64,000 nucleotides of DNA from Cellvibrio sp. OA-2007 (lineage in GTDB: Bacteria > Pseudomonadota > Gammaproteobacteria > Pseudomonadales > Cellvibrionaceae), in NCBI RefSeq assembly GCF_000953825.1, contig NZ_BBUL01000020.1, positions 310,001 through 374,000 on the forward strand, given 5' to 3'. The position numbers and the translations under genes were made by a program. The notes under the pieces were generated by a model. It searched no databases and was not told where the DNA came from. It saw only the letters and a program-made list of their open reading frames with translations. This document shows positions 1 through 64,000 of the stretch, piece after piece; the stretch's first letter is position 1, and each line of letters begins with the position of its first letter.

Positions 1-41
1 CTGCTGCATATCTTTCTGTTGATCTAATCTGGGCAATCGCT

Positions 42-995
42 ATGGCAATCTCTCTCGGCGTGGTAATGGACCCTATCGCGGATATCAAATTTTATAAAGA
101 TACGACTCTGGCGCTGTTGCTTGCAGCACAGGAGCGCGGCTGGGATTTGCATTATATGGAGCAGCGCGATCTTTATTTGTTGCAGGGCGAGGCGCGGGCA
201 AATACCCGCAATCTGTTTGTCGCCGACAATGGCGATAGTTGGTTTGAGTTGGGGTTGCACGAAGATAAAAAGCTCGGTGATCTGGATGTGATCATCATGC
301 GCAAAGACCCCCCCTTCGATAACGAATACATATACAGCACCTATATTCTTGAAGCTGCGCAGAATCAGGGTGCGTTAGTGGTAAACGATCCACGTAGTCT
401 GCGCGATTGCAACGAGAAAATTTTCGCCACCCAATTTCCCCAGTGCTGCCCGCCGGTCTTGGTTAGTCGCGATATGCTGCGCCTGCGCGATTTCCACCGC
501 AGCCATGGCGATGTGATATTTAAACCACTCGACGGCATGGGCGGCAGCCGTATTTTCCGCTGTCGTCAGGATGACCCCAATGTCGGTGTAATTCTGGAAA
601 CCCTGACGGAATTTGGCAGCCAGAGCATTATGGCGCAGCGTTATATCCCGGCGATCAGCGAGGGCGATAAACGTATTTTGGTGGTCGATGGCGAGCCAGT
701 TCCCTACTGCTTGGCGCGCATTCCTGCTCAGGGCGAAACGCGCGGTAATCTGGCGGCAGGCGGAAGTGGTGTGGCCCAGCCATTGACCGATCAGGATTAC
801 TGGATAGTCGAGCAGGTGGCGCCGACGCTCAAAGCCAAGGGCCTGCTATTTGTCGGTTTGGATGTGATCGGTAATTATTTGACCGAGATTAACGTCACTA
901 GCCCCACCTGTGCGCGAGAAATCGATAAAGCCTACAACACGGGAATTGGGTCACGGCTAATTGATGCTATAGAGCGTAAATTAGCGGCGCATTAA
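42..995 (+). CDS. gshB: Glutathione synthetase
   Basis: Cytosolic ATP-grasp ligase that joins gamma-glutamylcysteine and glycine to make glutathione, the second step of the pathway. The 317-residue protein has the usual family length. Its N-terminus reads MAISLGVVMDPIADIKFYKD, and the family segments MRKDPPFDNEYIYSTY (about residue 86), the ATP-grasp region with KPLDGMGGSRIF (about 163) and the C-terminal EINVTSPTC are all present. It is followed after 9 bases by tonB, the same order as in Pseudomonas, so co-transcription is likely. Only 41 bases precede it in the window, so its promoter cannot be judged. Confidence 0.97.
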   Translation: MAISLGVVMDPIADIKFYKDTTLALLLAAQERGWDLHYMEQRDLYLLQGEARANTRNLFVADNGDSWFELGLHEDKKLGDLDVIIMRKDPPFDNEYIYSTYILEAAQNQGALVVNDPRSLRDCNEKIFATQFPQCCPPVLVSRDMLRLRDFHRSHGDVIFKPLDGMGGSRIFRCRQDDPNVGVILETLTEFGSQSIMAQRYIPAISEGDKRILVVDGEPVPYCLARIPAQGETRGNLAAGGSGVAQPLTDQDYWIVEQVAPTLKAKGLLFVGLDVIGNYLTEINVTSPTCAREIDKAYNTGIGSRLIDAIERKLAAH

Positions 996-1004
996 TCAGC
1001 CCCA

Positions 1005-1961
1005 ATGGCTGACCCGTTGAACAACAGAGTAGAGCGAATGAATCAGGCTGTTGCCTTGGAAGAAGAAACCCTAGCCGTGCCGCCGGTTGATACCGGCGAT
1101 CGGCTGAGTTTTACTTTATTTTTGGCGATCGCTCTGCACGCTTTCTTGATATTGGGGTTTAGTTTTAAGCTGCCCGATCACAGTAATAAGTCACAAACAA
1201 TTGAAATTACTTTGGCGACTCATAAATCGCTGAAAGCGCCAGAGAATGCCGATTTTCTGGCGCAGCACAATCAAGAGGCGAGCGGCACACTGGATGAGGC
1301 CAAGCAGCTTACTGCCGAGAAGCAGGCGGAATTTGCCGATACCCAAGTGCGTGAGGTAAACCCGGTACCGCAGCAACAAGCGGCATCCACCAAGAAAATC
1401 AAAGAGCAACAGCTGCTCTCAACCACCGCCAAAAGCACCCAAACCACCCAGTTAAAATTAAATCCAGATGAGCGAGAAGAGCGTGAAGTGCTGGAAGGGT
1501 TAACTGAAGATCAGCCGCTAATCTCGTCCGAAATTGCCAGTTTGCAAGCCAAGTTGGATAAGCAGCGGCAGGAATACGCCAAGCGGCCACGGGTGCGTAC
1601 ACTTACCTCAGTCTCGACTAAAGAATCCTTTGATGCCAAGTACTTGCATGAGTGGGGCGCCAAAATTGAGCAGGTCGGCAACCGCAACTATCCCAAGGAA
1701 GCCTTAAGCCGTCATATCACCGGTCACTTGCGTTTATCGGTGGTGATTAATCCCGACGGCACTATTTATGAAATCAAAGTGCTGCAATCTTCGGGGCAGC
1801 GCATTCTCGATGATGCCGCGCGGCAAATTGTGCGCTTGGCAGCCCCGTTTGCGACATTTCCGGCCGAAATTCGCAAGCACGCCGACCGTCTGCAGATTAT
1901 TCGCACCTGGAATTTTGAGATCACTGGCAAAAACTCAACAATTACCACGTCCGCCAACTGA
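1005..1961 (+). CDS. tonB: TonB-family energy transducer
   Basis: Inner-membrane protein expected to couple the proton motive force to outer-membrane TonB-dependent receptors, with ExbB/ExbD partners not in this window. The 318 residues comprise a short cytoplasmic N-terminus, one membrane helix at about 37-55 (LFLAIALHAFLILGFSF), a long Gln/Lys/Glu-rich periplasmic linker with helical stretches (about 70-200), and a C-terminal TonB domain. That domain includes YPKEALSRHITGHLRLSVVI and ends near WNFEITG. The linker is not proline-rich as in classical TonB, so this is the form found next to gshB in Pseudomonas-like genomes. An alternative start at 1038 (MNQAVAL) would also keep the membrane helix. 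Confidence 0.9.
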   Translation: MADPLNNRVERMNQAVALEEETLAVPPVDTGDRLSFTLFLAIALHAFLILGFSFKLPDHSNKSQTIEITLATHKSLKAPENADFLAQHNQEASGTLDEAKQLTAEKQAEFADTQVREVNPVPQQQAASTKKIKEQQLLSTTAKSTQTTQLKLNPDEREEREVLEGLTEDQPLISSEIASLQAKLDKQRQEYAKRPRVRTLTSVSTKESFDAKYLHEWGAKIEQVGNRNYPKEALSRHITGHLRLSVVINPDGTIYEIKVLQSSGQRILDDAARQIVRLAAPFATFPAEIRKHADRLQIIRTWNFEITGKNSTITTSAN

Positions 1962-2025
1962 TTGGCAGGCTAATTAATTTAGCCTACTTGCTTGTTTTAC
2001 CTTCGTAAGGCCTCATACTAAATCC

Positions 2026-2619
2026 ATGAACGAAAAAATCACTTTTAATGATTACGATGAGCTTACCCCCGGCAGTTTGCGCGACCATTTTTTGATCGCC
2101 ATGCCGGGTTTAAACGATTCATCTTTTGCCCACACAGTGACTTACATTTGTGAGCACAGCGACAAGGGTGCCATGGGGGTGGTGATCAATACCGCCACGC
2201 CTATGCTGCTGAAAGAAATCTTCTCGCAGATGGATTTGGATGACCTTTCTGACCAGGGCGACCAGATTGTCATGAGTGGTGGGCCGGTGCAGCCCGAGCG
2301 CGGCTTTGTGCTGCACAGCAATGAAGCCAAATGGCAATCCACGCTGGAAATCTCTCCCGACGTTAGCCTCACCGCTTCGCGCGACATTATTGCCGCCCTC
2401 GCTGAAGGCCGCGGCCCTAAGCAGTGCTTGATCGCGCTGGGTTATGCGGGTTGGGGTGAAGGTCAGTTGGAGGCGGAAATCGCCGCCAATAGCTGGTTGA
2501 CCGTACCTGCCGATAAAAACATTATTTTCAATACGCCGTTTGAAGAGCGCTGGACATCGGCAGCGCTGGCGTTGGGTATTGATGTCAATTTAATTTCCAG
2601 TACCGCTGGCCACGCTTAG
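2026..2619 (+). CDS. yqgE: YqgE/AlgH family protein (DUF179)
   Basis: Conserved bacterial protein of unknown biochemical role; in Pseudomonas the homologue was named AlgH for an effect on alginate. The 197 residues match the family in length and contain its typical segments: LRDHFLIAMPGLND near the N-terminus, then HSDKGAMGVVIN, MSGGPVQPERGFVLH and ALGYAGWGEGQLEAE. It lies between tonB and ruvX, the common proteobacterial arrangement, with 39 bases before ruvX. No signal peptide or membrane helix is visible, so it should be cytosolic. Confidence 0.95.
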   Translation: MNEKITFNDYDELTPGSLRDHFLIAMPGLNDSSFAHTVTYICEHSDKGAMGVVINTATPMLLKEIFSQMDLDDLSDQGDQIVMSGGPVQPERGFVLHSNEAKWQSTLEISPDVSLTASRDIIAALAEGRGPKQCLIALGYAGWGEGQLEAEIAANSWLTVPADKNIIFNTPFEERWTSAALALGIDVNLISSTAGHA

Positions 2620-2658
2620 TGTGTTAGATCCGCGAGACTTAAATCTGTTTGTAACCCT

Positions 2659-3072
2659 ATGATTAAAACTCTGCTTGCCTTTGATTACGGCACCAAAAAT
2701 ATTGGTGTCGCTTCTGGTCAAACCATCACTCGCTCGGCCAATTCACAGGTTGCACTCAAAGCTAAAGATGGCATTCCGGATTGGAATCAAATTGAAAAAT
2801 TATTAAAAGATTGGCAGCCTGATTTGGTTTTGGTTGGCCTGCCGCTCAATATGGACGACAGTGAAAGTGAACTCAGCGCGCGCGCGCGTAAATTCGCCAA
2901 CCGTTTGCATGGTCGTTTTGGCGTGAAAGTAGAGATGGTAGATGAGCGGTTGAGTAGCTTTGAAGCCAAAAGTGAAGTGATGGAGCGCGGCGGTTCGCGC
3001 GATTACAAAAATAATCCGGTTGATTCTATTGCGGCGCGGTTGATTTTGGAAAGTTGGATGGAGCGAAACTAA
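2659..3072 (+). CDS. ruvX: Holliday-junction resolvase-like protein RuvX/YqgF
   Basis: RNase H-fold nuclease family member linked to pre-16S rRNA 5'-end maturation, and proposed as a resolvase. The 137-residue length is standard. The first acidic residue sits in [14 protein letters not shown], the middle block is [15 protein letters not shown], the third is [10 protein letters not shown], and a final Asp lies in [15 protein letters not shown]. It is the last gene of the gshB-tonB-yqgE-ruvX run. In Pseudomonas pyrR-pyrB-pyrC follow, whereas here an inverted repeat and convergent genes follow directly. Confidence 0.96.
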
Positions 3073-3074
3073 AT

Positions 3075-3103
3075 CGTTCAGCCAAAAAACACTTGGCTGA
3101 ACG
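3075..3103. terminator. Hairpin between ruvX and the convergent yegP-like gene
   Basis: An 11-base perfect inverted repeat (CGTTCAGCCAA and its complement) with a 7-base loop lies between the two convergent stop codons. It lacks a clean T-tract, so termination is inferred from position and stem strength. Confidence 0.55.
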
Positions 3104-3116
3104 TGCCGCGGAGATA

Positions 3117-3440
3117 TTATTTGATGGTGGCCGTTACCCCGTTTGTCTTCACTGATTCTATGCCGTTATCGCGCCCCGATGTGCTGGCGTACATTTGGCT
3201 GGTGCCAATAATTTGATGGTTGGCCGCTTTAAGATTGAAATAGGATTTGCCGTTTACTGCTTCTTTGCGCTCGTAGCGCTCATCCAGCGGGCTGTTGCTT
3301 TGCACCGAGGCAATGCCCGTCTCCGCTGCTGCTTTTGAGGTGTAGCTTTCACTGCTCAGAATCACTTCGCCATTGCCTGCTTTGAGCACAAAGTGAAACT
3401 GCCCCTTATCATTTTTACTAAGTTCATACCAACCTGCCAT
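3117..3440 (-). CDS. yegP: YegP family protein (DUF1508, two tandem repeats)
   Basis: Small 107-residue protein made of two similar halves of about 50 residues. Each half begins with a Tyr/Phe-rich strand (GWYELSKNDKGQFHFVLKAGNGEVI and RKEAVNGKSYFNLKAANHQII, shown here only as landmarks) and includes a segment with 'Y-S/T-S-K/A' and then 'GI-SV'. This is the DUF1508/YegP architecture. The family function is unknown. It has no signal peptide. It is a single gene read toward ruvX, with pilU downstream of its own start on the same strand (45 bases away). Confidence 0.9.
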   Translation of the reverse strand: MAGWYELSKNDKGQFHFVLKAGNGEVILSSESYTSKAAAETGIASVQSNSPLDERYERKEAVNGKSYFNLKAANHQIIGTSQMYASTSGRDNGIESVKTNGVTATIK

Positions 3441-3484
3441 AACTAGCTCCTTTTGTTGTAAATCACTTGTGGGTTTATCAATTA

Positions 3485-4630
3485 TTAAAACATTTTGCCG
3501 CGATTATTGTGCTCATCGCTTTGAATCGACAAGCTATCTGCCGCGTGGGACAAATAACTCGCATCGGTTTCCGAGCCGAGTTTGATCATCAGACGCAAAT
3601 CGTTAGGTGAGTCGGCGTGCAACAACGCATCTTCGTAAGTAATTTCACCGTTGTCGTAAAGTGCATAAAGCGCTTGGTCAAAGGTCTGCATGCCCAGCTC
3701 AGTCGAGCGCTTCATCAATTCTTTCAAGTCTGATACTTCACCCTTGCGAATTAAATCCTGCGCCAGCGGGGTATTGATCATAATTTCCAAACAAGCGCGG
3801 CGGCTATTGCCATCCGGTGTGGGAATTAATTGTTGCGCCACAATCGCTTTTAAGTTGAGCGATAAATCCATCCACAATTGGCGATGGCGATCAGCAGGGA
3901 AAAAGTGAATGATCCGGTCGAGCGCTTGGTTAGCGTTGTTGGCATGGAGTGTACAGAGACATAGGTGACCAGTTTCCGCAAATGCGATTGCGTGGTCCAT
4001 GGTCTCGCGCGAGCGCACCTCACCAATCAAAATCACATCGGGTGCCTGACGCAAAGTATTCTTCAATGCAACTTCAAAAGATTCAGTATCAATACCCACT
4101 TCGCGCTGGGTGATAATGCAGCCTTGGTGTTGATGAATAAATTCAATCGGGTCTTCGATGGAAATAATATGCCCTTTGGAGTTTTGATTGCGATGGCCGA
4201 TCATAGCGGCGAGTGAGGTCGATTTACCGGTACCGGTCGCGCCCACAAAAATAATCAGGCCGCGTTTGGTCATCGCCAACTCTTTAATAATTTCTGGCAG
4301 ACCCAGATCATCGGGTGCCGGGATTTTGGTTTCAATCCGGCGCAACACCATGCCGGCGAGATTGCGCTGGTAAAAGGCGCTGGCACGGAAGCGACCAATG
4401 CCGCGTGCGCTTACGGCAAAATTCAATTCCTTTTTATCGATAAATTCTGCGCGCTGTTTTTCATTCATTACACTCAGCACCAGTTCGCGTGCTTTTTCTG
4501 GTGCCAGTGGTGTGGCGGTGACAGGCACCACTTTGCCATGGACTTTGATCGAGGGCGGTACACCGGCAGTAATAAATAAATCCGACGCGCCCTTTTCTAC
4601 CATCAAGGATAATAACCGATCAAAATCCAT
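3485..4630 (-). CDS. pilU: Twitching motility ATPase PilU
   Basis: Cytoplasmic hexameric ATPase that assists PilT in type IV pilus retraction. The 381 residues include Walker A GATGTGKSTS, an Asp-box region around IEDPIEFIHQHQGC, Walker B VILIGEVRS and a His-box AETGHLCLCTLH. The C-terminal tail beyond the ATPase core is longer than that of PilT, as expected for PilU. It lies directly downstream of pilT (77 bases), the order used in Pseudomonas, so the pair is probably one transcription unit. The start ATG is preceded by a long A/T-rich spacer. Confidence 0.95.
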   Translation of the reverse strand: MDFDRLLSLMVEKGASDLFITAGVPPSIKVHGKVVPVTATPLAPEKARELVLSVMNEKQRAEFIDKKELNFAVSARGIGRFRASAFYQRNLAGMVLRRIETKIPAPDDLGLPEIIKELAMTKRGLIIFVGATGTGKSTSLAAMIGHRNQNSKGHIISIEDPIEFIHQHQGCIITQREVGIDTESFEVALKNTLRQAPDVILIGEVRSRETMDHAIAFAETGHLCLCTLHANNANQALDRIIHFFPADRHRQLWMDLSLNLKAIVAQQLIPTPDGNSRRACLEIMINTPLAQDLIRKGEVSDLKELMKRSTELGMQTFDQALYALYDNGEITYEDALLHADSPNDLRLMIKLGSETDASYLSHAADSLSIQSDEHNNRGKMF

Positions 4631-4707
4631 AACAATGCACCTTAAAAATTATTGAAACGTTGTGCTGCAAATAGGAAACAAAATGAGATATTTCCCAGAG
4701 TGTTTGA

Positions 4708-5742
4708 TTAAAAATTCTCGGGGAATTTAGCTTTGCCTTTAGCGGCCTCGCGGCTGATGATACGACGCGCGACCAAATCAGCCAAACACTGATCCATGGT
4801 CTGCATGCCAAGCGATGCACCAGTTTGAATCGCCGAGTACATCTGTGCCACCTTATCTTCGCGAATCAGGTTACGAATCGCCGCTGTACCGCGCATAATT
4901 TCGTGCGCCGCCACCCGGCCACCGCCATTTTTCTTCATCAGGGTTTGCGAAATTACCGCTTGCAGCGATTCCGACAGCATCGAACGCACCATGGATTTTT
5001 CGTTCGCGGGGAATACGTCCACGATACGGTCGATGGTTTTGGCTGCAGAGGTGGTGTGCAGGGTGCCAAATACCAAGTGGCCGGTTTCAGCGGCGGTGAG
5101 TGCCAAACGAATAGTTTCCAAATCGCGCATCTCACCTACCAGAATAATATCCGGGTCTTCCCGCAGTGCGGAGCGCAATGCTTCGCTAAAGCCGTGGGTG
5201 TCGCGGTGCACTTCACGCTGGTTGACCAAGCATTTTTTCGATTCGTGGACAAATTCGATCGGGTCTTCAATGGTCAGCACGTGTTCGTATTTGTTGTCAT
5301 TGATGTAGTCGATCATCGCCGCGAGGGTGGTGGATTTACCCGAACCGGTTGGCCCGGTCACCAGTACTAATCCGCGCGGTACCGCGCAGATATCGCGGAA
5401 CACATTGCCCATGCCCAGCTCTTCCATAGTGAGTACTTTGGAGGGAATGGTACGAAATACGGCGCCAGAGCCGCGGTTTTGGTTGAAGGCGTTAACCCGG
5501 AAGCGCGCCACACCCGGTACTTCAAAGGAAAAGTCAGTTTCCAGGAATTCTTCGTAGTCCTTGCGCTGCTTGTCATTCATAATGTCGTAAATCAAACCGT
5601 GCACCTGCTTGTGCTCCATCGGCGGCAGGTTGATACGGCGCACATCGCCATCGACACGAATCATCGGCGGCAGACCCGCCGAGAGGTGCAAGTCAGACGC
5701 GCCTTGTTTGGCGCTAAAGGCCAGGAGTTCGGTGATATCCAT
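4708..5742 (-). CDS. pilT: Type IV pilus retraction ATPase PilT
   Basis: Hexameric motor that depolymerises the type IV pilus and drives twitching. Length (344 residues) is normal. It contains Walker A GPTGSGKSTT, the Asp-box around TIEDPIEFVHESK, Walker B DIILVGEMRD, the His-box TAAETGHLVFGTLHT and the C-terminal AIRNLIRE segment typical of retraction ATPases. It is divergent from yggS with 74 bases between start codons, so both promoters must lie in or overlap that short gap. Confidence 0.97.
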   Translation of the reverse strand: MDITELLAFSAKQGASDLHLSAGLPPMIRVDGDVRRINLPPMEHKQVHGLIYDIMNDKQRKDYEEFLETDFSFEVPGVARFRVNAFNQNRGSGAVFRTIPSKVLTMEELGMGNVFRDICAVPRGLVLVTGPTGSGKSTTLAAMIDYINDNKYEHVLTIEDPIEFVHESKKCLVNQREVHRDTHGFSEALRSALREDPDIILVGEMRDLETIRLALTAAETGHLVFGTLHTTSAAKTIDRIVDVFPANEKSMVRSMLSESLQAVISQTLMKKNGGGRVAAHEIMRGTAAIRNLIREDKVAQMYSAIQTGASLGMQTMDQCLADLVARRIISREAAKGKAKFPENF

Positions 5743-5816
5743 CAGAGCAACCTTTTGTTATTCGTCTGCAGTGCAGACCTTTGTGGGCAATTACAGCGAT
5801 TTTAAGAAAACGGAAT

Positions 5817-6515
5817 ATGCACAAGATAGACGACCAGCTCGCGAAAGTCACCGCACGAATTCATCAAGCCGCTAATGCCGCCGGACGAAATCCGCAAACT
5901 GTGCAGTTGATCGCGGTGAGCAAAACCCAGCCTGCACAAGCCTTGGCCGAAGCTTACGCTTGGGGGCAGCGCGCATTTGGTGAAAACTACCTGCAGGAAG
6001 CGCTCGACAAACAAATCGCTCTGCAAGCATTGCCGGGGATTGAATGGCACTTTATCGGCCCCATTCAATCCAACAAGACGCGCCCAATCGCGGAGCACTT
6101 TGCCTGGGTACATTCAGTCGACCGGTTGAAAATCGCCCAGCGCCTGAATGACCAGCGCCCCGCAGAGCTGCCGCCACTGAATATCTGTGTGCAAGTAAAT
6201 ATAGACGATGAAACGACCAAGTCAGGTGTTAGCCTTGCACAATTACCCGCATTAGTGGCGGCGATAGGCCAGTTGCCGCGTCTAAAGCTGCGCGGTTTGA
6301 TGGCGATACCCGCTGCGACTAATGACCCAACCCAACAGCGCGCCGCCTTTGCCAAATTGCGCAGCGCCCGCGATGACTTGAATGCGCAGGGTTATCAACT
6401 GGATTGCCTGTCGATGGGTATGTCAGGGGATTTGGACGCCGCCATTGCTGAAGGCGCAACCTTTGTGCGGGTGGGTACCGATATATTTGGCGCGCGCTCC
6501 AGCGCAAAACAATAA
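5817..6515 (+). CDS. yggS: PLP homeostasis protein YggS/PLPBP
   Basis: Alanine-racemase-like fold protein that binds pyridoxal 5'-phosphate without known catalysis and helps PLP and amino-acid balance. The 232 residues carry the PLP lysine in LIAVSKTQP (about residue 36), the segment FGENYLQEA, WHFIGPIQSNK and the C-terminal MGMSGDLDAAIAEGATFVRVGTDIFG. The ATG at 5817 (MHKIDDQLAKV) fits the family N-terminus better than the upstream in-frame start at 5781. proC follows after 23 bases, the usual pairing. Confidence 0.96.
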   Translation: MHKIDDQLAKVTARIHQAANAAGRNPQTVQLIAVSKTQPAQALAEAYAWGQRAFGENYLQEALDKQIALQALPGIEWHFIGPIQSNKTRPIAEHFAWVHSVDRLKIAQRLNDQRPAELPPLNICVQVNIDDETTKSGVSLAQLPALVAAIGQLPRLKLRGLMAIPAATNDPTQQRAAFAKLRSARDDLNAQGYQLDCLSMGMSGDLDAAIAEGATFVRVGTDIFGARSSAKQ

Positions 6516-6538
6516 TTTTTTAACGTTAAGGGTTTAGT

Positions 6539-7360
6539 GTGAAGACATCCAAGATTGCATTTATCGGCGCGGGCAATATGGCCAAGGCGATTATCGGTGG
6601 TTTGCTGGCGGAAGGTTTTACCGCCGCACAAATCAGCGCTGCAGGTCCGCGTTTGGAAACACTCAATAAGATAGCGGATGAATTTGGTATTGCGGTGAGC
6701 ACCGACAATGCTGCAACGGCCGCGCAGGCCGATGTGATTGTGCTGGGGGTAAAACCGCAGATGCTAAAAGAAGTTGCGCTCGGTTTGCGCGAATCCTTAA
6801 CCCATAAACCGCTGATTATTTCGGTTGCGGCGGGCATCACCACTGCGAGTATTGCAAGCTGGCTGGGCGAAGATCAGGCGATTGTGCGCTGTATGCCCAA
6901 TACGCCGTCGCAATTGCGCGCCGGTGCCAGCGGGTTGTTTGCGAATAGTTTGGTGAGCGAAGCACAAAAAATGGCGGCCAATGCAATTCTCGGCGCTGTA
7001 GGAATTGTGCAATGGCTGGATGATGAAAATCTATTAAACGCGGTCACGGCCGTTTCCGGTTCCGGCCCTGCGTATTTTTTTCTGATGATGGAGGCGATCA
7101 TCGACGCCGGTGTTGAACTGGGTTTAACGCGCGAATGCTCAGCTGAGTTAACCTTGCAAACGGCGCTGGGTGCCGCCATGCTCGCTAAAGAAAGTGAACT
7201 GGATGTAGCCGAGTTGCGCCGCCGCGTCACCTCACCCAAGGGGACAACCGAGCAGGCCATTTTGTCGTTTGAGCAAGATCAACTGCGTGGCACTGTGTTA
7301 AAAGCCATGAGTGCTTGTTCTAATCGCGCCGTGGAGCTGTCTGAACTGCTGGGTAAATAA
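6539..7360 (+). CDS. proC: Pyrroline-5-carboxylate reductase
   Basis: NAD(P)H-dependent last step of proline synthesis. The 273 residues have the N-terminal Rossmann motif IAFIGAGNMAKAIIGG, the segment VRCMPNTPSQLRAGASGLF, and the catalytic-domain signature SGSGPAYFFLMMEAIIDAGVELGL. It starts with GTG, supported by position after yggS and the immediate Rossmann motif. yggT follows after 57 bases, as in many gammaproteobacteria. Confidence 0.97.
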   Translation: MKTSKIAFIGAGNMAKAIIGGLLAEGFTAAQISAAGPRLETLNKIADEFGIAVSTDNAATAAQADVIVLGVKPQMLKEVALGLRESLTHKPLIISVAAGITTASIASWLGEDQAIVRCMPNTPSQLRAGASGLFANSLVSEAQKMAANAILGAVGIVQWLDDENLLNAVTAVSGSGPAYFFLMMEAIIDAGVELGLTRECSAELTLQTALGAAMLAKESELDVAELRRRVTSPKGTTEQAILSFEQDQLRGTVLKAMSACSNRAVELSELLGK

Positions 7361-7417
7361 ATCGCGTAAGCTATTTTGCATTGCACTTGTTATTAAAATA
7401 AATCACCGGAGATATTC

Positions 7418-8011
7418 ATGTTCGCCAACATTTTGCATTTAATTGTCTATAGCCTGATGTCGTTGTTTCTGGTGATTGTTATTTTGCGTTTTTTATTGCA
7501 ATTAGTGCGCGCTGATTTTTACAACCCTGTTTCGCAAGCCATAGTCAAAATCACTATGCCCATGCTCAAACCACTGCGTAAATTTATTCCCAGTGTGTTG
7601 GGGATTGATACAGCATCGGTCGTATTAATTATTTTGGTGCAATTGCTTGCCACTACGATTTTGTCGATGATCGCAGGGGCGCCCGGATTAATTTTGAATC
7701 CGCTACCGCTGATTGTGTGGGGCATAGTGGGTGCGCTTACTATTATTTCCAGCATATTTTTCTGGTGCATGATTATTAGCATTATTGGCAGTTTTATTGC
7801 GCCATTTAGCAGCCATCCATTACTGACGCTGGCCAATCAAATTATTAATCCACTGGCAGCGCCAATCCGCAAAATTATTCCACCACTGGGCGGCGTGTTG
7901 GATATATCGCCGATCATCATTCTGCTTGGCTTGCAAATCGTGAATATGCTGATTGCGCGTTTGGCCAGTGCGGTGGGTGTGTATCCGCAGTTAGTATTGG
8001 GTTATTGGTAA
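7418..8011 (+). CDS. yggT: YggT family membrane protein
   Basis: Integral membrane protein of 197 residues with two tandem YGGT domains, each with hydrophobic helices followed by a 'NPL/M--P-RK-IP' type turn (MLKPLRKFIPSVLG and NPLAAPIRKIIPPLGG). It is downstream of proC, the standard position. The family has been linked to osmotic tolerance and cell envelope or division functions, but no reaction is known. The ATG has a good upstream GGAG. Confidence 0.95.
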   Translation: MFANILHLIVYSLMSLFLVIVILRFLLQLVRADFYNPVSQAIVKITMPMLKPLRKFIPSVLGIDTASVVLIILVQLLATTILSMIAGAPGLILNPLPLIVWGIVGALTIISSIFFWCMIISIIGSFIAPFSSHPLLTLANQIINPLAAPIRKIIPPLGGVLDISPIIILLGLQIVNMLIARLASAVGVYPQLVLGYW

Positions 8012-8024
8012 CGGTGGAGTGCCC

Positions 8025-8312
8025 ATGTACGCCGTCATTTTTCACGCTGAAATTGCACAACTCGACGACGAATATTTTGCAGCGGCTAAACAGCTGCGCG
8101 AGTTGGCAATGACGCAATATGGCTGCCTCGATTTTGTCGCCACCAGCGAAGGCAGCCGTGAAATAGCCATTTCCTATTGGCCGAGTCTCGACCACATCAA
8201 ACACTGGCAGCAAAATGCCGAGCATCTGCAGGCGCAGCAGCAAGGAAGAGCGCGCTGGTATAAGTCCTACAAAGTGGAAGTGGTTGAGCTGTTACGCTCT
8301 TATAGACACTAA
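8025..8312 (+). CDS. Antibiotic biosynthesis monooxygenase (ABM) domain protein
   Basis: Small 95-residue protein with the dimeric alpha/beta barrel pattern of ABM/YgiN-like proteins: MYAVIFHAEI, an internal MTQYGCLDFVAT, then the strand EIAISYWPSLDHIKHWQQNAEH. The W and H residues in that last segment are typical of the family. The ATG at 8025 follows GGTGGAG by about 5 bases; an in-frame GTG at 8019 is within the ribosome site and less likely. It follows yggT by 13 bases and may be co-transcribed. The substrate cannot be told. Confidence 0.85.
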   Translation: MYAVIFHAEIAQLDDEYFAAAKQLRELAMTQYGCLDFVATSEGSREIAISYWPSLDHIKHWQQNAEHLQAQQQGRARWYKSYKVEVVELLRSYRH

Positions 8313-8605
8313 CCTTCTGCATACGCGCGGTGATAATTTGTTACTGCTCGACTTGAGCACTACAGCGAAGAATCCTAACTGGTACCCAAGAGAGTATTAC
8401 CGAGTTGGCGCCAAATGTTTCACAAAGTAGCAATCTCCCACCTTTTAGCCATCTGAAGTGACCACTCACTGCTCAAGATCTAGTCACTGGCGTAGTTTTC
8501 CGCTTTAATGTCTGCATAAAAATTATTATGTAACCTTATGCTGGTTATTTCGGTCAGTTATTAAACAGTACAAATAACGCCCTAATCGATATTGAGAACA
8601 CAGCT
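8313..8605. other. Intergenic stretch before the dynamin-like gene
   Basis: About 290 bases, visibly more A/T-rich than the flanking genes, between the ABM-domain gene and the GTPase gene. I found no convincing gene, hairpin terminator or RNA. It presumably holds the promoter of the GTPase gene, since the left-hand operon ends just before it. Confidence 0.4.
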
Positions 8606-10621
8606 ATGGACGTACGTGCCCTGCATCGCCAAATGACCCATTACACTCGTTGGAAGCGCCAGTTAGATGAGCGTTTGCAGCGCTTTGAACAGTGGAGTCA
8701 GCAGCATGATATGTCTGGCGCGAATATGGGCAAGACCTTGCAGCGCGCACGCCAGTTACTGCGCGGCGAGAGTTTTACCATCGCCTGTGTGGGTGAGTTC
8801 TCGCGCGGTAAAACCGAATTAATCAATGCGCTGTTGTACACCGGCGGTGGCCGCCGTTTGCTGCCATCGCAACCGGGGCGCACCACTATGTGCCCCACCG
8901 AAATCTATTGGGATAGCCATCAGCCCGCCAACTGCGTGCGTTTGCTGCCCATCGAAACCCGTCGCACCAATACCAGCTTGCAGAGTTTTAAACGCATCCC
9001 ACAAAACTGGGTGGCGATTCACTTTGATGCGCAAGACCACGAGCAGACCCGCGCCGCGATCAATCAAGTGTCTGCCAGCAAACAAGTCACAGTAGCCGAT
9101 GCAATCAAACTCGGTTTTGCACAGGATGAGTTAGGCGAGCGCGATGAAAATGGCATGGTCACTATCCCCGCCTGGCGCCATGCACTGATTAGTTTGGATC
9201 ACCCACTCTTGCGCCAAGGCTTACGTATTGTTGATACCCCCGGTTTAAACGCACTCGGCAATGAACCCGAGCTCACGCTCAAGACCTTGCCTGATGCCCA
9301 GGCGATTTTGTTTTTGCTCAGCGCTGATGCCGGTGTCACCGCAAGCGATATGGATATCTGGCGCGAACATATTCAGGTGCTGCGCGATAACAACTGCACC
9401 GCCGTGATTGCCCTGCTCAATAAAATCGACAGCCTGTGGGATGACCTCACTCCACCACAGGAAATTGAAGCTAATATCGATCACTTACGGAAGCTCACCG
9501 CGCGCCAGTTAGACTTAGCGCCTGAACATGTGGTGGCGCTCTCGGCCAAACAGGGGCTGCTGGGCAAGGTTGGGCGCAATCAGGCGCAGTTAGTACGCAG
9601 TAATTTCCCGCAGCTTGAACGTATGCTGGCTGAATGCGTGATGCGCAATCAGCAGCAAATCATTGGCCATCGTTTAATTGGCGACAGCTATGCGATGGTG
9701 ATTAATGCACGCAACAGTTTGCAGCGCCGCTTGGGTGAGTGCGAAAGTGAGTTGAGTGAATTGCGCGCAGTTGCACCCGAAGCAGCGGGTGAAAAATTAA
9801 CTGAGTTGCGCGATACCATTCGCCGCAACCATCATGAATACCACAAGCAGGCGCTGTCGCTGCGCACCAGCCAGCGCTTGTTGGAGTCGCAGAAATTATC
9901 GCTGTTGGGGCCAATCAGCAGCGGCCTGTTGGAACAGCAAATCGCCGAGGCCCATGCGAGTCTGGCGCAGAGTTGGACTACCGTGGGGTTAGCCCGCGCC
10001 ATCGGTAAATTTTTTGACGATGTGGACAGTAACCTGCGTCATCTGGAGCGTGAAATCGAACGCTGCAATCGCGTGCTTACTTCGATTTATGAACGGCCCG
10101 AGCAGAGCATAACCGGTGATGATTTGATCATGCGCCACTTGTTAAAAATTCAAAAACAGCGCCGCCAGTTGCGCCAGCTGCATACCCGCGCCGACGATTT
10201 CCGCAAATCGCTGGCGACAGTGTTCACGCACAAAGGCGCGTTGATTAGCCGTTTTATCAATACGCTAGTGCAGGAAGTGCGCGCGGTGTATATCGAACTC
10301 AATCAGCACATCAATCACTGGATGCAAGAAGCTCTGGCGCCATTGTTTCATCAAAACCAGTATCAAAAACAATTGCTTGAGCATCACATGTTGCGCCTGA
10401 CGCAATTGCAAACCCAGCGCAATAGCCACAGCGAACAGTTGGAATCTTTGCAGACCAATATTTACCAATTGCAAACCGCGCTGAGCAATATTGAACCGCT
10501 CTATAAAGAATTGCTGACTACACCGCTAGAGCCGGAATTAATGGCTGAAGTGGAGCAGAAAGAGCAGGGGGCGCAAGTGGTATCGATCAAGCAGGGGCGG
10601 CAATCACTGCGCGGCAACTAG
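8606..10621 (+). CDS. Bacterial dynamin-like GTPase
   Basis: A 671-residue GTPase of the bacterial dynamin-like group. The G1 loop is GEFSRGKT (residues 63-70), G3 is DTPGLNAL (Asp at about 210) and G4 is NKID (about 272-275). An N-terminal helical segment precedes the G domain. The C-terminal half (about 380-640) is long, Gln/Leu/Glu-rich and helical, consistent with a stalk of coiled coils. I see no clear transmembrane helix, so any membrane contact would be peripheral. It is a single gene, not the paired arrangement seen for some bacterial dynamins. Membrane remodelling or repair is only an inference from family. It sits just outside the pigment cluster. Confidence 0.85.
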   Translation: MDVRALHRQMTHYTRWKRQLDERLQRFEQWSQQHDMSGANMGKTLQRARQLLRGESFTIACVGEFSRGKTELINALLYTGGGRRLLPSQPGRTTMCPTEIYWDSHQPANCVRLLPIETRRTNTSLQSFKRIPQNWVAIHFDAQDHEQTRAAINQVSASKQVTVADAIKLGFAQDELGERDENGMVTIPAWRHALISLDHPLLRQGLRIVDTPGLNALGNEPELTLKTLPDAQAILFLLSADAGVTASDMDIWREHIQVLRDNNCTAVIALLNKIDSLWDDLTPPQEIEANIDHLRKLTARQLDLAPEHVVALSAKQGLLGKVGRNQAQLVRSNFPQLERMLAECVMRNQQQIIGHRLIGDSYAMVINARNSLQRRLGECESELSELRAVAPEAAGEKLTELRDTIRRNHHEYHKQALSLRTSQRLLESQKLSLLGPISSGLLEQQIAEAHASLAQSWTTVGLARAIGKFFDDVDSNLRHLEREIERCNRVLTSIYERPEQSITGDDLIMRHLLKIQKQRRQLRQLHTRADDFRKSLATVFTHKGALISRFINTLVQEVRAVYIELNQHINHWMQEALAPLFHQNQYQKQLLEHHMLRLTQLQTQRNSHSEQLESLQTNIYQLQTALSNIEPLYKELLTTPLEPELMAEVEQKEQGAQVVSIKQGRQSLRGN

Positions 10622-10650
10622 GCCGCGCAATGGCTGTAAAGTAGCGGGGA

Positions 10651-10830
10651 TTAACATTCTTCCGGGGCTAAACGGCGCGCTTCATACTCCAACATCACCG
10701 GAATGCCATCGCGGATCGGATAGGCGAGGCCGCTGGTTTTACACACCAATTCTTGTTGTTCAGGGCGATAATCCAGCGCGGCTTTACTGACTGGGCACAC
10801 TAAAATCGCAAGTAGTTTTTGGCTGAGCAT
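10651..10830 (-). CDS. Trm112/YcaR-like small zinc-ribbon-type protein
   Basis: A 59-residue protein with start ATG at 10830 and stop TAA at 10651. The protein begins [16 protein letters not shown] and has [21 protein letters not shown], where [14 protein letters not shown] is the strongest family hallmark. This matches the YcaR/Trm112 family of about 60 residues, whose eukaryotic members activate methyltransferases and whose bacterial members usually lie near lpxK/kdsB. Here neither neighbour is present. Cysteines are at residues 12, 30 and 59; the second Cys of a typical CPxC pair is a Ser (CPVS). It is convergent with the GTPase gene. Confidence 0.9.
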
Positions 10831-10903
10831 TTTTTACCTCTACAAATAATAAAATCCAGATAGTTTTTATAGTTCTTACGTCCTTGTAAGCATTAGTCAT
10901 CAA

Positions 10904-11344
10904 TTATTTAATTTGTACCACATCACCCAACAGGGCCACACCGACCATGATATTACCGGCACCACATTTGAAGGTATCGGTGCTGGTAGTGGTGGCGTTG
11001 CGGTAGTTGGAGCGGATATTGACTATCGCATTTGCGCCTTCGCGCTGGGCGCGTTCACGCAGGGATTTCATCGCTGACAAAAATGCCCACTCACAGGCTT
11101 GTTTGTCAGACTTGCCTACACCATTGGTTTTTTTGTTAGTGCCAAACTCGCCAATTTTTTTAGCGACTGCGCCATGGCTTTGTGCGCCAAAATAAAACTT
11201 GATGTCATCGCCGAGAATATTTTTGGCCTGTTCGGTTGCGAGCGCATCGGCGATGGAAAACTCTTTTACATCGTCGCGTGCCAGGGCTCCGGTTGCGCAA
11301 CTGCTGATGGCGATAATAGTGATGCAGCGGGTAATGAAATTCAT
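10904..11344 (-). CDS. Small secreted protein of unknown function (YbjQ-like or excinuclease-like annotation group)
   Basis: A 146-residue protein with an N-terminal signal peptide (MNFITRCITIIAISSCATGALA, cut here before RDDV). The mature part contains GEFGTNKKTNGVGKSDKQAC, AFLSAMKSLRERAQREGANA and a C-terminal KCGAGNIMVGVALLGDVV. The 'GANAIVNIRS' block resembles small periplasmic proteins often labelled excinuclease-like, whose function is unknown. The start at 11344 has AAGGAG upstream at good spacing, unlike the earlier in-frame Met. It is just downstream (same strand) of the leftward pigment operon, but separated by 72 bases. Confidence 0.75.
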   Translation of the reverse strand: MNFITRCITIIAISSCATGALARDDVKEFSIADALATEQAKNILGDDIKFYFGAQSHGAVAKKIGEFGTNKKTNGVGKSDKQACEWAFLSAMKSLRERAQREGANAIVNIRSNYRNATTTSTDTFKCGAGNIMVGVALLGDVVQIK

Positions 11345-11416
11345 ACTTGGCTCCTTGATTAGTAAGTATGTCAAACAGGTTGCTTCACACACGAGGTGCA
11401 TGAAACAGTGAGGTGT

Positions 11417-11836
11417 TTATTCCGGTTGGCTCAGAATCAGGCGCCCGCGCAACAGCGTATTGCCGGCTTGCTGCGCCACCAGTTCATAAATGGCGCCCTG
11501 GCTGCTGCTGAGCAAACATTGCGCATACAAATCCAGCGCGCAGGAATTGTCGGCGATGGCGGTCAAGAACTCAACATCCTTAACTGCACCTATGTAGGCG
11601 GGGCGGGCTTCACCCAGCCGCGATTGCAATAGTCCGGCGTGTACGGCGGCGGCTTGGGCGCCATATTCCAGCAATAACACTGAGTCTAATTGCTCATTTT
11701 CAAAGAGGGGATTGGCGGCGCTGGCAAACTGACTACTGCGGCAGTGGATCTGGCTTTCATCCCAAGCGACAACTTCATCGAGCAGACACATGGAATCGCC
11801 GTGGGGAATCAGCGCGGCAATTTGCGCGCGATCCAT
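11417..11836 (-). CDS. Hotdog-fold 3-hydroxyacyl-ACP dehydratase, aryl-polyene type
   Basis: A 139-residue hotdog protein resembling the ApeP-like dehydratases of aryl-polyene clusters. It has LIPHGDSMCLLDEVV near residues 9-23, with the His expected in the active site, and the central helix segment LLEYGAQAAAVHAG. The ATG overlaps the stop of the upstream chain-length-factor gene by one base (TGATG), which favours 11836 over a GTG at 11842. It is the last gene of the leftward pigment operon. It probably removes water from the beta-hydroxyacyl-ACP polyene intermediate. Which of the four dehydratase-like genes acts at which step cannot be told. Confidence 0.85.
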   Translation of the reverse strand: MDRAQIAALIPHGDSMCLLDEVVAWDESQIHCRSSQFASAANPLFENEQLDSVLLLEYGAQAAAVHAGLLQSRLGEARPAYIGAVKDVEFLTAIADNSCALDLYAQCLLSSSQGAIYELVAQQAGNTLLRGRLILSQPE

Positions 11837-12630
11837 CAACACGGCTGCACCTCTAATTGCAGCGATTGTTGATTGGTACAGGCAAATACCAGCGAGCCGG
11901 ATTTAGCTTGGGCAATAAGTTCCAGTAACGGCAAGCTGCGCGCCGCAGGGTTGGCGCAGCGCAAGGCTTCCAGTGCCGGTTGTGCCGCAGTGCTGGGCGC
12001 GGTTGTGTCAGTTGATTGGAGCTGCAATCGGGAGAGACTGTGTTCACTGGCAGTGGGGCTGAGCAGCAGCGCCACGCCAAACTCCACCGGTATCAGTCGT
12101 TTGCCGCCGAGTGGGTAAGGCGGTTGGATATCGTACACCGCCAGCAGGGTCGGCAATTGCTCCTGCTGGCACAGGCACATGGCTTCCAGCAGACCCACTG
12201 CAAAGCTGTCGTCATAGGCGGAAAGGCTGGTCGATGGCTGGCGGCTGCCAGTAGCGATGCTCCAGTAACCGGCGGCGGAATTGTGCACCGAGTTGTGGAA
12301 TTGGGTGGGTGATACTAATCGTTCACTTTCGCACAGGGAGCGGCAGATCTGGTCGATGATCGGGTAGTCGCCGCCAGATGAGGCAAACACACTGGCGCAG
12401 TCCGCCATGGGTATTGCACTTGCCGCCATCAATTCTTCACATACGCGAAACGCCATGCGCACCAGTTCGGTGGCGCGGCGGCGCTCATTGGCGGGCAGCA
12501 GTTCGGGTTTGTATTTTTCCAGTGGGCTGGGTTCATAGGCCGCTTGCCCTTGCAAAACGGCGGTGCTGGCCTGCCAGCTTGGCAAGCCCGGAGCGGCGAG
12601 GCCGATAGCATTGAGATAGCATTCCAGCAT
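11836..12630 (-). CDS. Ketosynthase-like chain length factor (N-terminal KS domain only)
   Basis: A 264-residue protein of the beta-ketoacyl synthase-like group (Ketoacyl-synt_2 type) found in aryl-polyene and xanthomonadin clusters. It is about half the length of a full ketosynthase, which is normal for this family. It has VFASSGGDYPIIDQIC, then PTQFHNSVHNSAAGYWSIA, where a full ketosynthase would place its active-site Cys region; I see no nucleophilic Cys there. It then has SLSAYDDSFAVGLLEA. It likely pairs with the adjacent complete ketosynthase (12630-13799) as a heterodimer, like ApeC with ApeO. Its start codon overlaps that gene's stop by one base (TAATG). Confidence 0.87.
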   Translation of the reverse strand: MLECYLNAIGLAAPGLPSWQASTAVLQGQAAYEPSPLEKYKPELLPANERRRATELVRMAFRVCEELMAASAIPMADCASVFASSGGDYPIIDQICRSLCESERLVSPTQFHNSVHNSAAGYWSIATGSRQPSTSLSAYDDSFAVGLLEAMCLCQQEQLPTLLAVYDIQPPYPLGGKRLIPVEFGVALLLSPTASEHSLSRLQLQSTDTTAPSTAAQPALEALRCANPAARSLPLLELIAQAKSGSLVFACTNQQSLQLEVQPC

Positions 12631-13799
12631 TACAAACTCCCCAAAATCAGGCTGCAGTTGCTGCCGCCAAAACCAAAAGAATTGCTCAGTACACGCGTCA
12701 CCGGCTGGATCGCCGCTTCTTTCAATAGCGCGATATTCATGCCTTCGTCGGCTTCCTGTAGATGCAGGTTTTGCGGCAGATGCCCGTGGACTATGGCGTC
12801 CAGCCCGATACAAGCCTCCACTATTCCCGCCGCACCCAGGGTGTGGCCAGTCCAGCCTTTGGTGGAGCTGGCAGGGGTAGCATTGCCAAATAACTGCTCT
12901 ACTGCTTTGGCTTCGGCGCTGTCGTTGGCTTGGGTGCCGGTGCCGTGTAGGTTGATGTAATCGATCTGGTTAGGGGCTAAACCTGCTTTGCGCAGCGCCG
13001 CACTCATCGCCAATTGGGCACCGGCGCCATCGGGATGAGGTGATGACATATGGTAGGCATCGCCGCTCTCGCCGTAGCCGAGCAGATACAAACCGCTTTC
13101 ATCGCCTTTTTCAAGCAGCGCAAAACCACCGGCTTCCCCGATAGAAATGCCGCTACGCTGGCGATCAAAGGGTTGGCATTTTTGCGGCGAAACCAGTTGC
13201 AGGGCGTGAAAACCGTAGAGAGTGGTCAAGCACAGGCTATCGACTCCGCCGACAATTGCCGCATCACACAAGCCGGCGGTGATAGCACGCTGCGCCGAGG
13301 CGAATACTTTGGCGCTGGAGGAGCAGGCGGTAGAGATTGCCATCACCGGCCCTTGGGTGCCCAGCGCTTGCTGGATAAAGGTAGCGACCGAGGACACATT
13401 GTGGGTAGTGCCGTACTTATACCAGTCGGGCAGCGGGTCTTGATTCTCGAAGTAGGCCAATTCGGTCTGGTGAATGCCGGAGGTGCTGGTGCCCATAAAT
13501 ACCCCGACCCGCGCCGCGCCGTAGCGGGCGATAGCGGCTTCAGCCGCGCTGAAAAACCCATCTTGCTGCAAGGCTAGCCAGGCGAGGCGATTGTTGCGGC
13601 AGTCAAAGTCGAGCAGCCGCGCGGGCAGCGCATCGCCCAGATCGGCCACTTCGCCAATCCAGGTATCGAGATCACTGATCTGGAAAAAGTCGCAGGGTTT
13701 CAGCCCGGAGCGACCCGCTTGCAGAGCCTCCCAATTAGCGCTAAGGCCTGCACCCAAACAGCTGGTGTAGGTGTAATTAGTGATGCGCAGAGGTTTCAT
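12630..13799 (-). CDS. Beta-ketoacyl-ACP synthase (FabF-like), pigment chain elongation
   Basis: A 389-residue type II ketosynthase. The catalytic Cys is in STACSSSAK (about 159), and the two His are in INLHGTGTQ (about 285) and WTGHTLGAAG (about 319), so the triad is complete. The ATG at 13799 (MKPLRITNY) is preferred to the upstream in-frame Met because it matches the usual ketosynthase N-terminus. The gene overlaps the acyltransferase upstream by 23 bases and the chain-length-factor gene downstream by one base, which implies translational coupling. It should catalyse decarboxylative condensation of malonyl-ACP units onto the aryl polyene chain. Confidence 0.93.
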   Translation of the reverse strand: MKPLRITNYTYTSCLGAGLSANWEALQAGRSGLKPCDFFQISDLDTWIGEVADLGDALPARLLDFDCRNNRLAWLALQQDGFFSAAEAAIARYGAARVGVFMGTSTSGIHQTELAYFENQDPLPDWYKYGTTHNVSSVATFIQQALGTQGPVMAISTACSSSAKVFASAQRAITAGLCDAAIVGGVDSLCLTTLYGFHALQLVSPQKCQPFDRQRSGISIGEAGGFALLEKGDESGLYLLGYGESGDAYHMSSPHPDGAGAQLAMSAALRKAGLAPNQIDYINLHGTGTQANDSAEAKAVEQLFGNATPASSTKGWTGHTLGAAGIVEACIGLDAIVHGHLPQNLHLQEADEGMNIALLKEAAIQPVTRVLSNSFGFGGSNCSLILGSL

Positions 13800-14724
13800 C
13801 TTGCCAAAAGTCATAAAAATTAAACCAATTGTAGGGGTGCTTATGCACCAGATCCTGTAGCTGCGCGACGTAGCGCGCCATACCTACTTCGATGGCCGCC
13901 GTGCGATCCTGACGGCTAGTGCCTAGCTGTTCGCTGATCAATTCAAAGTGCAGATCGTAGCGATTGGCGCCGGAGTAAACGCCAAAACAGCTGATCACCG
14001 GTGCTTTGAGCAGCGCGGCTAATTGCCAGACGCCGGCGGGAAATTCGGCCGGTGCGCCGAAAAAGTCGACAGTGCTACTGCGCTCCCCCTGCGCGCAGCG
14101 GTCGGCCATGATACCGACCAAGTGCCCCTGCTCAATCGCTTCACTCAAAATCAGCGCCAGCGCGGGTGCGGGGGTACGCGCGTCAATCACGCCAGCGGCG
14201 AGTTGCGGGTCGAGCTTCTCTAGCAGGCGCATCACATTGGCGTTGTGTTGGATATCCAACAAGATGCGAATGGGCAGAGCATCGCTGCGGCGACCCATGC
14301 CCATCACGCGCAGCGCATCGAAGCTGCCGATATGGGCGGTGAGCAAAAAGCAGCCGCGATTTTTGTAGTCGTCGAACAATTGATTGCCGTGGATGTGGAC
14401 ATCAAATTCGGCTTCGCGCCCGGCGAGAAAATAGATGCGATCCATCGCGACCTGCGCAAAGGTTAGCAGATGACGGTATATCTCCCACCACTTGGGTGTT
14501 CGCTGGCGCGCGCGCCGTAAAAAATGGCGCGATGCAGTGCGGGCGCTGCGGGCAAACAGAAAGTAATAAAACACAATCACACACAGCCACACAAAAATCA
14601 TTCGCCGCCCCAAATTCAACGCCACCCAAGTGAGCAGGTTGAGCAAAAACGGGGTGCCGCGCTCCTGCTGGGTTTGCCAGCCTTTTGCGGTTGATGGTTT
14701 GGCGCTGGTGGATGATTCAGTCAT
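13777..14724 (-). CDS. LpxL/HtrB-like acyltransferase
   Basis: A 315-residue lysophospholipid/lipid A type acyltransferase. It has a basic N-terminal region with a hydrophobic helix (MIFVWLCVIVFYYFLFA), then the HX4D motif in TAHIGSFDAL. MADRCAQGERSSTVDFFGAPAEFP gives further family blocks (shown only in part: MADRCAQGE). The start at 14724 overlaps the stop of the upstream dehydratase by eight bases. In aryl-polyene clusters such enzymes are thought to attach the polyene carboxyl group or other acyl groups to a lipid. The acceptor here is unknown. Confidence 0.87.
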   Translation of the reverse strand: MTESSTSAKPSTAKGWQTQQERGTPFLLNLLTWVALNLGRRMIFVWLCVIVFYYFLFARSARTASRHFLRRARQRTPKWWEIYRHLLTFAQVAMDRIYFLAGREAEFDVHIHGNQLFDDYKNRGCFLLTAHIGSFDALRVMGMGRRSDALPIRILLDIQHNANVMRLLEKLDPQLAAGVIDARTPAPALALILSEAIEQGHLVGIMADRCAQGERSSTVDFFGAPAEFPAGVWQLAALLKAPVISCFGVYSGANRYDLHFELISEQLGTSRQDRTAAIEVGMARYVAQLQDLVHKHPYNWFNFYDFWQDETSAHH

Positions 14725-15025
14725 GCACACACTCGAATTGGCCTTTGAGCACCGGTGTTTCACCCTTATAGGCGGCAAGGGTGAAGGTCTTTGTACCGGG
14801 GGTGATGCAAATGCGCAATTCATCCCCCGGCAGTACCGGCGCGAGAAATTTTACCTGTTTCAGGTAATTGACTTGCCCGAAGTTGGCATTGGCCAGCAGC
14901 GCGATAATCCACTTGAGTAGCAGCGCACCGGGCACCAGTGGTGCGCCGGGAAAATGGTCGGCATAACAGGCGTGCGCGCCGGGGATCGGCAAGCGCAATT
15001 CCTGTGTGGTCTTAGCGTTGCTCAT
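14717..15025 (-). CDS. FabZ-like hotdog dehydratase (ApeI-type)
   Basis: A short 102-residue hotdog protein whose core motif is ADHFPGAPLVPGALLLKW, with the catalytic His at about 24. This is the FabA/FabZ H-FPG-x-x-x-PG pattern. The ATG at 15025 (MSNAKTTQEL) lies inside the end of the upstream ligase gene (overlap of 14 bases). It is shorter than FabZ but typical of ApeI-like proteins in aryl-polyene clusters. It is expected to act on polyene intermediates. A second protein of the same kind is encoded at 22033-22449. Confidence 0.85.
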   Translation of the reverse strand: MSNAKTTQELRLPIPGAHACYADHFPGAPLVPGALLLKWIIALLANANFGQVNYLKQVKFLAPVLPGDELRICITPGTKTFTLAAYKGETPVLKGQFECVHD

Positions 15026-16430
15026 GTAGCTGGTTCCACAATTGATGCAGTGCGGCGGCGGTGAGTTTGCCGGTCTCATTGCGCGGCAAGGCGGTGACTT
15101 TGCGCAGTGGGCGCGGCAAAAAGGGAGCATCTACCCGCTGCGCCAGCGCCGTTAGAATCGTCTTTTCCGGCAATTCACTGACAACTAACGCGACCGGGCG
15201 CGCTTCCTGTTGGCTATTGGACGCTTGGGATGACGGCGGCGGTAGAAAAATCACCCCGTCTTGCACCCCATCAATACGCAATAGCTGCAGGGTTAGATTA
15301 GCCAGTGAGGCGCGTTTGCCCGCTACATTGATCATATCGGCGTTGCGCCCGCAGAGCAGGAAGCGGCCATCATCCTGCAGCTCCAGCTGATCTTGAATCG
15401 GTGCATCCACTTGCAAATGCGGTGCACTGGCGCAGGCGCCAGTATCGGTCAGCGTTAATTGAAAGCCATCCAATAATTGCCATGCGGCAGTTTGGGTTGA
15501 GCGGCGGGTGGCCATGCTGCCCGCTTCAGTACAACCGTAAATTTCCCACAGCGGCGCTTGGAAACACTGTTCGGCGGCTTGGGCGAGGCTTGGGTCGAGG
15601 GGCGCTGTCGCCGAGATAATGCCCGCCAGTGGCGGCATAGGTAAGTCGGCGTTAATCAGCGCGCGCAAATGAATCGGGGTGGTGACCAGTATTGCCTTGC
15701 TGGATAGCTGCTGTAACAGCTGTTGTACATCGGCCGGGAAAAACGGTTTGTCGCTGTGCATCACCATGCCTGCTTGCAGCACCATAAACAGGGTAGTTTC
15801 AAGGCCATACATATGTTGCGGTGGCACTGTGCCCACAATCGTTGGCGCAATTAAATCAGCGCCCAGCCGCTGGCCAAGTAAACGCGCGGTGGCCGCGAGT
15901 GTGCCCCAGCATTTGGCATTGGCCTGGGGTTTACCGGTGCTGCCGGAAGTAAAGGCGATAGCGGCAATTTGCTGGGCGGGAATCAGCGGCAGTGCGGGTG
16001 TGTCGGTCGTCTCCGGTGCAGTGTTGGATAGCAGTTCGGCGAGATTGATGCTGGGCAAATCGCAAGGCTGATCTTTGTCGAACAGGCAGTAGCAGCCGGG
16101 ATAATCCTGCGCCAGCTCGGTGAGGGTGAGCGGTTGGCGATTGGGCGGCAGCAAATTAATCGCCCCTTTTACCAGCAGCGCACAAAAGCCCAGTAGAAAG
16201 TAGTAGCGGTCTTCGCAGAGGTTGAGCGCAAAATTGGCGTCGGGCAAACCGGCGGATACTATCTGTAAATCGCGCAGAAACTCGGCTTGGCAAATCTGCC
16301 GCTCTTTATGGATAACCAGAGTTTGTTGCGGCACATAGGGTGCAATCAAGGCAACCGGCGCATTGAGCGCCAGCGCGGGAAGCGCAGACAGGTCAGAAGA
16401 GTCGGGGCAGGCGGAGCCGGAAGCTAACAT
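15012..16430 (-). CDS. AMP-dependent acyl/aryl-ACP ligase
   Basis: A 472-residue member of the adenylate-forming ligases. The ATP loop is TSGSTGKPQ (about 161-169), followed by the aromatic acceptor region PPQHMYGLE, the motif EIYGCTEAGS, and a C-terminal catalytic Lys in RNETGKLT (about 455). In aryl-polyene and xanthomonadin clusters the homologue activates the aromatic starter and loads it on an ACP. With the chorismatase at 18343, the likely substrate here is a hydroxybenzoate. The gene starts 11 bases after the membrane-protein gene and overlaps the downstream dehydratase. Confidence 0.9.
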   Translation of the reverse strand: MLASGSACPDSSDLSALPALALNAPVALIAPYVPQQTLVIHKERQICQAEFLRDLQIVSAGLPDANFALNLCEDRYYFLLGFCALLVKGAINLLPPNRQPLTLTELAQDYPGCYCLFDKDQPCDLPSINLAELLSNTAPETTDTPALPLIPAQQIAAIAFTSGSTGKPQANAKCWGTLAATARLLGQRLGADLIAPTIVGTVPPQHMYGLETTLFMVLQAGMVMHSDKPFFPADVQQLLQQLSSKAILVTTPIHLRALINADLPMPPLAGIISATAPLDPSLAQAAEQCFQAPLWEIYGCTEAGSMATRRSTQTAAWQLLDGFQLTLTDTGACASAPHLQVDAPIQDQLELQDDGRFLLCGRNADMINVAGKRASLANLTLQLLRIDGVQDGVIFLPPPSSQASNSQQEARPVALVVSELPEKTILTALAQRVDAPFLPRPLRKVTALPRNETGKLTAAALHQLWNQLHEQR

Positions 16431-16441
16431 GACACAGCACC

Positions 16442-17050
16442 TTAAGAGCGGATATTGGCACGGGCGATAATGCGCAGGTATTCAAAAAATCCCGGGTGAT
16501 TATGGGTAGGGAAGAGTTTTTTGCGCAGCATAAACTCGCCTACAAACAACACCCCGACCACACCATAGTTAATGATATTGGTAAACCAGGACCACAATTC
16601 CGGTTGCTCCAGCCAGGGCAAAATCGCCGACCAGAGAATCATCACTGCAAAGACAATACACCAGAGCTGTGTGAGTCTGTGGGTGTAGTTGCGCATCGCC
16701 TGCGACAGAGGGCCGCGCGCAGCTTCGCCAATTGCGGTGATCAAGGGTTCGCGCCCGTTAAGCAGTGTGCGGCCAAAAATAAACAGCAGCAGCAGTGGGA
16801 TAATTATTGGTGGCAGAAACAGCAGATACAGGGTTAAACCCAGATATTCGAGCAGCACAACCGCAGTGCACAGCAAGCCAAACACCAGCCAGACAGTTTT
16901 GTTGCGGTTGCCCAAACCCTGCCAGCAGACACCGGCTAAAAACAGCATAGGGGCAATAAACAGTAATTGCGGCACTGCAAACACCAGTGCGATATGCACC
17001 AGCAGTGGGTAGGCCGCAATCAGGGCAATTGCGATAACACGGTTAAGCAC
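16442..17050 (-). CDS. Polytopic membrane protein of aryl-polyene clusters (COG4648 type)
   Basis: A 202-residue hydrophobic protein with about five to six membrane helices, including IAIALIAAYPLLVHIALVF at the N-terminus, LFIAPMLFLAGVCW, and LYLLFLPPIIIPLLLLFIFG. A polar loop with EAARGPLSQAMRNYTHRLTQ links the halves. It resembles the predicted membrane protein that regularly lies between ACP and ligase genes in aryl-polyene clusters. No activity is known. It overlaps the ACP gene by eight bases, so the two are probably coupled. Confidence 0.8.
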   Translation of the reverse strand: MLNRVIAIALIAAYPLLVHIALVFAVPQLLFIAPMLFLAGVCWQGLGNRNKTVWLVFGLLCTAVVLLEYLGLTLYLLFLPPIIIPLLLLFIFGRTLLNGREPLITAIGEAARGPLSQAMRNYTHRLTQLWCIVFAVMILWSAILPWLEQPELWSWFTNIINYGVVGVLFVGEFMLRKKLFPTHNHPGFFEYLRIIARANIRS

Positions 17051-17321
17051 GTTGCACGTTTATATAGCTGCTCAGTGAACGCAGGCTGTGGAAAATTGCC
17101 TTGTTGTTCTCATCGTCAGCTTTGAGCTGCACTTTGTAGTGCTTGGCAATGGCCAGTGAAATTTCCAGCGCGTCGATGGAATCCAGCCCCAGACTTTCGC
17201 TGTGGCTGGCATCAAACAAGGGGGCTTCCGGGTTGATATCGGCTGGCTCCAGGTCTTCCAGATCCAACGCCTCGATTAACAGCGCCGCCAATTCCAATTC
17301 TTCTTGTGTGTGTGAACTCAT
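17043..17321 (-). CDS. Acyl carrier protein (pigment ACP 1)
   Basis: A 92-residue acidic ACP with the phosphopantetheine attachment Ser in GLDSIDALE (about residue 48). The N-terminal half is very acidic (EALDLEDLEPADINPE). The insertion before the Ser loop (APLFDASHSESLGLDS) is typical of aryl-polyene ACPs rather than fatty-acid AcpP. It is one of two ACPs in the cluster; the other is at 21743. It may carry the aromatic starter or the growing chain. It follows the methyltransferase gene by 43 bases. Confidence 0.92.
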   Translation of the reverse strand: MSSHTQEELELAALLIEALDLEDLEPADINPEAPLFDASHSESLGLDSIDALEISLAIAKHYKVQLKADDENNKAIFHSLRSLSSYINVQRA

Positions 17322-17364
17322 TTCACTAACTACCTTTGATGTGACCTTTACAACGTGCGACCGA

Positions 17365-18126
17365 TTACGCGCGAGCGGGTTTGATGCCGGTATATTCGCT
17401 GAAAATGCTCAGCACTACGGCGCGTTTGCTCTGCTCCAAACCCGTCGATTTTAGGGCTTCGACGATTGTCGCGGGCGGCACACATTGTTCGATGGTATCC
17501 CAGTAGTAGCGCATCAACACTTTGCTGTCGGCGCTGCGGCGGAAAATCTTGGCCAAATTGGGGATCACAATTTTGAGGTAGAACTTTAAAAATGCGGTGG
17601 CAATTTTGCCTTCGGGGCGAGTAATTTCCAGCAGCAGGATTTTGCCGCCCGGCTTAAGTACACGCTGGTATTCGGCAAACGCGGCGCCCAAGTCGGCAAC
17701 ATGGCGCAGGGCGAAACCCATGGTGAGGTAGTCGAAGGTGTCATCGGGGAAGGGCAATGCTTCGCCCAGACCCATAGAGGTGTGCTCAACGCCCAGTTTA
17801 ACGGCTTGGGTCAACATGCCCTTGCTTGGGTCAAGCGCGACCACCAAGCCCTCTTCGCCGACGATTTGCTGCGCCAGCCAGGAGACCACGCCGGTGCCGG
17901 CGCCTACATCCAATACTTTGTCGCCCGCTTTAATGCCAGCGCGCAACAATGCTTGGCGGCGATACATGCGGCCTGAGCCAAAACTCATGACATCAGTGAT
18001 CCAGTCGTAGTGCTCCGCTGATGAGTCAAACATCTCATCAACACGGGTGCGCCGGTCTTCGGCTTTGCCGTAATAGTCCGGCAGTACCGGGTGTGGAGCT
18101 AAACGATTCTGTTCATTGTTGGTCAT
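17365..18126 (-). CDS. UbiE/COQ5-like SAM-dependent methyltransferase
   Basis: A 253-residue class I methyltransferase. Motif I is VLDVGAGTGVVSWLA (about residue 70), an acidic residue ends the second strand in VVALDPSKGM, and the UbiE-like block reads FDYLTMGFALRHVADL. It is not the housekeeping ubiquinone gene by context, since it heads the leftward pigment operon. It may methylate the aryl head group or a polyene carbon. The start ATG at 18126 has a weak ribosome site (GGGA). The intergenic region to 18342 carries promoters for both directions. Confidence 0.85.
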   Translation of the reverse strand: MTNNEQNRLAPHPVLPDYYGKAEDRRTRVDEMFDSSAEHYDWITDVMSFGSGRMYRRQALLRAGIKAGDKVLDVGAGTGVVSWLAQQIVGEEGLVVALDPSKGMLTQAVKLGVEHTSMGLGEALPFPDDTFDYLTMGFALRHVADLGAAFAEYQRVLKPGGKILLLEITRPEGKIATAFLKFYLKIVIPNLAKIFRRSADSKVLMRYYWDTIEQCVPPATIVEALKSTGLEQSKRAVVLSIFSEYTGIKPARA

Positions 18127-18156
18127 GATTTTGGAGTCCCTAAAAAATAAGCGCGT

Positions 18157-18185
18157 ACTTTACGGGAGCCTTGGCAGAGGCGCAA
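18157..18185 (-). promoter_or_regulatory. Possible promoter of the leftward pigment operon
   Basis: On the minus strand a TTGCGC-like -35 box (18180-18185) and a TAAAGT-like -10 box (18157-18162) are 17 bases apart, 31 bases before the methyltransferase start. Each box matches the sigma-70 consensus at four of six positions, so this is only a candidate. Confidence 0.3.
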
Positions 18186-18267
18186 GGCGGCGTTACTTTT
18201 GGTAAACCAGCAGAAATTTGCAGGCAACAATCGGGAAAGCACGTGGATTGATGCGAACTTTTCCTCC

Positions 18268-18273
18268 TATAAT
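18268..18273 (+). promoter_or_regulatory. Possible -10 box for the rightward chorismatase gene
   Basis: A perfect TATAAT lies 70 bases before the chorismatase ATG in the divergent intergenic region. No good -35 box stands 17 bases upstream (GGATTG is the best there), so an activator or a weak promoter is possible. Confidence 0.4.
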
Positions 18274-18342
18274 CCGCGCCTATTGAATTGGGTAGATGTA
18301 AAACCTGCAGGCGATGCAGCTGGATTTAAGAGTGATAAGTAA

Positions 18343-19347
18343 ATGGATATGGTGGTAAACCCGGTGGCGCTGAAATGCGGCTATTACAATTCTCTTGCTG
18401 AGCAGGCTGCTTCTAGCACGCCTCTGGCGAATTTTCGGCTGGATGCCCGCTGCGCAAATAACAAGGGTAGCGAGAGCCTGAGTACCGGGCTGTTGCCGCT
18501 GGACGGCAGTATTCTGGGCGAAGTATTTGCGGTAGACGCTTCACCGGTCACCCGTGGTTATGGTGCACACAGCTACTGGGCGGAGACCGATCAGTATTTG
18601 CTGTTGGCGCTCTGGGCCGATGAACAGGATGCGGCGGGTTTGGCTGCTACCACCGAGCGGCTCTACCGCGAATTGCTGGAGCAAACCCGGGTGCGCGCTT
18701 ATCCACATTTGGTGCGGGTGTGGAATTATTTTGCCGATATCAATGGTGAAGAGCAGGGTCTGGAGCGCTATCGCCAATTTTGTTTGGGCCGCTTTGACGC
18801 GTTTGCCGCTGCCGAAATCGCCGAAAACCAATTTCCTTCAGCCTGCGCCCTCGGTCATCGCGGCGGCGATTTATTGATTTACGCGCTCGCCAGTAAAACC
18901 GCTCCCCATCATTTTGAAAATCCACGTCAGGCGAGTGCCTATCACTATCCCGCTGAATATGGCCCGCGCAGTCCATCGTTTGCGCGCGCCAGTTTGCTGT
19001 CTCTGCCAGGGCAAGCGCCCAAACTGTTTGTCTCTGGCACTGCCAGTGTGGTCGGGTTTGTCACCTTGCACCCCTATCAATTGACGGAACAGATTACGGT
19101 CACACTGGAGAATCTGGATTTGTTGTTGGCGCATGTTGCGCAGCAATACGCGAACAAAGCAGGGAATTTGCCGCAATTAGTGGCCGAAGTGCTGAAGGTC
19201 TATGTGCGCAATGCCGGCGATCTGGCGGAGATCAAACAGCGGATTGAACAGGCTTATCCGCAGGTGCCGGTAGTCTATGTGGCAGCGGATATTTGCCGCG
19301 CCGACCTACTTCTGGAGATAGATGGAATATGGAATCTCTCAGCCTGA
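18343..19347 (+). CDS. Chorismatase (FkbO/Hyg5/XanB2 family), hydroxybenzoate starter synthesis
   Basis: A 334-residue protein of the family long labelled pteridine-dependent deoxygenase and now known as chorismatases. Family hallmarks are RAYPHLVRVWNYFADIN (about residue 113), the arch FVSGTASVVG (about 225) and the C-terminal DICRADLLLEIDG with the expected catalytic Glu. XanB2 of Xanthomonas, in this family, makes 3- and 4-hydroxybenzoate from chorismate for xanthomonadin and ubiquinone. The product here cannot be predicted reliably from sequence. Its place at the head of the rightward side of the pigment cluster argues that it supplies the aryl starter. The next gene overlaps its end by 19 bases. 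Confidence 0.9.
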   Translation: MDMVVNPVALKCGYYNSLAEQAASSTPLANFRLDARCANNKGSESLSTGLLPLDGSILGEVFAVDASPVTRGYGAHSYWAETDQYLLLALWADEQDAAGLAATTERLYRELLEQTRVRAYPHLVRVWNYFADINGEEQGLERYRQFCLGRFDAFAAAEIAENQFPSACALGHRGGDLLIYALASKTAPHHFENPRQASAYHYPAEYGPRSPSFARASLLSLPGQAPKLFVSGTASVVGFVTLHPYQLTEQITVTLENLDLLLAHVAQQYANKAGNLPQLVAEVLKVYVRNAGDLAEIKQRIEQAYPQVPVVYVAADICRADLLLEIDGIWNLSA

Positions 19348-20132
19348 GCACTCCCCTTAGCTGGTGGCGGCGGTTGCGTTTGTCGCGTGCTTGGCGTGTG
19401 CCCGCGACCGGCATAGGTTTTGCGCTGTTTGGTCTCGGAGGGGTGGTGTTATCGCTCAGTGTGTTTCCGGTGCTGTATTTTATGCCGGTGAACAAGATGC
19501 GCCGCGCGCGCGCGACCCGGCGTGTTATCGCCTTGGTCTTTCGCAATTATGTGCGGGTATTGCGTGCCTTGGGGCTGTTCAGTTATGAGTTTCACCGGGT
19601 TGAGCAGTTGCATCGCCCAGGGCAGTTAATTATTGCCAATCACCCTTCATTATTGGATGTGGTGTTTTTGATGGGGCTGACCGATGCCAGCTGTGTGGTG
19701 AAAGCCAGCTTATGGCGCAACCCGTTTACCGCTATGGCGGTGCGTGCGGCGAATTATGTGAGTAATAGCGATCCTGATTTGTATAACCGCTGTGTGGATA
19801 CCTTTAAGGCCGGTCATTCATTGATTATCTTTCCGGAGGGGACGCGCACCAAACCTGGCCAACCTTTAGTGTTTCATCGCGGGCCATCCAATTTGGCACT
19901 GAGTGCAGGAATGGCGATGACGCCAGTAGTGATTCGCTGTGAGCCGGCGACTCTGTTAAAAAATCAGCAGTGGTATGAGATCAGCGCCCAGCCGCCGCAT
20001 TACACCATCAGTGTCTTACCCGATGTCGCCACCGCACCCTATATGGCCGATGGGCAGATGCAGAGCATGGCCGCGCGTCAGTTAACCCGCGATTTGATCG
20101 AGCTATTCACCCGGCAGTTGCAATCAAGCTAG
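19329..20132 (+). CDS. PlsC-type 1-acylglycerol-3-phosphate acyltransferase-like protein
   Basis: A 267-residue membrane-associated acyltransferase. It has a hydrophobic N-terminal segment (GIGFALFGLGGVVLSLSVFPVL), the HX4D motif in NHPSLLDVV, and the second motif FPEGTR. The start at 19329 follows GGAG at good spacing within the end of the chorismatase gene. It is distinct from the LpxL-like acyltransferase on the opposite strand, so the cluster has two different acyltransferase types. It presumably helps link the pigment to a lipid. Its 3' end lies in a 26-base tandem repeat (20108-20159). Confidence 0.87.
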   Translation: MESLSLSTPLSWWRRLRLSRAWRVPATGIGFALFGLGGVVLSLSVFPVLYFMPVNKMRRARATRRVIALVFRNYVRVLRALGLFSYEFHRVEQLHRPGQLIIANHPSLLDVVFLMGLTDASCVVKASLWRNPFTAMAVRAANYVSNSDPDLYNRCVDTFKAGHSLIIFPEGTRTKPGQPLVFHRGPSNLALSAGMAMTPVVIRCEPATLLKNQQWYEISAQPPHYTISVLPDVATAPYMADGQMQSMAARQLTRDLIELFTRQLQSS

Positions 20133-20159
20133 TCACCCGGCAGTTGCAGCCAAGCTAAT
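20108..20159. repeat. Tandem 26-base imperfect repeat at a convergent gene junction
   Basis: Two adjacent copies (20108-20133 and 20134-20159), each beginning CACCCGGCAGTTGCA and ending AAGCTA plus two bases, differ at three positions. The first copy includes the stop codon of the acyltransferase and the second reaches the stop codon of the convergent membrane-protein gene. Confidence 0.8.
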
Positions 20160-20719
20160 TACGCAGCAGTTGCCGGTGCGCTGAGCAGTTTTTTGTCCAG
20201 TTGCAGCAGCAGGCTGCGCATTGAAAACAGAAAAATAAACGGCAGCCACTCACCGAATAATTTATTGCCGATAAAACTCGCCGCTGCTGCCGTCGCCAGC
20301 ACTCCGGCAAACAGTAATAAAAATGATCCGCCGCGGATCGAAAAATAACCCGCAGATCTGACCCCCAAAAATCCATGAGGGCTGGCCCAGCTGGCGATCA
20401 ATCCCGCCAGTAAAATCCAGCCGAGCATCGCCACTGCACCCAACTCGCCATAGTGGTCATTAAGCCAATCCCAACCGCTTAATAAGCCCGCCAAACCGCT
20501 GCAAAAATACAGGGTGATACCGACAAAGAGACGATTGAGGATTAAGCCGCGCCAGCGCATATAGGCCATCGCCCCCAAGCCAGCCGCGCTGGCCAACAGA
20601 TAAGGCAGCAGCCAATCTGCGCGGGTATGCATATCGGTGAGGTGGATATAGAGCAGAAAAAACGTCAGGGATAAGGATTCTATACTCGGGTCGAGAATGC
20701 GTTTTATAGGGTTTTTCAT
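20159..20719 (-). CDS. Unknown multi-spanning membrane protein inside the pigment cluster
   Basis: A 186-residue hydrophobic protein, not recognised. It has about five to six predicted helices, for example SLTFFLLYIHLTD, YLLASAAGLGAMAYM, AVAMLGWILLAGLIASWA and FLLLFAGVLATAAAASFIG. The ATG at 20719 (MKNPIKRILDPSIESLS) is preferred over an upstream in-frame start because it begins just before the first helix. It is the only gene of opposite strand inside the rightward half, convergent with the PlsC-like gene and divergent from the methyltransferase gene. Link to pigment export or an unrelated insertion are both possible. Confidence 0.7.
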   Translation of the reverse strand: MKNPIKRILDPSIESLSLTFFLLYIHLTDMHTRADWLLPYLLASAAGLGAMAYMRWRGLILNRLFVGITLYFCSGLAGLLSGWDWLNDHYGELGAVAMLGWILLAGLIASWASPHGFLGVRSAGYFSIRGGSFLLLFAGVLATAAAASFIGNKLFGEWLPFIFLFSMRSLLLQLDKKLLSAPATAA

Positions 20720-20861
20720 CGGAAGTCGCCGGTGTTTTTGGTGCAAAACCCTAGGGTTTTCTTCGGTAGTCAGAATAATCGTCAATAGATTATCATGCCG
20801 CCACACGGAGCCTTAGCGCCTTTTTCTAGCATTGATAGTTTATCCGAGCCGTCCCAGATCT

Positions 20862-21587
20862 ATGTCCACCACCAACCCAGCCGCCACAAGACCTAACCAA
20901 AAAACTGTCTGGGTGCGTGAAACCCGTTTCGGGCGTTGGTTTTTAAGCACCCACACCTGGTATCGCTATGTGTTGTCCCAGGCGATTGTCGATTTTAAGG
21001 CGCTACTGGGCGAGCGGTTGCCAGCGCAGGCGCGGATTTTGGATGCAGGTTGTGGGCAGGGTTTGGCGTTTGGTTTGCTGGCACAGCACTTTCAGCCAGC
21101 GGCAATTACCGGTATCGATATAGACGCAGAGCAGGTAAAAAAAGCCGTTAATGCGGCCAGCCAATTGGCAATTCCCTGCACCGCCCAGCACACCAATGCC
21201 AGCGCGCCGACCTTGGCGGCGGAATCCTTCGACATTATCCTGTGCCACCAGCTGTTGCATCACACCAGCCAACAGCAGGAAACCCTGCAAGAGTTTTATC
21301 GCCTGCTGCGTCCGGGTGGAATTTTGCTGGTGGGTGAATCCTGCCGCTCGTTTATCAATTCCGTGCCGGTGCGCCTGTTGTTTCGTCACCCGCAGATGGC
21401 ACAAAAGGATGCGCAGGGTTATATCGACCTGGTGCGCAGCAACGGTTTTGTGTTCGGCGAGCAGGATGTTCAAACCTCGCGCCCCTGGTGGTCGCGCCGC
21501 TGTTTGGGTATGGCGCAAAAAATTGGTATTGGTCTGCACAATACCGAACCTACCGAAATCCTGATTGTCGCCAGCAAGCCCCACTAA
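20862..21587 (+). CDS. SAM-dependent methyltransferase (class I)
   Basis: A 241-residue methyltransferase with motif I ILDAGCGQGLAFGLLA, the acidic residue in ITGIDIDAEQV, and the post-motif block FDIILCHQLLHHTS, followed by YRLLRPGGILLVGES. It is unlike the UbiE-type enzyme of the leftward operon, so the cluster encodes two separate methyltransferases. The ATG at 20862 (MSTTNPAAT) gives the expected length. It heads the long rightward run and is followed by 155 bases before the ACP gene. The target is unknown; aryl ring or carboxyl methylation is inferred from context. Confidence 0.85.
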   Translation: MSTTNPAATRPNQKTVWVRETRFGRWFLSTHTWYRYVLSQAIVDFKALLGERLPAQARILDAGCGQGLAFGLLAQHFQPAAITGIDIDAEQVKKAVNAASQLAIPCTAQHTNASAPTLAAESFDIILCHQLLHHTSQQQETLQEFYRLLRPGGILLVGESCRSFINSVPVRLLFRHPQMAQKDAQGYIDLVRSNGFVFGEQDVQTSRPWWSRRCLGMAQKIGIGLHNTEPTEILIVASKPH

Positions 21588-21742
21588 CATGTTTAGCCTC
21601 CAGCTTCTGTGGAGCGGTTGGGCATTCGGCAGCGCTTCTGGTAGACTGCCCGCCTTGTTTTGGAGGGGAACAAGGCAACCGCTTTTGCCAGCATCTGTTA
21701 CGCCAGCAAGGGTTTCAGCAGAATAAATATCGAGATGTCGCT

Positions 21743-22030
21743 ATGTACAGCAAAGAAAAAATATACGGATTTTTACAAGAAACACTGGTTTCCCTATTTG
21801 AAATAGCGCCCGATGCTATTACCCCCGATGCCAATCTTTACGAAGACTTGGATATCGATAGCATTGACGCCGTAGACCTCACCGTAAAATTGAAGGAATT
21901 TACCGGCCGCCGTATCCAGCCGAGCGACTTTAAACAAGTTCGCACCGTGCAAGACGTGGTTGATGCGGTGTTCGACCTGCTCAATCGCCCAGAAGAGGCC
22001 GAAGCCCTCACCGAAGCGAGCGAGACCTAA
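21743..22030 (+). CDS. Acyl carrier protein (pigment ACP 2)
   Basis: A 95-residue ACP with the attachment Ser in DLDIDSIDAVDL (about residue 40). It begins MYSKEKIYGFLQETLVS and is acidic, with a long C-terminal tail (NRPEEAEALTEASET). An in-frame upstream extension to 21488 is not supported, because it would run back into the methyltransferase gene. It precedes the dehydratase by two bases, so translation is probably coupled. Two ACPs are the rule in aryl-polyene systems, in which one may carry the starter and the other the elongating chain. Confidence 0.93.
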   Translation: MYSKEKIYGFLQETLVSLFEIAPDAITPDANLYEDLDIDSIDAVDLTVKLKEFTGRRIQPSDFKQVRTVQDVVDAVFDLLNRPEEAEALTEASET

Positions 22031-22032
22031 CC

Positions 22033-22449
22033 GTGGTCGCCAATACACCGATTGCGGTGGCGCGGCGGCCAGAGTTGATCGATGTCAAAGTGGCGCAGGG
22101 GCATGTCGATGCGCAGCTTCTGGTAACGCCCGAGCTGGCCGGTTTTGCCGGTCACTTCCCCGATTTCCCTATACTGCCCGGTGTTGTCCAGCTCGACTGG
22201 GCGGTGCACTATGCGCAGGAGTTTCTACAGCTCCAAGAACCGGTGATGCGCGTCGAGCGGTTAAAGTTCACCTGCCCCATCAGCCCCAATACACCGCTCC
22301 AACTCAGCCTGATTTATGACGCGGGTAAAAACTCGGTCGATTTCCGTTTTTATCGCACATTTGATGCTGTGCATAACGATGCTGGCGTGCGGGAGCTGCT
22401 GTTTTCCCAAGGTCGCTTGATTTATCCCGCGGAGCTTGTGCGCGAATGA
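22033..22449 (+). CDS. FabZ-like hotdog dehydratase
   Basis: A 138-residue hotdog protein with the motif AGHFPDFPILPGVVQLDW, His at about 41. It begins with GTG two bases after the ACP stop, with no strong ribosome site, suggesting re-initiation. It resembles ApeI-type dehydratases and is the second such gene in the cluster (the other is at 14717-15025). It probably removes water from 3-hydroxyacyl intermediates on ACP. Its stop overlaps the next gene's start (ATGA). Confidence 0.85.
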   Translation: MVANTPIAVARRPELIDVKVAQGHVDAQLLVTPELAGFAGHFPDFPILPGVVQLDWAVHYAQEFLQLQEPVMRVERLKFTCPISPNTPLQLSLIYDAGKNSVDFRFYRTFDAVHNDAGVRELLFSQGRLIYPAELVRE

Positions 22450-23213
22450 ACCCATCCCCCGGCGAACTGGATTTCAAACCCTGCGTGGTAATCCCGGTCT
22501 TTAATCATCCGCATAAAATTGCCGCCGTGGTCGCCCGTTTGCGCGACTATCATTTGCCCGTGCTGCTGGTGGATGATGGCAGTGAAGCAGGTTGTGCGCA
22601 GTTGTTGGATCAGCTTGCCGCGCACAATACCGATGTGCACTTGTTGCGCCTGCCGCACAATGCAGGCAAAGGCGCGGCGGTGTGCAAGGGCTTTGCACTG
22701 GCGCAGCGTCAGGGTTTTACCCATGCATTGCAAGTCGATGCCGATGGCCAGCACGATTTGGATGATGTGCCAAAATTTCTCGCCTGCGCCCAACAACACC
22801 CCCTCGCAGTTATTAGTGGCTGGCGCAGTTACGAGGCCATGCCGCGCTCGCGTCGTAGTGGGCGCAAACTGACTGACTTTTGGGTGTGTGTGAATACCTT
22901 GTCGCGCAGCATTAAAGATTCCATGTGCGGCTATCGCCTCTATCCGCTGGTGCCCACCATGGAATTACTGGCGCGCAAAAAAATCGGCGCGCGCATGGAT
23001 TTTGATACCGATATTCTGGTGCGTTTGTATTGGCAGGGGTTAGCAGTGGAAAATATCCCCACGGATATTTTGTATCAGGATGATATGCCCTCGCACTTCG
23101 ATGTCATCAAAGACAATGTGCGCATCAGCTGGATGCACACCCGTTTATTTTTCGGCATGTTGCCGCGCATCCCCGTATTATTGCACCGTCATTTTTCTAC
23201 GCATCAGCGTTAA
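22446..23213 (+). CDS. Family 2 glycosyltransferase
   Basis: A 255-residue GT-A fold glycosyltransferase without a membrane anchor. The N-terminal block is CVVIPVFNHPHKIAAVV, followed by VLLVDDGSEAG and the metal-binding segment VDADGQHDLDD. The C-terminal part has MDFDTDILVRLYWQGL. It is similar to polyprenol-phosphate or aryl-polyene cluster glycosyltransferases (ApeJ-like as I recall). It may add sugar to the pigment or its lipid anchor. It overlaps the dehydratase upstream by four bases and the thioesterase follows after 19 bases. Confidence 0.88.
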   Translation: MNPSPGELDFKPCVVIPVFNHPHKIAAVVARLRDYHLPVLLVDDGSEAGCAQLLDQLAAHNTDVHLLRLPHNAGKGAAVCKGFALAQRQGFTHALQVDADGQHDLDDVPKFLACAQQHPLAVISGWRSYEAMPRSRRSGRKLTDFWVCVNTLSRSIKDSMCGYRLYPLVPTMELLARKKIGARMDFDTDILVRLYWQGLAVENIPTDILYQDDMPSHFDVIKDNVRISWMHTRLFFGMLPRIPVLLHRHFSTHQR

Positions 23214-23232
23214 ACCGCCGGATTTTTTTGTT

Positions 23233-23655
23233 ATGTACACAACCACAACCGATATTCTGGTGCCGTTTCACGATGTGGACTCCATGCATGTCGCCTGGCA
23301 CGGACACTATGTGAAATATTTGGAAGTGGCGCGCTGTGAGTTTTTGGATTCGTTTGATTATGGTTATCAGGCGATGCGCGATTCCGGTTATGCCTGGCCA
23401 GTTATTGATATGCGCATTAAATACATCAAGCCGCTGCATTTTGGTCAGCGGGTGCGGGTGCAGTGTTCACTGCGCGAGTGGGAATATCGCTTGAAAGTAG
23501 ATTATGTGATTAGCGATGTAAAAACCGGTGAGCGCTTGACCAAAGGCTATACCATTCAGGTTGCCGTCGACATGGCCAAAAATGAGATGTGTTTTGAATC
23601 GCCAGCGATTTTGCATCAATTGCTAACCGCTAAATGCGGCCCATTGCCAGGTTAA
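23233..23655 (+). CDS. 4-hydroxybenzoyl-CoA thioesterase-like hotdog protein
   Basis: A 140-residue acyl-thioesterase of the YbgC type. The characteristic stretch is VPFHDVDSMHVAWHGHYVKY, with LEVARCEFLDSF after it. The ATG at 23233 fits the family start. In aryl-polyene clusters the homologue (ApeK-like as I recall) may free stalled or finished chains from the ACP. It precedes the LolA-like gene by three bases, inside a tight run from 21743 to 29786. Confidence 0.88.
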   Translation: MYTTTTDILVPFHDVDSMHVAWHGHYVKYLEVARCEFLDSFDYGYQAMRDSGYAWPVIDMRIKYIKPLHFGQRVRVQCSLREWEYRLKVDYVISDVKTGERLTKGYTIQVAVDMAKNEMCFESPAILHQLLTAKCGPLPG

Positions 23656-23658
23656 TCT

Positions 23659-24327
23659 ATGAATAAATTGATTGTTTTTATTCGGTCACTGCTGTTGGGT
23701 GTTGGTCTGTTATTGGCTTGCACCGCACAGGCAAATACCCAGGCGCAAATTGATCAGGTGGTAAAACGCCTCAGCGACATTGCGGTGGTGCAGGGTGGTT
23801 TTAATCAGCAAAAAAAATTGCAGGGGTTAGCTTACCCACTGAATGCGCAGGGGCAGTTTATTTTCTGGCGCGGGCAGGGTTTGTATATCGCCAATGAAAA
23901 ACCATTTTTTAGTGCGATGACCATTACTGGCGGCGATATTATTAACTGGCAAAAAAATGGCACAGGCAGCATTGCCAGCGAACAATCTGGCTTGATCCAG
24001 CGCGAAATTAATAAAACCTTGCTCGCTTTTTTGAGTGCCGACATAGCGCTGATTCAACAGCGTTTTATTGCCGATTGGATTTTTGAGCAGGAGCAGTGGC
24101 AATTAACCCTAACGCCGCGACTCGATCTGATTAAAAAAAATATGCGCAACGCGGTGATGAATGGCGATCAATTTTTGCAGAAATTGGTAGTGACTGCGGC
24201 CAATGGCGATGAGACAACTATTGAATTTCATTCACAAATTGAAAGCGCCGCTCCCAGCGCAGCGCAGTGCCAATGGTTTTATCTGCAACCACAACAACCC
24301 TGTGCCAGTTTTGCATCGGCGCCGTAA
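23659..24327 (+). CDS. LolA-like periplasmic carrier of the pigment export set
   Basis: A 222-residue protein with a signal peptide (about 1-25, cut after AQA) and a mature part resembling the outer-membrane lipoprotein carrier LolA, with the strand GQFIFWRGQGLYIANEKPF. Aryl-polyene clusters regularly encode such a protein (ApeL-like as I recall) next to an MMPL exporter and a lipoprotein. It is therefore expected to shuttle the hydrophobic pigment or its lipid conjugate across the periplasm. It is diverged from the housekeeping LolA and is unlikely to replace it. Confidence 0.8.
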   Translation: MNKLIVFIRSLLLGVGLLLACTAQANTQAQIDQVVKRLSDIAVVQGGFNQQKKLQGLAYPLNAQGQFIFWRGQGLYIANEKPFFSAMTITGGDIINWQKNGTGSIASEQSGLIQREINKTLLAFLSADIALIQQRFIADWIFEQEQWQLTLTPRLDLIKKNMRNAVMNGDQFLQKLVVTAANGDETTIEFHSQIESAAPSAAQCQWFYLQPQQPCASFASAP

Positions 24328-24367
24328 TTTTTAGTTTCCTTTTTTCTACCTGGCGTGCCTGTCACTG

Positions 24368-26779
24368 ATGATAAAAACAATAAACATTTCGCTGGCGCGC
24401 TGGCAGCAGTTATTTAGCTGGGCATTGTTGTTGCTGTCCGTTGTTGTACTGCTCTTGGCTTATCCCCTGCTGCAAAAAGGTTTTGTGCTGGAGACAGATC
24501 TGCAAAGCCTGTTTCCGCAAGATCGCCACAACCCACTGGTCAATAAAATCAATGAGCGTTTGTATCGCGAATTTGGCAATAAGCTTTTGGTCGCCGTGCA
24601 GGCAGCAGACATGGAACAGGCTAGTGCCGCGGCGGAGCTGGTAGACGTTGCGATAAACACAAACCCACAGCTGCAGATAAGTGCACCTAATGCACAGATG
24701 GAGTTAGCCGCACATCAGCGTGAATTATTGCAGCGCTATCGCTACCAATTATTAACCCCCGCACAACAGCAATTAATAAACACTCAAACACAGGATCTGT
24801 TAGAGCAGGCGCAGGCTGCATTGTTCGGTTTTAGTTTGGGCGGCAGTGGTTTGTCGCCGCTGCAAGACCCACTCAATCTCTCCCCCGCGTACCTGCAACA
24901 ATTACAACCGGCGGTTAAAGGTGAATTCATTAATGATCGCTTGGTGATATCCAACAGCGATGGTCATTTAATTTTATTTGTGCTCAATTTGCACGGCGAA
25001 GCGTTTAATTTACAGCTGCAGGCGCAGATGAGTTCATGGTTGCTAAATCTGCGCAACCAGTTGGCTAGCAACCCCCAAACGTCGGCGACGCAAGTGTTGG
25101 TTTCCGGTGCCGTGTTCCATGCCGCCGAAGCCTCAGCCAATGCGCAGCGCGAAATGAGCATTATCGGCGGCGGCTCAAGTTTGGGGGTGTTGCTGTTATT
25201 TTTGCTTGCCTTTCGCCGCATTAAACCGCTGCTGGTGAGTGTGTTATCAATTGCTTATGGCTGTTTGGTGGCGCTGGTTATCAATCATTTTTTGTTTGGC
25301 AAAATTCATTTAATGACGCTGGTATTTGGCGCGAGTTTGATTGGTGTGGCGGTTGATTATTCGCTGCACTATTTATGTAAACATCAGGATCTGTCGCGCG
25401 CAGTTCCCGATGCGCATCTGCGCGGCAAACGTGTGTTGGAAAAATTATTGCCCGCGTTGAGTTTGAGTTTAATTACCTCGGTTTTGGGTTACAGCAGTTT
25501 GTTGTCTACGCCTTTGCCCGGTCTGCAACAAATTGCCTTGTTTTCGATGATGGGGTTGGCAGGTTCCTGGTTATTTTTAGTCGTGACTTATCCATTGCTG
25601 ATACGTCAGCCGCTGCCGCAACCGGTCGCGATTATTGATCGCTGCGCCGCAGCGGTGTGGTTATTTTGGGCGCGTATGCGCGGTGTACCAGCGCGGCTTA
25701 TTGCTGTCGGCTTAGCGACGTTAATAGTAGTGGGTATTGTGAGTGTGCAGCTGAGCAGCGATGTGCGCACACTTTATAAACCTTCAGCGCAATTGCTGGC
25801 CTCTGAGCAGCGTTTGCAGCGTGCATTACAGGGTGTTGCACCGAATCAATATTTTTTGCTGCGCGCTAAAACGGCAGAAGAATTGTTGCAAAGCGAAGAG
25901 CGTTTCCGCCGCGAGCATTTGGATGGGCTAGTCGCTGCGGGCGCATTAACTGGCTACATTGCTACCAGCAGCATAGTGCCTTCGCTACAGCAGCAAGCGG
26001 TTAACTATGCATTGCTGCAGCCGCTGTATCGCGCGGAAGGTTTGGTTGGCCAATTTATGCAGTCGGCTGGTTTTGATGCGCAGGCGATTGTGCAGGCAGA
26101 GCAGGATTTTTCTGCGGCGGCACCGCAGCATTTGTTGGTAGATGATTGGCTTAAAGTGGCGCGCCCGGATCAAGGTTTGTTGTGGATGGGGCAATTGGAA
26201 GGTGACTACGTGAGTATTGTCGGCTTACGTGGTGTAGCCGATGTGCAGGCATTGTCGGCGGCGGCGAATAATCACTCAGTGGTTTGGGTTGATCGTGTCG
26301 CCGGTATGTCGCAATTGTTGCAGTCACTGATGAATTCCGCCGCGCTGTTATTGCTGCTCGCCTACCTTGTGCTCTTGCTACTGCTGTGGATTTATTATCG
26401 CCGTGCACACGCATTGCTGTTAATTTTTGTGCCGCTGTTAGCAACGCTGACCACGTTGAGTTTGTTGTCGATCAGCGGTGTCGCGATTAATGTTTTTCAT
26501 GTGTTTGGCTGCTATTTAATTCTTGGTCTGGGCATGGATTACGCCATCTTTTCCTTTGCTGAAGGCACGCAAGATCAGGTCACCCGGCGCGCGATTTGGC
26601 TGTCGGCACTGACCAGCAGTTTATCGTTCGGTTTGCTTGCGCTCAGCTCTACGCCCATGGTTAGCGCGTTTGGCATCACCCTGTTATTGGGCTGCTGTTT
26701 CAACTTGTTTTATGCGCCTCTAATCGGACGGCTACATAAGATCAGCGTGTCAGGAGGGAAGCCTAATGAACGGCAATAG
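24368..26779 (+). CDS. MMPL/RND-family exporter
   Basis: An 803-residue inner-membrane transporter. One helix near the N-terminus is followed by a large periplasmic region, a block of helices at about residues 265-425 (SIIGGGSSLGVLLLFLLAFR and AVDYSLHYLCK), a second periplasmic loop and a second block at about 650-795 (NSAALLLLLAYLVLLLLLWI and GLGMDYAIFSF). The two-fold repeat with Asp in GVAVDYS and GLGMDYA is typical of the MMPL family. In aryl-polyene clusters this is the candidate for moving the pigment lipid out of the inner membrane. It overlaps the lipoprotein gene by 14 bases. Confidence 0.92.
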   Translation: MIKTINISLARWQQLFSWALLLLSVVVLLLAYPLLQKGFVLETDLQSLFPQDRHNPLVNKINERLYREFGNKLLVAVQAADMEQASAAAELVDVAINTNPQLQISAPNAQMELAAHQRELLQRYRYQLLTPAQQQLINTQTQDLLEQAQAALFGFSLGGSGLSPLQDPLNLSPAYLQQLQPAVKGEFINDRLVISNSDGHLILFVLNLHGEAFNLQLQAQMSSWLLNLRNQLASNPQTSATQVLVSGAVFHAAEASANAQREMSIIGGGSSLGVLLLFLLAFRRIKPLLVSVLSIAYGCLVALVINHFLFGKIHLMTLVFGASLIGVAVDYSLHYLCKHQDLSRAVPDAHLRGKRVLEKLLPALSLSLITSVLGYSSLLSTPLPGLQQIALFSMMGLAGSWLFLVVTYPLLIRQPLPQPVAIIDRCAAAVWLFWARMRGVPARLIAVGLATLIVVGIVSVQLSSDVRTLYKPSAQLLASEQRLQRALQGVAPNQYFLLRAKTAEELLQSEERFRREHLDGLVAAGALTGYIATSSIVPSLQQQAVNYALLQPLYRAEGLVGQFMQSAGFDAQAIVQAEQDFSAAAPQHLLVDDWLKVARPDQGLLWMGQLEGDYVSIVGLRGVADVQALSAAANNHSVVWVDRVAGMSQLLQSLMNSAALLLLLAYLVLLLLLWIYYRRAHALLLIFVPLLATLTTLSLLSISGVAINVFHVFGCYLILGLGMDYAIFSFAEGTQDQVTRRAIWLSALTSSLSFGLLALSSTPMVSAFGITLLLGCCFNLFYAPLIGRLHKISVSGGKPNERQ

Positions 26780-27326
26780 AAAATCGAGTCTGGGTCTCGG
26801 CCTGTTACTGATCGCACTGGTAGCGCTGGGTGGTTGCAGTGGTTTAAAGCGCAGCGATTTCACTTTATTAACGCGCAGCAGCGATCAGCAAATCCATGTC
26901 GCGCAGCAGCAATGGCTGGTGCAACAGGGGCAACAGGAATACACACTGGAAGTAATTGTCGAGCGCAGCGCTGACCACTGGCGTTGGATTATGCTGAGCC
27001 AATTGGGCCAGCGTGTGGCGACGGTAGAATCCTTAAATGGACAGGTGCAAATCGAGCGCCATCAATCCCACGCAGCCATGCAATGGTTACCGGAATTGCT
27101 GCAGGCCTGGCAATTCAGCTATTGGCCGCTGGCGGATTTGCAAACGGCTGATCCGCGCTGGCAGTTCGTCGAGCGCGACGGGCGCCGTGAAGCGAGCTTT
27201 TCTGGTATATTGCGCGCCTCCATTGAGTACCAACAGATAACTGATCGGGCTAATCCCTGGCAGGGTAGCCTGGGCTATGTCACACGCGAGTTTAGCTTGC
27301 GCATTCATAGCCAGCCGCTGAATTGA
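26766..27326 (+). CDS. Lipoprotein of aryl-polyene clusters (DUF3261-like)
   Basis: A 186-residue protein with a lipobox ending LALGGC? style: the hydrophobic stretch GLLLIALVALGGC puts the lipidated Cys at residue 24. The mature part is Gln/Trp-rich (HVAQQQWLVQQGQQEY) and resembles the small outer-membrane lipoproteins that accompany LolA-like and MMPL genes in such clusters. It is likely a receptor for the carried pigment, by analogy with LolB. The start lies inside the end of the exporter gene. Confidence 0.8.
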   Translation: MNGNRKSSLGLGLLLIALVALGGCSGLKRSDFTLLTRSSDQQIHVAQQQWLVQQGQQEYTLEVIVERSADHWRWIMLSQLGQRVATVESLNGQVQIERHQSHAAMQWLPELLQAWQFSYWPLADLQTADPRWQFVERDGRREASFSGILRASIEYQQITDRANPWQGSLGYVTREFSLRIHSQPLN

Positions 27327-27327
27327 T

Positions 27328-27813
27328 ATGCCTATGACGCACGCACCGCTATTTGAATCGGTAGAGGATTTACTGCTCCACCGCCCGCCCATGCTGCTGC
27401 TGAAATCGGTATTGCGCTGGAGTGAGAGTCAGCTGGAAGCACTGGTCGATCCACGCGATTCCCATTTATTTATGGACGCCGATGGCCGCATTCCCGCATG
27501 GGTCGGCATCGAATATATGGCGCAAGCCATAGGTGCGCTGGCTGGCATAGAATCGCGCCGCGCCGGTCAACCGGTCTGTTTGGGTTTTTTACTCGGCACT
27601 CGCCGCTATCATGCGGAGCTGAGCCATTTTGATCCGGTACAGGAGCTGCGAGTAAGCGTGCGCGAGTTGCTGCGCGATGAAACCAATCTGGTGTTATTCA
27701 AGTGTGAGATACACAGCGGTGAGCAACTGCTCGCCCACGCAGAAATAAAAGCAATCCAGCCCAAGGATGTCGAGGCGGTTATGGCGCAATTTACGCAAAT
27801 GAATGCGGTTTAG
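27328..27813 (+). CDS. ApeP-like 3-hydroxyacyl-ACP dehydratase
   Basis: A 161-residue hotdog protein of the ApeP type. Its N-terminal helix block is DLLLHRPPMLLL (His at about 18) and the central helix is GIEYMAQAIGALAG. Both blocks recur in the protein encoded at 11417-11836, although that one is shorter. The ATG is one base after the lipoprotein stop. It probably acts with the ketoreductase and ketosynthase encoded next to it in each elongation cycle. Confidence 0.87.
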   Translation: MPMTHAPLFESVEDLLLHRPPMLLLKSVLRWSESQLEALVDPRDSHLFMDADGRIPAWVGIEYMAQAIGALAGIESRRAGQPVCLGFLLGTRRYHAELSHFDPVQELRVSVRELLRDETNLVLFKCEIHSGEQLLAHAEIKAIQPKDVEAVMAQFTQMNAV

Positions 27814-27822
27814 GAGATCAAA

Positions 27823-28554
27823 GTGGATAACAATAAGAGAGTATTAGTGACTGGCTCCAGCCGTGGCATTGGCCGGGCGATTGCCCTGCATTTGGCGCGC
27901 GATGGCTACGAGGTGGTGATTCACTGCCGCAGTCAGCGCAGTCAGGCGGAAGAAGTGCAGCAGCTGATTGAAGCGGCTGGCGGCAAAGCCAGTATTCTGC
28001 AGTTTGATGTAGCCGAGCGCGAGCAGGCCAGACAATTGTTGGAAGCCGATATGGACGCCAATGGCGCCTACTATGGTGTTGTGTGCAACGCCGGTATCGC
28101 GCGCGATAACGCCTTTCCCGCCATGAGTGGCGAGGATTGGGATGCCGTCATCCACACCAATCTCGATGCCTTTTACAACGTGCTTAATCCGGTAATTATG
28201 CCGATGGTGCGCCGTCGCGCGCCCGGTCGTATAGTCACCCTCGCCTCAGTCTCGGGCATTATGGGCAACCGCGGACAAGTCAATTACAGTGCGGCCAAAG
28301 CCGGTATTATCGGCGCCACAAAAGCGCTGGCGATTGAATTGGCCAAACGCGATATCACCGTCAACTGTGTCGCGCCCGGTTTGATCAATACCGAAATGCT
28401 CGCCGATGCGCCGGTTGAAGAGGCGTTAAAACTGATCCCCATGCGCCGCGCCGGTGAACCGGACGAAGTGGCATCCTTGGTCAGTTATCTCTTATCAGCC
28501 CCGGCGGGTTACATTACCCGACAGGTTATTTCAGTGAATGGCGGAATGTTTTGA
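27823..28554 (+). CDS. 3-ketoacyl-ACP reductase (FabG-like)
   Basis: A 243-residue short-chain dehydrogenase with TGSSRGIGRA at residues 10-19, NAG at about 89-91, and the catalytic Ser/Tyr/Lys in ASVSGIMGNRGQVNYSAAK (Tyr about 155, Lys about 159). It starts with GTG after GGAG. It is the only ketoreductase in the cluster and so should serve both the chain-starting and elongation modules, reducing 3-ketoacyl-ACP with NADPH. Its stop overlaps the next start (TGATG). Confidence 0.94.
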   Translation: MDNNKRVLVTGSSRGIGRAIALHLARDGYEVVIHCRSQRSQAEEVQQLIEAAGGKASILQFDVAEREQARQLLEADMDANGAYYGVVCNAGIARDNAFPAMSGEDWDAVIHTNLDAFYNVLNPVIMPMVRRRAPGRIVTLASVSGIMGNRGQVNYSAAKAGIIGATKALAIELAKRDITVNCVAPGLINTEMLADAPVEEALKLIPMRRAGEPDEVASLVSYLLSAPAGYITRQVISVNGGMF

Positions 28555-29786
28555 TGAAGCGCGTAGTGGTGACAGGAATGGGGGTGGTTACCGCCCTGGG
28601 CGATAACTGGCCGGAATTTTCCGCCAAACTAAAATCCGGCACTAGCGCGATTCGCCGCCTGGAAGACTGGGCGACCTATAAGGATTTGAATACTAATCTC
28701 GCTGGCCCGATTGAAGATTTTGTGGTGCCCGCCCATTACCCGCGCAAAAAGATTCGCTCGATGGGGCGTGTTGCTCTCTTATCTACCCGTGCAACTGAGC
28801 TGGCGTTGATCGATGCCGGTCTGCTCGATGACCCTATTTTGCAAAGCGGTGCTATGGGTGTTGCCTATGGTTCATCCACCGGCAGCACCGATGCCACCCG
28901 CGATTTTGCGGTGATGCTGGATAAACGCGATATCGGCGGCGCTACCGCCACCACTTATATCCGCATGATGGGTCATACCGCACCGGTGAATGTGGGTGTG
29001 TTTTTTGGCTTAAAGGGGCGGATCATCACCACTTCGTCTGCCTGTACTTCCGGCAGCCAGGGCATAGGTTATGCCTATGAGGCGATCAAATACGGTAAAC
29101 AGACCCTGATGGTTGCCGGTGGCGCTGAAGAACTGTGCCCCTCCGAAGCCGCCGTGTTCGATACGCTTTATGCCACCAGTACCAAAAATGCTACCCCGAA
29201 CCTGACCCCCAGCCCGTTTGATAGCGGGCGCGATGGCTTGGTTATCGGCGAAGGTGCCGGCACCTTGATCCTCGAAGAGTTGGAACACGCACAGGCGCGC
29301 GGGGCAACTATCTACGCTGAACTGATCGGTTTTGGCACCAACTCCGATGGTGGCCATGTCACCCAGCCAGATCCGGCTACTATGAATATCGCTATGCAAA
29401 TGGCCTTGGATGATGCCGGTTTGCAGCCCGCCGACATCGGCTATATCAACGCCCATGGCACTGCGACTGACCGCGGCGATATCGCAGAGTCCACCGCTAC
29501 CGAAAAATTGTTTGGCAAACAGACAGTGCCGATCAGTACACTCAAGGGCAATATTGGCCACACTCTCGGTGCCTGTGGGGCAATTGAGGCTTGGGCAAGC
29601 ATCCAAATGATGAACGAAGGTTGGTTTGCGCCGACCCTGAACCTGCACACCCCCGATCCACAGTGTGGCGATTTGGACTACATCATGGGTGAAGGCAGGG
29701 AACTGGATTGCCCTTACATCATGAGTAACAATTTTGCTTTTGGCGGGATTAATACCTCGCTGATTTTTAAACGTTGGACTAACTGA
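28554..29786 (+). CDS. Beta-ketoacyl-ACP synthase (FabF-like), second ketosynthase
   Basis: A 410-residue ketosynthase beginning MKRVVVTGMGVVTALG. The catalytic Cys is in SSACTSGSQ (about 164), the His residues in NAHGTATDRGD (about 301) and KGNIGHTLG (about 336). A TTG at 28551 is possible, but the ATG at 28554 overlaps the reductase stop by one base. It is full length and unlike the partial chain-length-factor-like protein. It is the last gene of the rightward run before a secreted protein gene, and may do initiation or late elongation (ApeR-like as I recall). Confidence 0.93.
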   Translation: MKRVVVTGMGVVTALGDNWPEFSAKLKSGTSAIRRLEDWATYKDLNTNLAGPIEDFVVPAHYPRKKIRSMGRVALLSTRATELALIDAGLLDDPILQSGAMGVAYGSSTGSTDATRDFAVMLDKRDIGGATATTYIRMMGHTAPVNVGVFFGLKGRIITTSSACTSGSQGIGYAYEAIKYGKQTLMVAGGAEELCPSEAAVFDTLYATSTKNATPNLTPSPFDSGRDGLVIGEGAGTLILEELEHAQARGATIYAELIGFGTNSDGGHVTQPDPATMNIAMQMALDDAGLQPADIGYINAHGTATDRGDIAESTATEKLFGKQTVPISTLKGNIGHTLGACGAIEAWASIQMMNEGWFAPTLNLHTPDPQCGDLDYIMGEGRELDCPYIMSNNFAFGGINTSLIFKRWTN

Positions 29787-29817
29787 TTTTTATTATTAAT
29801 CAAGGAGAGCTGTAACC

Positions 29818-30561
29818 ATGTTATTACGTGCACTGTTGTTGATGGTGGGTATTTGCACTAGTTGGATTGTGCAGGCGGAAACCGAAACGCCGGAAGATTA
29901 CGTCAAAATTTTCCAATCGGGCAGCCCAATTGAGCAGGAAAAAGCCGCGCAAACACTGGAGTGGGCTGGTTTAAGTTCGCCGCAGTTGTTTGATTTGGTC
30001 GAAGCCAAAGCCTTGGCGTCCCTGCCCAAGGCAAGCGATAAGGTCACTATCAATTACGTTGCCCATCTCACCAAGGCCTTAGCCTATTCGGGCAATGAAA
30101 AATATCGCCCGACAATTGAAAAAATTATCGCCGAGGCTCCGCACAAGAAATTAAAAAAATATGCGGTTCAAGCACTCAATACTCTGTCGCTGCATACGCA
30201 AATTAACCCGTTGATCGCGCCCAAGGCTTGGCCGGAGCACAGCCATCCTACATACAACCAGCGCATCGTTAATATGCTGGCCAGCGGCAATGCGGAGCTT
30301 ATGCGGATGGCAGCAAAACGCATTCACTTCACCCAAAATTACCAACCGGAATTTCTGCAACAACTCAATAAAACAATAGAAAGTACTTATCAGCAGTCCT
30401 TGGATAGTGTGGGGTTAGATGCTGCTGCTTGGATGTGCCGCGCCTTGGCCGGCAGCCGCATGGCAGAATACAAACCCACGATTGAAAAAGTAGCTAGCGG
30501 CGCCAAAGAAAAGAAATTGGCAAAATACGCCAAAAAATACCTGGCTTACTTCGGTAGCTAA
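29818..30561 (+). CDS. Secreted helical-repeat protein of unknown function
   Basis: A 247-residue protein with a signal peptide (residues 1-20, cleaved after VQA). The rest is helical with HEAT-like spacing; KYRPTIEKIIAEAPHKKLKKYA and EYKPTIEKVASGAKEKKLAKYA are two similar segments at about residues 98 and 216 (cited here as short landmarks KYRPTIEKI and EYKPTIEKV). It has a good ribosome site (GGAGAG) and follows the second ketosynthase by 31 bases. Its own terminator follows. I do not recognise it, and link to pigment traffic is only positional. Confidence 0.7.
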   Translation: MLLRALLLMVGICTSWIVQAETETPEDYVKIFQSGSPIEQEKAAQTLEWAGLSSPQLFDLVEAKALASLPKASDKVTINYVAHLTKALAYSGNEKYRPTIEKIIAEAPHKKLKKYAVQALNTLSLHTQINPLIAPKAWPEHSHPTYNQRIVNMLASGNAELMRMAAKRIHFTQNYQPEFLQQLNKTIESTYQQSLDSVGLDAAAWMCRALAGSRMAEYKPTIEKVASGAKEKKLAKYAKKYLAYFGS

Positions 30562-30579
30562 AGAAGAATCTGAAAGTAT

Positions 30580-30607
30580 AAAAACGGGCGCTTGCGCCCG
30601 TTTTTTA
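30580..30607 (+). terminator. Rho-independent terminator at the right end of the pigment cluster
   Basis: An ACGGGCGC stem with a two-base loop and its complement, flanked by A-tract and six Ts, follows the secreted-protein stop by 18 bases. It separates the cluster from metX. Confidence 0.9.
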
Positions 30608-30733
30608 TTGCAGGCAGCAAAACGCGAAGTAACCGGGTATAACCTTGCAGGCACAGGCACAGCTCTTTAGACTGTCGCATCATTTGATCTGGCCGGTATT
30701 CGCCGGTATTACATCACGCGTTAAGAGAGAATC

Positions 30734-31876
30734 ATGCCAAACCAACTACCTGCCGATTCGGTGGGTCTTGTCACTCCCCAAACTCATCGTTTTACCGCGC
30801 CGCTATTGCTGGCCTGCGGTCGCACGCTTGATGAGTATGAATTGGTTTACGAAACCTACGGCCAGTTGAATGCGGCCAAATCCAATGCCGTGCTGATCTG
30901 CCACGCGCTTTCCGGCCATCATCACGCCGCTGGTTATCACAGCATGGACGACAAACGCCCCGGCTGGTGGGATGCTTATATTGGCCCGGGTAAACCCATC
31001 GATACCAACAAATTTTTTGTGGTGGCGCTCAATAATATTGGCGGCTGCCACGGTTCAACCGGCCCGCGTTCGATCAACCCCGCGACCGGTAAAGCTTGGG
31101 GTGCCGATTTCCCGATGATTCGCGTGCGCGATTGGGTGGCGAGTCAGGCGCGCTTGGCCGATGTGCTCGGTATTGATGTCTGGGCGGCGATCATCGGCGG
31201 CAGCCTCGGCGGTATGCAAGTGATGCGCTGGGCGCTGGATTATCCTGAGCGTATTCGTCACGCGGTGGTGATTGCGTCGGCATTAAAACTGTCCGCGCAA
31301 AACATTGCGTTTAACGAAGCAGCGCGCAAAGCGATTATCAGCGATCCCAATTTTTGCGATGGCGACTACATCGCACACAACACTTTGCCGAAAAACGGTT
31401 TGGCGGTTGCGCGCATGATCGGCCACATCACCTATTTATCGGATTTTGCGATGGGAGAAAAATTTGGCCGCGATTTGCGCAGCGGCAGTTTTGAGCTCGG
31501 CACGGCAGAGCCGGTGGAATTTCAAATCGAAAGTTATCTGCGCTACCAAGGCGATAGTTTTGCTAATACCTTTGATGCAAACTCCTATATTCGCATCACC
31601 AAAGCTCTGGATTATTTTGATCTAGCGCGCGAGTACGGCGATGACCCAGTCAATGCGTTTAAACAAACTAACGCAAAATTTTTGGTTATCTCATTCAGCA
31701 CCGATTGGCGTTTTGCGCCCGAGCGCTCGCGTGAAATTGTCAACGCGTTGGTTGGTGCCAATCGCTCAGTAAGCTATGCAGAAATTGAATCCAAACACGG
31801 CCACGATGCATTTTTATTACCCGACGAACGCTACCAGCAAGTGTTTGGTCGCTACCTTGCGGGAGTGACAATCTGA
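30734..31876 (+). CDS. metX: Homoserine O-acyltransferase MetX
   Basis: Alpha/beta hydrolase-fold enzyme that acylates homoserine (acetyl or succinyl) in methionine synthesis; in gammaproteobacteria with MetW the donor is usually succinyl-CoA, but the donor cannot be read here. The 380 residues include the oxyanion/nucleophile Ser in [12 protein letters not shown], Asp in STDWRFAP and His in [10 protein letters not shown]. It overlaps metW by one base (TGATG). No SAM riboswitch fold was evident in the upstream 126 bases after the terminator. Confidence 0.95.
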
Positions 31877-32463
31877 TGCGTATAGATCTCAACGAAATTC
31901 AACATTGGATTCAACAGGGCAGCCGTATTCTCGATTTGGGTTGTGGCGATGGCACCTTATTAAAATTTTTGATCGATACCAAACAGGTGCAAGGTTACGG
32001 TTTGGAAATTGATGCGGCGCAAATCAACGCCTGTATCGATAAAGGGCTAAATGTTATTGAACAAAATCTCGATAGCGGTTTGGGTAATTTTGCCGATAAA
32101 AGTTTCGACACAGTGCTTATGACCCAAGCGCTGCAAACGCTGCATTTCCCACACTTGGTGTTGGATGAAATGTTGCGTGTCGGCAAAGAATGTATTGTTA
32201 CTTTCCCTAACTTTGGTCATTGGAAGGCGCGCTATTACTTGGCGACACGGGGGCGTATGCCAGTGTCAGATTTGCTGCCCTACGAATGGTACAACACACC
32301 CAATATTCACTTTTGTACTTTTAACGATTTTGAAGTGCTCTGCCGCGAGCGCAATATCAAGGTGATCCATCGTCAGGTGGTGAACGAACAATCCGGCCAA
32401 ACCTTAAAAGATTTTATGCCTAACTTGTTTGGTGAAACGGCGATTTATCATCTCAGCAAATAG
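31876..32463 (+). CDS. metW: Methionine biosynthesis protein MetW
   Basis: A 195-residue SAM-binding fold protein that supports MetX in many proteobacteria. Motif I is ILDLGCGDGTLLKFL, followed by GLEIDAAQINAC and the DTVLMTQALQTLHFP block. Pairing with metX by a TGATG overlap is standard. Start and length are typical. Confidence 0.96.
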   Translation: MRIDLNEIQHWIQQGSRILDLGCGDGTLLKFLIDTKQVQGYGLEIDAAQINACIDKGLNVIEQNLDSGLGNFADKSFDTVLMTQALQTLHFPHLVLDEMLRVGKECIVTFPNFGHWKARYYLATRGRMPVSDLLPYEWYNTPNIHFCTFNDFEVLCRERNIKVIHRQVVNEQSGQTLKDFMPNLFGETAIYHLSK

Positions 32464-32503
32464 TGTGTTGAAAAATCAATACGCTAACCCATTGGAGCGT
32501 CTT

Positions 32504-32962
32504 ATGAAAAAATTTCTACAGGGCATTTGTTTAAGTTTTGTTGCTGCAATAGCTCAGGCGCAAATTGATCAGCCAAAAGAAATCAGTACCACCGAAAAAT
32601 TCGGCGACTATACCGTTCACTACAATGTATTTAACAGTACCGATATTCCCGCCAGCGTTGCCGAAGCCTATAAATTAGTGCGCGGTAAAGATCGCGCCTT
32701 GGTGAATATAAGCCTTACTAAAACCGAAGAAGGCAATACCAGTTTGGGTATGCCTGCGCTGGTGAGTGGAAAAACCAAAAATTTAATGCAGCAACAGCAA
32801 GCGCTGAAATTTATCGAAATTAACGAAGGCGATGCGACTTACTATCTCGCCCCGTTTGTATTTAACAACGAAGAATTATTGCATTTTGATATTCAAGTCA
32901 GTGCGGATAAAGACGCTAAACCAATGACGTTTACCTTTAACCGAACGCTTTACACCGAATAA
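32504..32962 (+). CDS. DUF4426 exported protein
   Basis: A 152-residue protein with a signal peptide (1-19, cleaved near AQA-QID). It has KFGDYTVHYNVFNSTDIPA and a C-terminal PMTFTFNRTLYTE that are typical of DUF4426. It lies between metW and rdgB as in Pseudomonas. Function is unknown. The ATG at 32504 with upstream GGAG is preferred over an upstream in-frame start within metW. Confidence 0.9.
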   Translation: MKKFLQGICLSFVAAIAQAQIDQPKEISTTEKFGDYTVHYNVFNSTDIPASVAEAYKLVRGKDRALVNISLTKTEEGNTSLGMPALVSGKTKNLMQQQQALKFIEINEGDATYYLAPFVFNNEELLHFDIQVSADKDAKPMTFTFNRTLYTE

Positions 32963-32983
32963 TCTTATGCTGGATTGCATAAC

Positions 32984-33006
32984 AAAGGCGCCGAAGGGCG
33001 CCTTTT
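32984..33006 (+). terminator. Terminator before rdgB
   Basis: AAAGGCGCC, a four-base loop, then the complement and a T-rich run follow the DUF4426 gene by 21 bases. Confidence 0.8.
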
Positions 33007-33041
33007 CTTTCTCTGATTAATTCATGTGGAAAAGATGCCTT

Positions 33042-33647
33042 ATGAAAAAAATAGTCTTAGCAAGTGGCAACGCCGGAAAATTGCGCGAGTTTCAGCAACT
33101 CTTAGCGGGCTGTGGTTTTGACGTTGTGCCGCAATCGGATTTTTTTAGCGAGAATGCCGAAGAGACCGGTTTAACTTTTGTTGAAAATGCCATCATCAAA
33201 GCGCGTTACGCCTGCGCTAAAACCGGCTTGCCAGCCATCGCCGATGATTCCGGCATCGAGGTAGATGCATTAAATGGTCGCCCCGGAATTTACTCCGCCC
33301 GCTATGCGGGTGAAGGTGCAAAAGATGCGGATAACAATCTAAAACTATTGCACGAGTTAAGCGCAGTTCCTACTGAACAACGCACCGCACGTTATCACGC
33401 AGTGCTTGCCTTTATGCGTCATGAGGAAGACCCTACGCCGATTTTATGCCACGGCATTTGGGAGGGCGTCATTCTCACCGAGCCACGCGGCGAAGGTGGT
33501 TTTGGTTATGACCCTTTATTTTTTGTACCCACGCACAATTGTGCCTCGGCTGAATTAGATAAAACAGAAAAAAATCGCATTAGCCATCGTGGCAGAGCGA
33601 TGCAGGAGTTGCTGCAAAAATTATCTACATCGATTGGCAATAAATAA
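33042..33647 (+). CDS. rdgB: dITP/XTP pyrophosphatase
   Basis: House-cleaning pyrophosphatase that hydrolyses ITP/XTP and their deoxy forms. The 201 residues start [17 protein letters not shown], with [12 protein letters not shown], the conserved [11 protein letters not shown] and [10 protein letters not shown] at the end. The ATG at 33042 matches the family start. It is one base from hemW (TAATATG), suggesting co-transcription. Confidence 0.97.
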
Positions 33648-33648
33648 T

Positions 33649-34842
33649 ATGTCTCTGCAACTACCGCCACTATCACTTTATGTGCACGTGCCTTGGTGTA
33701 TTCGCAAGTGCCCTTATTGCGATTTTAATTCCCATCAGGCGAATAACGATATTCCGGAAGCAGATTATGTGGCGGCACTGCGTTTGGATTTGCAGCAAGA
33801 TCAATCTCTGGCGCAAGGCCGCAAACTCACCAGCATTTTTTTTGGTGGTGGCACACCGAGTATGTTGTCGGCGCAAGCGATAGGGCAGATTTTAAACGAT
33901 GCAGAAACGATTATCGGTTTTGAACCGGATATCGAAATCACCTTGGAAGCAAATCCCGGTACGTTTGAGCAAGAAAAGTTTTCCGGTTTTCGCGCTGCGG
34001 GAGTAAATCGTTTATCCATCGGCATTCAAAGTTTTAATGATCAGCAATTAAAATTACTTGGCCGCGTGCACGGTCGCGCTGAAGCGCTGCAGGCAGTAAG
34101 TGTGGCGCGCACGGCAGGTTTCGACAATATCAATTTGGATTTAATGCACGGTTTGCCGGAGCAATCCGTTGCTGCCGCCAAAGCGGATTTGCAACAGGCG
34201 ATTGAACTCGCACCAGAACATCTCTCTTGGTATCAACTCACCATTGAACAAAACACCGCATTTTATTCCGCTCCACCTCTATTGCCGGAAGAAGAAATAC
34301 TGGCGGATATTCAGGATGCTGGCATCGAGTTGTTAGCGGCGGCGGGCTACGAGCAATATGAAATTTCTGCCTATGCACGCGCTAAAAAATGTGCGCGCCA
34401 CAATCTTAATTATTGGCAGTTTGGCGATTATTTGGGAATTGGTGCGGGCGCTCATGGAAAGATAACCTTTCCAGCTGAAAATAAAATCCTGCGCCTGTGG
34501 AAAACCCGCTTGCCCAAACATTATTTGGACGCAGCCACGTCTCAAAAGATCTCCACCAACTTGGGTGGTCACCAAAATGTTTTTGGTGGCGGCAGTGATT
34601 TATTACTACCGGATGCATTGCCGCTGGAATTTATGATGAATGCATTGCGCCTACATACTGGTGTGCCAGTAAATTACTTCACCGAGCGCACCGGTGTGGA
34701 TTGGCAACAACTTGAATCGCAATGGGAAAAATTAACACAGCAAGGTTTAGTGGAAATCGCGCAGGGCTATGCGCGCCCCACCGCAATGGGGCGCCGTTTT
34801 CTCAATCGGGTATTGCAGGAGTTTATGCAGGAATCTGAATAA
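33649..34842 (+). CDS. hemW: Radical SAM heme chaperone HemW
   Basis: A 397-residue radical SAM protein. The cluster-binding cysteines are in CIRKCPYCDF (CxxxCxxC), near the N-terminus LYVHVPWC. FFGGGTPSML and SIGIQSFND follow. It belongs to the HemN-like group that transfers heme rather than oxidising coproporphyrinogen. The position after rdgB matches Pseudomonas. Alternative upstream starts would intrude into rdgB. Confidence 0.95.
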   Translation: MSLQLPPLSLYVHVPWCIRKCPYCDFNSHQANNDIPEADYVAALRLDLQQDQSLAQGRKLTSIFFGGGTPSMLSAQAIGQILNDAETIIGFEPDIEITLEANPGTFEQEKFSGFRAAGVNRLSIGIQSFNDQQLKLLGRVHGRAEALQAVSVARTAGFDNINLDLMHGLPEQSVAAAKADLQQAIELAPEHLSWYQLTIEQNTAFYSAPPLLPEEEILADIQDAGIELLAAAGYEQYEISAYARAKKCARHNLNYWQFGDYLGIGAGAHGKITFPAENKILRLWKTRLPKHYLDAATSQKISTNLGGHQNVFGGGSDLLLPDALPLEFMMNALRLHTGVPVNYFTERTGVDWQQLESQWEKLTQQGLVEIAQGYARPTAMGRRFLNRVLQEFMQESE

Positions 34843-34935
34843 ATCAGAATGTTTGAGTAATCTTGCGTAAAAACATTTGTGATTGTGCCGGATTGGCGTC
34901 ATTTTATTGCTCAAATGCAATAACAAGGAGCACAC

Positions 34936-35352
34936 ATGACTACTACCCGCCGTGAATTTTTAACTGCCAGTGCTATCGCCGGAGCGGCACTCGCTTCATC
35001 GGGTGCATTGGCAACATCAACTACAGCGAATAATCCTATGCCTAAATTACTGCATCATGTTTTTTTCTGGTTGAAAAACCCCGAGTCAAAAGAAGATCTT
35101 GCCAAGTTGATTGCTGGTGTTAAGTCACTGGGGGCGATTGAGACGGTGCGCAGTATTCATGTGGGTGTACCTGCATCGACGGAAAAGCGTGAAGTTATAG
35201 ATAACTCTTACCACGTTTCAGAGTTGCTCGGATTTGATGATGTGGCGGGGCAAGATGCGTATCAGGTGCATCCATTGCATCAAAAGTTTATTGATGAGCA
35301 TCAGCATTTATGGAGCAAAGTCGTGGTGTATGACGCGCTATCTGTTGAATAA
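34936..35352 (+). CDS. Tat-exported Dabb (stress-responsive A/B barrel) protein
   Basis: A 138-residue protein with a twin-arginine signal ([18 protein letters not shown], about 2-19) and a mature Dabb domain. [20 protein letters not shown] carries the typical His and Trp, and [15 protein letters not shown] follows near the end. Dabb proteins are small dimeric barrels of unclear role; export via Tat suggests a folded or cofactor-bearing product, but no binding site is obvious. It begins a 1.1-kb accessory stretch before crc. Confidence 0.82.
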
Positions 35353-35384
35353 TTGTTGCGCTTGATTCTATTTATGCTTAATAC

Positions 35385-35422
35385 AAAAAACCTCGCCGTG
35401 ATTGCTCACTGTGAGGTTTTTC
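35385..35422. terminator. Hairpin after the Dabb-domain gene
   Basis: AAAAACCTC and its complement enclose an inner GTGA/TCAC pair around a four-base loop and are followed by Ts, so it can act in either direction between two converging units. Confidence 0.7.
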
Positions 35423-35495
35423 ATTTTTGCCTTCTGATCTTGTGCAAATGTAAAAGCTTGAGTTGCCTCAATAGGTATTTATTTGAAAATGGTCT

Positions 35496-36077
35496 CTACT
35501 TGCAAAGGCTGCTGGTGATATCAGTAATGCTTGGACTAGTAATTTTTTTACTGTCGATTACTAGTGAAACACCCCCGCTAGTCAATGAGATTCTGCTGCT
35601 ACTGATAGAACCGCCGTAAACTATTTTTGTGATTGTGTTATTAGCATCTAGTTTCCAGGCAATAGAAGTACCATTTACGTTGGTAGTGTATTCTGCATTT
35701 GCTTTTGAATAGCTAAGGGTTTTGTCATTAATGCCCGCATTGATATCTTTTTCTATAGCGACTCTATAGCAATTATTTCCTGCGTCCTTAGCATCACCTA
35801 AATAATTATAAGCAGTAACTTTTCCAGTTCCACTGATATAAAGATAACTCTCATCTTTAATATTATTGCTGGTAATGCTCGCATCGTATAAACCGGTTAT
35901 TGCATCAAAATCTGGGTTGTTTGCTTGGCTTGAGTTTTGAGCTGAAGACTGAGCCGTATTATTTGGTGATGATGAGCTTGCAGGTTTATCTGATCCGCCA
36001 CCGCCACCGCCACATCCTGCCAGTGACATTAAACACAGTGAGAGAAGTAGAGTGGGGCGTGATTGAAGGGTAATCAT
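35496..36077 (-). CDS. Lipoprotein of unknown function with Gly-rich and Ser-rich linker
   Basis: A 193-residue protein with a lipobox LMSLAGC (Cys at about 21), then six Gly, then a Ser/Asn/Gln-rich linker (SSSSPNNTAQSSAQNSS) and a mature C-terminal domain with YISGTGKVTAYNYLGD and two Cys residues far apart. I do not recognise the domain. The gene is more A/T-rich than its neighbours. The start at 36077 has AAGGAT upstream. It is the type of small secreted lipoprotein common in Cellvibrio-like bacteria. Confidence 0.75.
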   Translation of the reverse strand: MITLQSRPTLLLSLCLMSLAGCGGGGGGSDKPASSSSPNNTAQSSAQNSSQANNPDFDAITGLYDASITSNNIKDESYLYISGTGKVTAYNYLGDAKDAGNNCYRVAIEKDINAGINDKTLSYSKANAEYTTNVNGTSIAWKLDANNTITKIVYGGSISSSRISLTSGGVSLVIDSKKITSPSITDITSSLCK

Positions 36078-36307
36078 TTTGCATCCTTTTAAAAAAGCCA
36101 TAAAGTGTGGTGCGCTCATTTGAGCGGGCGAGCATGATAATTCAAACCATCATCAAATTAAATATCAAAAGAAGAGAGTATTTTCTTGAGTGCTGGGCAG
36201 GTGAATTTTTTCGACTGAGGACTTGTACTGCGCTGAATAGATATAAAGTGATTGCAAATACTTTAATGTTGAATAAGATTTGATAATGCGCGCGTTGGTT
36301 CTATATA

Positions 36308-36346
36308 TAAAAAAACCCGCTGCGGTAGCCCGAGCGGGTTTTTTTA
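36308..36346. terminator. Bidirectional terminator between crc and the accessory stretch
   Basis: A-tract, ACCCGCT, a loop of 11 bases, AGCGGGT and T-tract, which is a strong rho-independent terminator reading both ways. It ends crc on the minus strand. Confidence 0.85.
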
Positions 36347-36358
36347 TAACCGGTTATT

Positions 36359-37129
36359 TTACAGTTCTATGTCGTAATCGATAATGACCGGCATGTGACT
36401 GGAAAACTGCTGGGTTTTGTAGATGGCTGCATATTCAACTTTGGCGCCGAGGCTATTGGAGACTACTTGAAAATCGGTTCTCCAACCGTCGCCATCGTCT
36501 TTAAGGCCTTTTGGCCACCAGCTGTATTCATCGCCGTCTTTGTTCACCTTGCGGAAGGCATCGACGTAACCAATCTGGTTAAATAACTGGCTTAACCATT
36601 GACGCTCGTGCGGCAGGAAGCCGGAGTTGTGCTGATTGGCGGCACTATTGCTCACATCTTTTGGCGTGTGCGCCATCTGCCAATTGCCACAGAAAATATA
36701 TTCGCGGCGTTTGCGGGTAATTTTGTCCAGATGCGCCTGAAAGTCATCAAAAAATTTGATTTTGACTTCTTGGGATTCCATCGCGGAACTGGCGCCAGGG
36801 GCGAGCAGGGAGCCAATGCTTAATTGCTCAAAATCCACCTGCAGATAGCGGCCTTCCATATCGACACCCGAGGCAAAACCCAAGCCGTAAATAAGCGCTT
36901 TAGGCTGCAGGCGGGTATAAATTGCAACGCCGTTGTAGTGTTTGGTACCAGAGTCGAAAAAATAGGCATGATAGCCCTTGAGCTCGAACTCGGGTTTCTC
37001 TAGCTCGCGCTCTAGTGCACGTAGATCCTGCAAGCAGATAAAATCTGCATCTTGATTCGCGAGCCAAGTGTATAGGCCGCGTTGCGCCGCCTGAAAAATA
37101 CCATCGACGCTAAGACTGATAACTCTCAT
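36359..37129 (-). CDS. crc: Catabolite repression control protein Crc (endo/exonuclease-fold)
   Basis: A 256-residue protein of the exonuclease III/EEP fold that matches Pseudomonas Crc rather than active nucleases. In Pseudomonas, Crc works with Hfq to repress translation of catabolic mRNAs. Catalytic positions are altered as in Crc: NxNG-type reads SVDGIFQ, LQE is LQDLRA, GDFN is GNWQ, and SDHxP is SSHMP. Crc-like features KRREYIFCG and YSWWP are kept. It is divergently adjacent to pyrE, as in Pseudomonas. The gap has 211 bases, so both promoters lie there. Confidence 0.9.
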   Translation of the reverse strand: MRVISLSVDGIFQAAQRGLYTWLANQDADFICLQDLRALERELEKPEFELKGYHAYFFDSGTKHYNGVAIYTRLQPKALIYGLGFASGVDMEGRYLQVDFEQLSIGSLLAPGASSAMESQEVKIKFFDDFQAHLDKITRKRREYIFCGNWQMAHTPKDVSNSAANQHNSGFLPHERQWLSQLFNQIGYVDAFRKVNKDGDEYSWWPKGLKDDGDGWRTDFQVVSNSLGAKVEYAAIYKTQQFSSHMPVIIDYDIEL

Positions 37130-37340
37130 GTTAGCCCCTTGATTACGGACTGTGTATCATACCCGAGCTTTGTGTGATTGTGTTACCGCCAATATCGGGT
37201 TTTTTGTGGTAGGCGTTACGAATTTTCACATCCTTACATTTGGAAAGCTGTTGTGATCCAAATGCGGGTCTGGCTCATGGGCAAGACCTCGTTGTATTTA
37301 TTTTGTCACCTAAAACTTAGTTCATAGTTGGATACTTTGC

Positions 37341-37991
37341 ATGGAAAAATACCAATTTGACTTTATTCAGCTCGCTGTCAGGCATCAAGCGCTATGCTTT
37401 GGCGAGTTTTTGCTCAAATCGGGCCGCACCAGCCCCTACTTTTTTAACGCTGGCCGCTTTCAGACCGGGCAGGCTTTGGCTGAATTGGGTCGCTATTATG
37501 CGGCGGCTATCACTGCATCGGGCGTGGAGTTCGATATAGTGTTCGGCCCGGCTTATAAAGGCATTCCCCTTGCGGCCACCACTGCCATCGCTCTGGCTGA
37601 TCAATATCAGCGCGATTTGCCTTATTGCTACAATCGCAAAGAGGCGAAAGACCATGGTGAAGGAGGAACATTGGTAGGTGCGCCGTTACAAGGCAAGGTG
37701 CTGATTGTGGATGATGTGATCACCGCGGGCACTGCAGTGCGCGAAGTGATGAGCATTATTGATACCGCAGGTGCTAAACCTGCCGCTGTGTTGATTGGCT
37801 TGAATCGTCAGGAGAAAGGGCAGGGCGAGATATCTGCAATACAGGAAGTAGAACAAACCTTTGGTATACCGGTCATTAGCATTATTAACTTGAATCACAT
37901 CATTGATTATCTTGAAAACCAAAGTGGCCAAGAGGCGATGGTGGATAAAATCAAAGCATATCGCGCAACCTACGGTGTAGAGCTGGCGTGA
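37341..37991 (+). CDS. pyrE: Orotate phosphoribosyltransferase
   Basis: UMP synthesis enzyme that joins orotate and PRPP. The 216 residues start [13 protein letters not shown] and have the PRPP loop [14 protein letters not shown] (about residue 120), with [11 protein letters not shown] and [13 protein letters not shown] before it. Sequence and divergence from crc match Pseudomonas. It may be co-transcribed with the downstream DUF4124-like gene, 23 bases away. Confidence 0.97.
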
Positions 37992-38014
37992 TACGAGAGA
38001 GGTAACTGATCCAG

Positions 38015-38623
38015 ATGCGCAGCTTGTTATTAGTATTGATCACCTGTAGTTCGCTGTTGTTGAGTGGCTGGGTTGCCGCGCAAAATACTGCAGCGGGCAA
38101 AGTGGTTTATCGCTATAAAAACAAGGCGGGTGTGACTGTGCTAGATAGTGCGATTCCACCTGAGTACGTCAATCATGGCTATGAAATTGTTTCGCTCAGT
38201 GGAAAAGTTCTTAAGGTTGTTAAGCCAGTGATACAGGGACCTGAAGCGGAGCGTTTGCAGCGTGAAAGACTGCAGCGTGAACAGCGTGAGCGTGATGATA
38301 TTCAACTGCGTCGCAGCTACAGTAATGTTGCTGATATAGATGCAGCGAAACGTCGCAATCTGGAAAGTTTGCGGGGCAATATCAATATCTTGCAAGCTAA
38401 CTTGCTCTCTGCTCGCTCGCGCTTGGAAACTTCGCAAAAGCAAGCGGCCGCGATAGAGCGCGCTGGTCGTCAATTGCCTGAAGAGTTGTTGCGCAATATA
38501 GATAAGTTGGTGCAAGAAGAGAAAGATACTCAAGAGCAGATCCAGCAGCGCGAACAAGAGTTAACAGCGGTAGAGAAAAAGTTCGATGAAGATCGCAAGC
38601 GGTTTATTGAAATTTCGCAATAG
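38015..38623 (+). CDS. Exported DUF4124-like protein with coiled coil
   Basis: A 202-residue protein with a signal peptide (1-22), an N-terminal DUF4124-like motif (GKVVYRYKNKAGVTVLDSAIP, cited as short blocks) and a long C-terminal Gln/Arg/Glu coiled coil (RLQRERLQREQRERDD onward). DUF4124 proteins are common periplasmic or cell-envelope proteins of unknown role. It follows pyrE, which is not its usual functional partner, so the link is positional. Confidence 0.82.
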   Translation: MRSLLLVLITCSSLLLSGWVAAQNTAAGKVVYRYKNKAGVTVLDSAIPPEYVNHGYEIVSLSGKVLKVVKPVIQGPEAERLQRERLQREQRERDDIQLRRSYSNVADIDAAKRRNLESLRGNINILQANLLSARSRLETSQKQAAAIERAGRQLPEELLRNIDKLVQEEKDTQEQIQQREQELTAVEKKFDEDRKRFIEISQ

Positions 38624-38639
38624 CGATTATGATTCTTTA

Positions 38640-38675
38640 CCCATAAAAAACCGGCAGCTGCCGGTTTTTTATGGG
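38640..38675. terminator. 36-base perfect palindromic bidirectional terminator
   Basis: A perfect inverted repeat without loop, with CCGGCAG/CTGCCGG as core and A- and T-tracts outside, lies between two converging genes and can end both. Confidence 0.88.
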
Positions 38676-38681
38676 CGAAAC

Positions 38682-39293
38682 TTATTGGGCGGAGTCACTC
38701 GCCACCAAAAATCCCTGCGCTATCAGCTGCCATTGATCTGACCAATGTTCAGTGGGGCGGCGGCGAAATTCAGTGCGTACAAATTCAGCAATACGGCCAT
38801 CAACCAGAGCAATTAACAAATTGGCCGCTGCTGCAACGGGTAGTTGTGGATGCAAACCCTCGCGCAATTCTGCCTCACGCAAAATTTGTTTTAACTGGGT
38901 TTCAATGCGATCAAAAAACTGCGCGATTCGCACGCGCAAGCGCTCGGTTTCACCGGTCAGTGCATCGCCGGTAAGCAAGCGAGTCAAACCCGGATTGCGT
39001 TCGGCAAACGTAAGTAGCAGCGAGAGGGTTTTCTCGCAGCGTTTTAGCGCCGATTTTTCTTCGCCGAGAATCAGTGTGATGCGGGAAAAAATCGTCTCTT
39101 CAATAAACTCAATCAAACCCTCAAACATTTTGGATTTACTGGGAAAGTGGCGATAGAGCGCCGCTTCGGAAACACCGACCTCTCTGGCCAGTGCAGCAGT
39201 AGTGATTCGCTCACCAGGGCTTGCTTCCAGCATGCGCGCCAAACATTCTAGTATTTGTTGGCGGCGCGGGGTTTTGCTTGGGGACTTAATCAT
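38682..39293 (-). CDS. slmA: Nucleoid occlusion factor SlmA (TetR-fold)
   Basis: A 203-residue TetR-family DNA-binding protein, homologous to SlmA, which blocks FtsZ assembly over the nucleoid. The HTH is [20 protein letters not shown] at about residues 30-49, preceded by [14 protein letters not shown]. The C-terminal [15 protein letters not shown] block is typical. It lies after argB in the same direction (70 bases), the usual neighbourhood in gammaproteobacteria. Confidence 0.94.
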
Positions 39294-39363
39294 AGCGACT
39301 CCATTCAGAGCGATTCCATTTGCAAGAGTGCGCGTCCATATTTATGCAACGCGCACAATTGGA

Positions 39364-42809
<3,446 letters not shown>

Positions 42810-42865
42810 ACCTATACCTTTTGGCTAACGAATCTATGACGTTTGTTGTGCTAACAAACCTGGGC

Positions 42866-44068
42866 TTATTGCACTGTTATTTTTTGTGCGAAGAGCGCGA
42901 TAAGTTCGCGCGCCAATTGCTGTTTGCTGCGCTGGCTAATATCAGTCGCGCCATTTTGCTCTACCAGCGTAACGGCATTGTCATCGCTGTTAAAACCAAT
43001 CGTGCTATCGCTGATATTATTGGCGACAACCATATCCAGATTTTTGCGCGCTAATTTTACGCGCGCGTATTCCAGCAGATTTTCGCTTTCCGCCGCAAAA
43101 CCTACGGTAAAAGGTTTTGGATTAAGTGACGCAATACTCGCCACTATGTCTGGATTTTTTACCAGAGCGAGTGTCAATGTATCGCTATTATCTTTTTTCA
43201 TTTTCTGTGCAGCGATTTGCGCCGGGCGATAATCGGCCACCGCAGCGGCGGCGATAAATAAATCGCACCCCTGTGCTGCATGCAAGCTGGCCCTATGCAT
43301 TTCTTCCGCGCTGATTACCTCAATGCGCTTTACGCGCGCTGGTGCTGGCAATTGGGTGGGGCCGCTGATGAGAATCGTTTCGGCGCCTGCTTCTGCTGCG
43401 GCTTGCGCCAGAGCGTAGCCCATTTTTCCTGAGCTGTAGTTGCTCAGGTAGCGCACTGGGTCCAATGCCTCGCGGGTGGGGCCTGCGGTAATCACGACTT
43501 TTTTCCCGGCCAAACTACCGCTGGCAAACAAGCTGGCAGCGGCATCGACCAGTTGCAAGGGTTCTAGCATGCGCCCTGCGCCTATATCGCCACAGGCTTG
43601 TATGCCATCTGCTGGGCCAAAAACTGAAACCTTGCGTTTGCTTAGCGTTTCCAAATTGGTTTGTGTTGCTTGGTTGTGCCACATACCTTGGTTCATCGCC
43701 GGTGCTATGGCGATGGGTGCAGCAGTGGCGAGGCAGATACTGGTAAGCAGGTCATTGCCCATGCCCTGACTCAAGCGTGCGATAAAATCGGCGGTGGCGG
43801 GGGCGATCAATACCAAGTCCGCCCAGCGCGCTAATTGGATATGACCCATGCCCGCCTCGGCTTCGGGGTCGAGCAGCTGGGTATGCACCGGATTGCCAGA
43901 CAGCGCTTGCATCGTCAGTGGGGTAATAAACTCCTGCGCGGCAGGTGTCATAACCACTTGCACACTGGCGCCCGCATCTTGCAGACGACGCACCAGATCG
44001 GCACTTTTATAGGCGGCAATTCCGCCGGTCACGCCGAGCAAAATCTGTTTGTTGGCAAGCGATGTCAT
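42866..44068 (-). CDS. coaBC: Phosphopantothenoylcysteine synthetase/decarboxylase (CoaBC)
   Basis: A 400-residue bifunctional enzyme of coenzyme A synthesis. The N-terminal CoaC part has GGIAAYKSADLV and the PAMNQGMW motif, with the flavin-decarboxylase region including GDIGAGRMLE. The CoaB part starts at about residue 188 (VVITAGPTREALDPVRYLSN) and has SGKMGYALAQ. It supplies the phosphopantetheine used by the two pigment ACPs only indirectly. It is divergent from radC with 230 bases between. Confidence 0.97.
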   Translation of the reverse strand: MTSLANKQILLGVTGGIAAYKSADLVRRLQDAGASVQVVMTPAAQEFITPLTMQALSGNPVHTQLLDPEAEAGMGHIQLARWADLVLIAPATADFIARLSQGMGNDLLTSICLATAAPIAIAPAMNQGMWHNQATQTNLETLSKRKVSVFGPADGIQACGDIGAGRMLEPLQLVDAAASLFASGSLAGKKVVITAGPTREALDPVRYLSNYSSGKMGYALAQAAAEAGAETILISGPTQLPAPARVKRIEVISAEEMHRASLHAAQGCDLFIAAAAVADYRPAQIAAQKMKKDNSDTLTLALVKNPDIVASIASLNPKPFTVGFAAESENLLEYARVKLARKNLDMVVANNISDSTIGFNSDDNAVTLVEQNGATDISQRSKQQLARELIALFAQKITVQ

Positions 44069-44116
44069 AAATAGGGTTGGGTTCCGGCAGCAAAAAGATG
44101 ACTAGTGATCAACCTT

Positions 44117-44215
44117 AGCCCTGCTGGGCGTAATTAGCCACTAACAGCGCCAGCCACGCAGGGCTTGACGAAAGAGAGTTAAGATACCATTCTTGCCGGC
44201 GTTTTCGTAACTCTC
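44117..44215. repeat. Two inverted repeats in the coaBC/radC divergent region
   Basis: AGCCCTGC (44117-44124) pairs with GCAGGGCT (44158-44165), and GAGAGTTA (44174-44181) pairs with TAACTCTC (44208-44215). Each pair brackets about 26-33 bases, which suits an operator or a weak cruciform; no consensus is recognised. Confidence 0.5.
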
Positions 44216-44298
44216 CCGCACAGTTACGGCACTAAAAGTAATGATCAGATCTCACTACAAGGACACGCGCGTTTAATCGCGCATCAAAGGAGAATGCC

Positions 44299-44973
44299 AT
44301 GTCGATTGCCCATTGGCCCGAGGCCGAACGCCCCCGCGAAAAATTATTATCCCTTGGCCCGCGCGCCTTATCCGATGCTGAATTGCTCGCCATTTTCCTG
44401 CGGGTTGGCTGCGTGGGCAAATCTGCAGTGGATCTTGCGCGCGAGTTATTGCAGCAATACGGTGGCTTGCGTCAGCTGCTAGAGGCATCGCAAGCCGAGT
44501 TCTGTCAGGGTTTGGGGCTCGGCAATGCCAAGTACGCCCAGTTGCAGGCAGTATTGGAGATGGGGCGGCGGCATTTGTCGGCCGCCATGAAAGCCGGTGA
44601 TTTGCTCACCAGCCCGGACTTGGTGCGCAACTATCTGAGCGCGCAGTTGCGCCATCAACCGCGAGAAGTGTTTGCGGTGTTGTTCCTCGACAATCAAAAC
44701 CGCCTGATTACCTATGAGGAGTTATTCTTCGGCACCATTGATGGTGCATCGGTTTATCCCCGCGAAGTCGTGCGGCGCGCGTTGGCCCATAATTGTGCGG
44801 CGGTAATTCTCAGCCATAACCATCCCAGTGGGGTGGCTGAGCCCAGCCAAGCGGATTGCCGGATTACCCAGCGCTTACAGGCGGCGCTGGAGTTAATCGA
44901 TGTGCGAGTCGTTGATCACATGGTGGTAGGTGATGGCGAGGTAATTTCTTTCGCCGAACGCGGATTATTGTGA
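44299..44973 (+). CDS. radC: RadC family JAB-domain protein
   Basis: A 224-residue JAMM-domain protein long named RadC, whose DNA-repair role is disputed. It has a helix-hairpin-helix-like N-terminus and the metal motif SHNHPSG (His, His and Asp downstream in PSQADCRIT). Its position divergent from coaBC is standard. The ATG has GGAG seven bases upstream. Confidence 0.96.
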
Positions 44974-45219
44974 AATCGACCATTTACCCCTTTTTTTGGT
45001 CAAAAAAACAGCTTTTGATTGCTATTGGGGGAGTGTTTTGGTATAAAACGCGGCTCTTTGCGGCAGGGTTGTGAAGACGTATTAAAAGAGCGTCATTTTC
45101 GCGCAAATTTCCCTCTGGGATTTGCTGCTCCGACCCTGAAATTACCCGCGTTTAGGAAAGAATAGGCTGCTTACAACAATGCTCTAGGCTGGTTGTTAGT
45201 CTGTTTTACGGTTCTAACA

Positions 45220-45250
45220 CAGCGCTTCCAGCTTAGCGCGCTGATTTTTT
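45220..45250 (+). terminator. Terminator-like hairpin in the rpmB leader
   Basis: CAGCGC, a 12-base loop, GCGCTG and a T-run end 15 bases before the rpmB start codon. A competing five-base stem overlaps it. It resembles an attenuator, but could be a chance hairpin. Confidence 0.4.
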
Positions 45251-45264
45251 AATGAGGCAATAAA

Positions 45265-45501
45265 ATGTCCAAGGTATGTCAAGTTACCGGCAAACGTCCA
45301 ATTACCGGCAACAATGTTTCTCACGCAAAAAACCACACCAAGCGTCGTTTTTTGCCAAACTTGCAATCTCACCGTTTTTGGGTTGAAGCTGAGAAGCGTT
45401 TTGTTTCTCTGCGTCTGACGCCAAAAGGTATGCGTATCATCGACAAGCGTGGTATCGACGCTGTGTTGGTTGATGTTCGTGCCGCTGGTCACAAAGTGTA
45501 A
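45265..45501 (+). CDS. rpmB: 50S ribosomal protein L28
   Basis: A 78-residue ribosomal protein. [20 protein letters not shown] and the C-terminal [15 protein letters not shown] are characteristic. It forms an operon with rpmG, 16 bases downstream. The leader of about 290 bases contains the hairpin at 45220-45250. Confidence 0.98.
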
Positions 45502-45517
45502 TTAGGAGCTATTTATC

Positions 45518-45673
45518 ATGCGTGAAAAAATTCGTCTGAACTCTTCTGCTGGTACTGGTCACTTCTACACCACTGACAAGAACAAGCGCACCATGCCAGA
45601 AAAGATGGAAATCAAAAAGTTTGATCCAGTTGTTCGTCAACATGTGATCTACAAAGAAGGCAAAATCAAGTAA
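45518..45673 (+). CDS. rpmG: 50S ribosomal protein L33
   Basis: A 51-residue ribosomal protein starting [19 protein letters not shown] and ending KEGKIK. It lacks the Cys pairs of zinc-binding L33, so it is the zinc-independent form. The start has TAGGAG upstream. It follows rpmB as in most proteobacteria. Confidence 0.98.
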
Positions 45674-45706
45674 TTACTAGTTTGATTCTTGATTGTTGTA
45701 TTCAAT

Positions 45707-45736
45707 AAAAAACCCGGTCTTTGCGCCGGGTTTTTT
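45707..45736 (+). terminator. Terminator of the rpmB-rpmG operon
   Basis: AAAAAACCCGG, an eight-base loop and CCGGGTTTTTT form a canonical rho-independent terminator 34 bases after rpmG. Confidence 0.92.
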
Positions 45737-45908
45737 ATTGCCTGAGATTTGCTTTCGGTTAATAAAAAATAGATCTAAGCGCCAAAACGCAGAATTCAGC
45801 GACCTGAACTACACTCAGTCTAATAACAGATAAAAATTGAGTGCTGGCCTTAGCGCCGCAGTCCGATGTTTGTATTTACCTCTAGTCGCGCCAATACAGG
45901 TTTCCCCT

Positions 45909-47309
45909 ATGATAGAAATTCGCGGGCTTGAAGCATGGATGACCGCTCTTGCTGAACAAGAATTGCCAACCCTCAATGCAGTGGTGAGGGAGATCTGTGA
46001 GCTGAGTGAGAATGAAAAATGCCGTGCGGAAGATTTAACCAAAATTATTTTGCGCGATGCAGATCTCACCTCCAAGGTATTAAAGATCGCCAACTCGGTT
46101 CACTACAATCCGTCGTTTGCGTCCATTAAAACGGTCTCGCGCGCGATAGTTCATTTGGGTTTTGACAATCTACGCAACATCACACTTGCCACTACGCTGA
46201 TTGAAAATTTTTTAAAGGGTAAACCTAAAGCCCTGCTTATTCAGAGCCTTGCGCGGTCGTTTCACGCAGCGGTGCAAGCCAAAGCTATGGTGCCGTTTTT
46301 AGACGGTGAAAAAAAGGAACAGATATTTATCGCTGCGCTGCTGCGCAATATCAGTGAGCTTGCCCTTATCTCTACCGGGCGCCCTGTGGTTGAAAAGTTT
46401 ATCGACGCGCGCGATCAGGATCCGCAAGCCGAGCACAGTTTGGCGCAGGAGTATTTGGGGGTGGATACCAGTTTGTTATCGCGCCATTTAATTAAAGATT
46501 GGACGCTCGGCGATCTGCTTAGCGAAGCTTGCGAAAATCATGTGCACTCCAGTGCTGCGGCGCGCGCGGTTAATTTGGGCAACCACATTAGCACCTATAT
46601 TCATCGAGGTATTAAAAGTGCGGAGATGCAAAAGCTGTGTCAGCAGACCGCTAGCCTGTGCAAAATTTCGTTAGAAGATGCCAAAAAACAAATTTTGATG
46701 ATGGCTGATGAGGCCTCTGTTATCGCCAAAATTTATGGTGTCGATGTGTTGATTAGTGCGCTGCCTGATCCTGCATTAATTGAAGAAAAAGAAGTGCGGA
46801 CAGAAAAGCCCGAGTATTTTTTTCAGCAGCAACTTAACTTAATTCATAAAGCGATGTTGGCGGGTGATGATATGCCAAAAATCACCCAGCTGTGTCTTGC
46901 TGCCTTGCATGAAGCTGCCGGCCTTGCGCGCATAGCCATTTTGGTGGTCGACCATAAAAGTAAATTGCTAGAGGTGCGTTATGTGGCAGGTAGGGGGACT
47001 CACCTATGGCGCCAGAAAATAAAAATTAATCTTGAACAATTGCACAAAGGCGAAATGTTGCATGAATTTTTGCGCAATCAACAACCGCTTTGGTACAAGC
47101 CCAGTGTTGCATTACGGGATACTGGCGCGCTGCATATGATGGGTGCCAGCGGGGCAATTTTCCTCGCGCCACTGCTATTAAATAAACGACTGATGGCTAT
47201 AGCCTATGCCGATGCAGAAACCGGCGCTTTTAGTGCGCGCCAATTTGAAGAGTTTCAGTTGATAGTTAATCAATTGAATTTGATGATGCGCTTTAGTGCA
47301 AATAGTTGA
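45909..47309 (+). CDS. HDOD domain protein with C-terminal GAF-like domain
   Basis: A 466-residue signalling protein. The N-terminal HDOD domain (about 15-220) is HD-like without a clear catalytic pair, with LPTLNAVVREICEL and KVLKIANSVHYNPSFASIK as landmarks. The C-terminal part (about 300-465) has IAILVVDHKSKLLEVRYVAG and resembles a GAF domain. HDOD proteins are often linked to cyclic-di-nucleotide signalling or stress, without a defined enzyme activity. The ATG at 45909 is preferred because the in-frame upstream start is a rare codon. A terminator follows at 47345. Confidence 0.85.
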   Translation: MIEIRGLEAWMTALAEQELPTLNAVVREICELSENEKCRAEDLTKIILRDADLTSKVLKIANSVHYNPSFASIKTVSRAIVHLGFDNLRNITLATTLIENFLKGKPKALLIQSLARSFHAAVQAKAMVPFLDGEKKEQIFIAALLRNISELALISTGRPVVEKFIDARDQDPQAEHSLAQEYLGVDTSLLSRHLIKDWTLGDLLSEACENHVHSSAAARAVNLGNHISTYIHRGIKSAEMQKLCQQTASLCKISLEDAKKQILMMADEASVIAKIYGVDVLISALPDPALIEEKEVRTEKPEYFFQQQLNLIHKAMLAGDDMPKITQLCLAALHEAAGLARIAILVVDHKSKLLEVRYVAGRGTHLWRQKIKINLEQLHKGEMLHEFLRNQQPLWYKPSVALRDTGALHMMGASGAIFLAPLLLNKRLMAIAYADAETGAFSARQFEEFQLIVNQLNLMMRFSANS

Positions 47310-47344
47310 TGCAAATAACGAGTGCTGATAGCTAGATCAGTACC

Positions 47345-47387
47345 AAAAAAAACCGCTGCAAAACTGAATTTTGCAGCGGTTTTTTTT
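47345..47387. terminator. Strong 19-base stem terminator between HDOD and PEP-CTERM genes
   Basis: A-tract plus CCGCTGCAAAA, a five-base loop and the complement with eight Ts. The perfect stem serves both converging genes. Confidence 0.92.
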
Positions 47388-47402
47388 GCGGGGGGTGGGG
47401 GA

Positions 47403-48047
47403 TTAATCGCGGTGACTGATGCGCACCTGACGACGCGCCAAGGCCAAGCCAACCAATCCCATTAAAAATAACAGTGCTGTGGTTGGTTCAGTTACTGAGA
47501 CAAGTTTTTTGAAGGCGTGGTTGTCGCTTTCAAAAGCGAAGCCGGTGCTGGCCAAGGTAACGCTATCGTAAGCGCCGGTACCAAAATTAAAGTTAATGTA
47601 GCGGTTGGAGCTGTAGCTCAATTGATTGCCATTAGCGAATTGACCGACAATATCGCGACCTGAATAGCTGGCGACCAACGCGTTATTTAAATAAAAGCTA
47701 ATAAAGTTGTAGCTATCGATTGAACCCCAGAATAGTCCAAAATAATCCGCTGTGGTGCCAAGGGTAAATGTGGCACTTTTAGTGGTGGGCGATGGTTTAG
47801 GTACGGTGAGATATTGTGAGTTAACACCCAGTGGTTGGGCATATTTGCCACTTTGGCTGCCGACCACCAAGGCAAAATCGCCGCTGCAGGTGGCATAACC
47901 ACAGCCGCTATTAAAATCGATAGTTGTCGCACCCGCGACTGAGGTAGTGACCTCACCCACGTTGGATAAAGTAATAATCGGCAGTGCGTGGGCAGCGCCG
48001 GTTGCTAGCAGCAGTGGTAGAAGTAACGCGTTAAACAAATTTTTCAT
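47403..48047 (-). CDS. PEP-CTERM-like sorted extracellular protein
   Basis: A 214-residue protein with a signal peptide (1-21, cleaved after AHA) and a C-terminal tripartite tail: EPTT, a hydrophobic helix (ALLFLMGLVGLALA) and a short basic end (RRQVRISHRD). This is the exosortase/PEP-CTERM sorting signature, with Thr replacing Pro in the usual EP. The mature domain is Ser/Thr/Asn-rich and contains DYFGLFWGSIDSYN. The function is unknown, and no exosortase gene is in the window. A CRP-type site lies 169 bases upstream of the start. Confidence 0.82.
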   Translation of the reverse strand: MKNLFNALLLPLLLATGAAHALPIITLSNVGEVTTSVAGATTIDFNSGCGYATCSGDFALVVGSQSGKYAQPLGVNSQYLTVPKPSPTTKSATFTLGTTADYFGLFWGSIDSYNFISFYLNNALVASYSGRDIVGQFANGNQLSYSSNRYINFNFGTGAYDSVTLASTGFAFESDNHAFKKLVSVTEPTTALLFLMGLVGLALARRQVRISHRD

Positions 48048-48379
48048 TAAGCACTCCAGGGTCAAAACGAGTCGCGCACTAGCGGGACCATAAGCAATTC
48101 AAAAACACACAGTATTTGACGCTGACCCGCTAACTCTGGGTTTTCGTCAGTCCAGTTCTTCTCAGCAACATGTAGGCCAATATCGCGCAAAACTGCGAAT
48201 TGGTTCTCTTTTTTGTGTGACGCATGTCACATTTAATATTCTAGTTGGAATTTTGAGGATTTCCATGCCAAGCGAAGAAAATTTAGTGTCATTTTGTAGA
48301 TAATTGCGCCAAAAGTGATGATTTAGGTCTATCAGCTCTTTAGCATGTAATCTTTAGTGATAAAAAAATAGGAAAAATC
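48048..48379. other. Divergent intergenic region between PEP-CTERM gene and mutM
   Basis: About 330 bases without a visible gene. It contains the CRP/Vfr-type palindrome at 48216-48231, an A/T-rich right half and no terminator hairpin. Both genes start outward from it, so it probably holds both promoters. Confidence 0.6.
48216..48231. promoter_or_regulatory. Exact CRP/Vfr-type palindrome
   Basis: TGTGA-N6-TCACA (the six spacer bases are CGCATG), which is the exact core consensus for CRP family regulators. It lies 169 bases before the PEP-CTERM gene start and 149 bases before mutM. Binding is inferred, not shown. Confidence 0.6.
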
Positions 48380-49192
48380 ATGCCCGAGTTACCCGAAGTC
48401 GAAACAACCCTGCGCGGTATTGCGCCTCACCTGATTGGGCAAAAAGTGACGGAGATTGTCATTCGTCAGCCGCGTTTGCGCTGGCCGATAAGTGCAGAGT
48501 TGGCCGGGTTGATTGCTGGGCGGCGTTTGCTTGGTGTGGCACGGCGCGGTAAGTACCTGCTGTTGGATTTTGGCAATGGCCATGCACTGATTCACTTGGG
48601 CATGTCGGGCAGTTTGCGTATCGCCAAGGCGGATGAGCCGCCGTCATTTCACGACCATTTTGATCTGGTGTTTGGCCAGCGGGTGCTGCGCTATTGCGAT
48701 CCACGCCGTTTTGGCTGTTTGCTGTGGGTAGCTGGTGAGCCAGAGTTGCATAAGCTGCTGGTGGATTTGGGGCCGGAGCCGCTGACTGATAGCTTCACAG
48801 CAGATTATTTATATGAGCGAACCCGCAAGCGTACACAGGCGATCAAGCAGTTCATTATGGACAGTAAAATCGTGGTGGGGGTGGGCAACATCTACGCCAA
48901 TGAATCGCTGTTTATGGCGGGTATCAAGCCCATCCGCAAAGCCGGATCGCTAACGCGCAAAAATTGTGAAGATCTGGTGCGCGATATCAAGTTTGTATTG
49001 CAGCGCTCGATTGATCAGGGCGGGACTACCTTGCGCGATTTTGTCGGCGGCGATGGCAAACCCGGCTATTTCAAACAGCAGCTACTGGTTTACGGGCGCG
49101 GTGGCGAACCCTGTACCCTGTGCAAAAAACCGCTCAAAGAAGTGCGCATGAGTGATCGCACTACGGTCTATTGTGTGGCTTGTCAGAAATAG
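48380..49192 (+). CDS. mutM: Formamidopyrimidine-DNA glycosylase MutM
   Basis: Bifunctional base-excision enzyme for 8-oxoguanine. The 270 residues begin MPELPEVET, in which Pro2 and Glu3 form the active site. A central GVGNIYANESLF segment and a C-terminal zinc finger with four Cys (CTLCKKPLK and YCVACQ) are present. Full length. It is convergent with coaD across an inverted intergenic repeat. Confidence 0.98.
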   Translation: MPELPEVETTLRGIAPHLIGQKVTEIVIRQPRLRWPISAELAGLIAGRRLLGVARRGKYLLLDFGNGHALIHLGMSGSLRIAKADEPPSFHDHFDLVFGQRVLRYCDPRRFGCLLWVAGEPELHKLLVDLGPEPLTDSFTADYLYERTRKRTQAIKQFIMDSKIVVGVGNIYANESLFMAGIKPIRKAGSLTRKNCEDLVRDIKFVLQRSIDQGGTTLRDFVGGDGKPGYFKQQLLVYGRGGEPCTLCKKPLKEVRMSDRTTVYCVACQK

Positions 49193-49205
49193 TCTGATGT
49201 TTCAG

Positions 49206-49282
49206 TCGTCACTCCCGCGTGCGGGAATCCAGCTTTTGATGTTGCGTTAGACCTATGGATCCCCGCTGCGCGAGGATGACGA
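49206..49282. repeat. REP-like inverted intergenic repeat
   Basis: GTCGTCACTCCCGCG...GGAATCCAG at the left is mirrored by TGGATCCCCGC...GATGACGAC at the right, separated by about 22 bases. It resembles the cgtcattcccgcg-type repeats scattered between genes of many Gram-negatives. One copy is seen in this window. Confidence 0.7.
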
Positions 49283-49317
49283 CTCTTAGATAGGGGAAGG
49301 TGTGCAGTCAGTGTAGG

Positions 49318-49848
<531 letters not shown>

Positions 49849-49923
49849 TCACTGGCGAGTGACCAGTTAAGATATTCGCATGCAATTTTCTTTCGCTAAA
49901 CAGTGTAGTTCTTATTTAGCTGT

Positions 49924-50535
49924 TCAGCGCTTGTCCTGCTGGTGACGATAATACAAGCGGTAACTGACTTGCCCGGCCTGTTTGTCGCGGTGCAGTTGCC
50001 AGTTGGCCGGTAGTTGTAACTGGGCATCGCGCGGCGCTTCAAGGTAGATAACCGCAGCCTCGCTAAGCCAATGCCCCGTTTCAAGCGCCGCGGCGATTGC
50101 GCCCCACAAATCCAGCGCAAATGGCGGGTCGATAAACACTATGTCGAACTGCTGTGTGGGCGGCTGGCGGTTTAACCAAGCGAGGCTATCGACTTGTTCG
50201 ACCTTGCCATGGCTCGCCTGTAATAGCTGCAGGTTACTTTTTAGCTGTTGCGCGGCGAGTGGGTGTTTCTCCAGCAGCCAGCTGGATTCAGCCCCGCGCG
50301 ATAAAGCCTCCAGCCCCAAAGCGCCCGAGCCAGCAAACAAGTCCAAGCAGTGCGCACCCTGAATATCCGGCGCCAGCCAGTTAAATAAGGTCTCGCGAAT
50401 GCGGTCGCCGGTCGGGCGCAGACCATCCACATCGGGAAAGCTGAGTTTGCGCCCGCGCCACTGGCCGCCGATGATGCGCAATTGGTTGCTGGCTTTGGGG
50501 TTTTTAACGCTTGTTTTTACGACAGGTTTGGACAA
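49924..50535 (-). CDS. rsmD: 16S rRNA (guanine966-N2)-methyltransferase RsmD
   Basis: A 203-residue class I methyltransferase. The N-terminal RIIGGQWRGRKLSFPD is typical of RsmD. The target-base motif is DIVFIDPPFAL (DPPF), and the SAM motif region is CLDLFAGSGALGLEALSRG. It is upstream of coaD on the same strand and divergent from ftsY, as in many gammaproteobacteria. Confidence 0.96.
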   Translation of the reverse strand: MSKPVVKTSVKNPKASNQLRIIGGQWRGRKLSFPDVDGLRPTGDRIRETLFNWLAPDIQGAHCLDLFAGSGALGLEALSRGAESSWLLEKHPLAAQQLKSNLQLLQASHGKVEQVDSLAWLNRQPPTQQFDIVFIDPPFALDLWGAIAAALETGHWLSEAAVIYLEAPRDAQLQLPANWQLHRDKQAGQVSYRLYYRHQQDKR

Positions 50536-50666
50536 GGCATTTCTCTATGAATAGAACAGAAGTGGTAGGATAGCGGCTTTGTTGAATTTGCAGAATCACT
50601 AATCTGCATGCGCGCCGCGCCGACTAATCGTTAACCGCTCTTTAGCTCACACCCCAGACCAACATT

Positions 50667-51767
50667 ATGTTTTTTAATCTGTTTAAAAAATCTGAAAAGC
50701 CCGATAGCACCACACCTGCTGCCGATGAGCTGCCCGTCGCCATTGTAGAGGCTGAAACTACCACTGCTGAAGCAGCGGTGGAGGAGCCAGCTGCTGCGGT
50801 AGCGCCAGTAGCAGTAGCGCCTGAGGCACCAGCGAAACTCGGCTTTTTTGCCCGTATCAAACAGGGCTTAAGCCGCACCAGCAGCCACTTTGCCGAAGGT
50901 TTGGGCAATCTGTTTCTCGGCCGTAAAACCATCGATGACGAGCTGTTTGAAGAGCTGGAAACCCAGCTGCTGGTGGCCGATGTGGGCATGGAGGCAACAA
51001 CGGAAATTATCGATAGCCTCACCAGCCGCGTCGCGCGCAAACAGCTCAACGATGTTGATGCACTCTACCAAGCCCTGCGTGAACAGCTCACCGATTTGCT
51101 GCGCCCGGTGGAAAAACCATTGCTTATCGATAGCAGCAAACAGCCCTATGTGATTCTGGTGGTGGGTGTAAATGGCGTGGGTAAAACCACCACCATCGGC
51201 AAACTCGCCAAGCGCCTGCAAAATGAAGGTAAAAAAGTCATGCTCGCGGCGGGGGATACATTCCGCGCGGCGGCGGTCGAACAACTGCAAGTCTGGGGTG
51301 AGCGCAACAATGTGCCGGTGATCGCCCAGCATACCGGTGCCGATTCTGCCTCGGTTATTTATGACGCATTGCAAGCGGCTAAAGCGCGGGGTATTGATGT
51401 GATCATCGCCGATACCGCCGGTCGCCTGCACAATAAAAACCATTTAATGGATGAGTTGTCCAAGGTCAAGCGCGTGATGGCCAAGGTCGATGGCTCAGCG
51501 CCCCATGAAGTCTTGTTGGTACTGGATGCAGGCACTGGCCAAAATGCGGTCAATCAAACCGAAACCTTCCGCGATGCCGCTGGCGTGACCGGTTTGGTGC
51601 TGACCAAGTTGGATGGCACCGCCAAAGGCGGAGTGATTTTTGCGCTGAGTAAAAAGTTTGCACTGCCGGTACGGTTTATCGGCGTGGGTGAAGCGATTGA
51701 TGATTTGCAGCCGTTTGCGGCGGAACCGTTTATCAAGGCACTGTTTAATCAGGCCGATGTCAGTTAG
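50667..51767 (+). CDS. ftsY: Signal recognition particle receptor FtsY
   Basis: GTPase at the inner membrane that receives the SRP-ribosome complex. The 366 residues have a short Ala/Glu-rich acidic N-terminus, the N domain, then G1 GVNGVGKTTTIGK, DTAGR, and TKLDGTAKGG with RFIGVGE near the end. Its N-terminal A domain is short compared with E. coli. It starts the ftsY-ftsE-ftsX run. Confidence 0.97.
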   Translation: MFFNLFKKSEKPDSTTPAADELPVAIVEAETTTAEAAVEEPAAAVAPVAVAPEAPAKLGFFARIKQGLSRTSSHFAEGLGNLFLGRKTIDDELFEELETQLLVADVGMEATTEIIDSLTSRVARKQLNDVDALYQALREQLTDLLRPVEKPLLIDSSKQPYVILVVGVNGVGKTTTIGKLAKRLQNEGKKVMLAAGDTFRAAAVEQLQVWGERNNVPVIAQHTGADSASVIYDALQAAKARGIDVIIADTAGRLHNKNHLMDELSKVKRVMAKVDGSAPHEVLLVLDAGTGQNAVNQTETFRDAAGVTGLVLTKLDGTAKGGVIFALSKKFALPVRFIGVGEAIDDLQPFAAEPFIKALFNQADVS

Positions 51768-51823
51768 GCAACGATTAATTAACCAGGCTGACACATCTTA
51801 AATAGTTAAAAACAGGGTTTGTT

Positions 51824-52492
51824 GTGATTCGATTTGAAACCGTAAGCAAACGTTACGATACCGGCTACGAAGCTTTGGCGCGGGTGGACTTTGAAGTGGA
51901 GTCGGGCGAAATGCTGTTCCTCACCGGCCACTCGGGCGCCGGTAAAAGTACGCTGATGAAACTCATTCTGCTGATGGAGCAGCCGTCTAACGGCCATGTC
52001 TTTGTTGATGGCCATCATTTGGCGCGTATGCCCAAAAGCCAGCTGCCCTACTTTCGCCGCAATATAGGTGTGGTGTTTCAGAATCACCAGCTGCTGTTTG
52101 ATCGCACTGTGTACGACAACGTCGCGCTGCCGCTGCAAGTGGCCGGTTATCCTCACCAAGAAATTGGCAAGCGGGTACGCGCCGCCTTGGACAAGGTGGA
52201 TTTGCTCGACAAGGAGCGCACCAATCCTATGGCCTTGTCTGGCGGTGAGCAGCAGCGGGTGGGCATCGCCCGCGCCGTGGTGAACAAACCTACGTTATTA
52301 CTTGCCGATGAACCCACCGGCAACCTCGATCCGGAATTATCCAACGAAATCATGACCTTATTCCGCCAGTTCAACGAAGTTGGCACCACGGTAATGATCG
52401 CCACCCACGATGTGGAACTGCTCAAACGCATGAACAAACGGGTGCTGGGCTTGGTGCAAGGCAAACTGGTTCATGACGGGGTGCTCTGGTGA
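51824..52492 (+). CDS. ftsE: Cell division ATP-binding protein FtsE
   Basis: ATPase of the FtsEX complex that activates peptidoglycan hydrolases at the septum. The 222 residues have Walker A GHSGAGKST, the ABC signature LSGGEQQRV and Walker B LLLADEPTG. It begins with GTG. Its stop overlaps the ftsX GTG start (GTGA). Confidence 0.97.
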   Translation: MIRFETVSKRYDTGYEALARVDFEVESGEMLFLTGHSGAGKSTLMKLILLMEQPSNGHVFVDGHHLARMPKSQLPYFRRNIGVVFQNHQLLFDRTVYDNVALPLQVAGYPHQEIGKRVRAALDKVDLLDKERTNPMALSGGEQQRVGIARAVVNKPTLLLADEPTGNLDPELSNEIMTLFRQFNEVGTTVMIATHDVELLKRMNKRVLGLVQGKLVHDGVLW

Positions 52493-53562
52493 AATCGAAT
52501 CGTCCCTCCAAACCGGAGCGCCGCCCAAATCGTATGGGTGCCAGTGCGACTCCGCGCAACGACCGCCCGCGTCGCGAAGTGCCGCCGCGCGCTGAAAACA
52601 TCCGCCAACAAGGTGCAGTACAAAGCCAAATGTCCTGGCGCGATAAGTTTGACGCCTGGAGTGCGCACCACAGCAACTCGGCCATCGAAAGCCTGCTGCG
52701 CATGCTGGGTACACCGCTGCAAAGCCTGATGACCTGGCTGGTCATTGCGATTGCTATCGCCCTGCCTGCCGCTTTGTTTGTCGTCTTTAATAATGTGCAG
52801 CAGATTGGCCAGAGCTGGCAGGATTCCAGCCAGATCTCGGTGTTTCTGAAAAAGGATGCCACCGCTAATCAGGCGCAAGATTTACGTGGTCGCTGGGCGC
52901 AGCGGCCGGATGTGGCACAGGCAACTTATATCTCGCCCGAGCAGGCGCTGGAAGAATTTAAACTGGGCTCGGGGCTGGGTGAACTGGCTAATCAGCTCGA
53001 TGAAAACCCGCTGCCGGCGGTCATTCTGATCAAACCTAAAATCGGCGGCAATGCACCCGATGCCTTAACGTCTCTGCAACAGGCGCTAGTGGCTGACCGG
53101 CTGGTGGCCGATGTGCGTCTGGATATGCTCTGGGTTAAACGTTTGCATCAGTTTATTACGGTGGCCGAGCGCTTTGTGGTCGCCTTGGCCGGTTTGTTGG
53201 CTTTGGGGGTGTTGTTGGTGATTGGCAATACCATCCGCATGGCGATCGAAAATCGCCGCGATGAAATAGTGGTAGTCAAGTTGGTTGGCGCTACCGATGC
53301 CTATGTGCGTCGCCCCTTTCTGTATACCGGGCTTTGGTTTGGCGTGGGTGGTGGAATACTGGCCGCGATCCTGTTGGCGATAGGATTTTGGTGGTTATCG
53401 GCGCCAGTTGCCCAGCTCGCTGATCTGTATCAAAGTAGTTTTCGTTTACAGGGTTTAGGTTTTATTGAGAGCCTGCAATTAATCCTATTGGCGGGTTTTA
53501 CCGGTTTGGCGGGCGCTTGGATCGCAGTGGCGCGACATTTGTATCAGATTCAGCCGCGTTGA
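52489..53562 (+). CDS. ftsX: Cell division protein FtsX
   Basis: Membrane partner of FtsE. The 357 residues have a basic, Pro/Arg-rich N-terminal cytoplasmic tail of about 75 residues, four membrane helices (first near LVIAIAIALPAALFVV) and a periplasmic loop with WAQRPDVAQATYISPEQALE. It starts with GTG inside ftsE's stop. The long basic tail matches the Pseudomonas form rather than the short E. coli start. Confidence 0.95.
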   Translation: MKSNRPSKPERRPNRMGASATPRNDRPRREVPPRAENIRQQGAVQSQMSWRDKFDAWSAHHSNSAIESLLRMLGTPLQSLMTWLVIAIAIALPAALFVVFNNVQQIGQSWQDSSQISVFLKKDATANQAQDLRGRWAQRPDVAQATYISPEQALEEFKLGSGLGELANQLDENPLPAVILIKPKIGGNAPDALTSLQQALVADRLVADVRLDMLWVKRLHQFITVAERFVVALAGLLALGVLLVIGNTIRMAIENRRDEIVVVKLVGATDAYVRRPFLYTGLWFGVGGGILAAILLAIGFWWLSAPVAQLADLYQSSFRLQGLGFIESLQLILLAGFTGLAGAWIAVARHLYQIQPR

Positions 53563-53681
53563 TTGATCCTTTTTATCGTGCCAATAGAAGGTGCAACATC
53601 CGCGTAAAGTGAACTTTTTGGGTGCTAGCGAAACCAATAAGCGGGTGATACACTCGGGCAATATTGAAATTGGAGGTAAAC

Positions 53682-54542
53682 ATGAGCACAAGCACAAGTC
53701 TGCAACCCATCGGCATTCTCGCCCCCGGTGCAAACCTGAATGCCTATGTTCAGGCGGTCAGCAGCTTCTCTATTCTCACTGTTGAGGAAGAGCAAGAGTT
53801 GGCGCGCGATTTGGTCACCAATGGCAATCTCGATGCAGCCCGTAAATTGGTTATGGCGCATTTGCGCTTTGTGGTACATATCGCCCGCTCTTACAACGGT
53901 TATGGTCTGCCGCTGGGCGATTTGGTACAAGAAGGCAATGTCGGCCTGATGAAAGCCGTTAAACGTTTCGACCCGGATAAGGGTGTGCGTTTGGTGTCAT
54001 TTGCGGTGCATTGGATCAAAGCCGAAATTCACGAATTTATCCTGAAAAACTGGCGTATCGTCAAAATCGCCACCACCAAAGCCCAGCGTAAGCTGTTCTT
54101 TAATCTGCGCGGCGCTAAAAAGCGTTTGGCTTGGCTGAGCAACGATGAGGCCCATGCTGTTGCGGCAGATTTGGGGGTGGATGTTAAACAAGTGCGCGAA
54201 ATGGAAGGCCGTTTAGCCTCTTATGACGCGGGTTTTGATGCAGGTGAAGACGACGAAGACGATGGTTATGTCGCACCGGCGCATTACCTCGAAGACAACC
54301 GCTACGACCCTGCGGTGCGTTTGGAAGAGTCCAATTGGGAAGAATCCAACGTCAATAGTTTGGAAAAGGCGCTGGATAAACTTGATGACCGCAGCCGTGT
54401 CATATTGCAGCGCCGCTGGTTAAATGACGACAAAGCGACCCTGCACGATTTGGCCGCTGAGTACGGTGTTTCTGCTGAGCGCATTCGCCAGTTGGAAAAA
54501 AATGCCATGAATAAAGTCAAAACTATGATGCTGGAAGCCTGA
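53682..54542 (+). CDS. rpoH: Heat-shock sigma factor RpoH (sigma 32)
   Basis: A 286-residue sigma factor. Region 2 includes [21 protein letters not shown], the RpoH box is [10 protein letters not shown], and region 4 is [15 protein letters not shown]. The ATG at 53682 has GGAGG upstream at the right spacing. It follows ftsX by 119 bases, a standard order in gammaproteobacteria. It presumably has its own heat-inducible promoter in that gap. Confidence 0.97.
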
Positions 54543-54565
54543 TCTTCTTACTGACTAGCATGTAC

Positions 54566-54593
54566 AAAAGCCGCGCTTAGCGCGGCTTTTTTA
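54566..54593 (+). terminator. Terminator of rpoH
   Basis: AAAAGCCGCGC, a three-base loop, GCGCGGCTTTT and further Ts, 23 bases after the stop. Confidence 0.93.
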
Positions 54594-54633
54594 TTATCTG
54601 CCCATTTATAAATGCATTGTTAAAGGTGTTATC

Positions 54634-55017
54634 GTGGCGCGACTTTTTTTGATAATCGCCGCTGTTAGCGGCTTTTTTGCGGTTGTTATCGGCGCATTCG
54701 CTGCACATGGCTTGAAAAAACTGCTCGCTCCGGAAATGCTGGATGTGGTGAAAACCGGCGTGCAGTACCAGATGTATCACGCGCTGGCACTGTTGCTGGT
54801 AGGTCTGTGGCTCAGTTATAAACCTGACACATCAGGGTTAAAAGCAAGCGGCTTAGCCTTTATACTGGGCACCCTGTTATTCAGTGGCAGCCTCTACGCG
54901 CTGGCCATGGGCGCGCCGCGCTGGTTGGGGCCGGTGACACCGCTGGGCGGCCTGTGTTTTTTGCTCGGTTGGTTGTTTTTATTGAATGCCGCATGGCGCG
55001 CTAAACCCGCCGACTGA
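54634..55017 (+). CDS. DUF423 membrane protein
   Basis: A 127-residue protein with four hydrophobic helices, including FLIIAAVSGFFAVVIGAFAAHGL at the N-terminus, which carries the GAFAAHGLK motif of DUF423, and YQMYHALALLLVGLWL. Family function is unknown. It starts with GTG. trmB follows after 29 bases. Confidence 0.9.
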   Translation: MARLFLIIAAVSGFFAVVIGAFAAHGLKKLLAPEMLDVVKTGVQYQMYHALALLLVGLWLSYKPDTSGLKASGLAFILGTLLFSGSLYALAMGAPRWLGPVTPLGGLCFLLGWLFLLNAAWRAKPAD

Positions 55018-55046
55018 TTTCTTTTACTTCATGATCTGTATCCCAT

Positions 55047-55793
55047 ATGTCTGAATTACCTGAGTTAACGCCGGATCTTGAGTCGGGCGAAGCAGGGTTT
55101 CTTATCAAACCCGAATTTAAACCCAAGTCGATCCGCAGTTTTGTGATTCGCGCCGGGCGTATTACCGTTGGCCAAAAGAATGCGTTTGATACCTGGTGGC
55201 CGGTGTTTGGCTTAAGCCTTTTTAACGGGATGATCGACCCGGAGCAGGTTTTTGGCCGCAAGGCGCCGCTGGTATTGGAAATTGGTTTTGGCATGGGCGA
55301 TTCGCTGCTGGAGATGGCGCGCAATGAGCCGGATAAAAACTTTATTGGTATTGAAGTGCATCCACCCGGTGTGGGGCGTTTGATTAATGTAGCGGGGCTG
55401 GAGAAGCTAACCAATTTGCGCGTGTATATGGCCGATGCCATGGATGTGCTGGAAGATTGTATTCCCGATGGTGCTATCGACCGGTTGCAGTTGTATTTCC
55501 CCGACCCTTGGCACAAGAAAAAACATCACAAGCGCCGCATACTCCAGTCAGCCTTTGTTCAGAAACTTCGCCCTAAGATAGCCGCCGGCGGAATGTTCCA
55601 CATGGCGACTGACTGGCAGGCTTACGCTGAACACATGTTAGAAGTGATGAGTACTGCGCCAGGGTTTACTACAGAGTTTACCGAAACTGGCTATGCCCCG
55701 CGGCCAGATTATCGCCCGATTACCAAGTTTGAAAAACGCGGCGAACGCCTTGGTCATGGCGTGTGGGATTTACTGTACAAAAAAACACCGTAA
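55047..55793 (+). CDS. trmB: tRNA (guanine46-N7)-methyltransferase
   Basis: A 248-residue TrmB/YggH-type methyltransferase. LVLEIGFGMGDSLLEMA is motif I, the FIGIEVHPPGVGR acidic-end block follows, and LYFPDPWHKKKHHKRR holds the catalytic Asp and substrate loop. Length is standard. It is the last gene before the ompA-like gene and may be co-transcribed with DUF423. Confidence 0.97.
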   Translation: MSELPELTPDLESGEAGFLIKPEFKPKSIRSFVIRAGRITVGQKNAFDTWWPVFGLSLFNGMIDPEQVFGRKAPLVLEIGFGMGDSLLEMARNEPDKNFIGIEVHPPGVGRLINVAGLEKLTNLRVYMADAMDVLEDCIPDGAIDRLQLYFPDPWHKKKHHKRRILQSAFVQKLRPKIAAGGMFHMATDWQAYAEHMLEVMSTAPGFTTEFTETGYAPRPDYRPITKFEKRGERLGHGVWDLLYKKTP

Positions 55794-55972
55794 ATTGGCA
55801 TAAATTGCTTTAATTTGTTAATGTAACCAGCTGAAAATAATCATGAAATGGAGTTCAGTGGGCAATCAATTTTGAGATCGTTAATGATCGATATGTTTTA
55901 CTATTTTTAGAATGTAATCAATCGAGGGAATCAGATTGTCTTTGGAACCTCGCTATCTTCTACGGAGAACAA

Positions 55973-57019
55973 ATGGCTATGAAACACACACACTTACTCG
56001 CTTTATCAGCTGCTATTGCGGCTGTCATTTCAACCGGCGCCAGCGCTGATAATCACAAAGTAGAAATTCACGCTGATGTTGGCCGTACTTTTTTTGACGA
56101 GCCTTTAGAAGATGCCAACAACTGGGGTATGGGCGTAGGTTTTGCCCTGACTGAAAATTGGATGTTGGATTTGGTTGCCAGCCGTTGGGACAGTGAAACC
56201 CAATCGGGCGCAGTTGATGTAGATGGCACCCAATACCGTATGGATATGCTGTATCACATCAATACTGAGAGCGCATGGCGCCCCTATGTTGCCTTTGGTG
56301 TAGGCGATCAAAAGCGTGAATTCAATGCCAAGTCACCTTCTTCAGAGCGCGACACGCTGCTCAACTTGGGTGCTGGTATCAAGCGCAGCCTTGGCGATAA
56401 CTGGCAGTTCCGCACTGATGTGCGCGCATTCAATAGCCTCGACAATGAATATACTGATCTTGCGGTAACCGCAGGTATTGGTTACGCATTTGGCAAAACC
56501 TCAAGCCCTGCTCCTGCGCCAGCCCCAGTTGCTGCGCCAGTAGAGTTGGATAGCGATGGTGATGGTGTACTTGACTCTAAAGACCAGTGCCCAGACACCC
56601 CTAAAGTGAACAAGGTAGATGACGTTGGCTGTACGTTGAAGTTGACTGAAACTGTAGCGATCAAGTTAAACATCACTTTCGATTCAGCCAAGTCAATTAT
56701 CAAGCCTGAGTTTGAAAGTGAAGTAGCCAACTTGGCCACTTTCATGAATCAATACGCTGATACTGTGGTGACTGTTGAAGGCCATACTGACAGCCAAGGT
56801 TCTGAAGTTTATAACCAAAAACTGTCGCAAAGCCGTGCTGATGCAGTGAAAGCTGCTTTGATTACCAAATACGGTATTGGTGCTGATCGTGTGAAGGCAA
56901 TTGGTTACGGTGAAGCTAAGCCGATTGCGGACAATATGTACGCGCCAGGCCGTGAGCAAAACCGTCGTGTAGTAGGTCAGGTTTCTACCAAAGTGACTAC
57001 TATCGAAAAACGCAATTAA
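55973..57019 (+). CDS. OmpA-like outer membrane protein with TSP3-type linker
   Basis: A 348-residue protein with a signal peptide (cleaved after ASA), an eight-strand barrel-type N-terminal domain, a Pro/Ala linker and one calcium-binding TSP3-like repeat (DSDGDGVLDSKDQCPD). The C-terminal OmpA domain has VEGHTDSQGSEVYNQKLSQ and NRRVVGQV, for peptidoglycan binding. The whole resembles OprF/OmpA-family porins. It has a 179-base leader, in which no clear promoter was pinned. Confidence 0.92.
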   Translation: MAMKHTHLLALSAAIAAVISTGASADNHKVEIHADVGRTFFDEPLEDANNWGMGVGFALTENWMLDLVASRWDSETQSGAVDVDGTQYRMDMLYHINTESAWRPYVAFGVGDQKREFNAKSPSSERDTLLNLGAGIKRSLGDNWQFRTDVRAFNSLDNEYTDLAVTAGIGYAFGKTSSPAPAPAPVAAPVELDSDGDGVLDSKDQCPDTPKVNKVDDVGCTLKLTETVAIKLNITFDSAKSIIKPEFESEVANLATFMNQYADTVVTVEGHTDSQGSEVYNQKLSQSRADAVKAALITKYGIGADRVKAIGYGEAKPIADNMYAPGREQNRRVVGQVSTKVTTIEKRN

Positions 57020-57040
57020 TCTTCGGATAGTTGCTGAATA

Positions 57041-57065
57041 ACCCGGCCATCGCGCCGGGTTTTTT
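57041..57065 (+). terminator. Terminator of the OmpA-like gene
   Basis: CCCGGC, a six-base loop, GCCGGG and six Ts follow 22 bases after the stop codon. It faces the convergent SDR-like gene. Confidence 0.85.
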
Positions 57066-57085
57066 ATGGCTGCCGAATAGGGCAG

Positions 57086-57946
57086 TTATTGCTTGCTGAG
57101 CAGTGTTGCATAGCCGCTGCGAAAATCCGGATGGCAAAAGCGATACCCTGATGCCAGTAGTCGCTGGTTGCTAATCCGTTTATTGCCGCGCTCATTAACT
57201 GCATCCGCTGCTAGAAAATCCTCAGCTCCCAGCTGCTCAGCTATCCAACTCACCACCTCTATCATAGGGGTGGGCGATGAGTCGCTGGCGAGATAAAGCG
57301 AATCCAGCGTTTGCTGTTTGCTCTGCTCAATGAAATGAGCCAGCACACCCGCGCAGTCATCCGCATGAATACGATTGGTGAAATGCGGGCTGGCCGAGGC
57401 GCGTTGTTGTGCGACTTGGTCGATCAAGCGGCGTCTACCAGGGCCGTAAATTCCGCTAAAACGCAGGATGATATGGGCATAGCCGCTTTGCACGATCAGC
57501 TGTTCCGCTTCCAAGAGACGTTTGCCGCTAAAACCTTCCGGTGTGGTGGGCGATGTTTCATCTACCCAGCTGCCATCTTGCTGCCCATAGACGGCGGTGC
57601 TGGAGACAAACAGGATCAGGCGTGGCTTCTGTTGCTGTAAATCCAAGGCCTGCAGAAGCACTTGGCAGCTGTCCACATAGGCCTGTTTATAGCCTGCATC
57701 GCTTCGCTCCCCGGGTGTCATGCTGATAACGATGATGTTAAATTCTTCTGCTAACAGCGAGCGCATTTGCTCGAGATTGGTGGCATCACCTGAGCGATAG
57801 TGTAAGTAGGGTAAGTGATCACATACCGAGCGGCGCAGCCCGGTGACTTGATAGCCAAATGGGTGCAATTGCAGTGCGAGGCGCTGGCCAATATCGCCAC
57901 AGCCGATAATCAGGCATTTTTCTGGTGAAGATAGGTTAATTGTCAT
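57086..57946 (-). CDS. NAD(P)-dependent epimerase/SDR-like protein (YeeZ-like)
   Basis: A 286-residue Rossmann-fold protein with CLIIGCGDIGQRLALQL at the N-terminus, so the dinucleotide motif is GCGDIG. VSSTAVYGQQDGSW and FSGIYGPGRRR are epimerase-type blocks, with Tyr in the first suiting SYK. It resembles YeeZ-type nucleoside-diphosphate-sugar epimerases of unknown substrate. It is convergent with ompA-like and divergent from oxyR, with 66 bases in the oxyR gap. Confidence 0.87.
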   Translation of the reverse strand: MTINLSSPEKCLIIGCGDIGQRLALQLHPFGYQVTGLRRSVCDHLPYLHYRSGDATNLEQMRSLLAEEFNIIVISMTPGERSDAGYKQAYVDSCQVLLQALDLQQQKPRLILFVSSTAVYGQQDGSWVDETSPTTPEGFSGKRLLEAEQLIVQSGYAHIILRFSGIYGPGRRRLIDQVAQQRASASPHFTNRIHADDCAGVLAHFIEQSKQQTLDSLYLASDSSPTPMIEVVSWIAEQLGAEDFLAADAVNERGNKRISNQRLLASGYRFCHPDFRSGYATLLSKQ

Positions 57947-58012
57947 TTGATAAATGCCTTATATCTGATAGTTTTAGGCTATTCATAAAAGCCAAGCTAA
58001 TGGAGCTGCATT

Positions 58013-58927
58013 ATGACCCTTACCGAGTTGCGCTATATAGTCACACTTGCTCAAGAACAACATTTTGGCCGCGCGGCGGATCGCTGTTATGTGAGCCAGC
58101 CCACCCTGAGTATCGCGGTCAAAAAACTGGAAGACGAGCTGGGGGTAGCCTTGTTTGAGCGCACCAAGTCTCGCGTGCAGCCAACCCCCTTGGGTGAGCA
58201 GATTGTGGCGCAGGCGCATTTGGTGCTGGAGCAAACGGCGGCGATTAAAGATCTGGCCGACGCAGGTAAAGACCAGCTCAGTAGTCCCTTATCGGTGGGG
58301 GCGATTTTTACTATAGGGCCTTATCTGCTGCCGAAGTTTATCCCTCATTTACAGCAGTTGGCGAGCAAAATGCCGCTCTACGTGGAAGAGGGCTACACTC
58401 ACAATCTGCGCAAAAAACTGCGCAATGGCGAGTTGGATGTGATTATCGTCGCGTTGCCCTTTGTGGAGCCGGATGTGGTGACCCAAGCGCTGTATGAAGA
58501 ACCCTTTGTGGTGCTTATGCCGAAAGATCACCCCCTCGCCGCCAAAGAGCAGGTAGATCAAGCGGATCTCAGTCATGAGCAGCTGCTGTTGCTGGGTGAG
58601 GGGCACTGCTTCCGCGATCAGGTGTTAACCACTTGCCCCAGTGTGCAGCATGCCAGCGAAGCCAGTGCCAACAGCAGCAATGTGCGCACCGCCGCTGAAG
58701 GCAGTTCGCTGGAAACCCTGCGCCATATGGTTGCCTCTGGTTTGGGCTTGACCATTTTGCCCGCCTCGGCTGCCGAGAGTTCGCTCTACAGTTCAGATGT
58801 ATTGGTCACTCGCCCCTTTACCGAACCATCGCCCAGCCGTACCGTCGCGCTCGCATGGCGCGCCAGCTTCCCGCGCCATAAGGCGATAGATGCATTGCGC
58901 ACGGCGATTAAAGCCTGTCGACACTAA
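58013..58927 (+). CDS. oxyR: Peroxide-sensing LysR regulator OxyR
   Basis: A 304-residue LysR regulator. The N-terminal HTH includes HFGRAADRCYVSQPTLSIAV. The redox pair is seen in GEGHCFRDQVLTTC, in which the two Cys are nine residues apart, as in OxyR C199/C208. It precedes recG by 12 bases, the same order as in Pseudomonas. It should activate peroxide-defence genes elsewhere. Confidence 0.95.
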   Translation: MTLTELRYIVTLAQEQHFGRAADRCYVSQPTLSIAVKKLEDELGVALFERTKSRVQPTPLGEQIVAQAHLVLEQTAAIKDLADAGKDQLSSPLSVGAIFTIGPYLLPKFIPHLQQLASKMPLYVEEGYTHNLRKKLRNGELDVIIVALPFVEPDVVTQALYEEPFVVLMPKDHPLAAKEQVDQADLSHEQLLLLGEGHCFRDQVLTTCPSVQHASEASANSSNVRTAAEGSSLETLRHMVASGLGLTILPASAAESSLYSSDVLVTRPFTEPSPSRTVALAWRASFPRHKAIDALRTAIKACRH

Positions 58928-58939
58928 TTACGACGGGTA

Positions 58940-61063
58940 ATGTCTACCTTGGCAGTTGCTGGTGAGAAAACCCTCAATCAAATCCCCGCTAGCGCCTTAA
59001 AGGGTGTTGGTGCGGCTTTGGCTGCTAAATTGGCGAAAATCGGCCTATTTAGCCTGCAAGATGTGCTGTTACATCTTCCTCTGCGCTATATGGATCGCAC
59101 CCGTATTACCGCGATTGGCGCGCTGCAACCCAATATGAATGCGGTGATTGAGGCGGAAGTGCGCGCCTGCGATGTGGTGTTTGGCAAGCGCCGCAGCTTG
59201 GTGTGCAAGGTGCAGGATGGCACAGGTACGATTACGCTGCGGTTCTATCACTTTAACAATGCGCAAAAGCAGCGTTTGGTGAGTGGCACACGGCTGCGGA
59301 TTTTTGGCGAAACCCGCCGTGGTGCCTCGGGTTTGGAAATGTATCACCCCGAATACGATGAGTTGAGTACCGCCGCGCCGCTGCCACTGGAGCAATCGCT
59401 CACGCCGATTTACCCCGCCACCGAAGGGCTAACCCAGCCGCGTATGCGTTCGCTTGCACTGCAGGCGCTGACCTGGCTCGATAAACACGCGCTGCAAGAG
59501 CTGCTGCCGGAGCGTGTGCGCCGCCAACTCAAACAATCCTCCCTCGCCGATGCCCTGCGCTACCTGCACCAACCGCCGACTAACGCCAATATCCAGCAAT
59601 TAATGGATGGGGAGCATCCCTACCAGCAGCGTTTGGCGTTTGAAGAGTTACTCGCCCATCACCTGAGCTTGCTGTTACTGCGCCGCGAAACCCAAGCAGA
59701 TGGCGCTACTCGCCTGAATTTGGATGAGGGTTTGCAAGCGCGCTTTTTGGCGCAACTGGGGTTTAACCTGACCCGCGCCCAGCGCCGTGTTGTGGATGAA
59801 ATTGCCGCCGATCTGGCCAAGCCGATTCCCATGTTGCGGCTGGTGCAGGGCGATGTGGGTTCCGGCAAAACCGTGGTGGCGGCGCTGGCGGCATTGGCGG
59901 CAGTTGCCAGCGGCAAACAGGCGGCGATTATGGCGCCGACCGAAATCCTTGCCGAGCAGCACCGCCTTAACTTTGGCAAATGGCTGGAGCCGCTGGGCAT
60001 TAGCCTCGGTTGGCTCACCGGCAAGTTAAAAGTGGCCGAGCGGCGCACCCAGTTGGCGGCTATCGCCAGCGGCGCGGCGCAAGTGGTGGTGGGCACCCAT
60101 GCACTGTTTCAAGAGTCGGTGGAGTTTGCCAATTTGGGGTTGATAGTGATCGATGAACAGCACCGTTTTGGTGTGCATCAGCGGCTAACCCTATCGGAAA
60201 AAGGCACAAGTGGGGATGAAAATCGGCGATTTGGCCTGCTTCGCCCCCACCAATTGATTATGACCGCCACGCCTATCCCACGCACCTTGGCGATGAGTGC
60301 TTATGCGGATTTGGACTGCTCGGTGATCGATGAATTGCCACCGGGGCGAACGCCGATTACGACGGTAGTGATCAGTGATAACCGCCGCGAAGAGGTGATT
60401 GAGCGGGTGCGTTTGGCCTGTGAGCAGGGGAGGCAAGCTTACTGGGTGTGTACGCTCATCGAAGAGTCGGAAACTCTGGAGGCGCAGGCGGCGGAGGCAA
60501 CTGCAGCGAATCTCACCGAATCCCTGCCGCATCTGCGCATCGGGCTGATTCACGGCCGTTTGAAACCGGCGGAAAAAGAAGCGGTGATGGCATCCTTCAA
60601 AGCCAACGAGCTGGATTTACTGGTCGCCACCACAGTGATTGAAGTGGGGGTGGATGTACCCAATGCCAGTTTGATGATTATCGAAAACCCCGAGCGCCTT
60701 GGCCTTGCGCAATTGCACCAGCTGCGCGGGCGGGTCGGGCGGGGGTCGGCGGCGAGTCACTGTGTGTTGCTGTATGGTTCGCCGCTATCGAATAACAGCC
60801 GTGAGCGGCTACGAGTAATGCGTGAAAGTAGCGACGGCTTTTATATCGCCGAGCAGGATTTACTGCTGCGCGGCCCCGGCGAGGTGCTGGGCACCCGTCA
60901 AACCGGTGAAATGCAATTCAAAATCGCCGATTTGCAGCGCGACAGCCATTTATTGCCCGATGTAAAAGATGCCGCGCTGTTGTTGATGAGTGATTACCCT
61001 CAACTTTGCAACCAGCTGGTACTGCGCTGGTTGGGTGATAGTCAGCGATATTTGCAGGTGTAG
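58940..61063 (+). CDS. recG: ATP-dependent DNA helicase RecG
   Basis: A 707-residue branch-migrating helicase. The N-terminal wedge (OB-fold-like) precedes Walker A GDVGSGKTVVA and the DEQH box (IVIDEQHRFGV). Helicase C-terminal motifs include TTVIEVGVDVPNAS and QLRGRVGRG. The length is slightly above the E. coli form. It likely shares an mRNA with oxyR. Confidence 0.97.
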   Translation: MSTLAVAGEKTLNQIPASALKGVGAALAAKLAKIGLFSLQDVLLHLPLRYMDRTRITAIGALQPNMNAVIEAEVRACDVVFGKRRSLVCKVQDGTGTITLRFYHFNNAQKQRLVSGTRLRIFGETRRGASGLEMYHPEYDELSTAAPLPLEQSLTPIYPATEGLTQPRMRSLALQALTWLDKHALQELLPERVRRQLKQSSLADALRYLHQPPTNANIQQLMDGEHPYQQRLAFEELLAHHLSLLLLRRETQADGATRLNLDEGLQARFLAQLGFNLTRAQRRVVDEIAADLAKPIPMLRLVQGDVGSGKTVVAALAALAAVASGKQAAIMAPTEILAEQHRLNFGKWLEPLGISLGWLTGKLKVAERRTQLAAIASGAAQVVVGTHALFQESVEFANLGLIVIDEQHRFGVHQRLTLSEKGTSGDENRRFGLLRPHQLIMTATPIPRTLAMSAYADLDCSVIDELPPGRTPITTVVISDNRREEVIERVRLACEQGRQAYWVCTLIEESETLEAQAAEATAANLTESLPHLRIGLIHGRLKPAEKEAVMASFKANELDLLVATTVIEVGVDVPNASLMIIENPERLGLAQLHQLRGRVGRGSAASHCVLLYGSPLSNNSRERLRVMRESSDGFYIAEQDLLLRGPGEVLGTRQTGEMQFKIADLQRDSHLLPDVKDAALLLMSDYPQLCNQLVLRWLGDSQRYLQV

Positions 61064-61342
61064 TGGTTGGATTGATACGGCTGTGGCGGTTGTTTTTGCA
61101 TTGAGATGAGAACTGCTCCAATTTTTAGCCGGGTTATTTTTATCTTCTTTCATATTGATCTGTGCACCCTTAAATTTGAACTATGCTTGGATAGATCCTG
61201 TGCTGGGAAACCATGACTGCAGTCGTGATCTGATTCGGCCAAATATGATTTTTTTGCTGGATTACACACATCGAACTAAGATGTTTAGAGTCATTTAACC
61301 CTATGCATATCAACCACTTGCAGATATTAAGAGGAGTAGGCC

Positions 61343-62746
61343 GTGTCAGTCCCTACCAGTGTTCAATCATTGCTCAACAAGCAAAATGTGCATTATCAGG
61401 TGTCTGAGGTGCCAGTGACTGAGGATGAAAGAGCGCTTTGGCATGACCAGCATTTACGTACTATGAGCGCAGCCAAATCAGTTATTTTGCAGGACAGTAC
61501 AGGGCGAGTGCAGGTGATTTTTGCCGCGGACCGATTGCTTGATCTCAAAGCAGTCAACCGACAATTGAACCGCGAGCTACACGCCGCCAAGCCAGAAGAT
61601 ATTCAAAAATTCTGTGTCTCCCACAATCTGCAATCCATTCCTGCATTACCTAAACTGGCGGGCTTGCTGACGCTGATTGACCGCAGTTTGGTTGAGCGCA
61701 ATGAGTTGCTGGCAGATTCGGGCGATGAAAAACAACTGCTGCGCTTCAGTCGCGCTGAGTTTCAGCAAATTATTGATGACGCGACTATTTGCGATATAGC
61801 CGTACCACTCGAACCACTGGAGGTGGACGATACCAGTACCAGTGATAACGACCAGATTCTCGGCGCAGTGCGCAATTTCACCCAGCTGCGAATAAAGCAG
61901 CGCTTGGAAGAAACCCTTGAATTACCGCCTTTGTCGGACACTGCTCAGCGCATTATCAAGCTGCGGGTAAATCCGAATGCCGATATCAGTGATCTCGCTC
62001 AAATTGTTGAAACCGACCCCAGCCTTGCCGCGCAAGTCGTGAGTTGGGCGGCATCACCCTACTATTCTGCGCCGGGCAAAATCAAATCCATTCACGATGC
62101 CATAGTGCGGGTGCTGGGCTTTGATATGGTGCTCAATTTGGCGCTGGGTTTGTCGCTCGGCAAAGCCATGACCATCCCCAAAGAAGGCCCTCATGGTTCG
62201 CTACCTTACTGGCAGCAAGCGGTGTATATGGCGGCGACTATTGAAGGTTTGGTGACGGCAATTCCCCGCGATCATCGCCCCAGTTTCGGCATGGCCTATC
62301 TGTGTGGCTTGCTGCATAACTTTGGCTATCTGATTTTGGCGGAAGTGTTTCCACCTTATTTCCACAACTACTGCCAATTGGCAGACACCAATCCCCATGT
62401 TGATCATCAGGCGGTGGAACGCCATCTGCTCGGTGTCACTCGCGAGCAATTGGGTGCTGCCTTGATGTCGCTTTGGTCTATGCCGGAAGAAGTGGTGGTG
62501 GGTCTTCGCCACCAAAATAACCCGCATTACCAGGGGGAAAACGCGGTTTATGCCAAGCTTATTTTTGTCGCCCAGCGGTTGCTGCACCAACACGATATTG
62601 GCCGTGGTCCGAAACTGGCGATTCCTCCGCAAGTATTTGAAGATCTGCATCTGGACCCGGAAAAGGCCTATACCACGGTGGCGAATATTATTGAGTCGAG
62701 CGATGATCTCAAACATATCGCCCACGAGTTGTCGCCACATCATTAA
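61343..62746 (+). CDS. YbaK-like and HDOD domain fusion protein
   Basis: A 467-residue protein beginning at a GTG with GAGGAG upstream. The first 150 residues resemble YbaK/ProX aminoacyl-tRNA deacylases, with Lys in MSAAKSVILQD (about residue 45) in place of the catalytic Lys. The rest (about 195-420) is an HDOD domain with LPPLSDTAQRIIKLR and LCGLLHNFGYLILAEVF. The HD pair is replaced (HN), so enzyme activity is doubtful. This fusion recurs in gammaproteobacteria. A terminator follows, and the next gene starts after 128 bases. Confidence 0.85.
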   Translation: MSVPTSVQSLLNKQNVHYQVSEVPVTEDERALWHDQHLRTMSAAKSVILQDSTGRVQVIFAADRLLDLKAVNRQLNRELHAAKPEDIQKFCVSHNLQSIPALPKLAGLLTLIDRSLVERNELLADSGDEKQLLRFSRAEFQQIIDDATICDIAVPLEPLEVDDTSTSDNDQILGAVRNFTQLRIKQRLEETLELPPLSDTAQRIIKLRVNPNADISDLAQIVETDPSLAAQVVSWAASPYYSAPGKIKSIHDAIVRVLGFDMVLNLALGLSLGKAMTIPKEGPHGSLPYWQQAVYMAATIEGLVTAIPRDHRPSFGMAYLCGLLHNFGYLILAEVFPPYFHNYCQLADTNPHVDHQAVERHLLGVTREQLGAALMSLWSMPEEVVVGLRHQNNPHYQGENAVYAKLIFVAQRLLHQHDIGRGPKLAIPPQVFEDLHLDPEKAYTTVANIIESSDDLKHIAHELSPHH

Positions 62747-62778
62747 TGTGGGTTAGTAAAGCTGGATTTCACGGTAAC

Positions 62779-62803
62779 CAAAACCCCTTCCGAGGGGTTT
62801 TTT
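62779..62803 (+). terminator. Terminator of the YbaK-HDOD gene
   Basis: AAAACCCC, a six-base loop and GGGGTTTT with further Ts, 33 bases after the stop. Confidence 0.9.
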
Positions 62804-62874
62804 GTTGTTAGTGTCAGCGATTTTTTTACCGGTATACTGCCGGTTATTCCCCCTTAGCGAGAGAGTGATTGTTT

Positions 62875-63663
62875 ATGTCTTCAGATTTCCCTGCATCAGC
62901 TGCGGCTGCCATTTTGGTTGAGCGTCGTATCAATGGCATTCAGTCCGAGCGTTTGCCCGACACTTGTCGGCCCCAAAATTTAGCGCAAGCGCTGGCGATT
63001 CAAGCTGCGGTTACTGCGCATTGGTGTGAGCAGATGGATGACACAGTTGGCGGATGGAAATGCCTGCAGCCGCCCGAGGATAAGTTGATTGTTGGCCCCA
63101 TATACACCCGCACGATTGATTCTGTCGCACCGGTAAGTCTCTGGCCAAAGGGCGACCGCGCTCGTATTGAGCCGGAACTGGCCTTTATCTTTGGCAGTGA
63201 TTTGCCCCCGCGTGCAGAGCCTTACACCCCGGCTGATGTCGATGCCGCTATCGCCCGTACTCATATGGCGCTGGAGTTGATCAATAGCCGCTATGCCGAT
63301 CCAGCCAGCTGCGAGTTCCCGGAAATGCTGGCCGATGGCTTGGTCAATCAGGGTTTGTTTATCGGCCCGGAAGTGGATGCGGAAAATGCCCGTGGCGCGA
63401 GTAGTTTTACGATTACTATGACCTGTGCCAATGGCGAAGTTATTGAGCGTCAGGGGCAGCACCCCAATACTCATCCACGTGCACCGCTCTATTGGTTGGC
63501 GGAATTCTTGCGCAGCCGGGGCGAGGGTATAGTCGCTGGGCAGGCGGTGATTACCGGTTCCTATGCTGGTGTGATCGAGGTGCCACTCAATACCAATATC
63601 CACATTGACTACGCTGGTTTAGGTAGCATGCAAGTAAGTTTTAACCCTAAATCTGCCGCTTAA
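62875..63663 (+). CDS. Fumarylacetoacetate hydrolase-superfamily protein (2-keto-4-pentenoate hydratase type)
   Basis: A 262-residue FAH/MhpD-like protein. The metal-binding Glu pair is in RIEPELAFIF, and HMALELINSRY and the C-terminal GVIEVPLNTNIHIDYAGLG are conserved in this group. The ATG at 62875 (MSSDFPAS) has GAGAG upstream, and a TTG two codons before is less likely. It probably acts on an aromatic-catabolism intermediate, but the substrate is unknown. Confidence 0.87.
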   Translation: MSSDFPASAAAAILVERRINGIQSERLPDTCRPQNLAQALAIQAAVTAHWCEQMDDTVGGWKCLQPPEDKLIVGPIYTRTIDSVAPVSLWPKGDRARIEPELAFIFGSDLPPRAEPYTPADVDAAIARTHMALELINSRYADPASCEFPEMLADGLVNQGLFIGPEVDAENARGASSFTITMTCANGEVIERQGQHPNTHPRAPLYWLAEFLRSRGEGIVAGQAVITGSYAGVIEVPLNTNIHIDYAGLGSMQVSFNPKSAA

Positions 63664-63676
63664 GGAGTAGCAATCA

Positions 63677-64000
63677 ATGAATCACGACGAATCATCGCCA
63701 TTTTATTCCTGTGAGATCCCGGTTCGCTGGGGCGATATGGACGCCTATGGCCATATCAATAACACGCTTTACTTTCGCTATTTTGAAGAGGCGCGATTCA
63801 AGTGGATGCTCGATAAAGGCCTCCCCCTCAAAAGCGATACTCACCCGGTGGTCGTCACGATTGGCTGTACTTTTTTACGCCCGATTTTTCATCCGGAGAC
63901 CCTGCGTATCGATGTGTTTATCAGCGAGCCAGGGCGCTCCAGTTTTATGGTCAAGTACAAGGTTTACACCTTGTCCCAACCAGAAATGCCCGCGGCAGAG
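63677..64000 (+). CDS. Acyl-CoA thioesterase (YbgC-like), partial at window end
   Basis: The first 108 codons of a hotdog thioesterase, cut by the window end. It begins MNHDESSPFYSCEIPVRW, then GDMDAYGHINNTLYFRYFEE carries the 4HBT active-site Asp. It starts 13 bases after the FAH-family gene with TAAGGAG upstream, so the two are likely co-transcribed. Its true end is outside the window. Confidence 0.88.
   Translation, partial: MNHDESSPFYSCEIPVRWGDMDAYGHINNTLYFRYFEEARFKWMLDKGLPLKSDTHPVVVTIGCTFLRPIFHPETLRIDVFISEPGRSSFMVKYKVYTLSQPEMPAAE

What the first reader, a model, noticed from the sequence alone, without database searches (positions are those of the whole stretch)
11417..29786. Complete aryl-polyene pigment cluster fed by a chorismatase, in a Cellvibrio-like chromosome
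The genes form a full type II polyketide set for an aryl polyene: two ketosynthases, a chain-length-factor-like protein, a ketoreductase, four dehydratase-like hotdog proteins, two ACPs, an AMP ligase, a thioesterase, two acyltransferases, a glycosyltransferase, a LolA-like carrier, an MMPL exporter and a lipoprotein. Canonical E. coli-type clusters use an ammonia-lyase to make the starter. Here the first rightward gene is a chorismatase of the FkbO/Hyg5/XanB2 family, as in Xanthomonas xanthomonadin. That suggests a hydroxybenzoate-capped polyene in a lineage in which I am not aware of a described pigment of this kind.
Basis: partly seen in the sequence, partly recalled or inferred. Interest (0 to 1): 0.75.

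Follow-up and report, generated by a model that had tools for sequence, protein, structure and literature searches.

The report
Mosaic pigment cluster at swap site
A Cellvibrio bacterium carries a complete set of genes for a yellow envelope pigment; the kind of cluster is known, but this one mixes parts of two pigment lineages and sits at a chromosomal spot where related species carry a different pigment cluster or none.

Summary
Window 11417-29786 is a complete aryl-polyene (APE) cluster in a Cellvibrio genome: two divergent runs, 22 genes plus one opposed gene, led rightward by a chorismatase with its catalytic Glu. Its contrast with E. coli is wrong: that cluster has no ammonia-lyase and is described as using 4-hydroxybenzoate from UbiC. 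Cellvibrio APE clusters are already in print, including for C. mixtus J3-8, which carries an orthologue of this one.

Two things go further. The cluster is a mosaic: 9 of 9 leftward genes score best against xanthomonadin-like clusters, 10 of 12 rightward genes after the chorismatase against E. coli/ammonia-lyase APE clusters, leaving two ketosynthases, two ACPs and two ApeI/ApeP-like pairs. The ligase tree splits by starter source (23 against 6 rows). And it fills a swap site between a dynamin-like gene and metX, where congeners hold this cluster, an ammonia-lyase APE cluster, other genes or nothing; two close sister genomes differ. No congener has both kinds of APE cluster (10 chorismatase, 5 lyase, of 21). 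Product, head group and function are inferred; nothing was measured.

The parts
8606..10621 (+). dynamin-like GTPase; left border of the swap site (not part of the pigment pathway)
   Evidence: Pfam Dynamin_N 5.9e-17; directly next to metX in 8 of 17 congeneric metX loci
10904..11401 (-). small YbjQ-like protein that seems to travel with the cassette
   Evidence: Pfam YbjQ_1 3.5e-4, below its cut-off; 60-63% relatives beside ammonia-lyase clusters in L069, L073, L083 and 66% beside the off-site cluster of G012
11417..11842 (-). ApeP-like hotdog, xanthomonadin-type copy
   Evidence: no Pfam match; matches in 29 of 36 xanthomonadin-like loci, none at E<=1e-5 in ammonia-lyase loci or E. coli
11836..12813 (-). 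chain-length-factor-like ketosynthase N-domain (ApeC / Lysobacter ORF16 type); an in-frame ATG at 12630 is the likely start
   Evidence: Ketoacyl-synt_2 1.1e-28; tree sets 5 ammonia-lyase copies apart at 100
12630..13814 (-). ketosynthase (ApeO / Lysobacter ORF17 type), CSSS motif present
   Evidence: Pfam; with 12 of 14 xanthomonadin-like KS, SH-aLRT 94, not starred
13777..14823 (-). LpxL-type acyltransferase
   Evidence: Lip_A_acyltrans 6.8e-10; tree 99, apart from E. coli, ammonia-lyase and type B copies
14717..15130 (-). ApeI-like hotdog, xanthomonadin-type copy
   Evidence: ApeI-like E 3.3e-4, below cut-off; 7 of 36 xanthomonadin-like loci, none at E<=1e-5 in ammonia-lyase loci or E. coli
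15012..16430 (-). AMP ligase, predicted 3-hydroxybenzoate:ACP ligase
   Evidence: AMP-binding 3.7e-18; ligase tree splits 23 chorismatase-linked from 6 ammonia-lyase/E. coli rows, 100*
16442..17050 (-). ApeG-like membrane protein
   Evidence: no Pfam match; 27-30% to E. coli ApeG and ammonia-lyase copies
17043..17321 (-). acyl carrier protein, DSID motif
   Evidence: PP-binding 1.5e-6
17365..18126 (-). UbiE-like methyltransferase, candidate head-group or polyene methylase
   Evidence: Ubie_methyltran 1.1e-35; below the NCBIfam UbiE cut-offs; 13 of 36 xanthomonadin-like loci, none at E<=1e-5 in ammonia-lyase loci or E. coli
18127..18342 (.). divergent promoter region with a conserved element (18149-18169) and TATAAT at 18268-18273
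   Evidence: element once per genome in 5 of 6 type A genomes and in none of the other 15 of 21; TATAAT invariant in 4 aligned regions; the sigma-70 scan found 0 sites
18343..19347 (+). chorismatase, predicted to make 3-hydroxybenzoate (with or without 4-)
   Evidence: PF21168 8.4e-34; Hyg5 5ag3 9.3e-50; E325, G232, C318 present, A169 in place of Gly
19293..20132 (+). PlsC-type acyltransferase (ApeD-like)
   Evidence: Acyltransferase 3.4e-16; on the side of E. coli and ammonia-lyase copies, 100
20159..20806 (-). opposed, predicted helical membrane protein of unknown function
   Evidence: no Pfam or NCBIfam match; 55-78% orthologues in L019-L021 only; low-confidence all-helical model
20832..21587 (+). 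SAM methyltransferase, candidate tailoring enzyme
   Evidence: Methyltransf_11 1.5e-21
21740..22030 (+). acyl carrier protein, DSID motif
   Evidence: PP-binding 3.1e-12; matches in 10 of 10 type B loci, 4 of 8 ammonia-lyase loci and E. coli, none of 36 xanthomonadin-like loci
22033..22449 (+). ApeI-like dehydratase
   Evidence: ApeI-like 1.2e-17
22446..23213 (+). family 2 glycosyltransferase (part of ApeJ)
   Evidence: Glycos_transf_2 6.9e-20; 56% to E. coli
23230..23655 (+). 4HBT thioesterase (ApeK)
   Evidence: 4HBT_2 7.8e-12
23659..24327 (+). LolA-like carrier (ApeL)
   Evidence: LolA 1e-8
24368..26779 (+). MMPL/RND exporter (ApeM)
   Evidence: MMPL 1.1e-9; tree 100, on the side of E. coli and ammonia-lyase copies
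26766..27326 (+). DUF3261 lipoprotein (ApeN, LolB-like)
   Evidence: DUF3261 8.3e-23
27328..27813 (+). ApeP-like dehydratase
   Evidence: ApeP-like 7e-14
27823..28554 (+). ketoreductase (ApeQ)
   Evidence: adh_short_C2 3.9e-54; tree 100* apart from 13 xanthomonadin-like KRs
28551..29786 (+). second ketosynthase (ApeR type)
   Evidence: NCBIfam NF006587 730 bits, cut-off 470; in a 20-row set with E. coli ApeR, 99*
29818..30561 (+). unknown protein at the right edge that seems to travel with the cassette
   Evidence: no Pfam or NCBIfam match; 71% in L077, 62% in L073, 59% in L082; 33% in L023
30734..31876 (+). metX; right border of the swap site
   Evidence: found in 17 of 18 genus genomes of that search

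Best explanation
A complete chorismatase-fed aryl-polyene pathway, held as an exchangeable cassette between a dynamin-like gene and metX. Proposed working: the chorismatase (18343) turns chorismate into 3-hydroxybenzoate; the ligase (15015) loads it on an ACP; KS 12633 with CLF 11839 extends it with malonyl units while KR 27823 and two ApeI/ApeP-like pairs make the double bonds; ApeR-type KS 28551 assists initiation; thioesterase 23230 releases the acid; methyltransferases tailor it; the acyltransferases and glycosyltransferase join it to a lipid; LolA/MMPL/DUF3261 carry it to the outer membrane, where it would quench reactive oxygen and light damage. Shown here: gene content, key motifs, mosaic ancestry, different occupants of one site. 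Inferred: all chemistry, the head group, localisation and function.
For: Gene content. Orthologous clusters in 5 further congeners; like layout in Marinibactrum halimedae and MAG L093, and in L092, L094-L096 as far as the contigs reach. Catalytic Glu in 99 of 99 aligned rows; Gly232/Cys318 as in benzoate-forming Hyg5, not Ala/Ala as in FkbO. Ligase tree: 23 chorismatase-linked against 6 lyase/E. coli rows, 100*. UbiC is present in the same genome. Mosaic: 9 of 9 leftward genes score best against xanthomonadin-like loci; 10 of 12 rightward genes after the chorismatase against E. coli/lyase loci; quick trees agree: KR 100*, MMPL and AT 19293 100, AT 13777 99, KS 28551 99*, GT 95, KS 12633 94. 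Swap site. Conserved divergent-promoter element.
Against: No product, expression or phenotype data. No Xanthomonas or Azoarcus sequence was in the trees; 'xanthomonadin-like' means 36 loci chosen by me for their chorismatase-linked layout (Dechloromonas, Methylotenera and others; one of them, L107, shows no APE gene). PMC3949708 warns that alignment alone does not predict the chorismatase product. Of three residues called characteristic of Hyg5-type enzymes the window has two, Ala169 standing for the third. 18 of 80 named chorismatase loci show no APE gene, so this enzyme family is not pigment-bound everywhere. Two rightward genes do not fit the mosaic: methyltransferase 20832 (52 bits, xanthomonadin-like loci only of the three sets) and DUF3261 (no match in the three sets). 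ACP 17043 is unresolved; the KS and ligase trees carry long-branch warnings, with the E. coli rows among the long ones.
Confidence: 0.85

Rival explanations
1. The chorismatase is XanB2-like in being bifunctional and the starter is 4-hydroxybenzoate, as in E. coli APE; 3-hydroxybenzoate is minor.
For: XanB2-type enzymes make both acids (PMC3949708). In 4 of 17 chorismatase-bearing genomes (G025, G031, G034, G037, the last 75% complete) no UbiC match was found, which would fit a 4-hydroxybenzoate role there.
Against: UbiC is present in the window genome, so 4-hydroxybenzoate is already available; the ligase groups with chorismatase-linked ligases and not with E. coli ApeH.
Confidence: 0.25
2. 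The cluster makes a polyene-dialkylresorcinol ester of the arcuflavin kind rather than a lipid-linked polyene.
For: Chorismatase-type polyene clusters occur together with dialkylresorcinol genes in Azoarcus, Dechloromonas, Variovorax and Sideroxydans (PMC3949708).
Against: No dialkylresorcinol gene was recognised in the cluster; acyltransferases, GT, LolA and DUF3261 fit lipid attachment and outer-membrane transport as proposed for E. coli (PMC8253772). The rest of the genome was not searched for dar genes.
Confidence: 0.1
3. The two sets of ketosynthase, ACP and dehydratase pairs are evolutionary leftovers; only one set works.
For: Each parental kind works with one set: Lysobacter has one KS with a CLF-like protein and two DH (PMC3691225 passages); deletion of apeR left E. 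coli pigmented (PMC8253772).
Against: Both sets are open with motifs in place in the window, and both are kept in four further Cellvibrio loci (L019, L020 with L077, L021, L023 with L088) at 43-97% identity.
Confidence: 0.3
4. Silent or decayed cluster.
For: No expression or pigment data.
Against: All genes are open, many overlap, the order is kept in congeners and the promoter element is conserved.
Confidence: 0.07

Closest known systems
Xanthomonadin cluster of Xanthomonas / Lysobacter enzymogenes OH11
   Same: Chorismatase-supplied hydroxybenzoate, KS next to a CLF-like half protein, LolA and exporter genes
   Different: Lysobacter has one KS and two DH (PMC3691225 passages); here a second, ApeR-type KS, a second ApeI/ApeP-like pair, a second ACP, a thioesterase and an APE-type KR/export half. 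No halogenase in the window (25 Trp_halogenase matches in the genome, none in the window)
Arcuflavin clusters of Azoarcus sp. BH72
   Same: XanB2-type chorismatase (ArcB), AMP ligase (ArcT), LolA, acyltransferases (PMC3949708)
   Different: Azoarcus splits the polyene genes over two loci, with a halogenase, and has separate dialkylresorcinol genes; here one locus
E. coli CFT073 APE cluster (apeA-R)
   Same: tblastn matches for ApeC-M and O-R; DUF3261 (ApeN) by annotation and Pfam
   Different: E. coli has no chorismatase in the cluster (UbiC supplies 4-hydroxybenzoate, PMC8253772), one run of genes, three KS-type proteins, one ApeI and one ApeP
Ammonia-lyase APE clusters of other Cellvibrio (G003, G005, G013, G014, G016)
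   Same: Aryl-polyene core; three of the five (G003, G013, G014) at the same dynamin-metX site
   Different: Aromatic ammonia-lyase (PF00221), no chorismatase in the cluster; E. coli-like gene order; different ligase lineage

Membership tests
Aryl-polyene (APE) biosynthetic cluster | KS plus CLF-like protein, KR, ApeI/ApeP dehydratases, ACPs, acyl-ACP ligase | tested here: met
Aryl-polyene (APE) biosynthetic cluster | Lipid attachment and transport genes (ApeD, ApeJ, ApeK-N) | tested here: met
Aryl-polyene (APE) biosynthetic cluster | Produces a cell-bound aryl polyene (absorption near 441 nm in E. coli) | not testable with these tools
   needs the strain
Chorismatase superfamily | FkbO_Hyg5-like N-terminal domain and catalytic Glu | tested here: met
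   PF21168 8.4e-34; Glu325
NCBIfam FkbO/Hyg5 subfamily TIGR04444 | Score above the curated cut-off of 325 bits | tested here: not met
   215.1 bits; outside the reference set in the tree
XanB2-type (CH-III) chorismatase | Groups with XanB2, apart from FkbO and Hyg5 | tested here: inconclusive
   apart from FkbO/Hyg5 is met (9-row set, 99*, without the window; Ala169 in 89 of the other 90 rows); XanB2 itself was not in the tree, and 17 rows from loci without APE genes also lie outside that set
XanB2-type (CH-III) chorismatase | Makes both 3- and 4-hydroxybenzoate | not testable with these tools
   needs an enzyme assay
Xanthomonadin cluster | Halogenase beside the cluster (Xanthomonas; absent in L. 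enzymogenes) | tested here: not met
   no halogenase match in the window
Xanthomonadin cluster | One KS/CLF and a KR of the xanthomonadin lineage | tested here: not met
   two KS; KR on the APE side at 100*

The most novel reading that the evidence does not exclude
Cellvibrio species naturally exchange the starter chemistry of their envelope pigment by swapping whole cassettes at one chromosomal site: chorismatase-fed cassette, ammonia-lyase-fed cassette, or none. The chorismatase cassette is itself a fusion of two aryl-polyene lineages at a divergent promoter, whose two KS/ACP/dehydratase sets may both act on one polyene and give a head group or chain length unlike either parent.
Probability: 0.4. 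Interest if true: 0.62.

Novelty: new variant of a known kind. Interest (0 to 1): 0.42.

Why it matters
[quoted passage not shown] Sister Cellvibrio (G013 and C. mixtus J3-8) holding ammonia-lyase and chorismatase cassettes at the same site give a natural matched pair to test what the head group does. A cluster with two dehydratase pairs and two KS of different ancestry allows a direct test of the division of labour between them.

Tried and rejected
Ordinary FkbO/Hyg5 chorismatase: set aside by tree and NCBIfam cut-off. Chorismatase needed for ubiquinone in this genome: weakened by UbiC. A clean rule 'chorismatase replaces UbiC' across 57 genomes: not seen; 13 of 17 chorismatase genomes also have UbiC, and 11 genomes without chorismatase lack it too. 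Plasmid carriage: 11 plasmid records with relatives, all below 60% identity; four were viewed, only H8 with wide flanks, and it shows no annotated APE genes. tRNA or RNA-family anchor: none in the window. Consensus promoters in the divergent region: 0 found, though a TATAAT lies in a conserved block. Structure of the opposed gene 20159: single-sequence model of pLDDT 58, not used further. Pseudoalteromonas distincta hybrid cluster (PMC9966250 passages): a resorcinol hybrid, not this mosaic. Flavoaffinin (PMC11839114 passages): a type I PKS candidate in a clostridium, not related. Xanthomonadales genomes as a source of XanB2: one search failed and was not pursued.

G006 is split over contigs (dynamin gene beside the cluster on one, KS and KR on another). 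No metX-site view for G010 (no match), G018 and G020. The 80 named loci are the best 80 of 416. All trees are 'quick' ones (SH-aLRT only), those of 67 and 77 with 14 of 36 xanthomonadin-like loci and with L019, L021, L025, L028, L138 left out; the E. coli CLF fell out by a coverage filter. The CLF query began at 12570, 20 residues inside the likely start. The Hyg5 and FkbO rows are the aligned stretches, not whole chains. 5 duplicate loci were dropped before the chorismatase tree. The stop flagged inside the lyase matches of G013 and G016 lies at their C-terminal end (residues 515 and 517), so it reads as the normal end of the gene.


Full report
What is there. Pfam scans and translations give two divergent runs. 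Leftward from 18126: UbiE-like methyltransferase, ACP, ApeG-like membrane protein, AMP ligase, ApeI-like hotdog, LpxL-type acyltransferase, ketosynthase, CLF-like half ketosynthase, ApeP-like hotdog (9 genes). Rightward from 18343: chorismatase, PlsC-type acyltransferase, methyltransferase, ACP, ApeI, GT2, thioesterase, LolA, MMPL, DUF3261, ApeP, ketoreductase, ApeR-type ketosynthase (13 genes). One 215-residue helical membrane protein (20159) is opposed to the right run. ACP serines (DSID), ketosynthase Cys and ketoreductase Ser-Tyr-Lys are visible in the translations (motif knowledge recalled).

Organism. The window lies in a 4.6 Mb, 97-contig genome. Genomes that the tool calls same genus include contigs equal in length to named records: Cellvibrio sp. 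UBA8526, C. mixtus J3-8 and Cellvibrio sp. UBA7671. The genus is therefore Cellvibrio; the species is not known.

The chorismatase. It has PF21168 at 8.4e-34 and matches Hyg5 (5ag3) at 9.3e-50 and FkbO (4bps) at 2.8e-40. NCBIfam TIGR04444 gives 215 bits against a cut-off of 325. In a quick tree of 99 rows, FkbO, Hyg5, four plasmid-borne 'FkbO/Hyg5 family' proteins and three lone Cellvibrio chorismatases form one set (99*) that excludes the window gene. The catalytic Glu is present in 99 of 99 rows. At the position of Nat-Hyg5 Gly-164 (PMC7170507 passages; register worked out) all 9 of that set have Gly, FkbO included; of the other 90 rows 89 have Ala and one Thr. Gly232 and Cys318 follow Hyg5, not FkbO. 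This supports a benzoate-forming enzyme outside the FkbO/Hyg5 set, XanB2-like by context, with the warning in PMC3949708 that alignment alone does not settle the product. No XanB2 sequence was in the tree. Against a strict tie to pigments: of 80 named loci, 51 carry at least 5 APE-type genes and 18 carry none, some of them short contigs.

Starter logic. PMC8253772 (parts 1-2 of 7 read) states that the E. coli pathway is predicted to start from 4-hydroxybenzoate, which UbiC makes, and the CFT073 annotation shows neither lyase nor chorismatase in the cluster. The window genome has UbiC. The ligase tree separates 23 chorismatase-linked ligases from 6 of ammonia-lyase or E. coli clusters at 100* (the E. 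coli row is long, and the tool warns about such joins); the window ligase is on the chorismatase side.

Mosaic. Best tblastn scores per group (36 xanthomonadin-like loci, 8 loci of ammonia-lyase type from 6 genomes, E. coli): all 9 leftward genes score higher against xanthomonadin-like loci. Of the 12 rightward genes after the chorismatase, 10 score higher against ammonia-lyase loci or E. coli (LolA only narrowly: 72 against 52 bits). Methyltransferase 20832 matched only chorismatase-type loci, weakly outside Cellvibrio (52 bits in xanthomonadin-like), and DUF3261 matched none of the three sets. Quick trees agree: KR 100*, AT 19293 100, MMPL 100, KS 28551 99* and GT 95 on the APE side; AT 13777 99, ligase 100* and KS 12633 94 (with 12 of 14 xanthomonadin-like rows) on the xanthomonadin-like side; 5 ammonia-lyase CLFs are apart at 100. 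ACP 17043 is unresolved. The same combination is seen in Marinibactrum halimedae (L102) and MAG L093, and in L092, L094-L096 as far as their contigs reach, so it is older than Cellvibrio. Consequence: two ketosynthases, two ACPs and two ApeI/ApeP-like pairs, one from each side. Lysobacter's xanthomonadin set has one KS and two DH (PMC3691225 passages).

Swap site. metX was found in 17 of 18 genus genomes searched. In the 17 loci (fetched flanks): 8 have the dynamin-like gene next to metX (G001, G004, G005, G007, G011, G012, G016, G017; in G001 the genes are 142 bases apart); 3 hold the chorismatase cassette (G000, G002, G015); 3 hold an ammonia-lyase cassette (G003, G013, G014); G008 holds an APE cluster cut before any starter gene; G009 holds other genes; G006 ends at a contig edge. 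G019, fetched apart, also holds the chorismatase cassette. The lyase is PF00221 at 8.4e-163 and is found in five clusters, three at the site, two elsewhere (G005, G016). The YbjQ-like gene and the 29818 gene are missing from the empty sites but accompany off-site clusters of both kinds (G005, G012), so they seem to travel with the cassette. In G013 against G015 the flanks align at 83-89% DNA identity, but inside only 559 bases of the KR do (71%). A metX-metW tree makes G013 and G015 sisters (100/100); a gyrB tree, with gyrB about 130 kb away in the window genome, groups G013, G015 and G010 (97/94). Site state needs at least 6 and 7 changes on these trees; labels are no more clustered than shuffles, as expected for frequent turnover or loss; direction cannot be told.

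Genus tally (21 genomes). Chorismatase-APE in 10: type A (window-like) G000, G002, G006, G012, G015, G019; type B (36-40% chorismatase, other gene order, other place) G001, G004, G007, G017. Ammonia-lyase in 5. No genome has both kinds of APE cluster; G013, a lyase genome, does carry a lone chorismatase of the FkbO/Hyg5 set with no APE gene near it, as do G010 and G015; in G013 it lies beside an AMP-binding/PP-binding gene. KR at 1e-80 in 16: these 15 and G008. The chance of no overlap is 0.023 if genomes were independent, which they are not.

Regulation. A 21-base element in the divergent promoter is found once per genome in 5 of 6 type A genomes (with 2 mismatches in G012, whose cluster lies elsewhere; absent in G006), beside the chorismatase each time, and in none of the other 15. 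It is a candidate operator.

Literature. PMC9203511 passages report an APE cluster in a Cellvibrio contig of the tomato rhizosphere; PMC12281832 passages report arylpolyene clusters in four Cellvibrio including C. mixtus J3-8, and light yellow colonies for C. chitinivorans. PMC5536142 (one passage) lists yellow pigment on TSA as positive in 3 of 6 columns, whose names I did not see. My searches (open-licence PMC only, listings capped) listed no paper whose title or shown abstract start describes a starter swap at one site or this mosaic; I did not read all listed papers.

Verdict. Real and complete; the kind is known; the chorismatase feed is known from xanthomonadin and arcuflavin; the mosaic and the swap site make it a new variant with a testable natural experiment.

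Noticed in passing
G000 whole genome, e.g. C78:399589-404899, outside the window: 25 matches to the Trp_halogenase family in one 4.6 Mb genome, several in tandem, the best above 600 bits; none in the window. The family's cut-off is lax (5 of 14 control genomes pass it). Their role is not known to me here.
   Followed up: no
L031 9105-12207 (G013); relatives in L032 (G015) and L033 (G010): A lone chorismatase of the FkbO/Hyg5 set directly followed in L031 by an AMP-binding plus PP-binding protein, with carbamoyltransferase and MFS genes nearby: a possible separate small natural-product locus.
   Followed up: partly
L071 (G013:C9), right edge: The ammonia-lyase cassette of G013 lacks the ApeR-type ketosynthase next to metX that the lyase cassettes of G003 and G014 keep; G013 was also negative in the genus search for that KS.
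   Followed up: partly
window 18127-18342: Strongly conserved block of the divergent promoter with two short inverted motifs (CGTA-TACG, TTAC-GTAA, by eye), a candidate cluster-specific operator.
   Followed up: partly
window 20159-20806: Helical membrane protein gene opposed to the right run, conserved at 55-78% in three congeners at the same place and without a match in the other compared clusters.
   Followed up: partly
L076 (G009) 17733-19166: In G009 the dynamin-metX gap holds an ammonium-transporter-like gene (by eye from its translation) and no pigment cluster.
   Followed up: no
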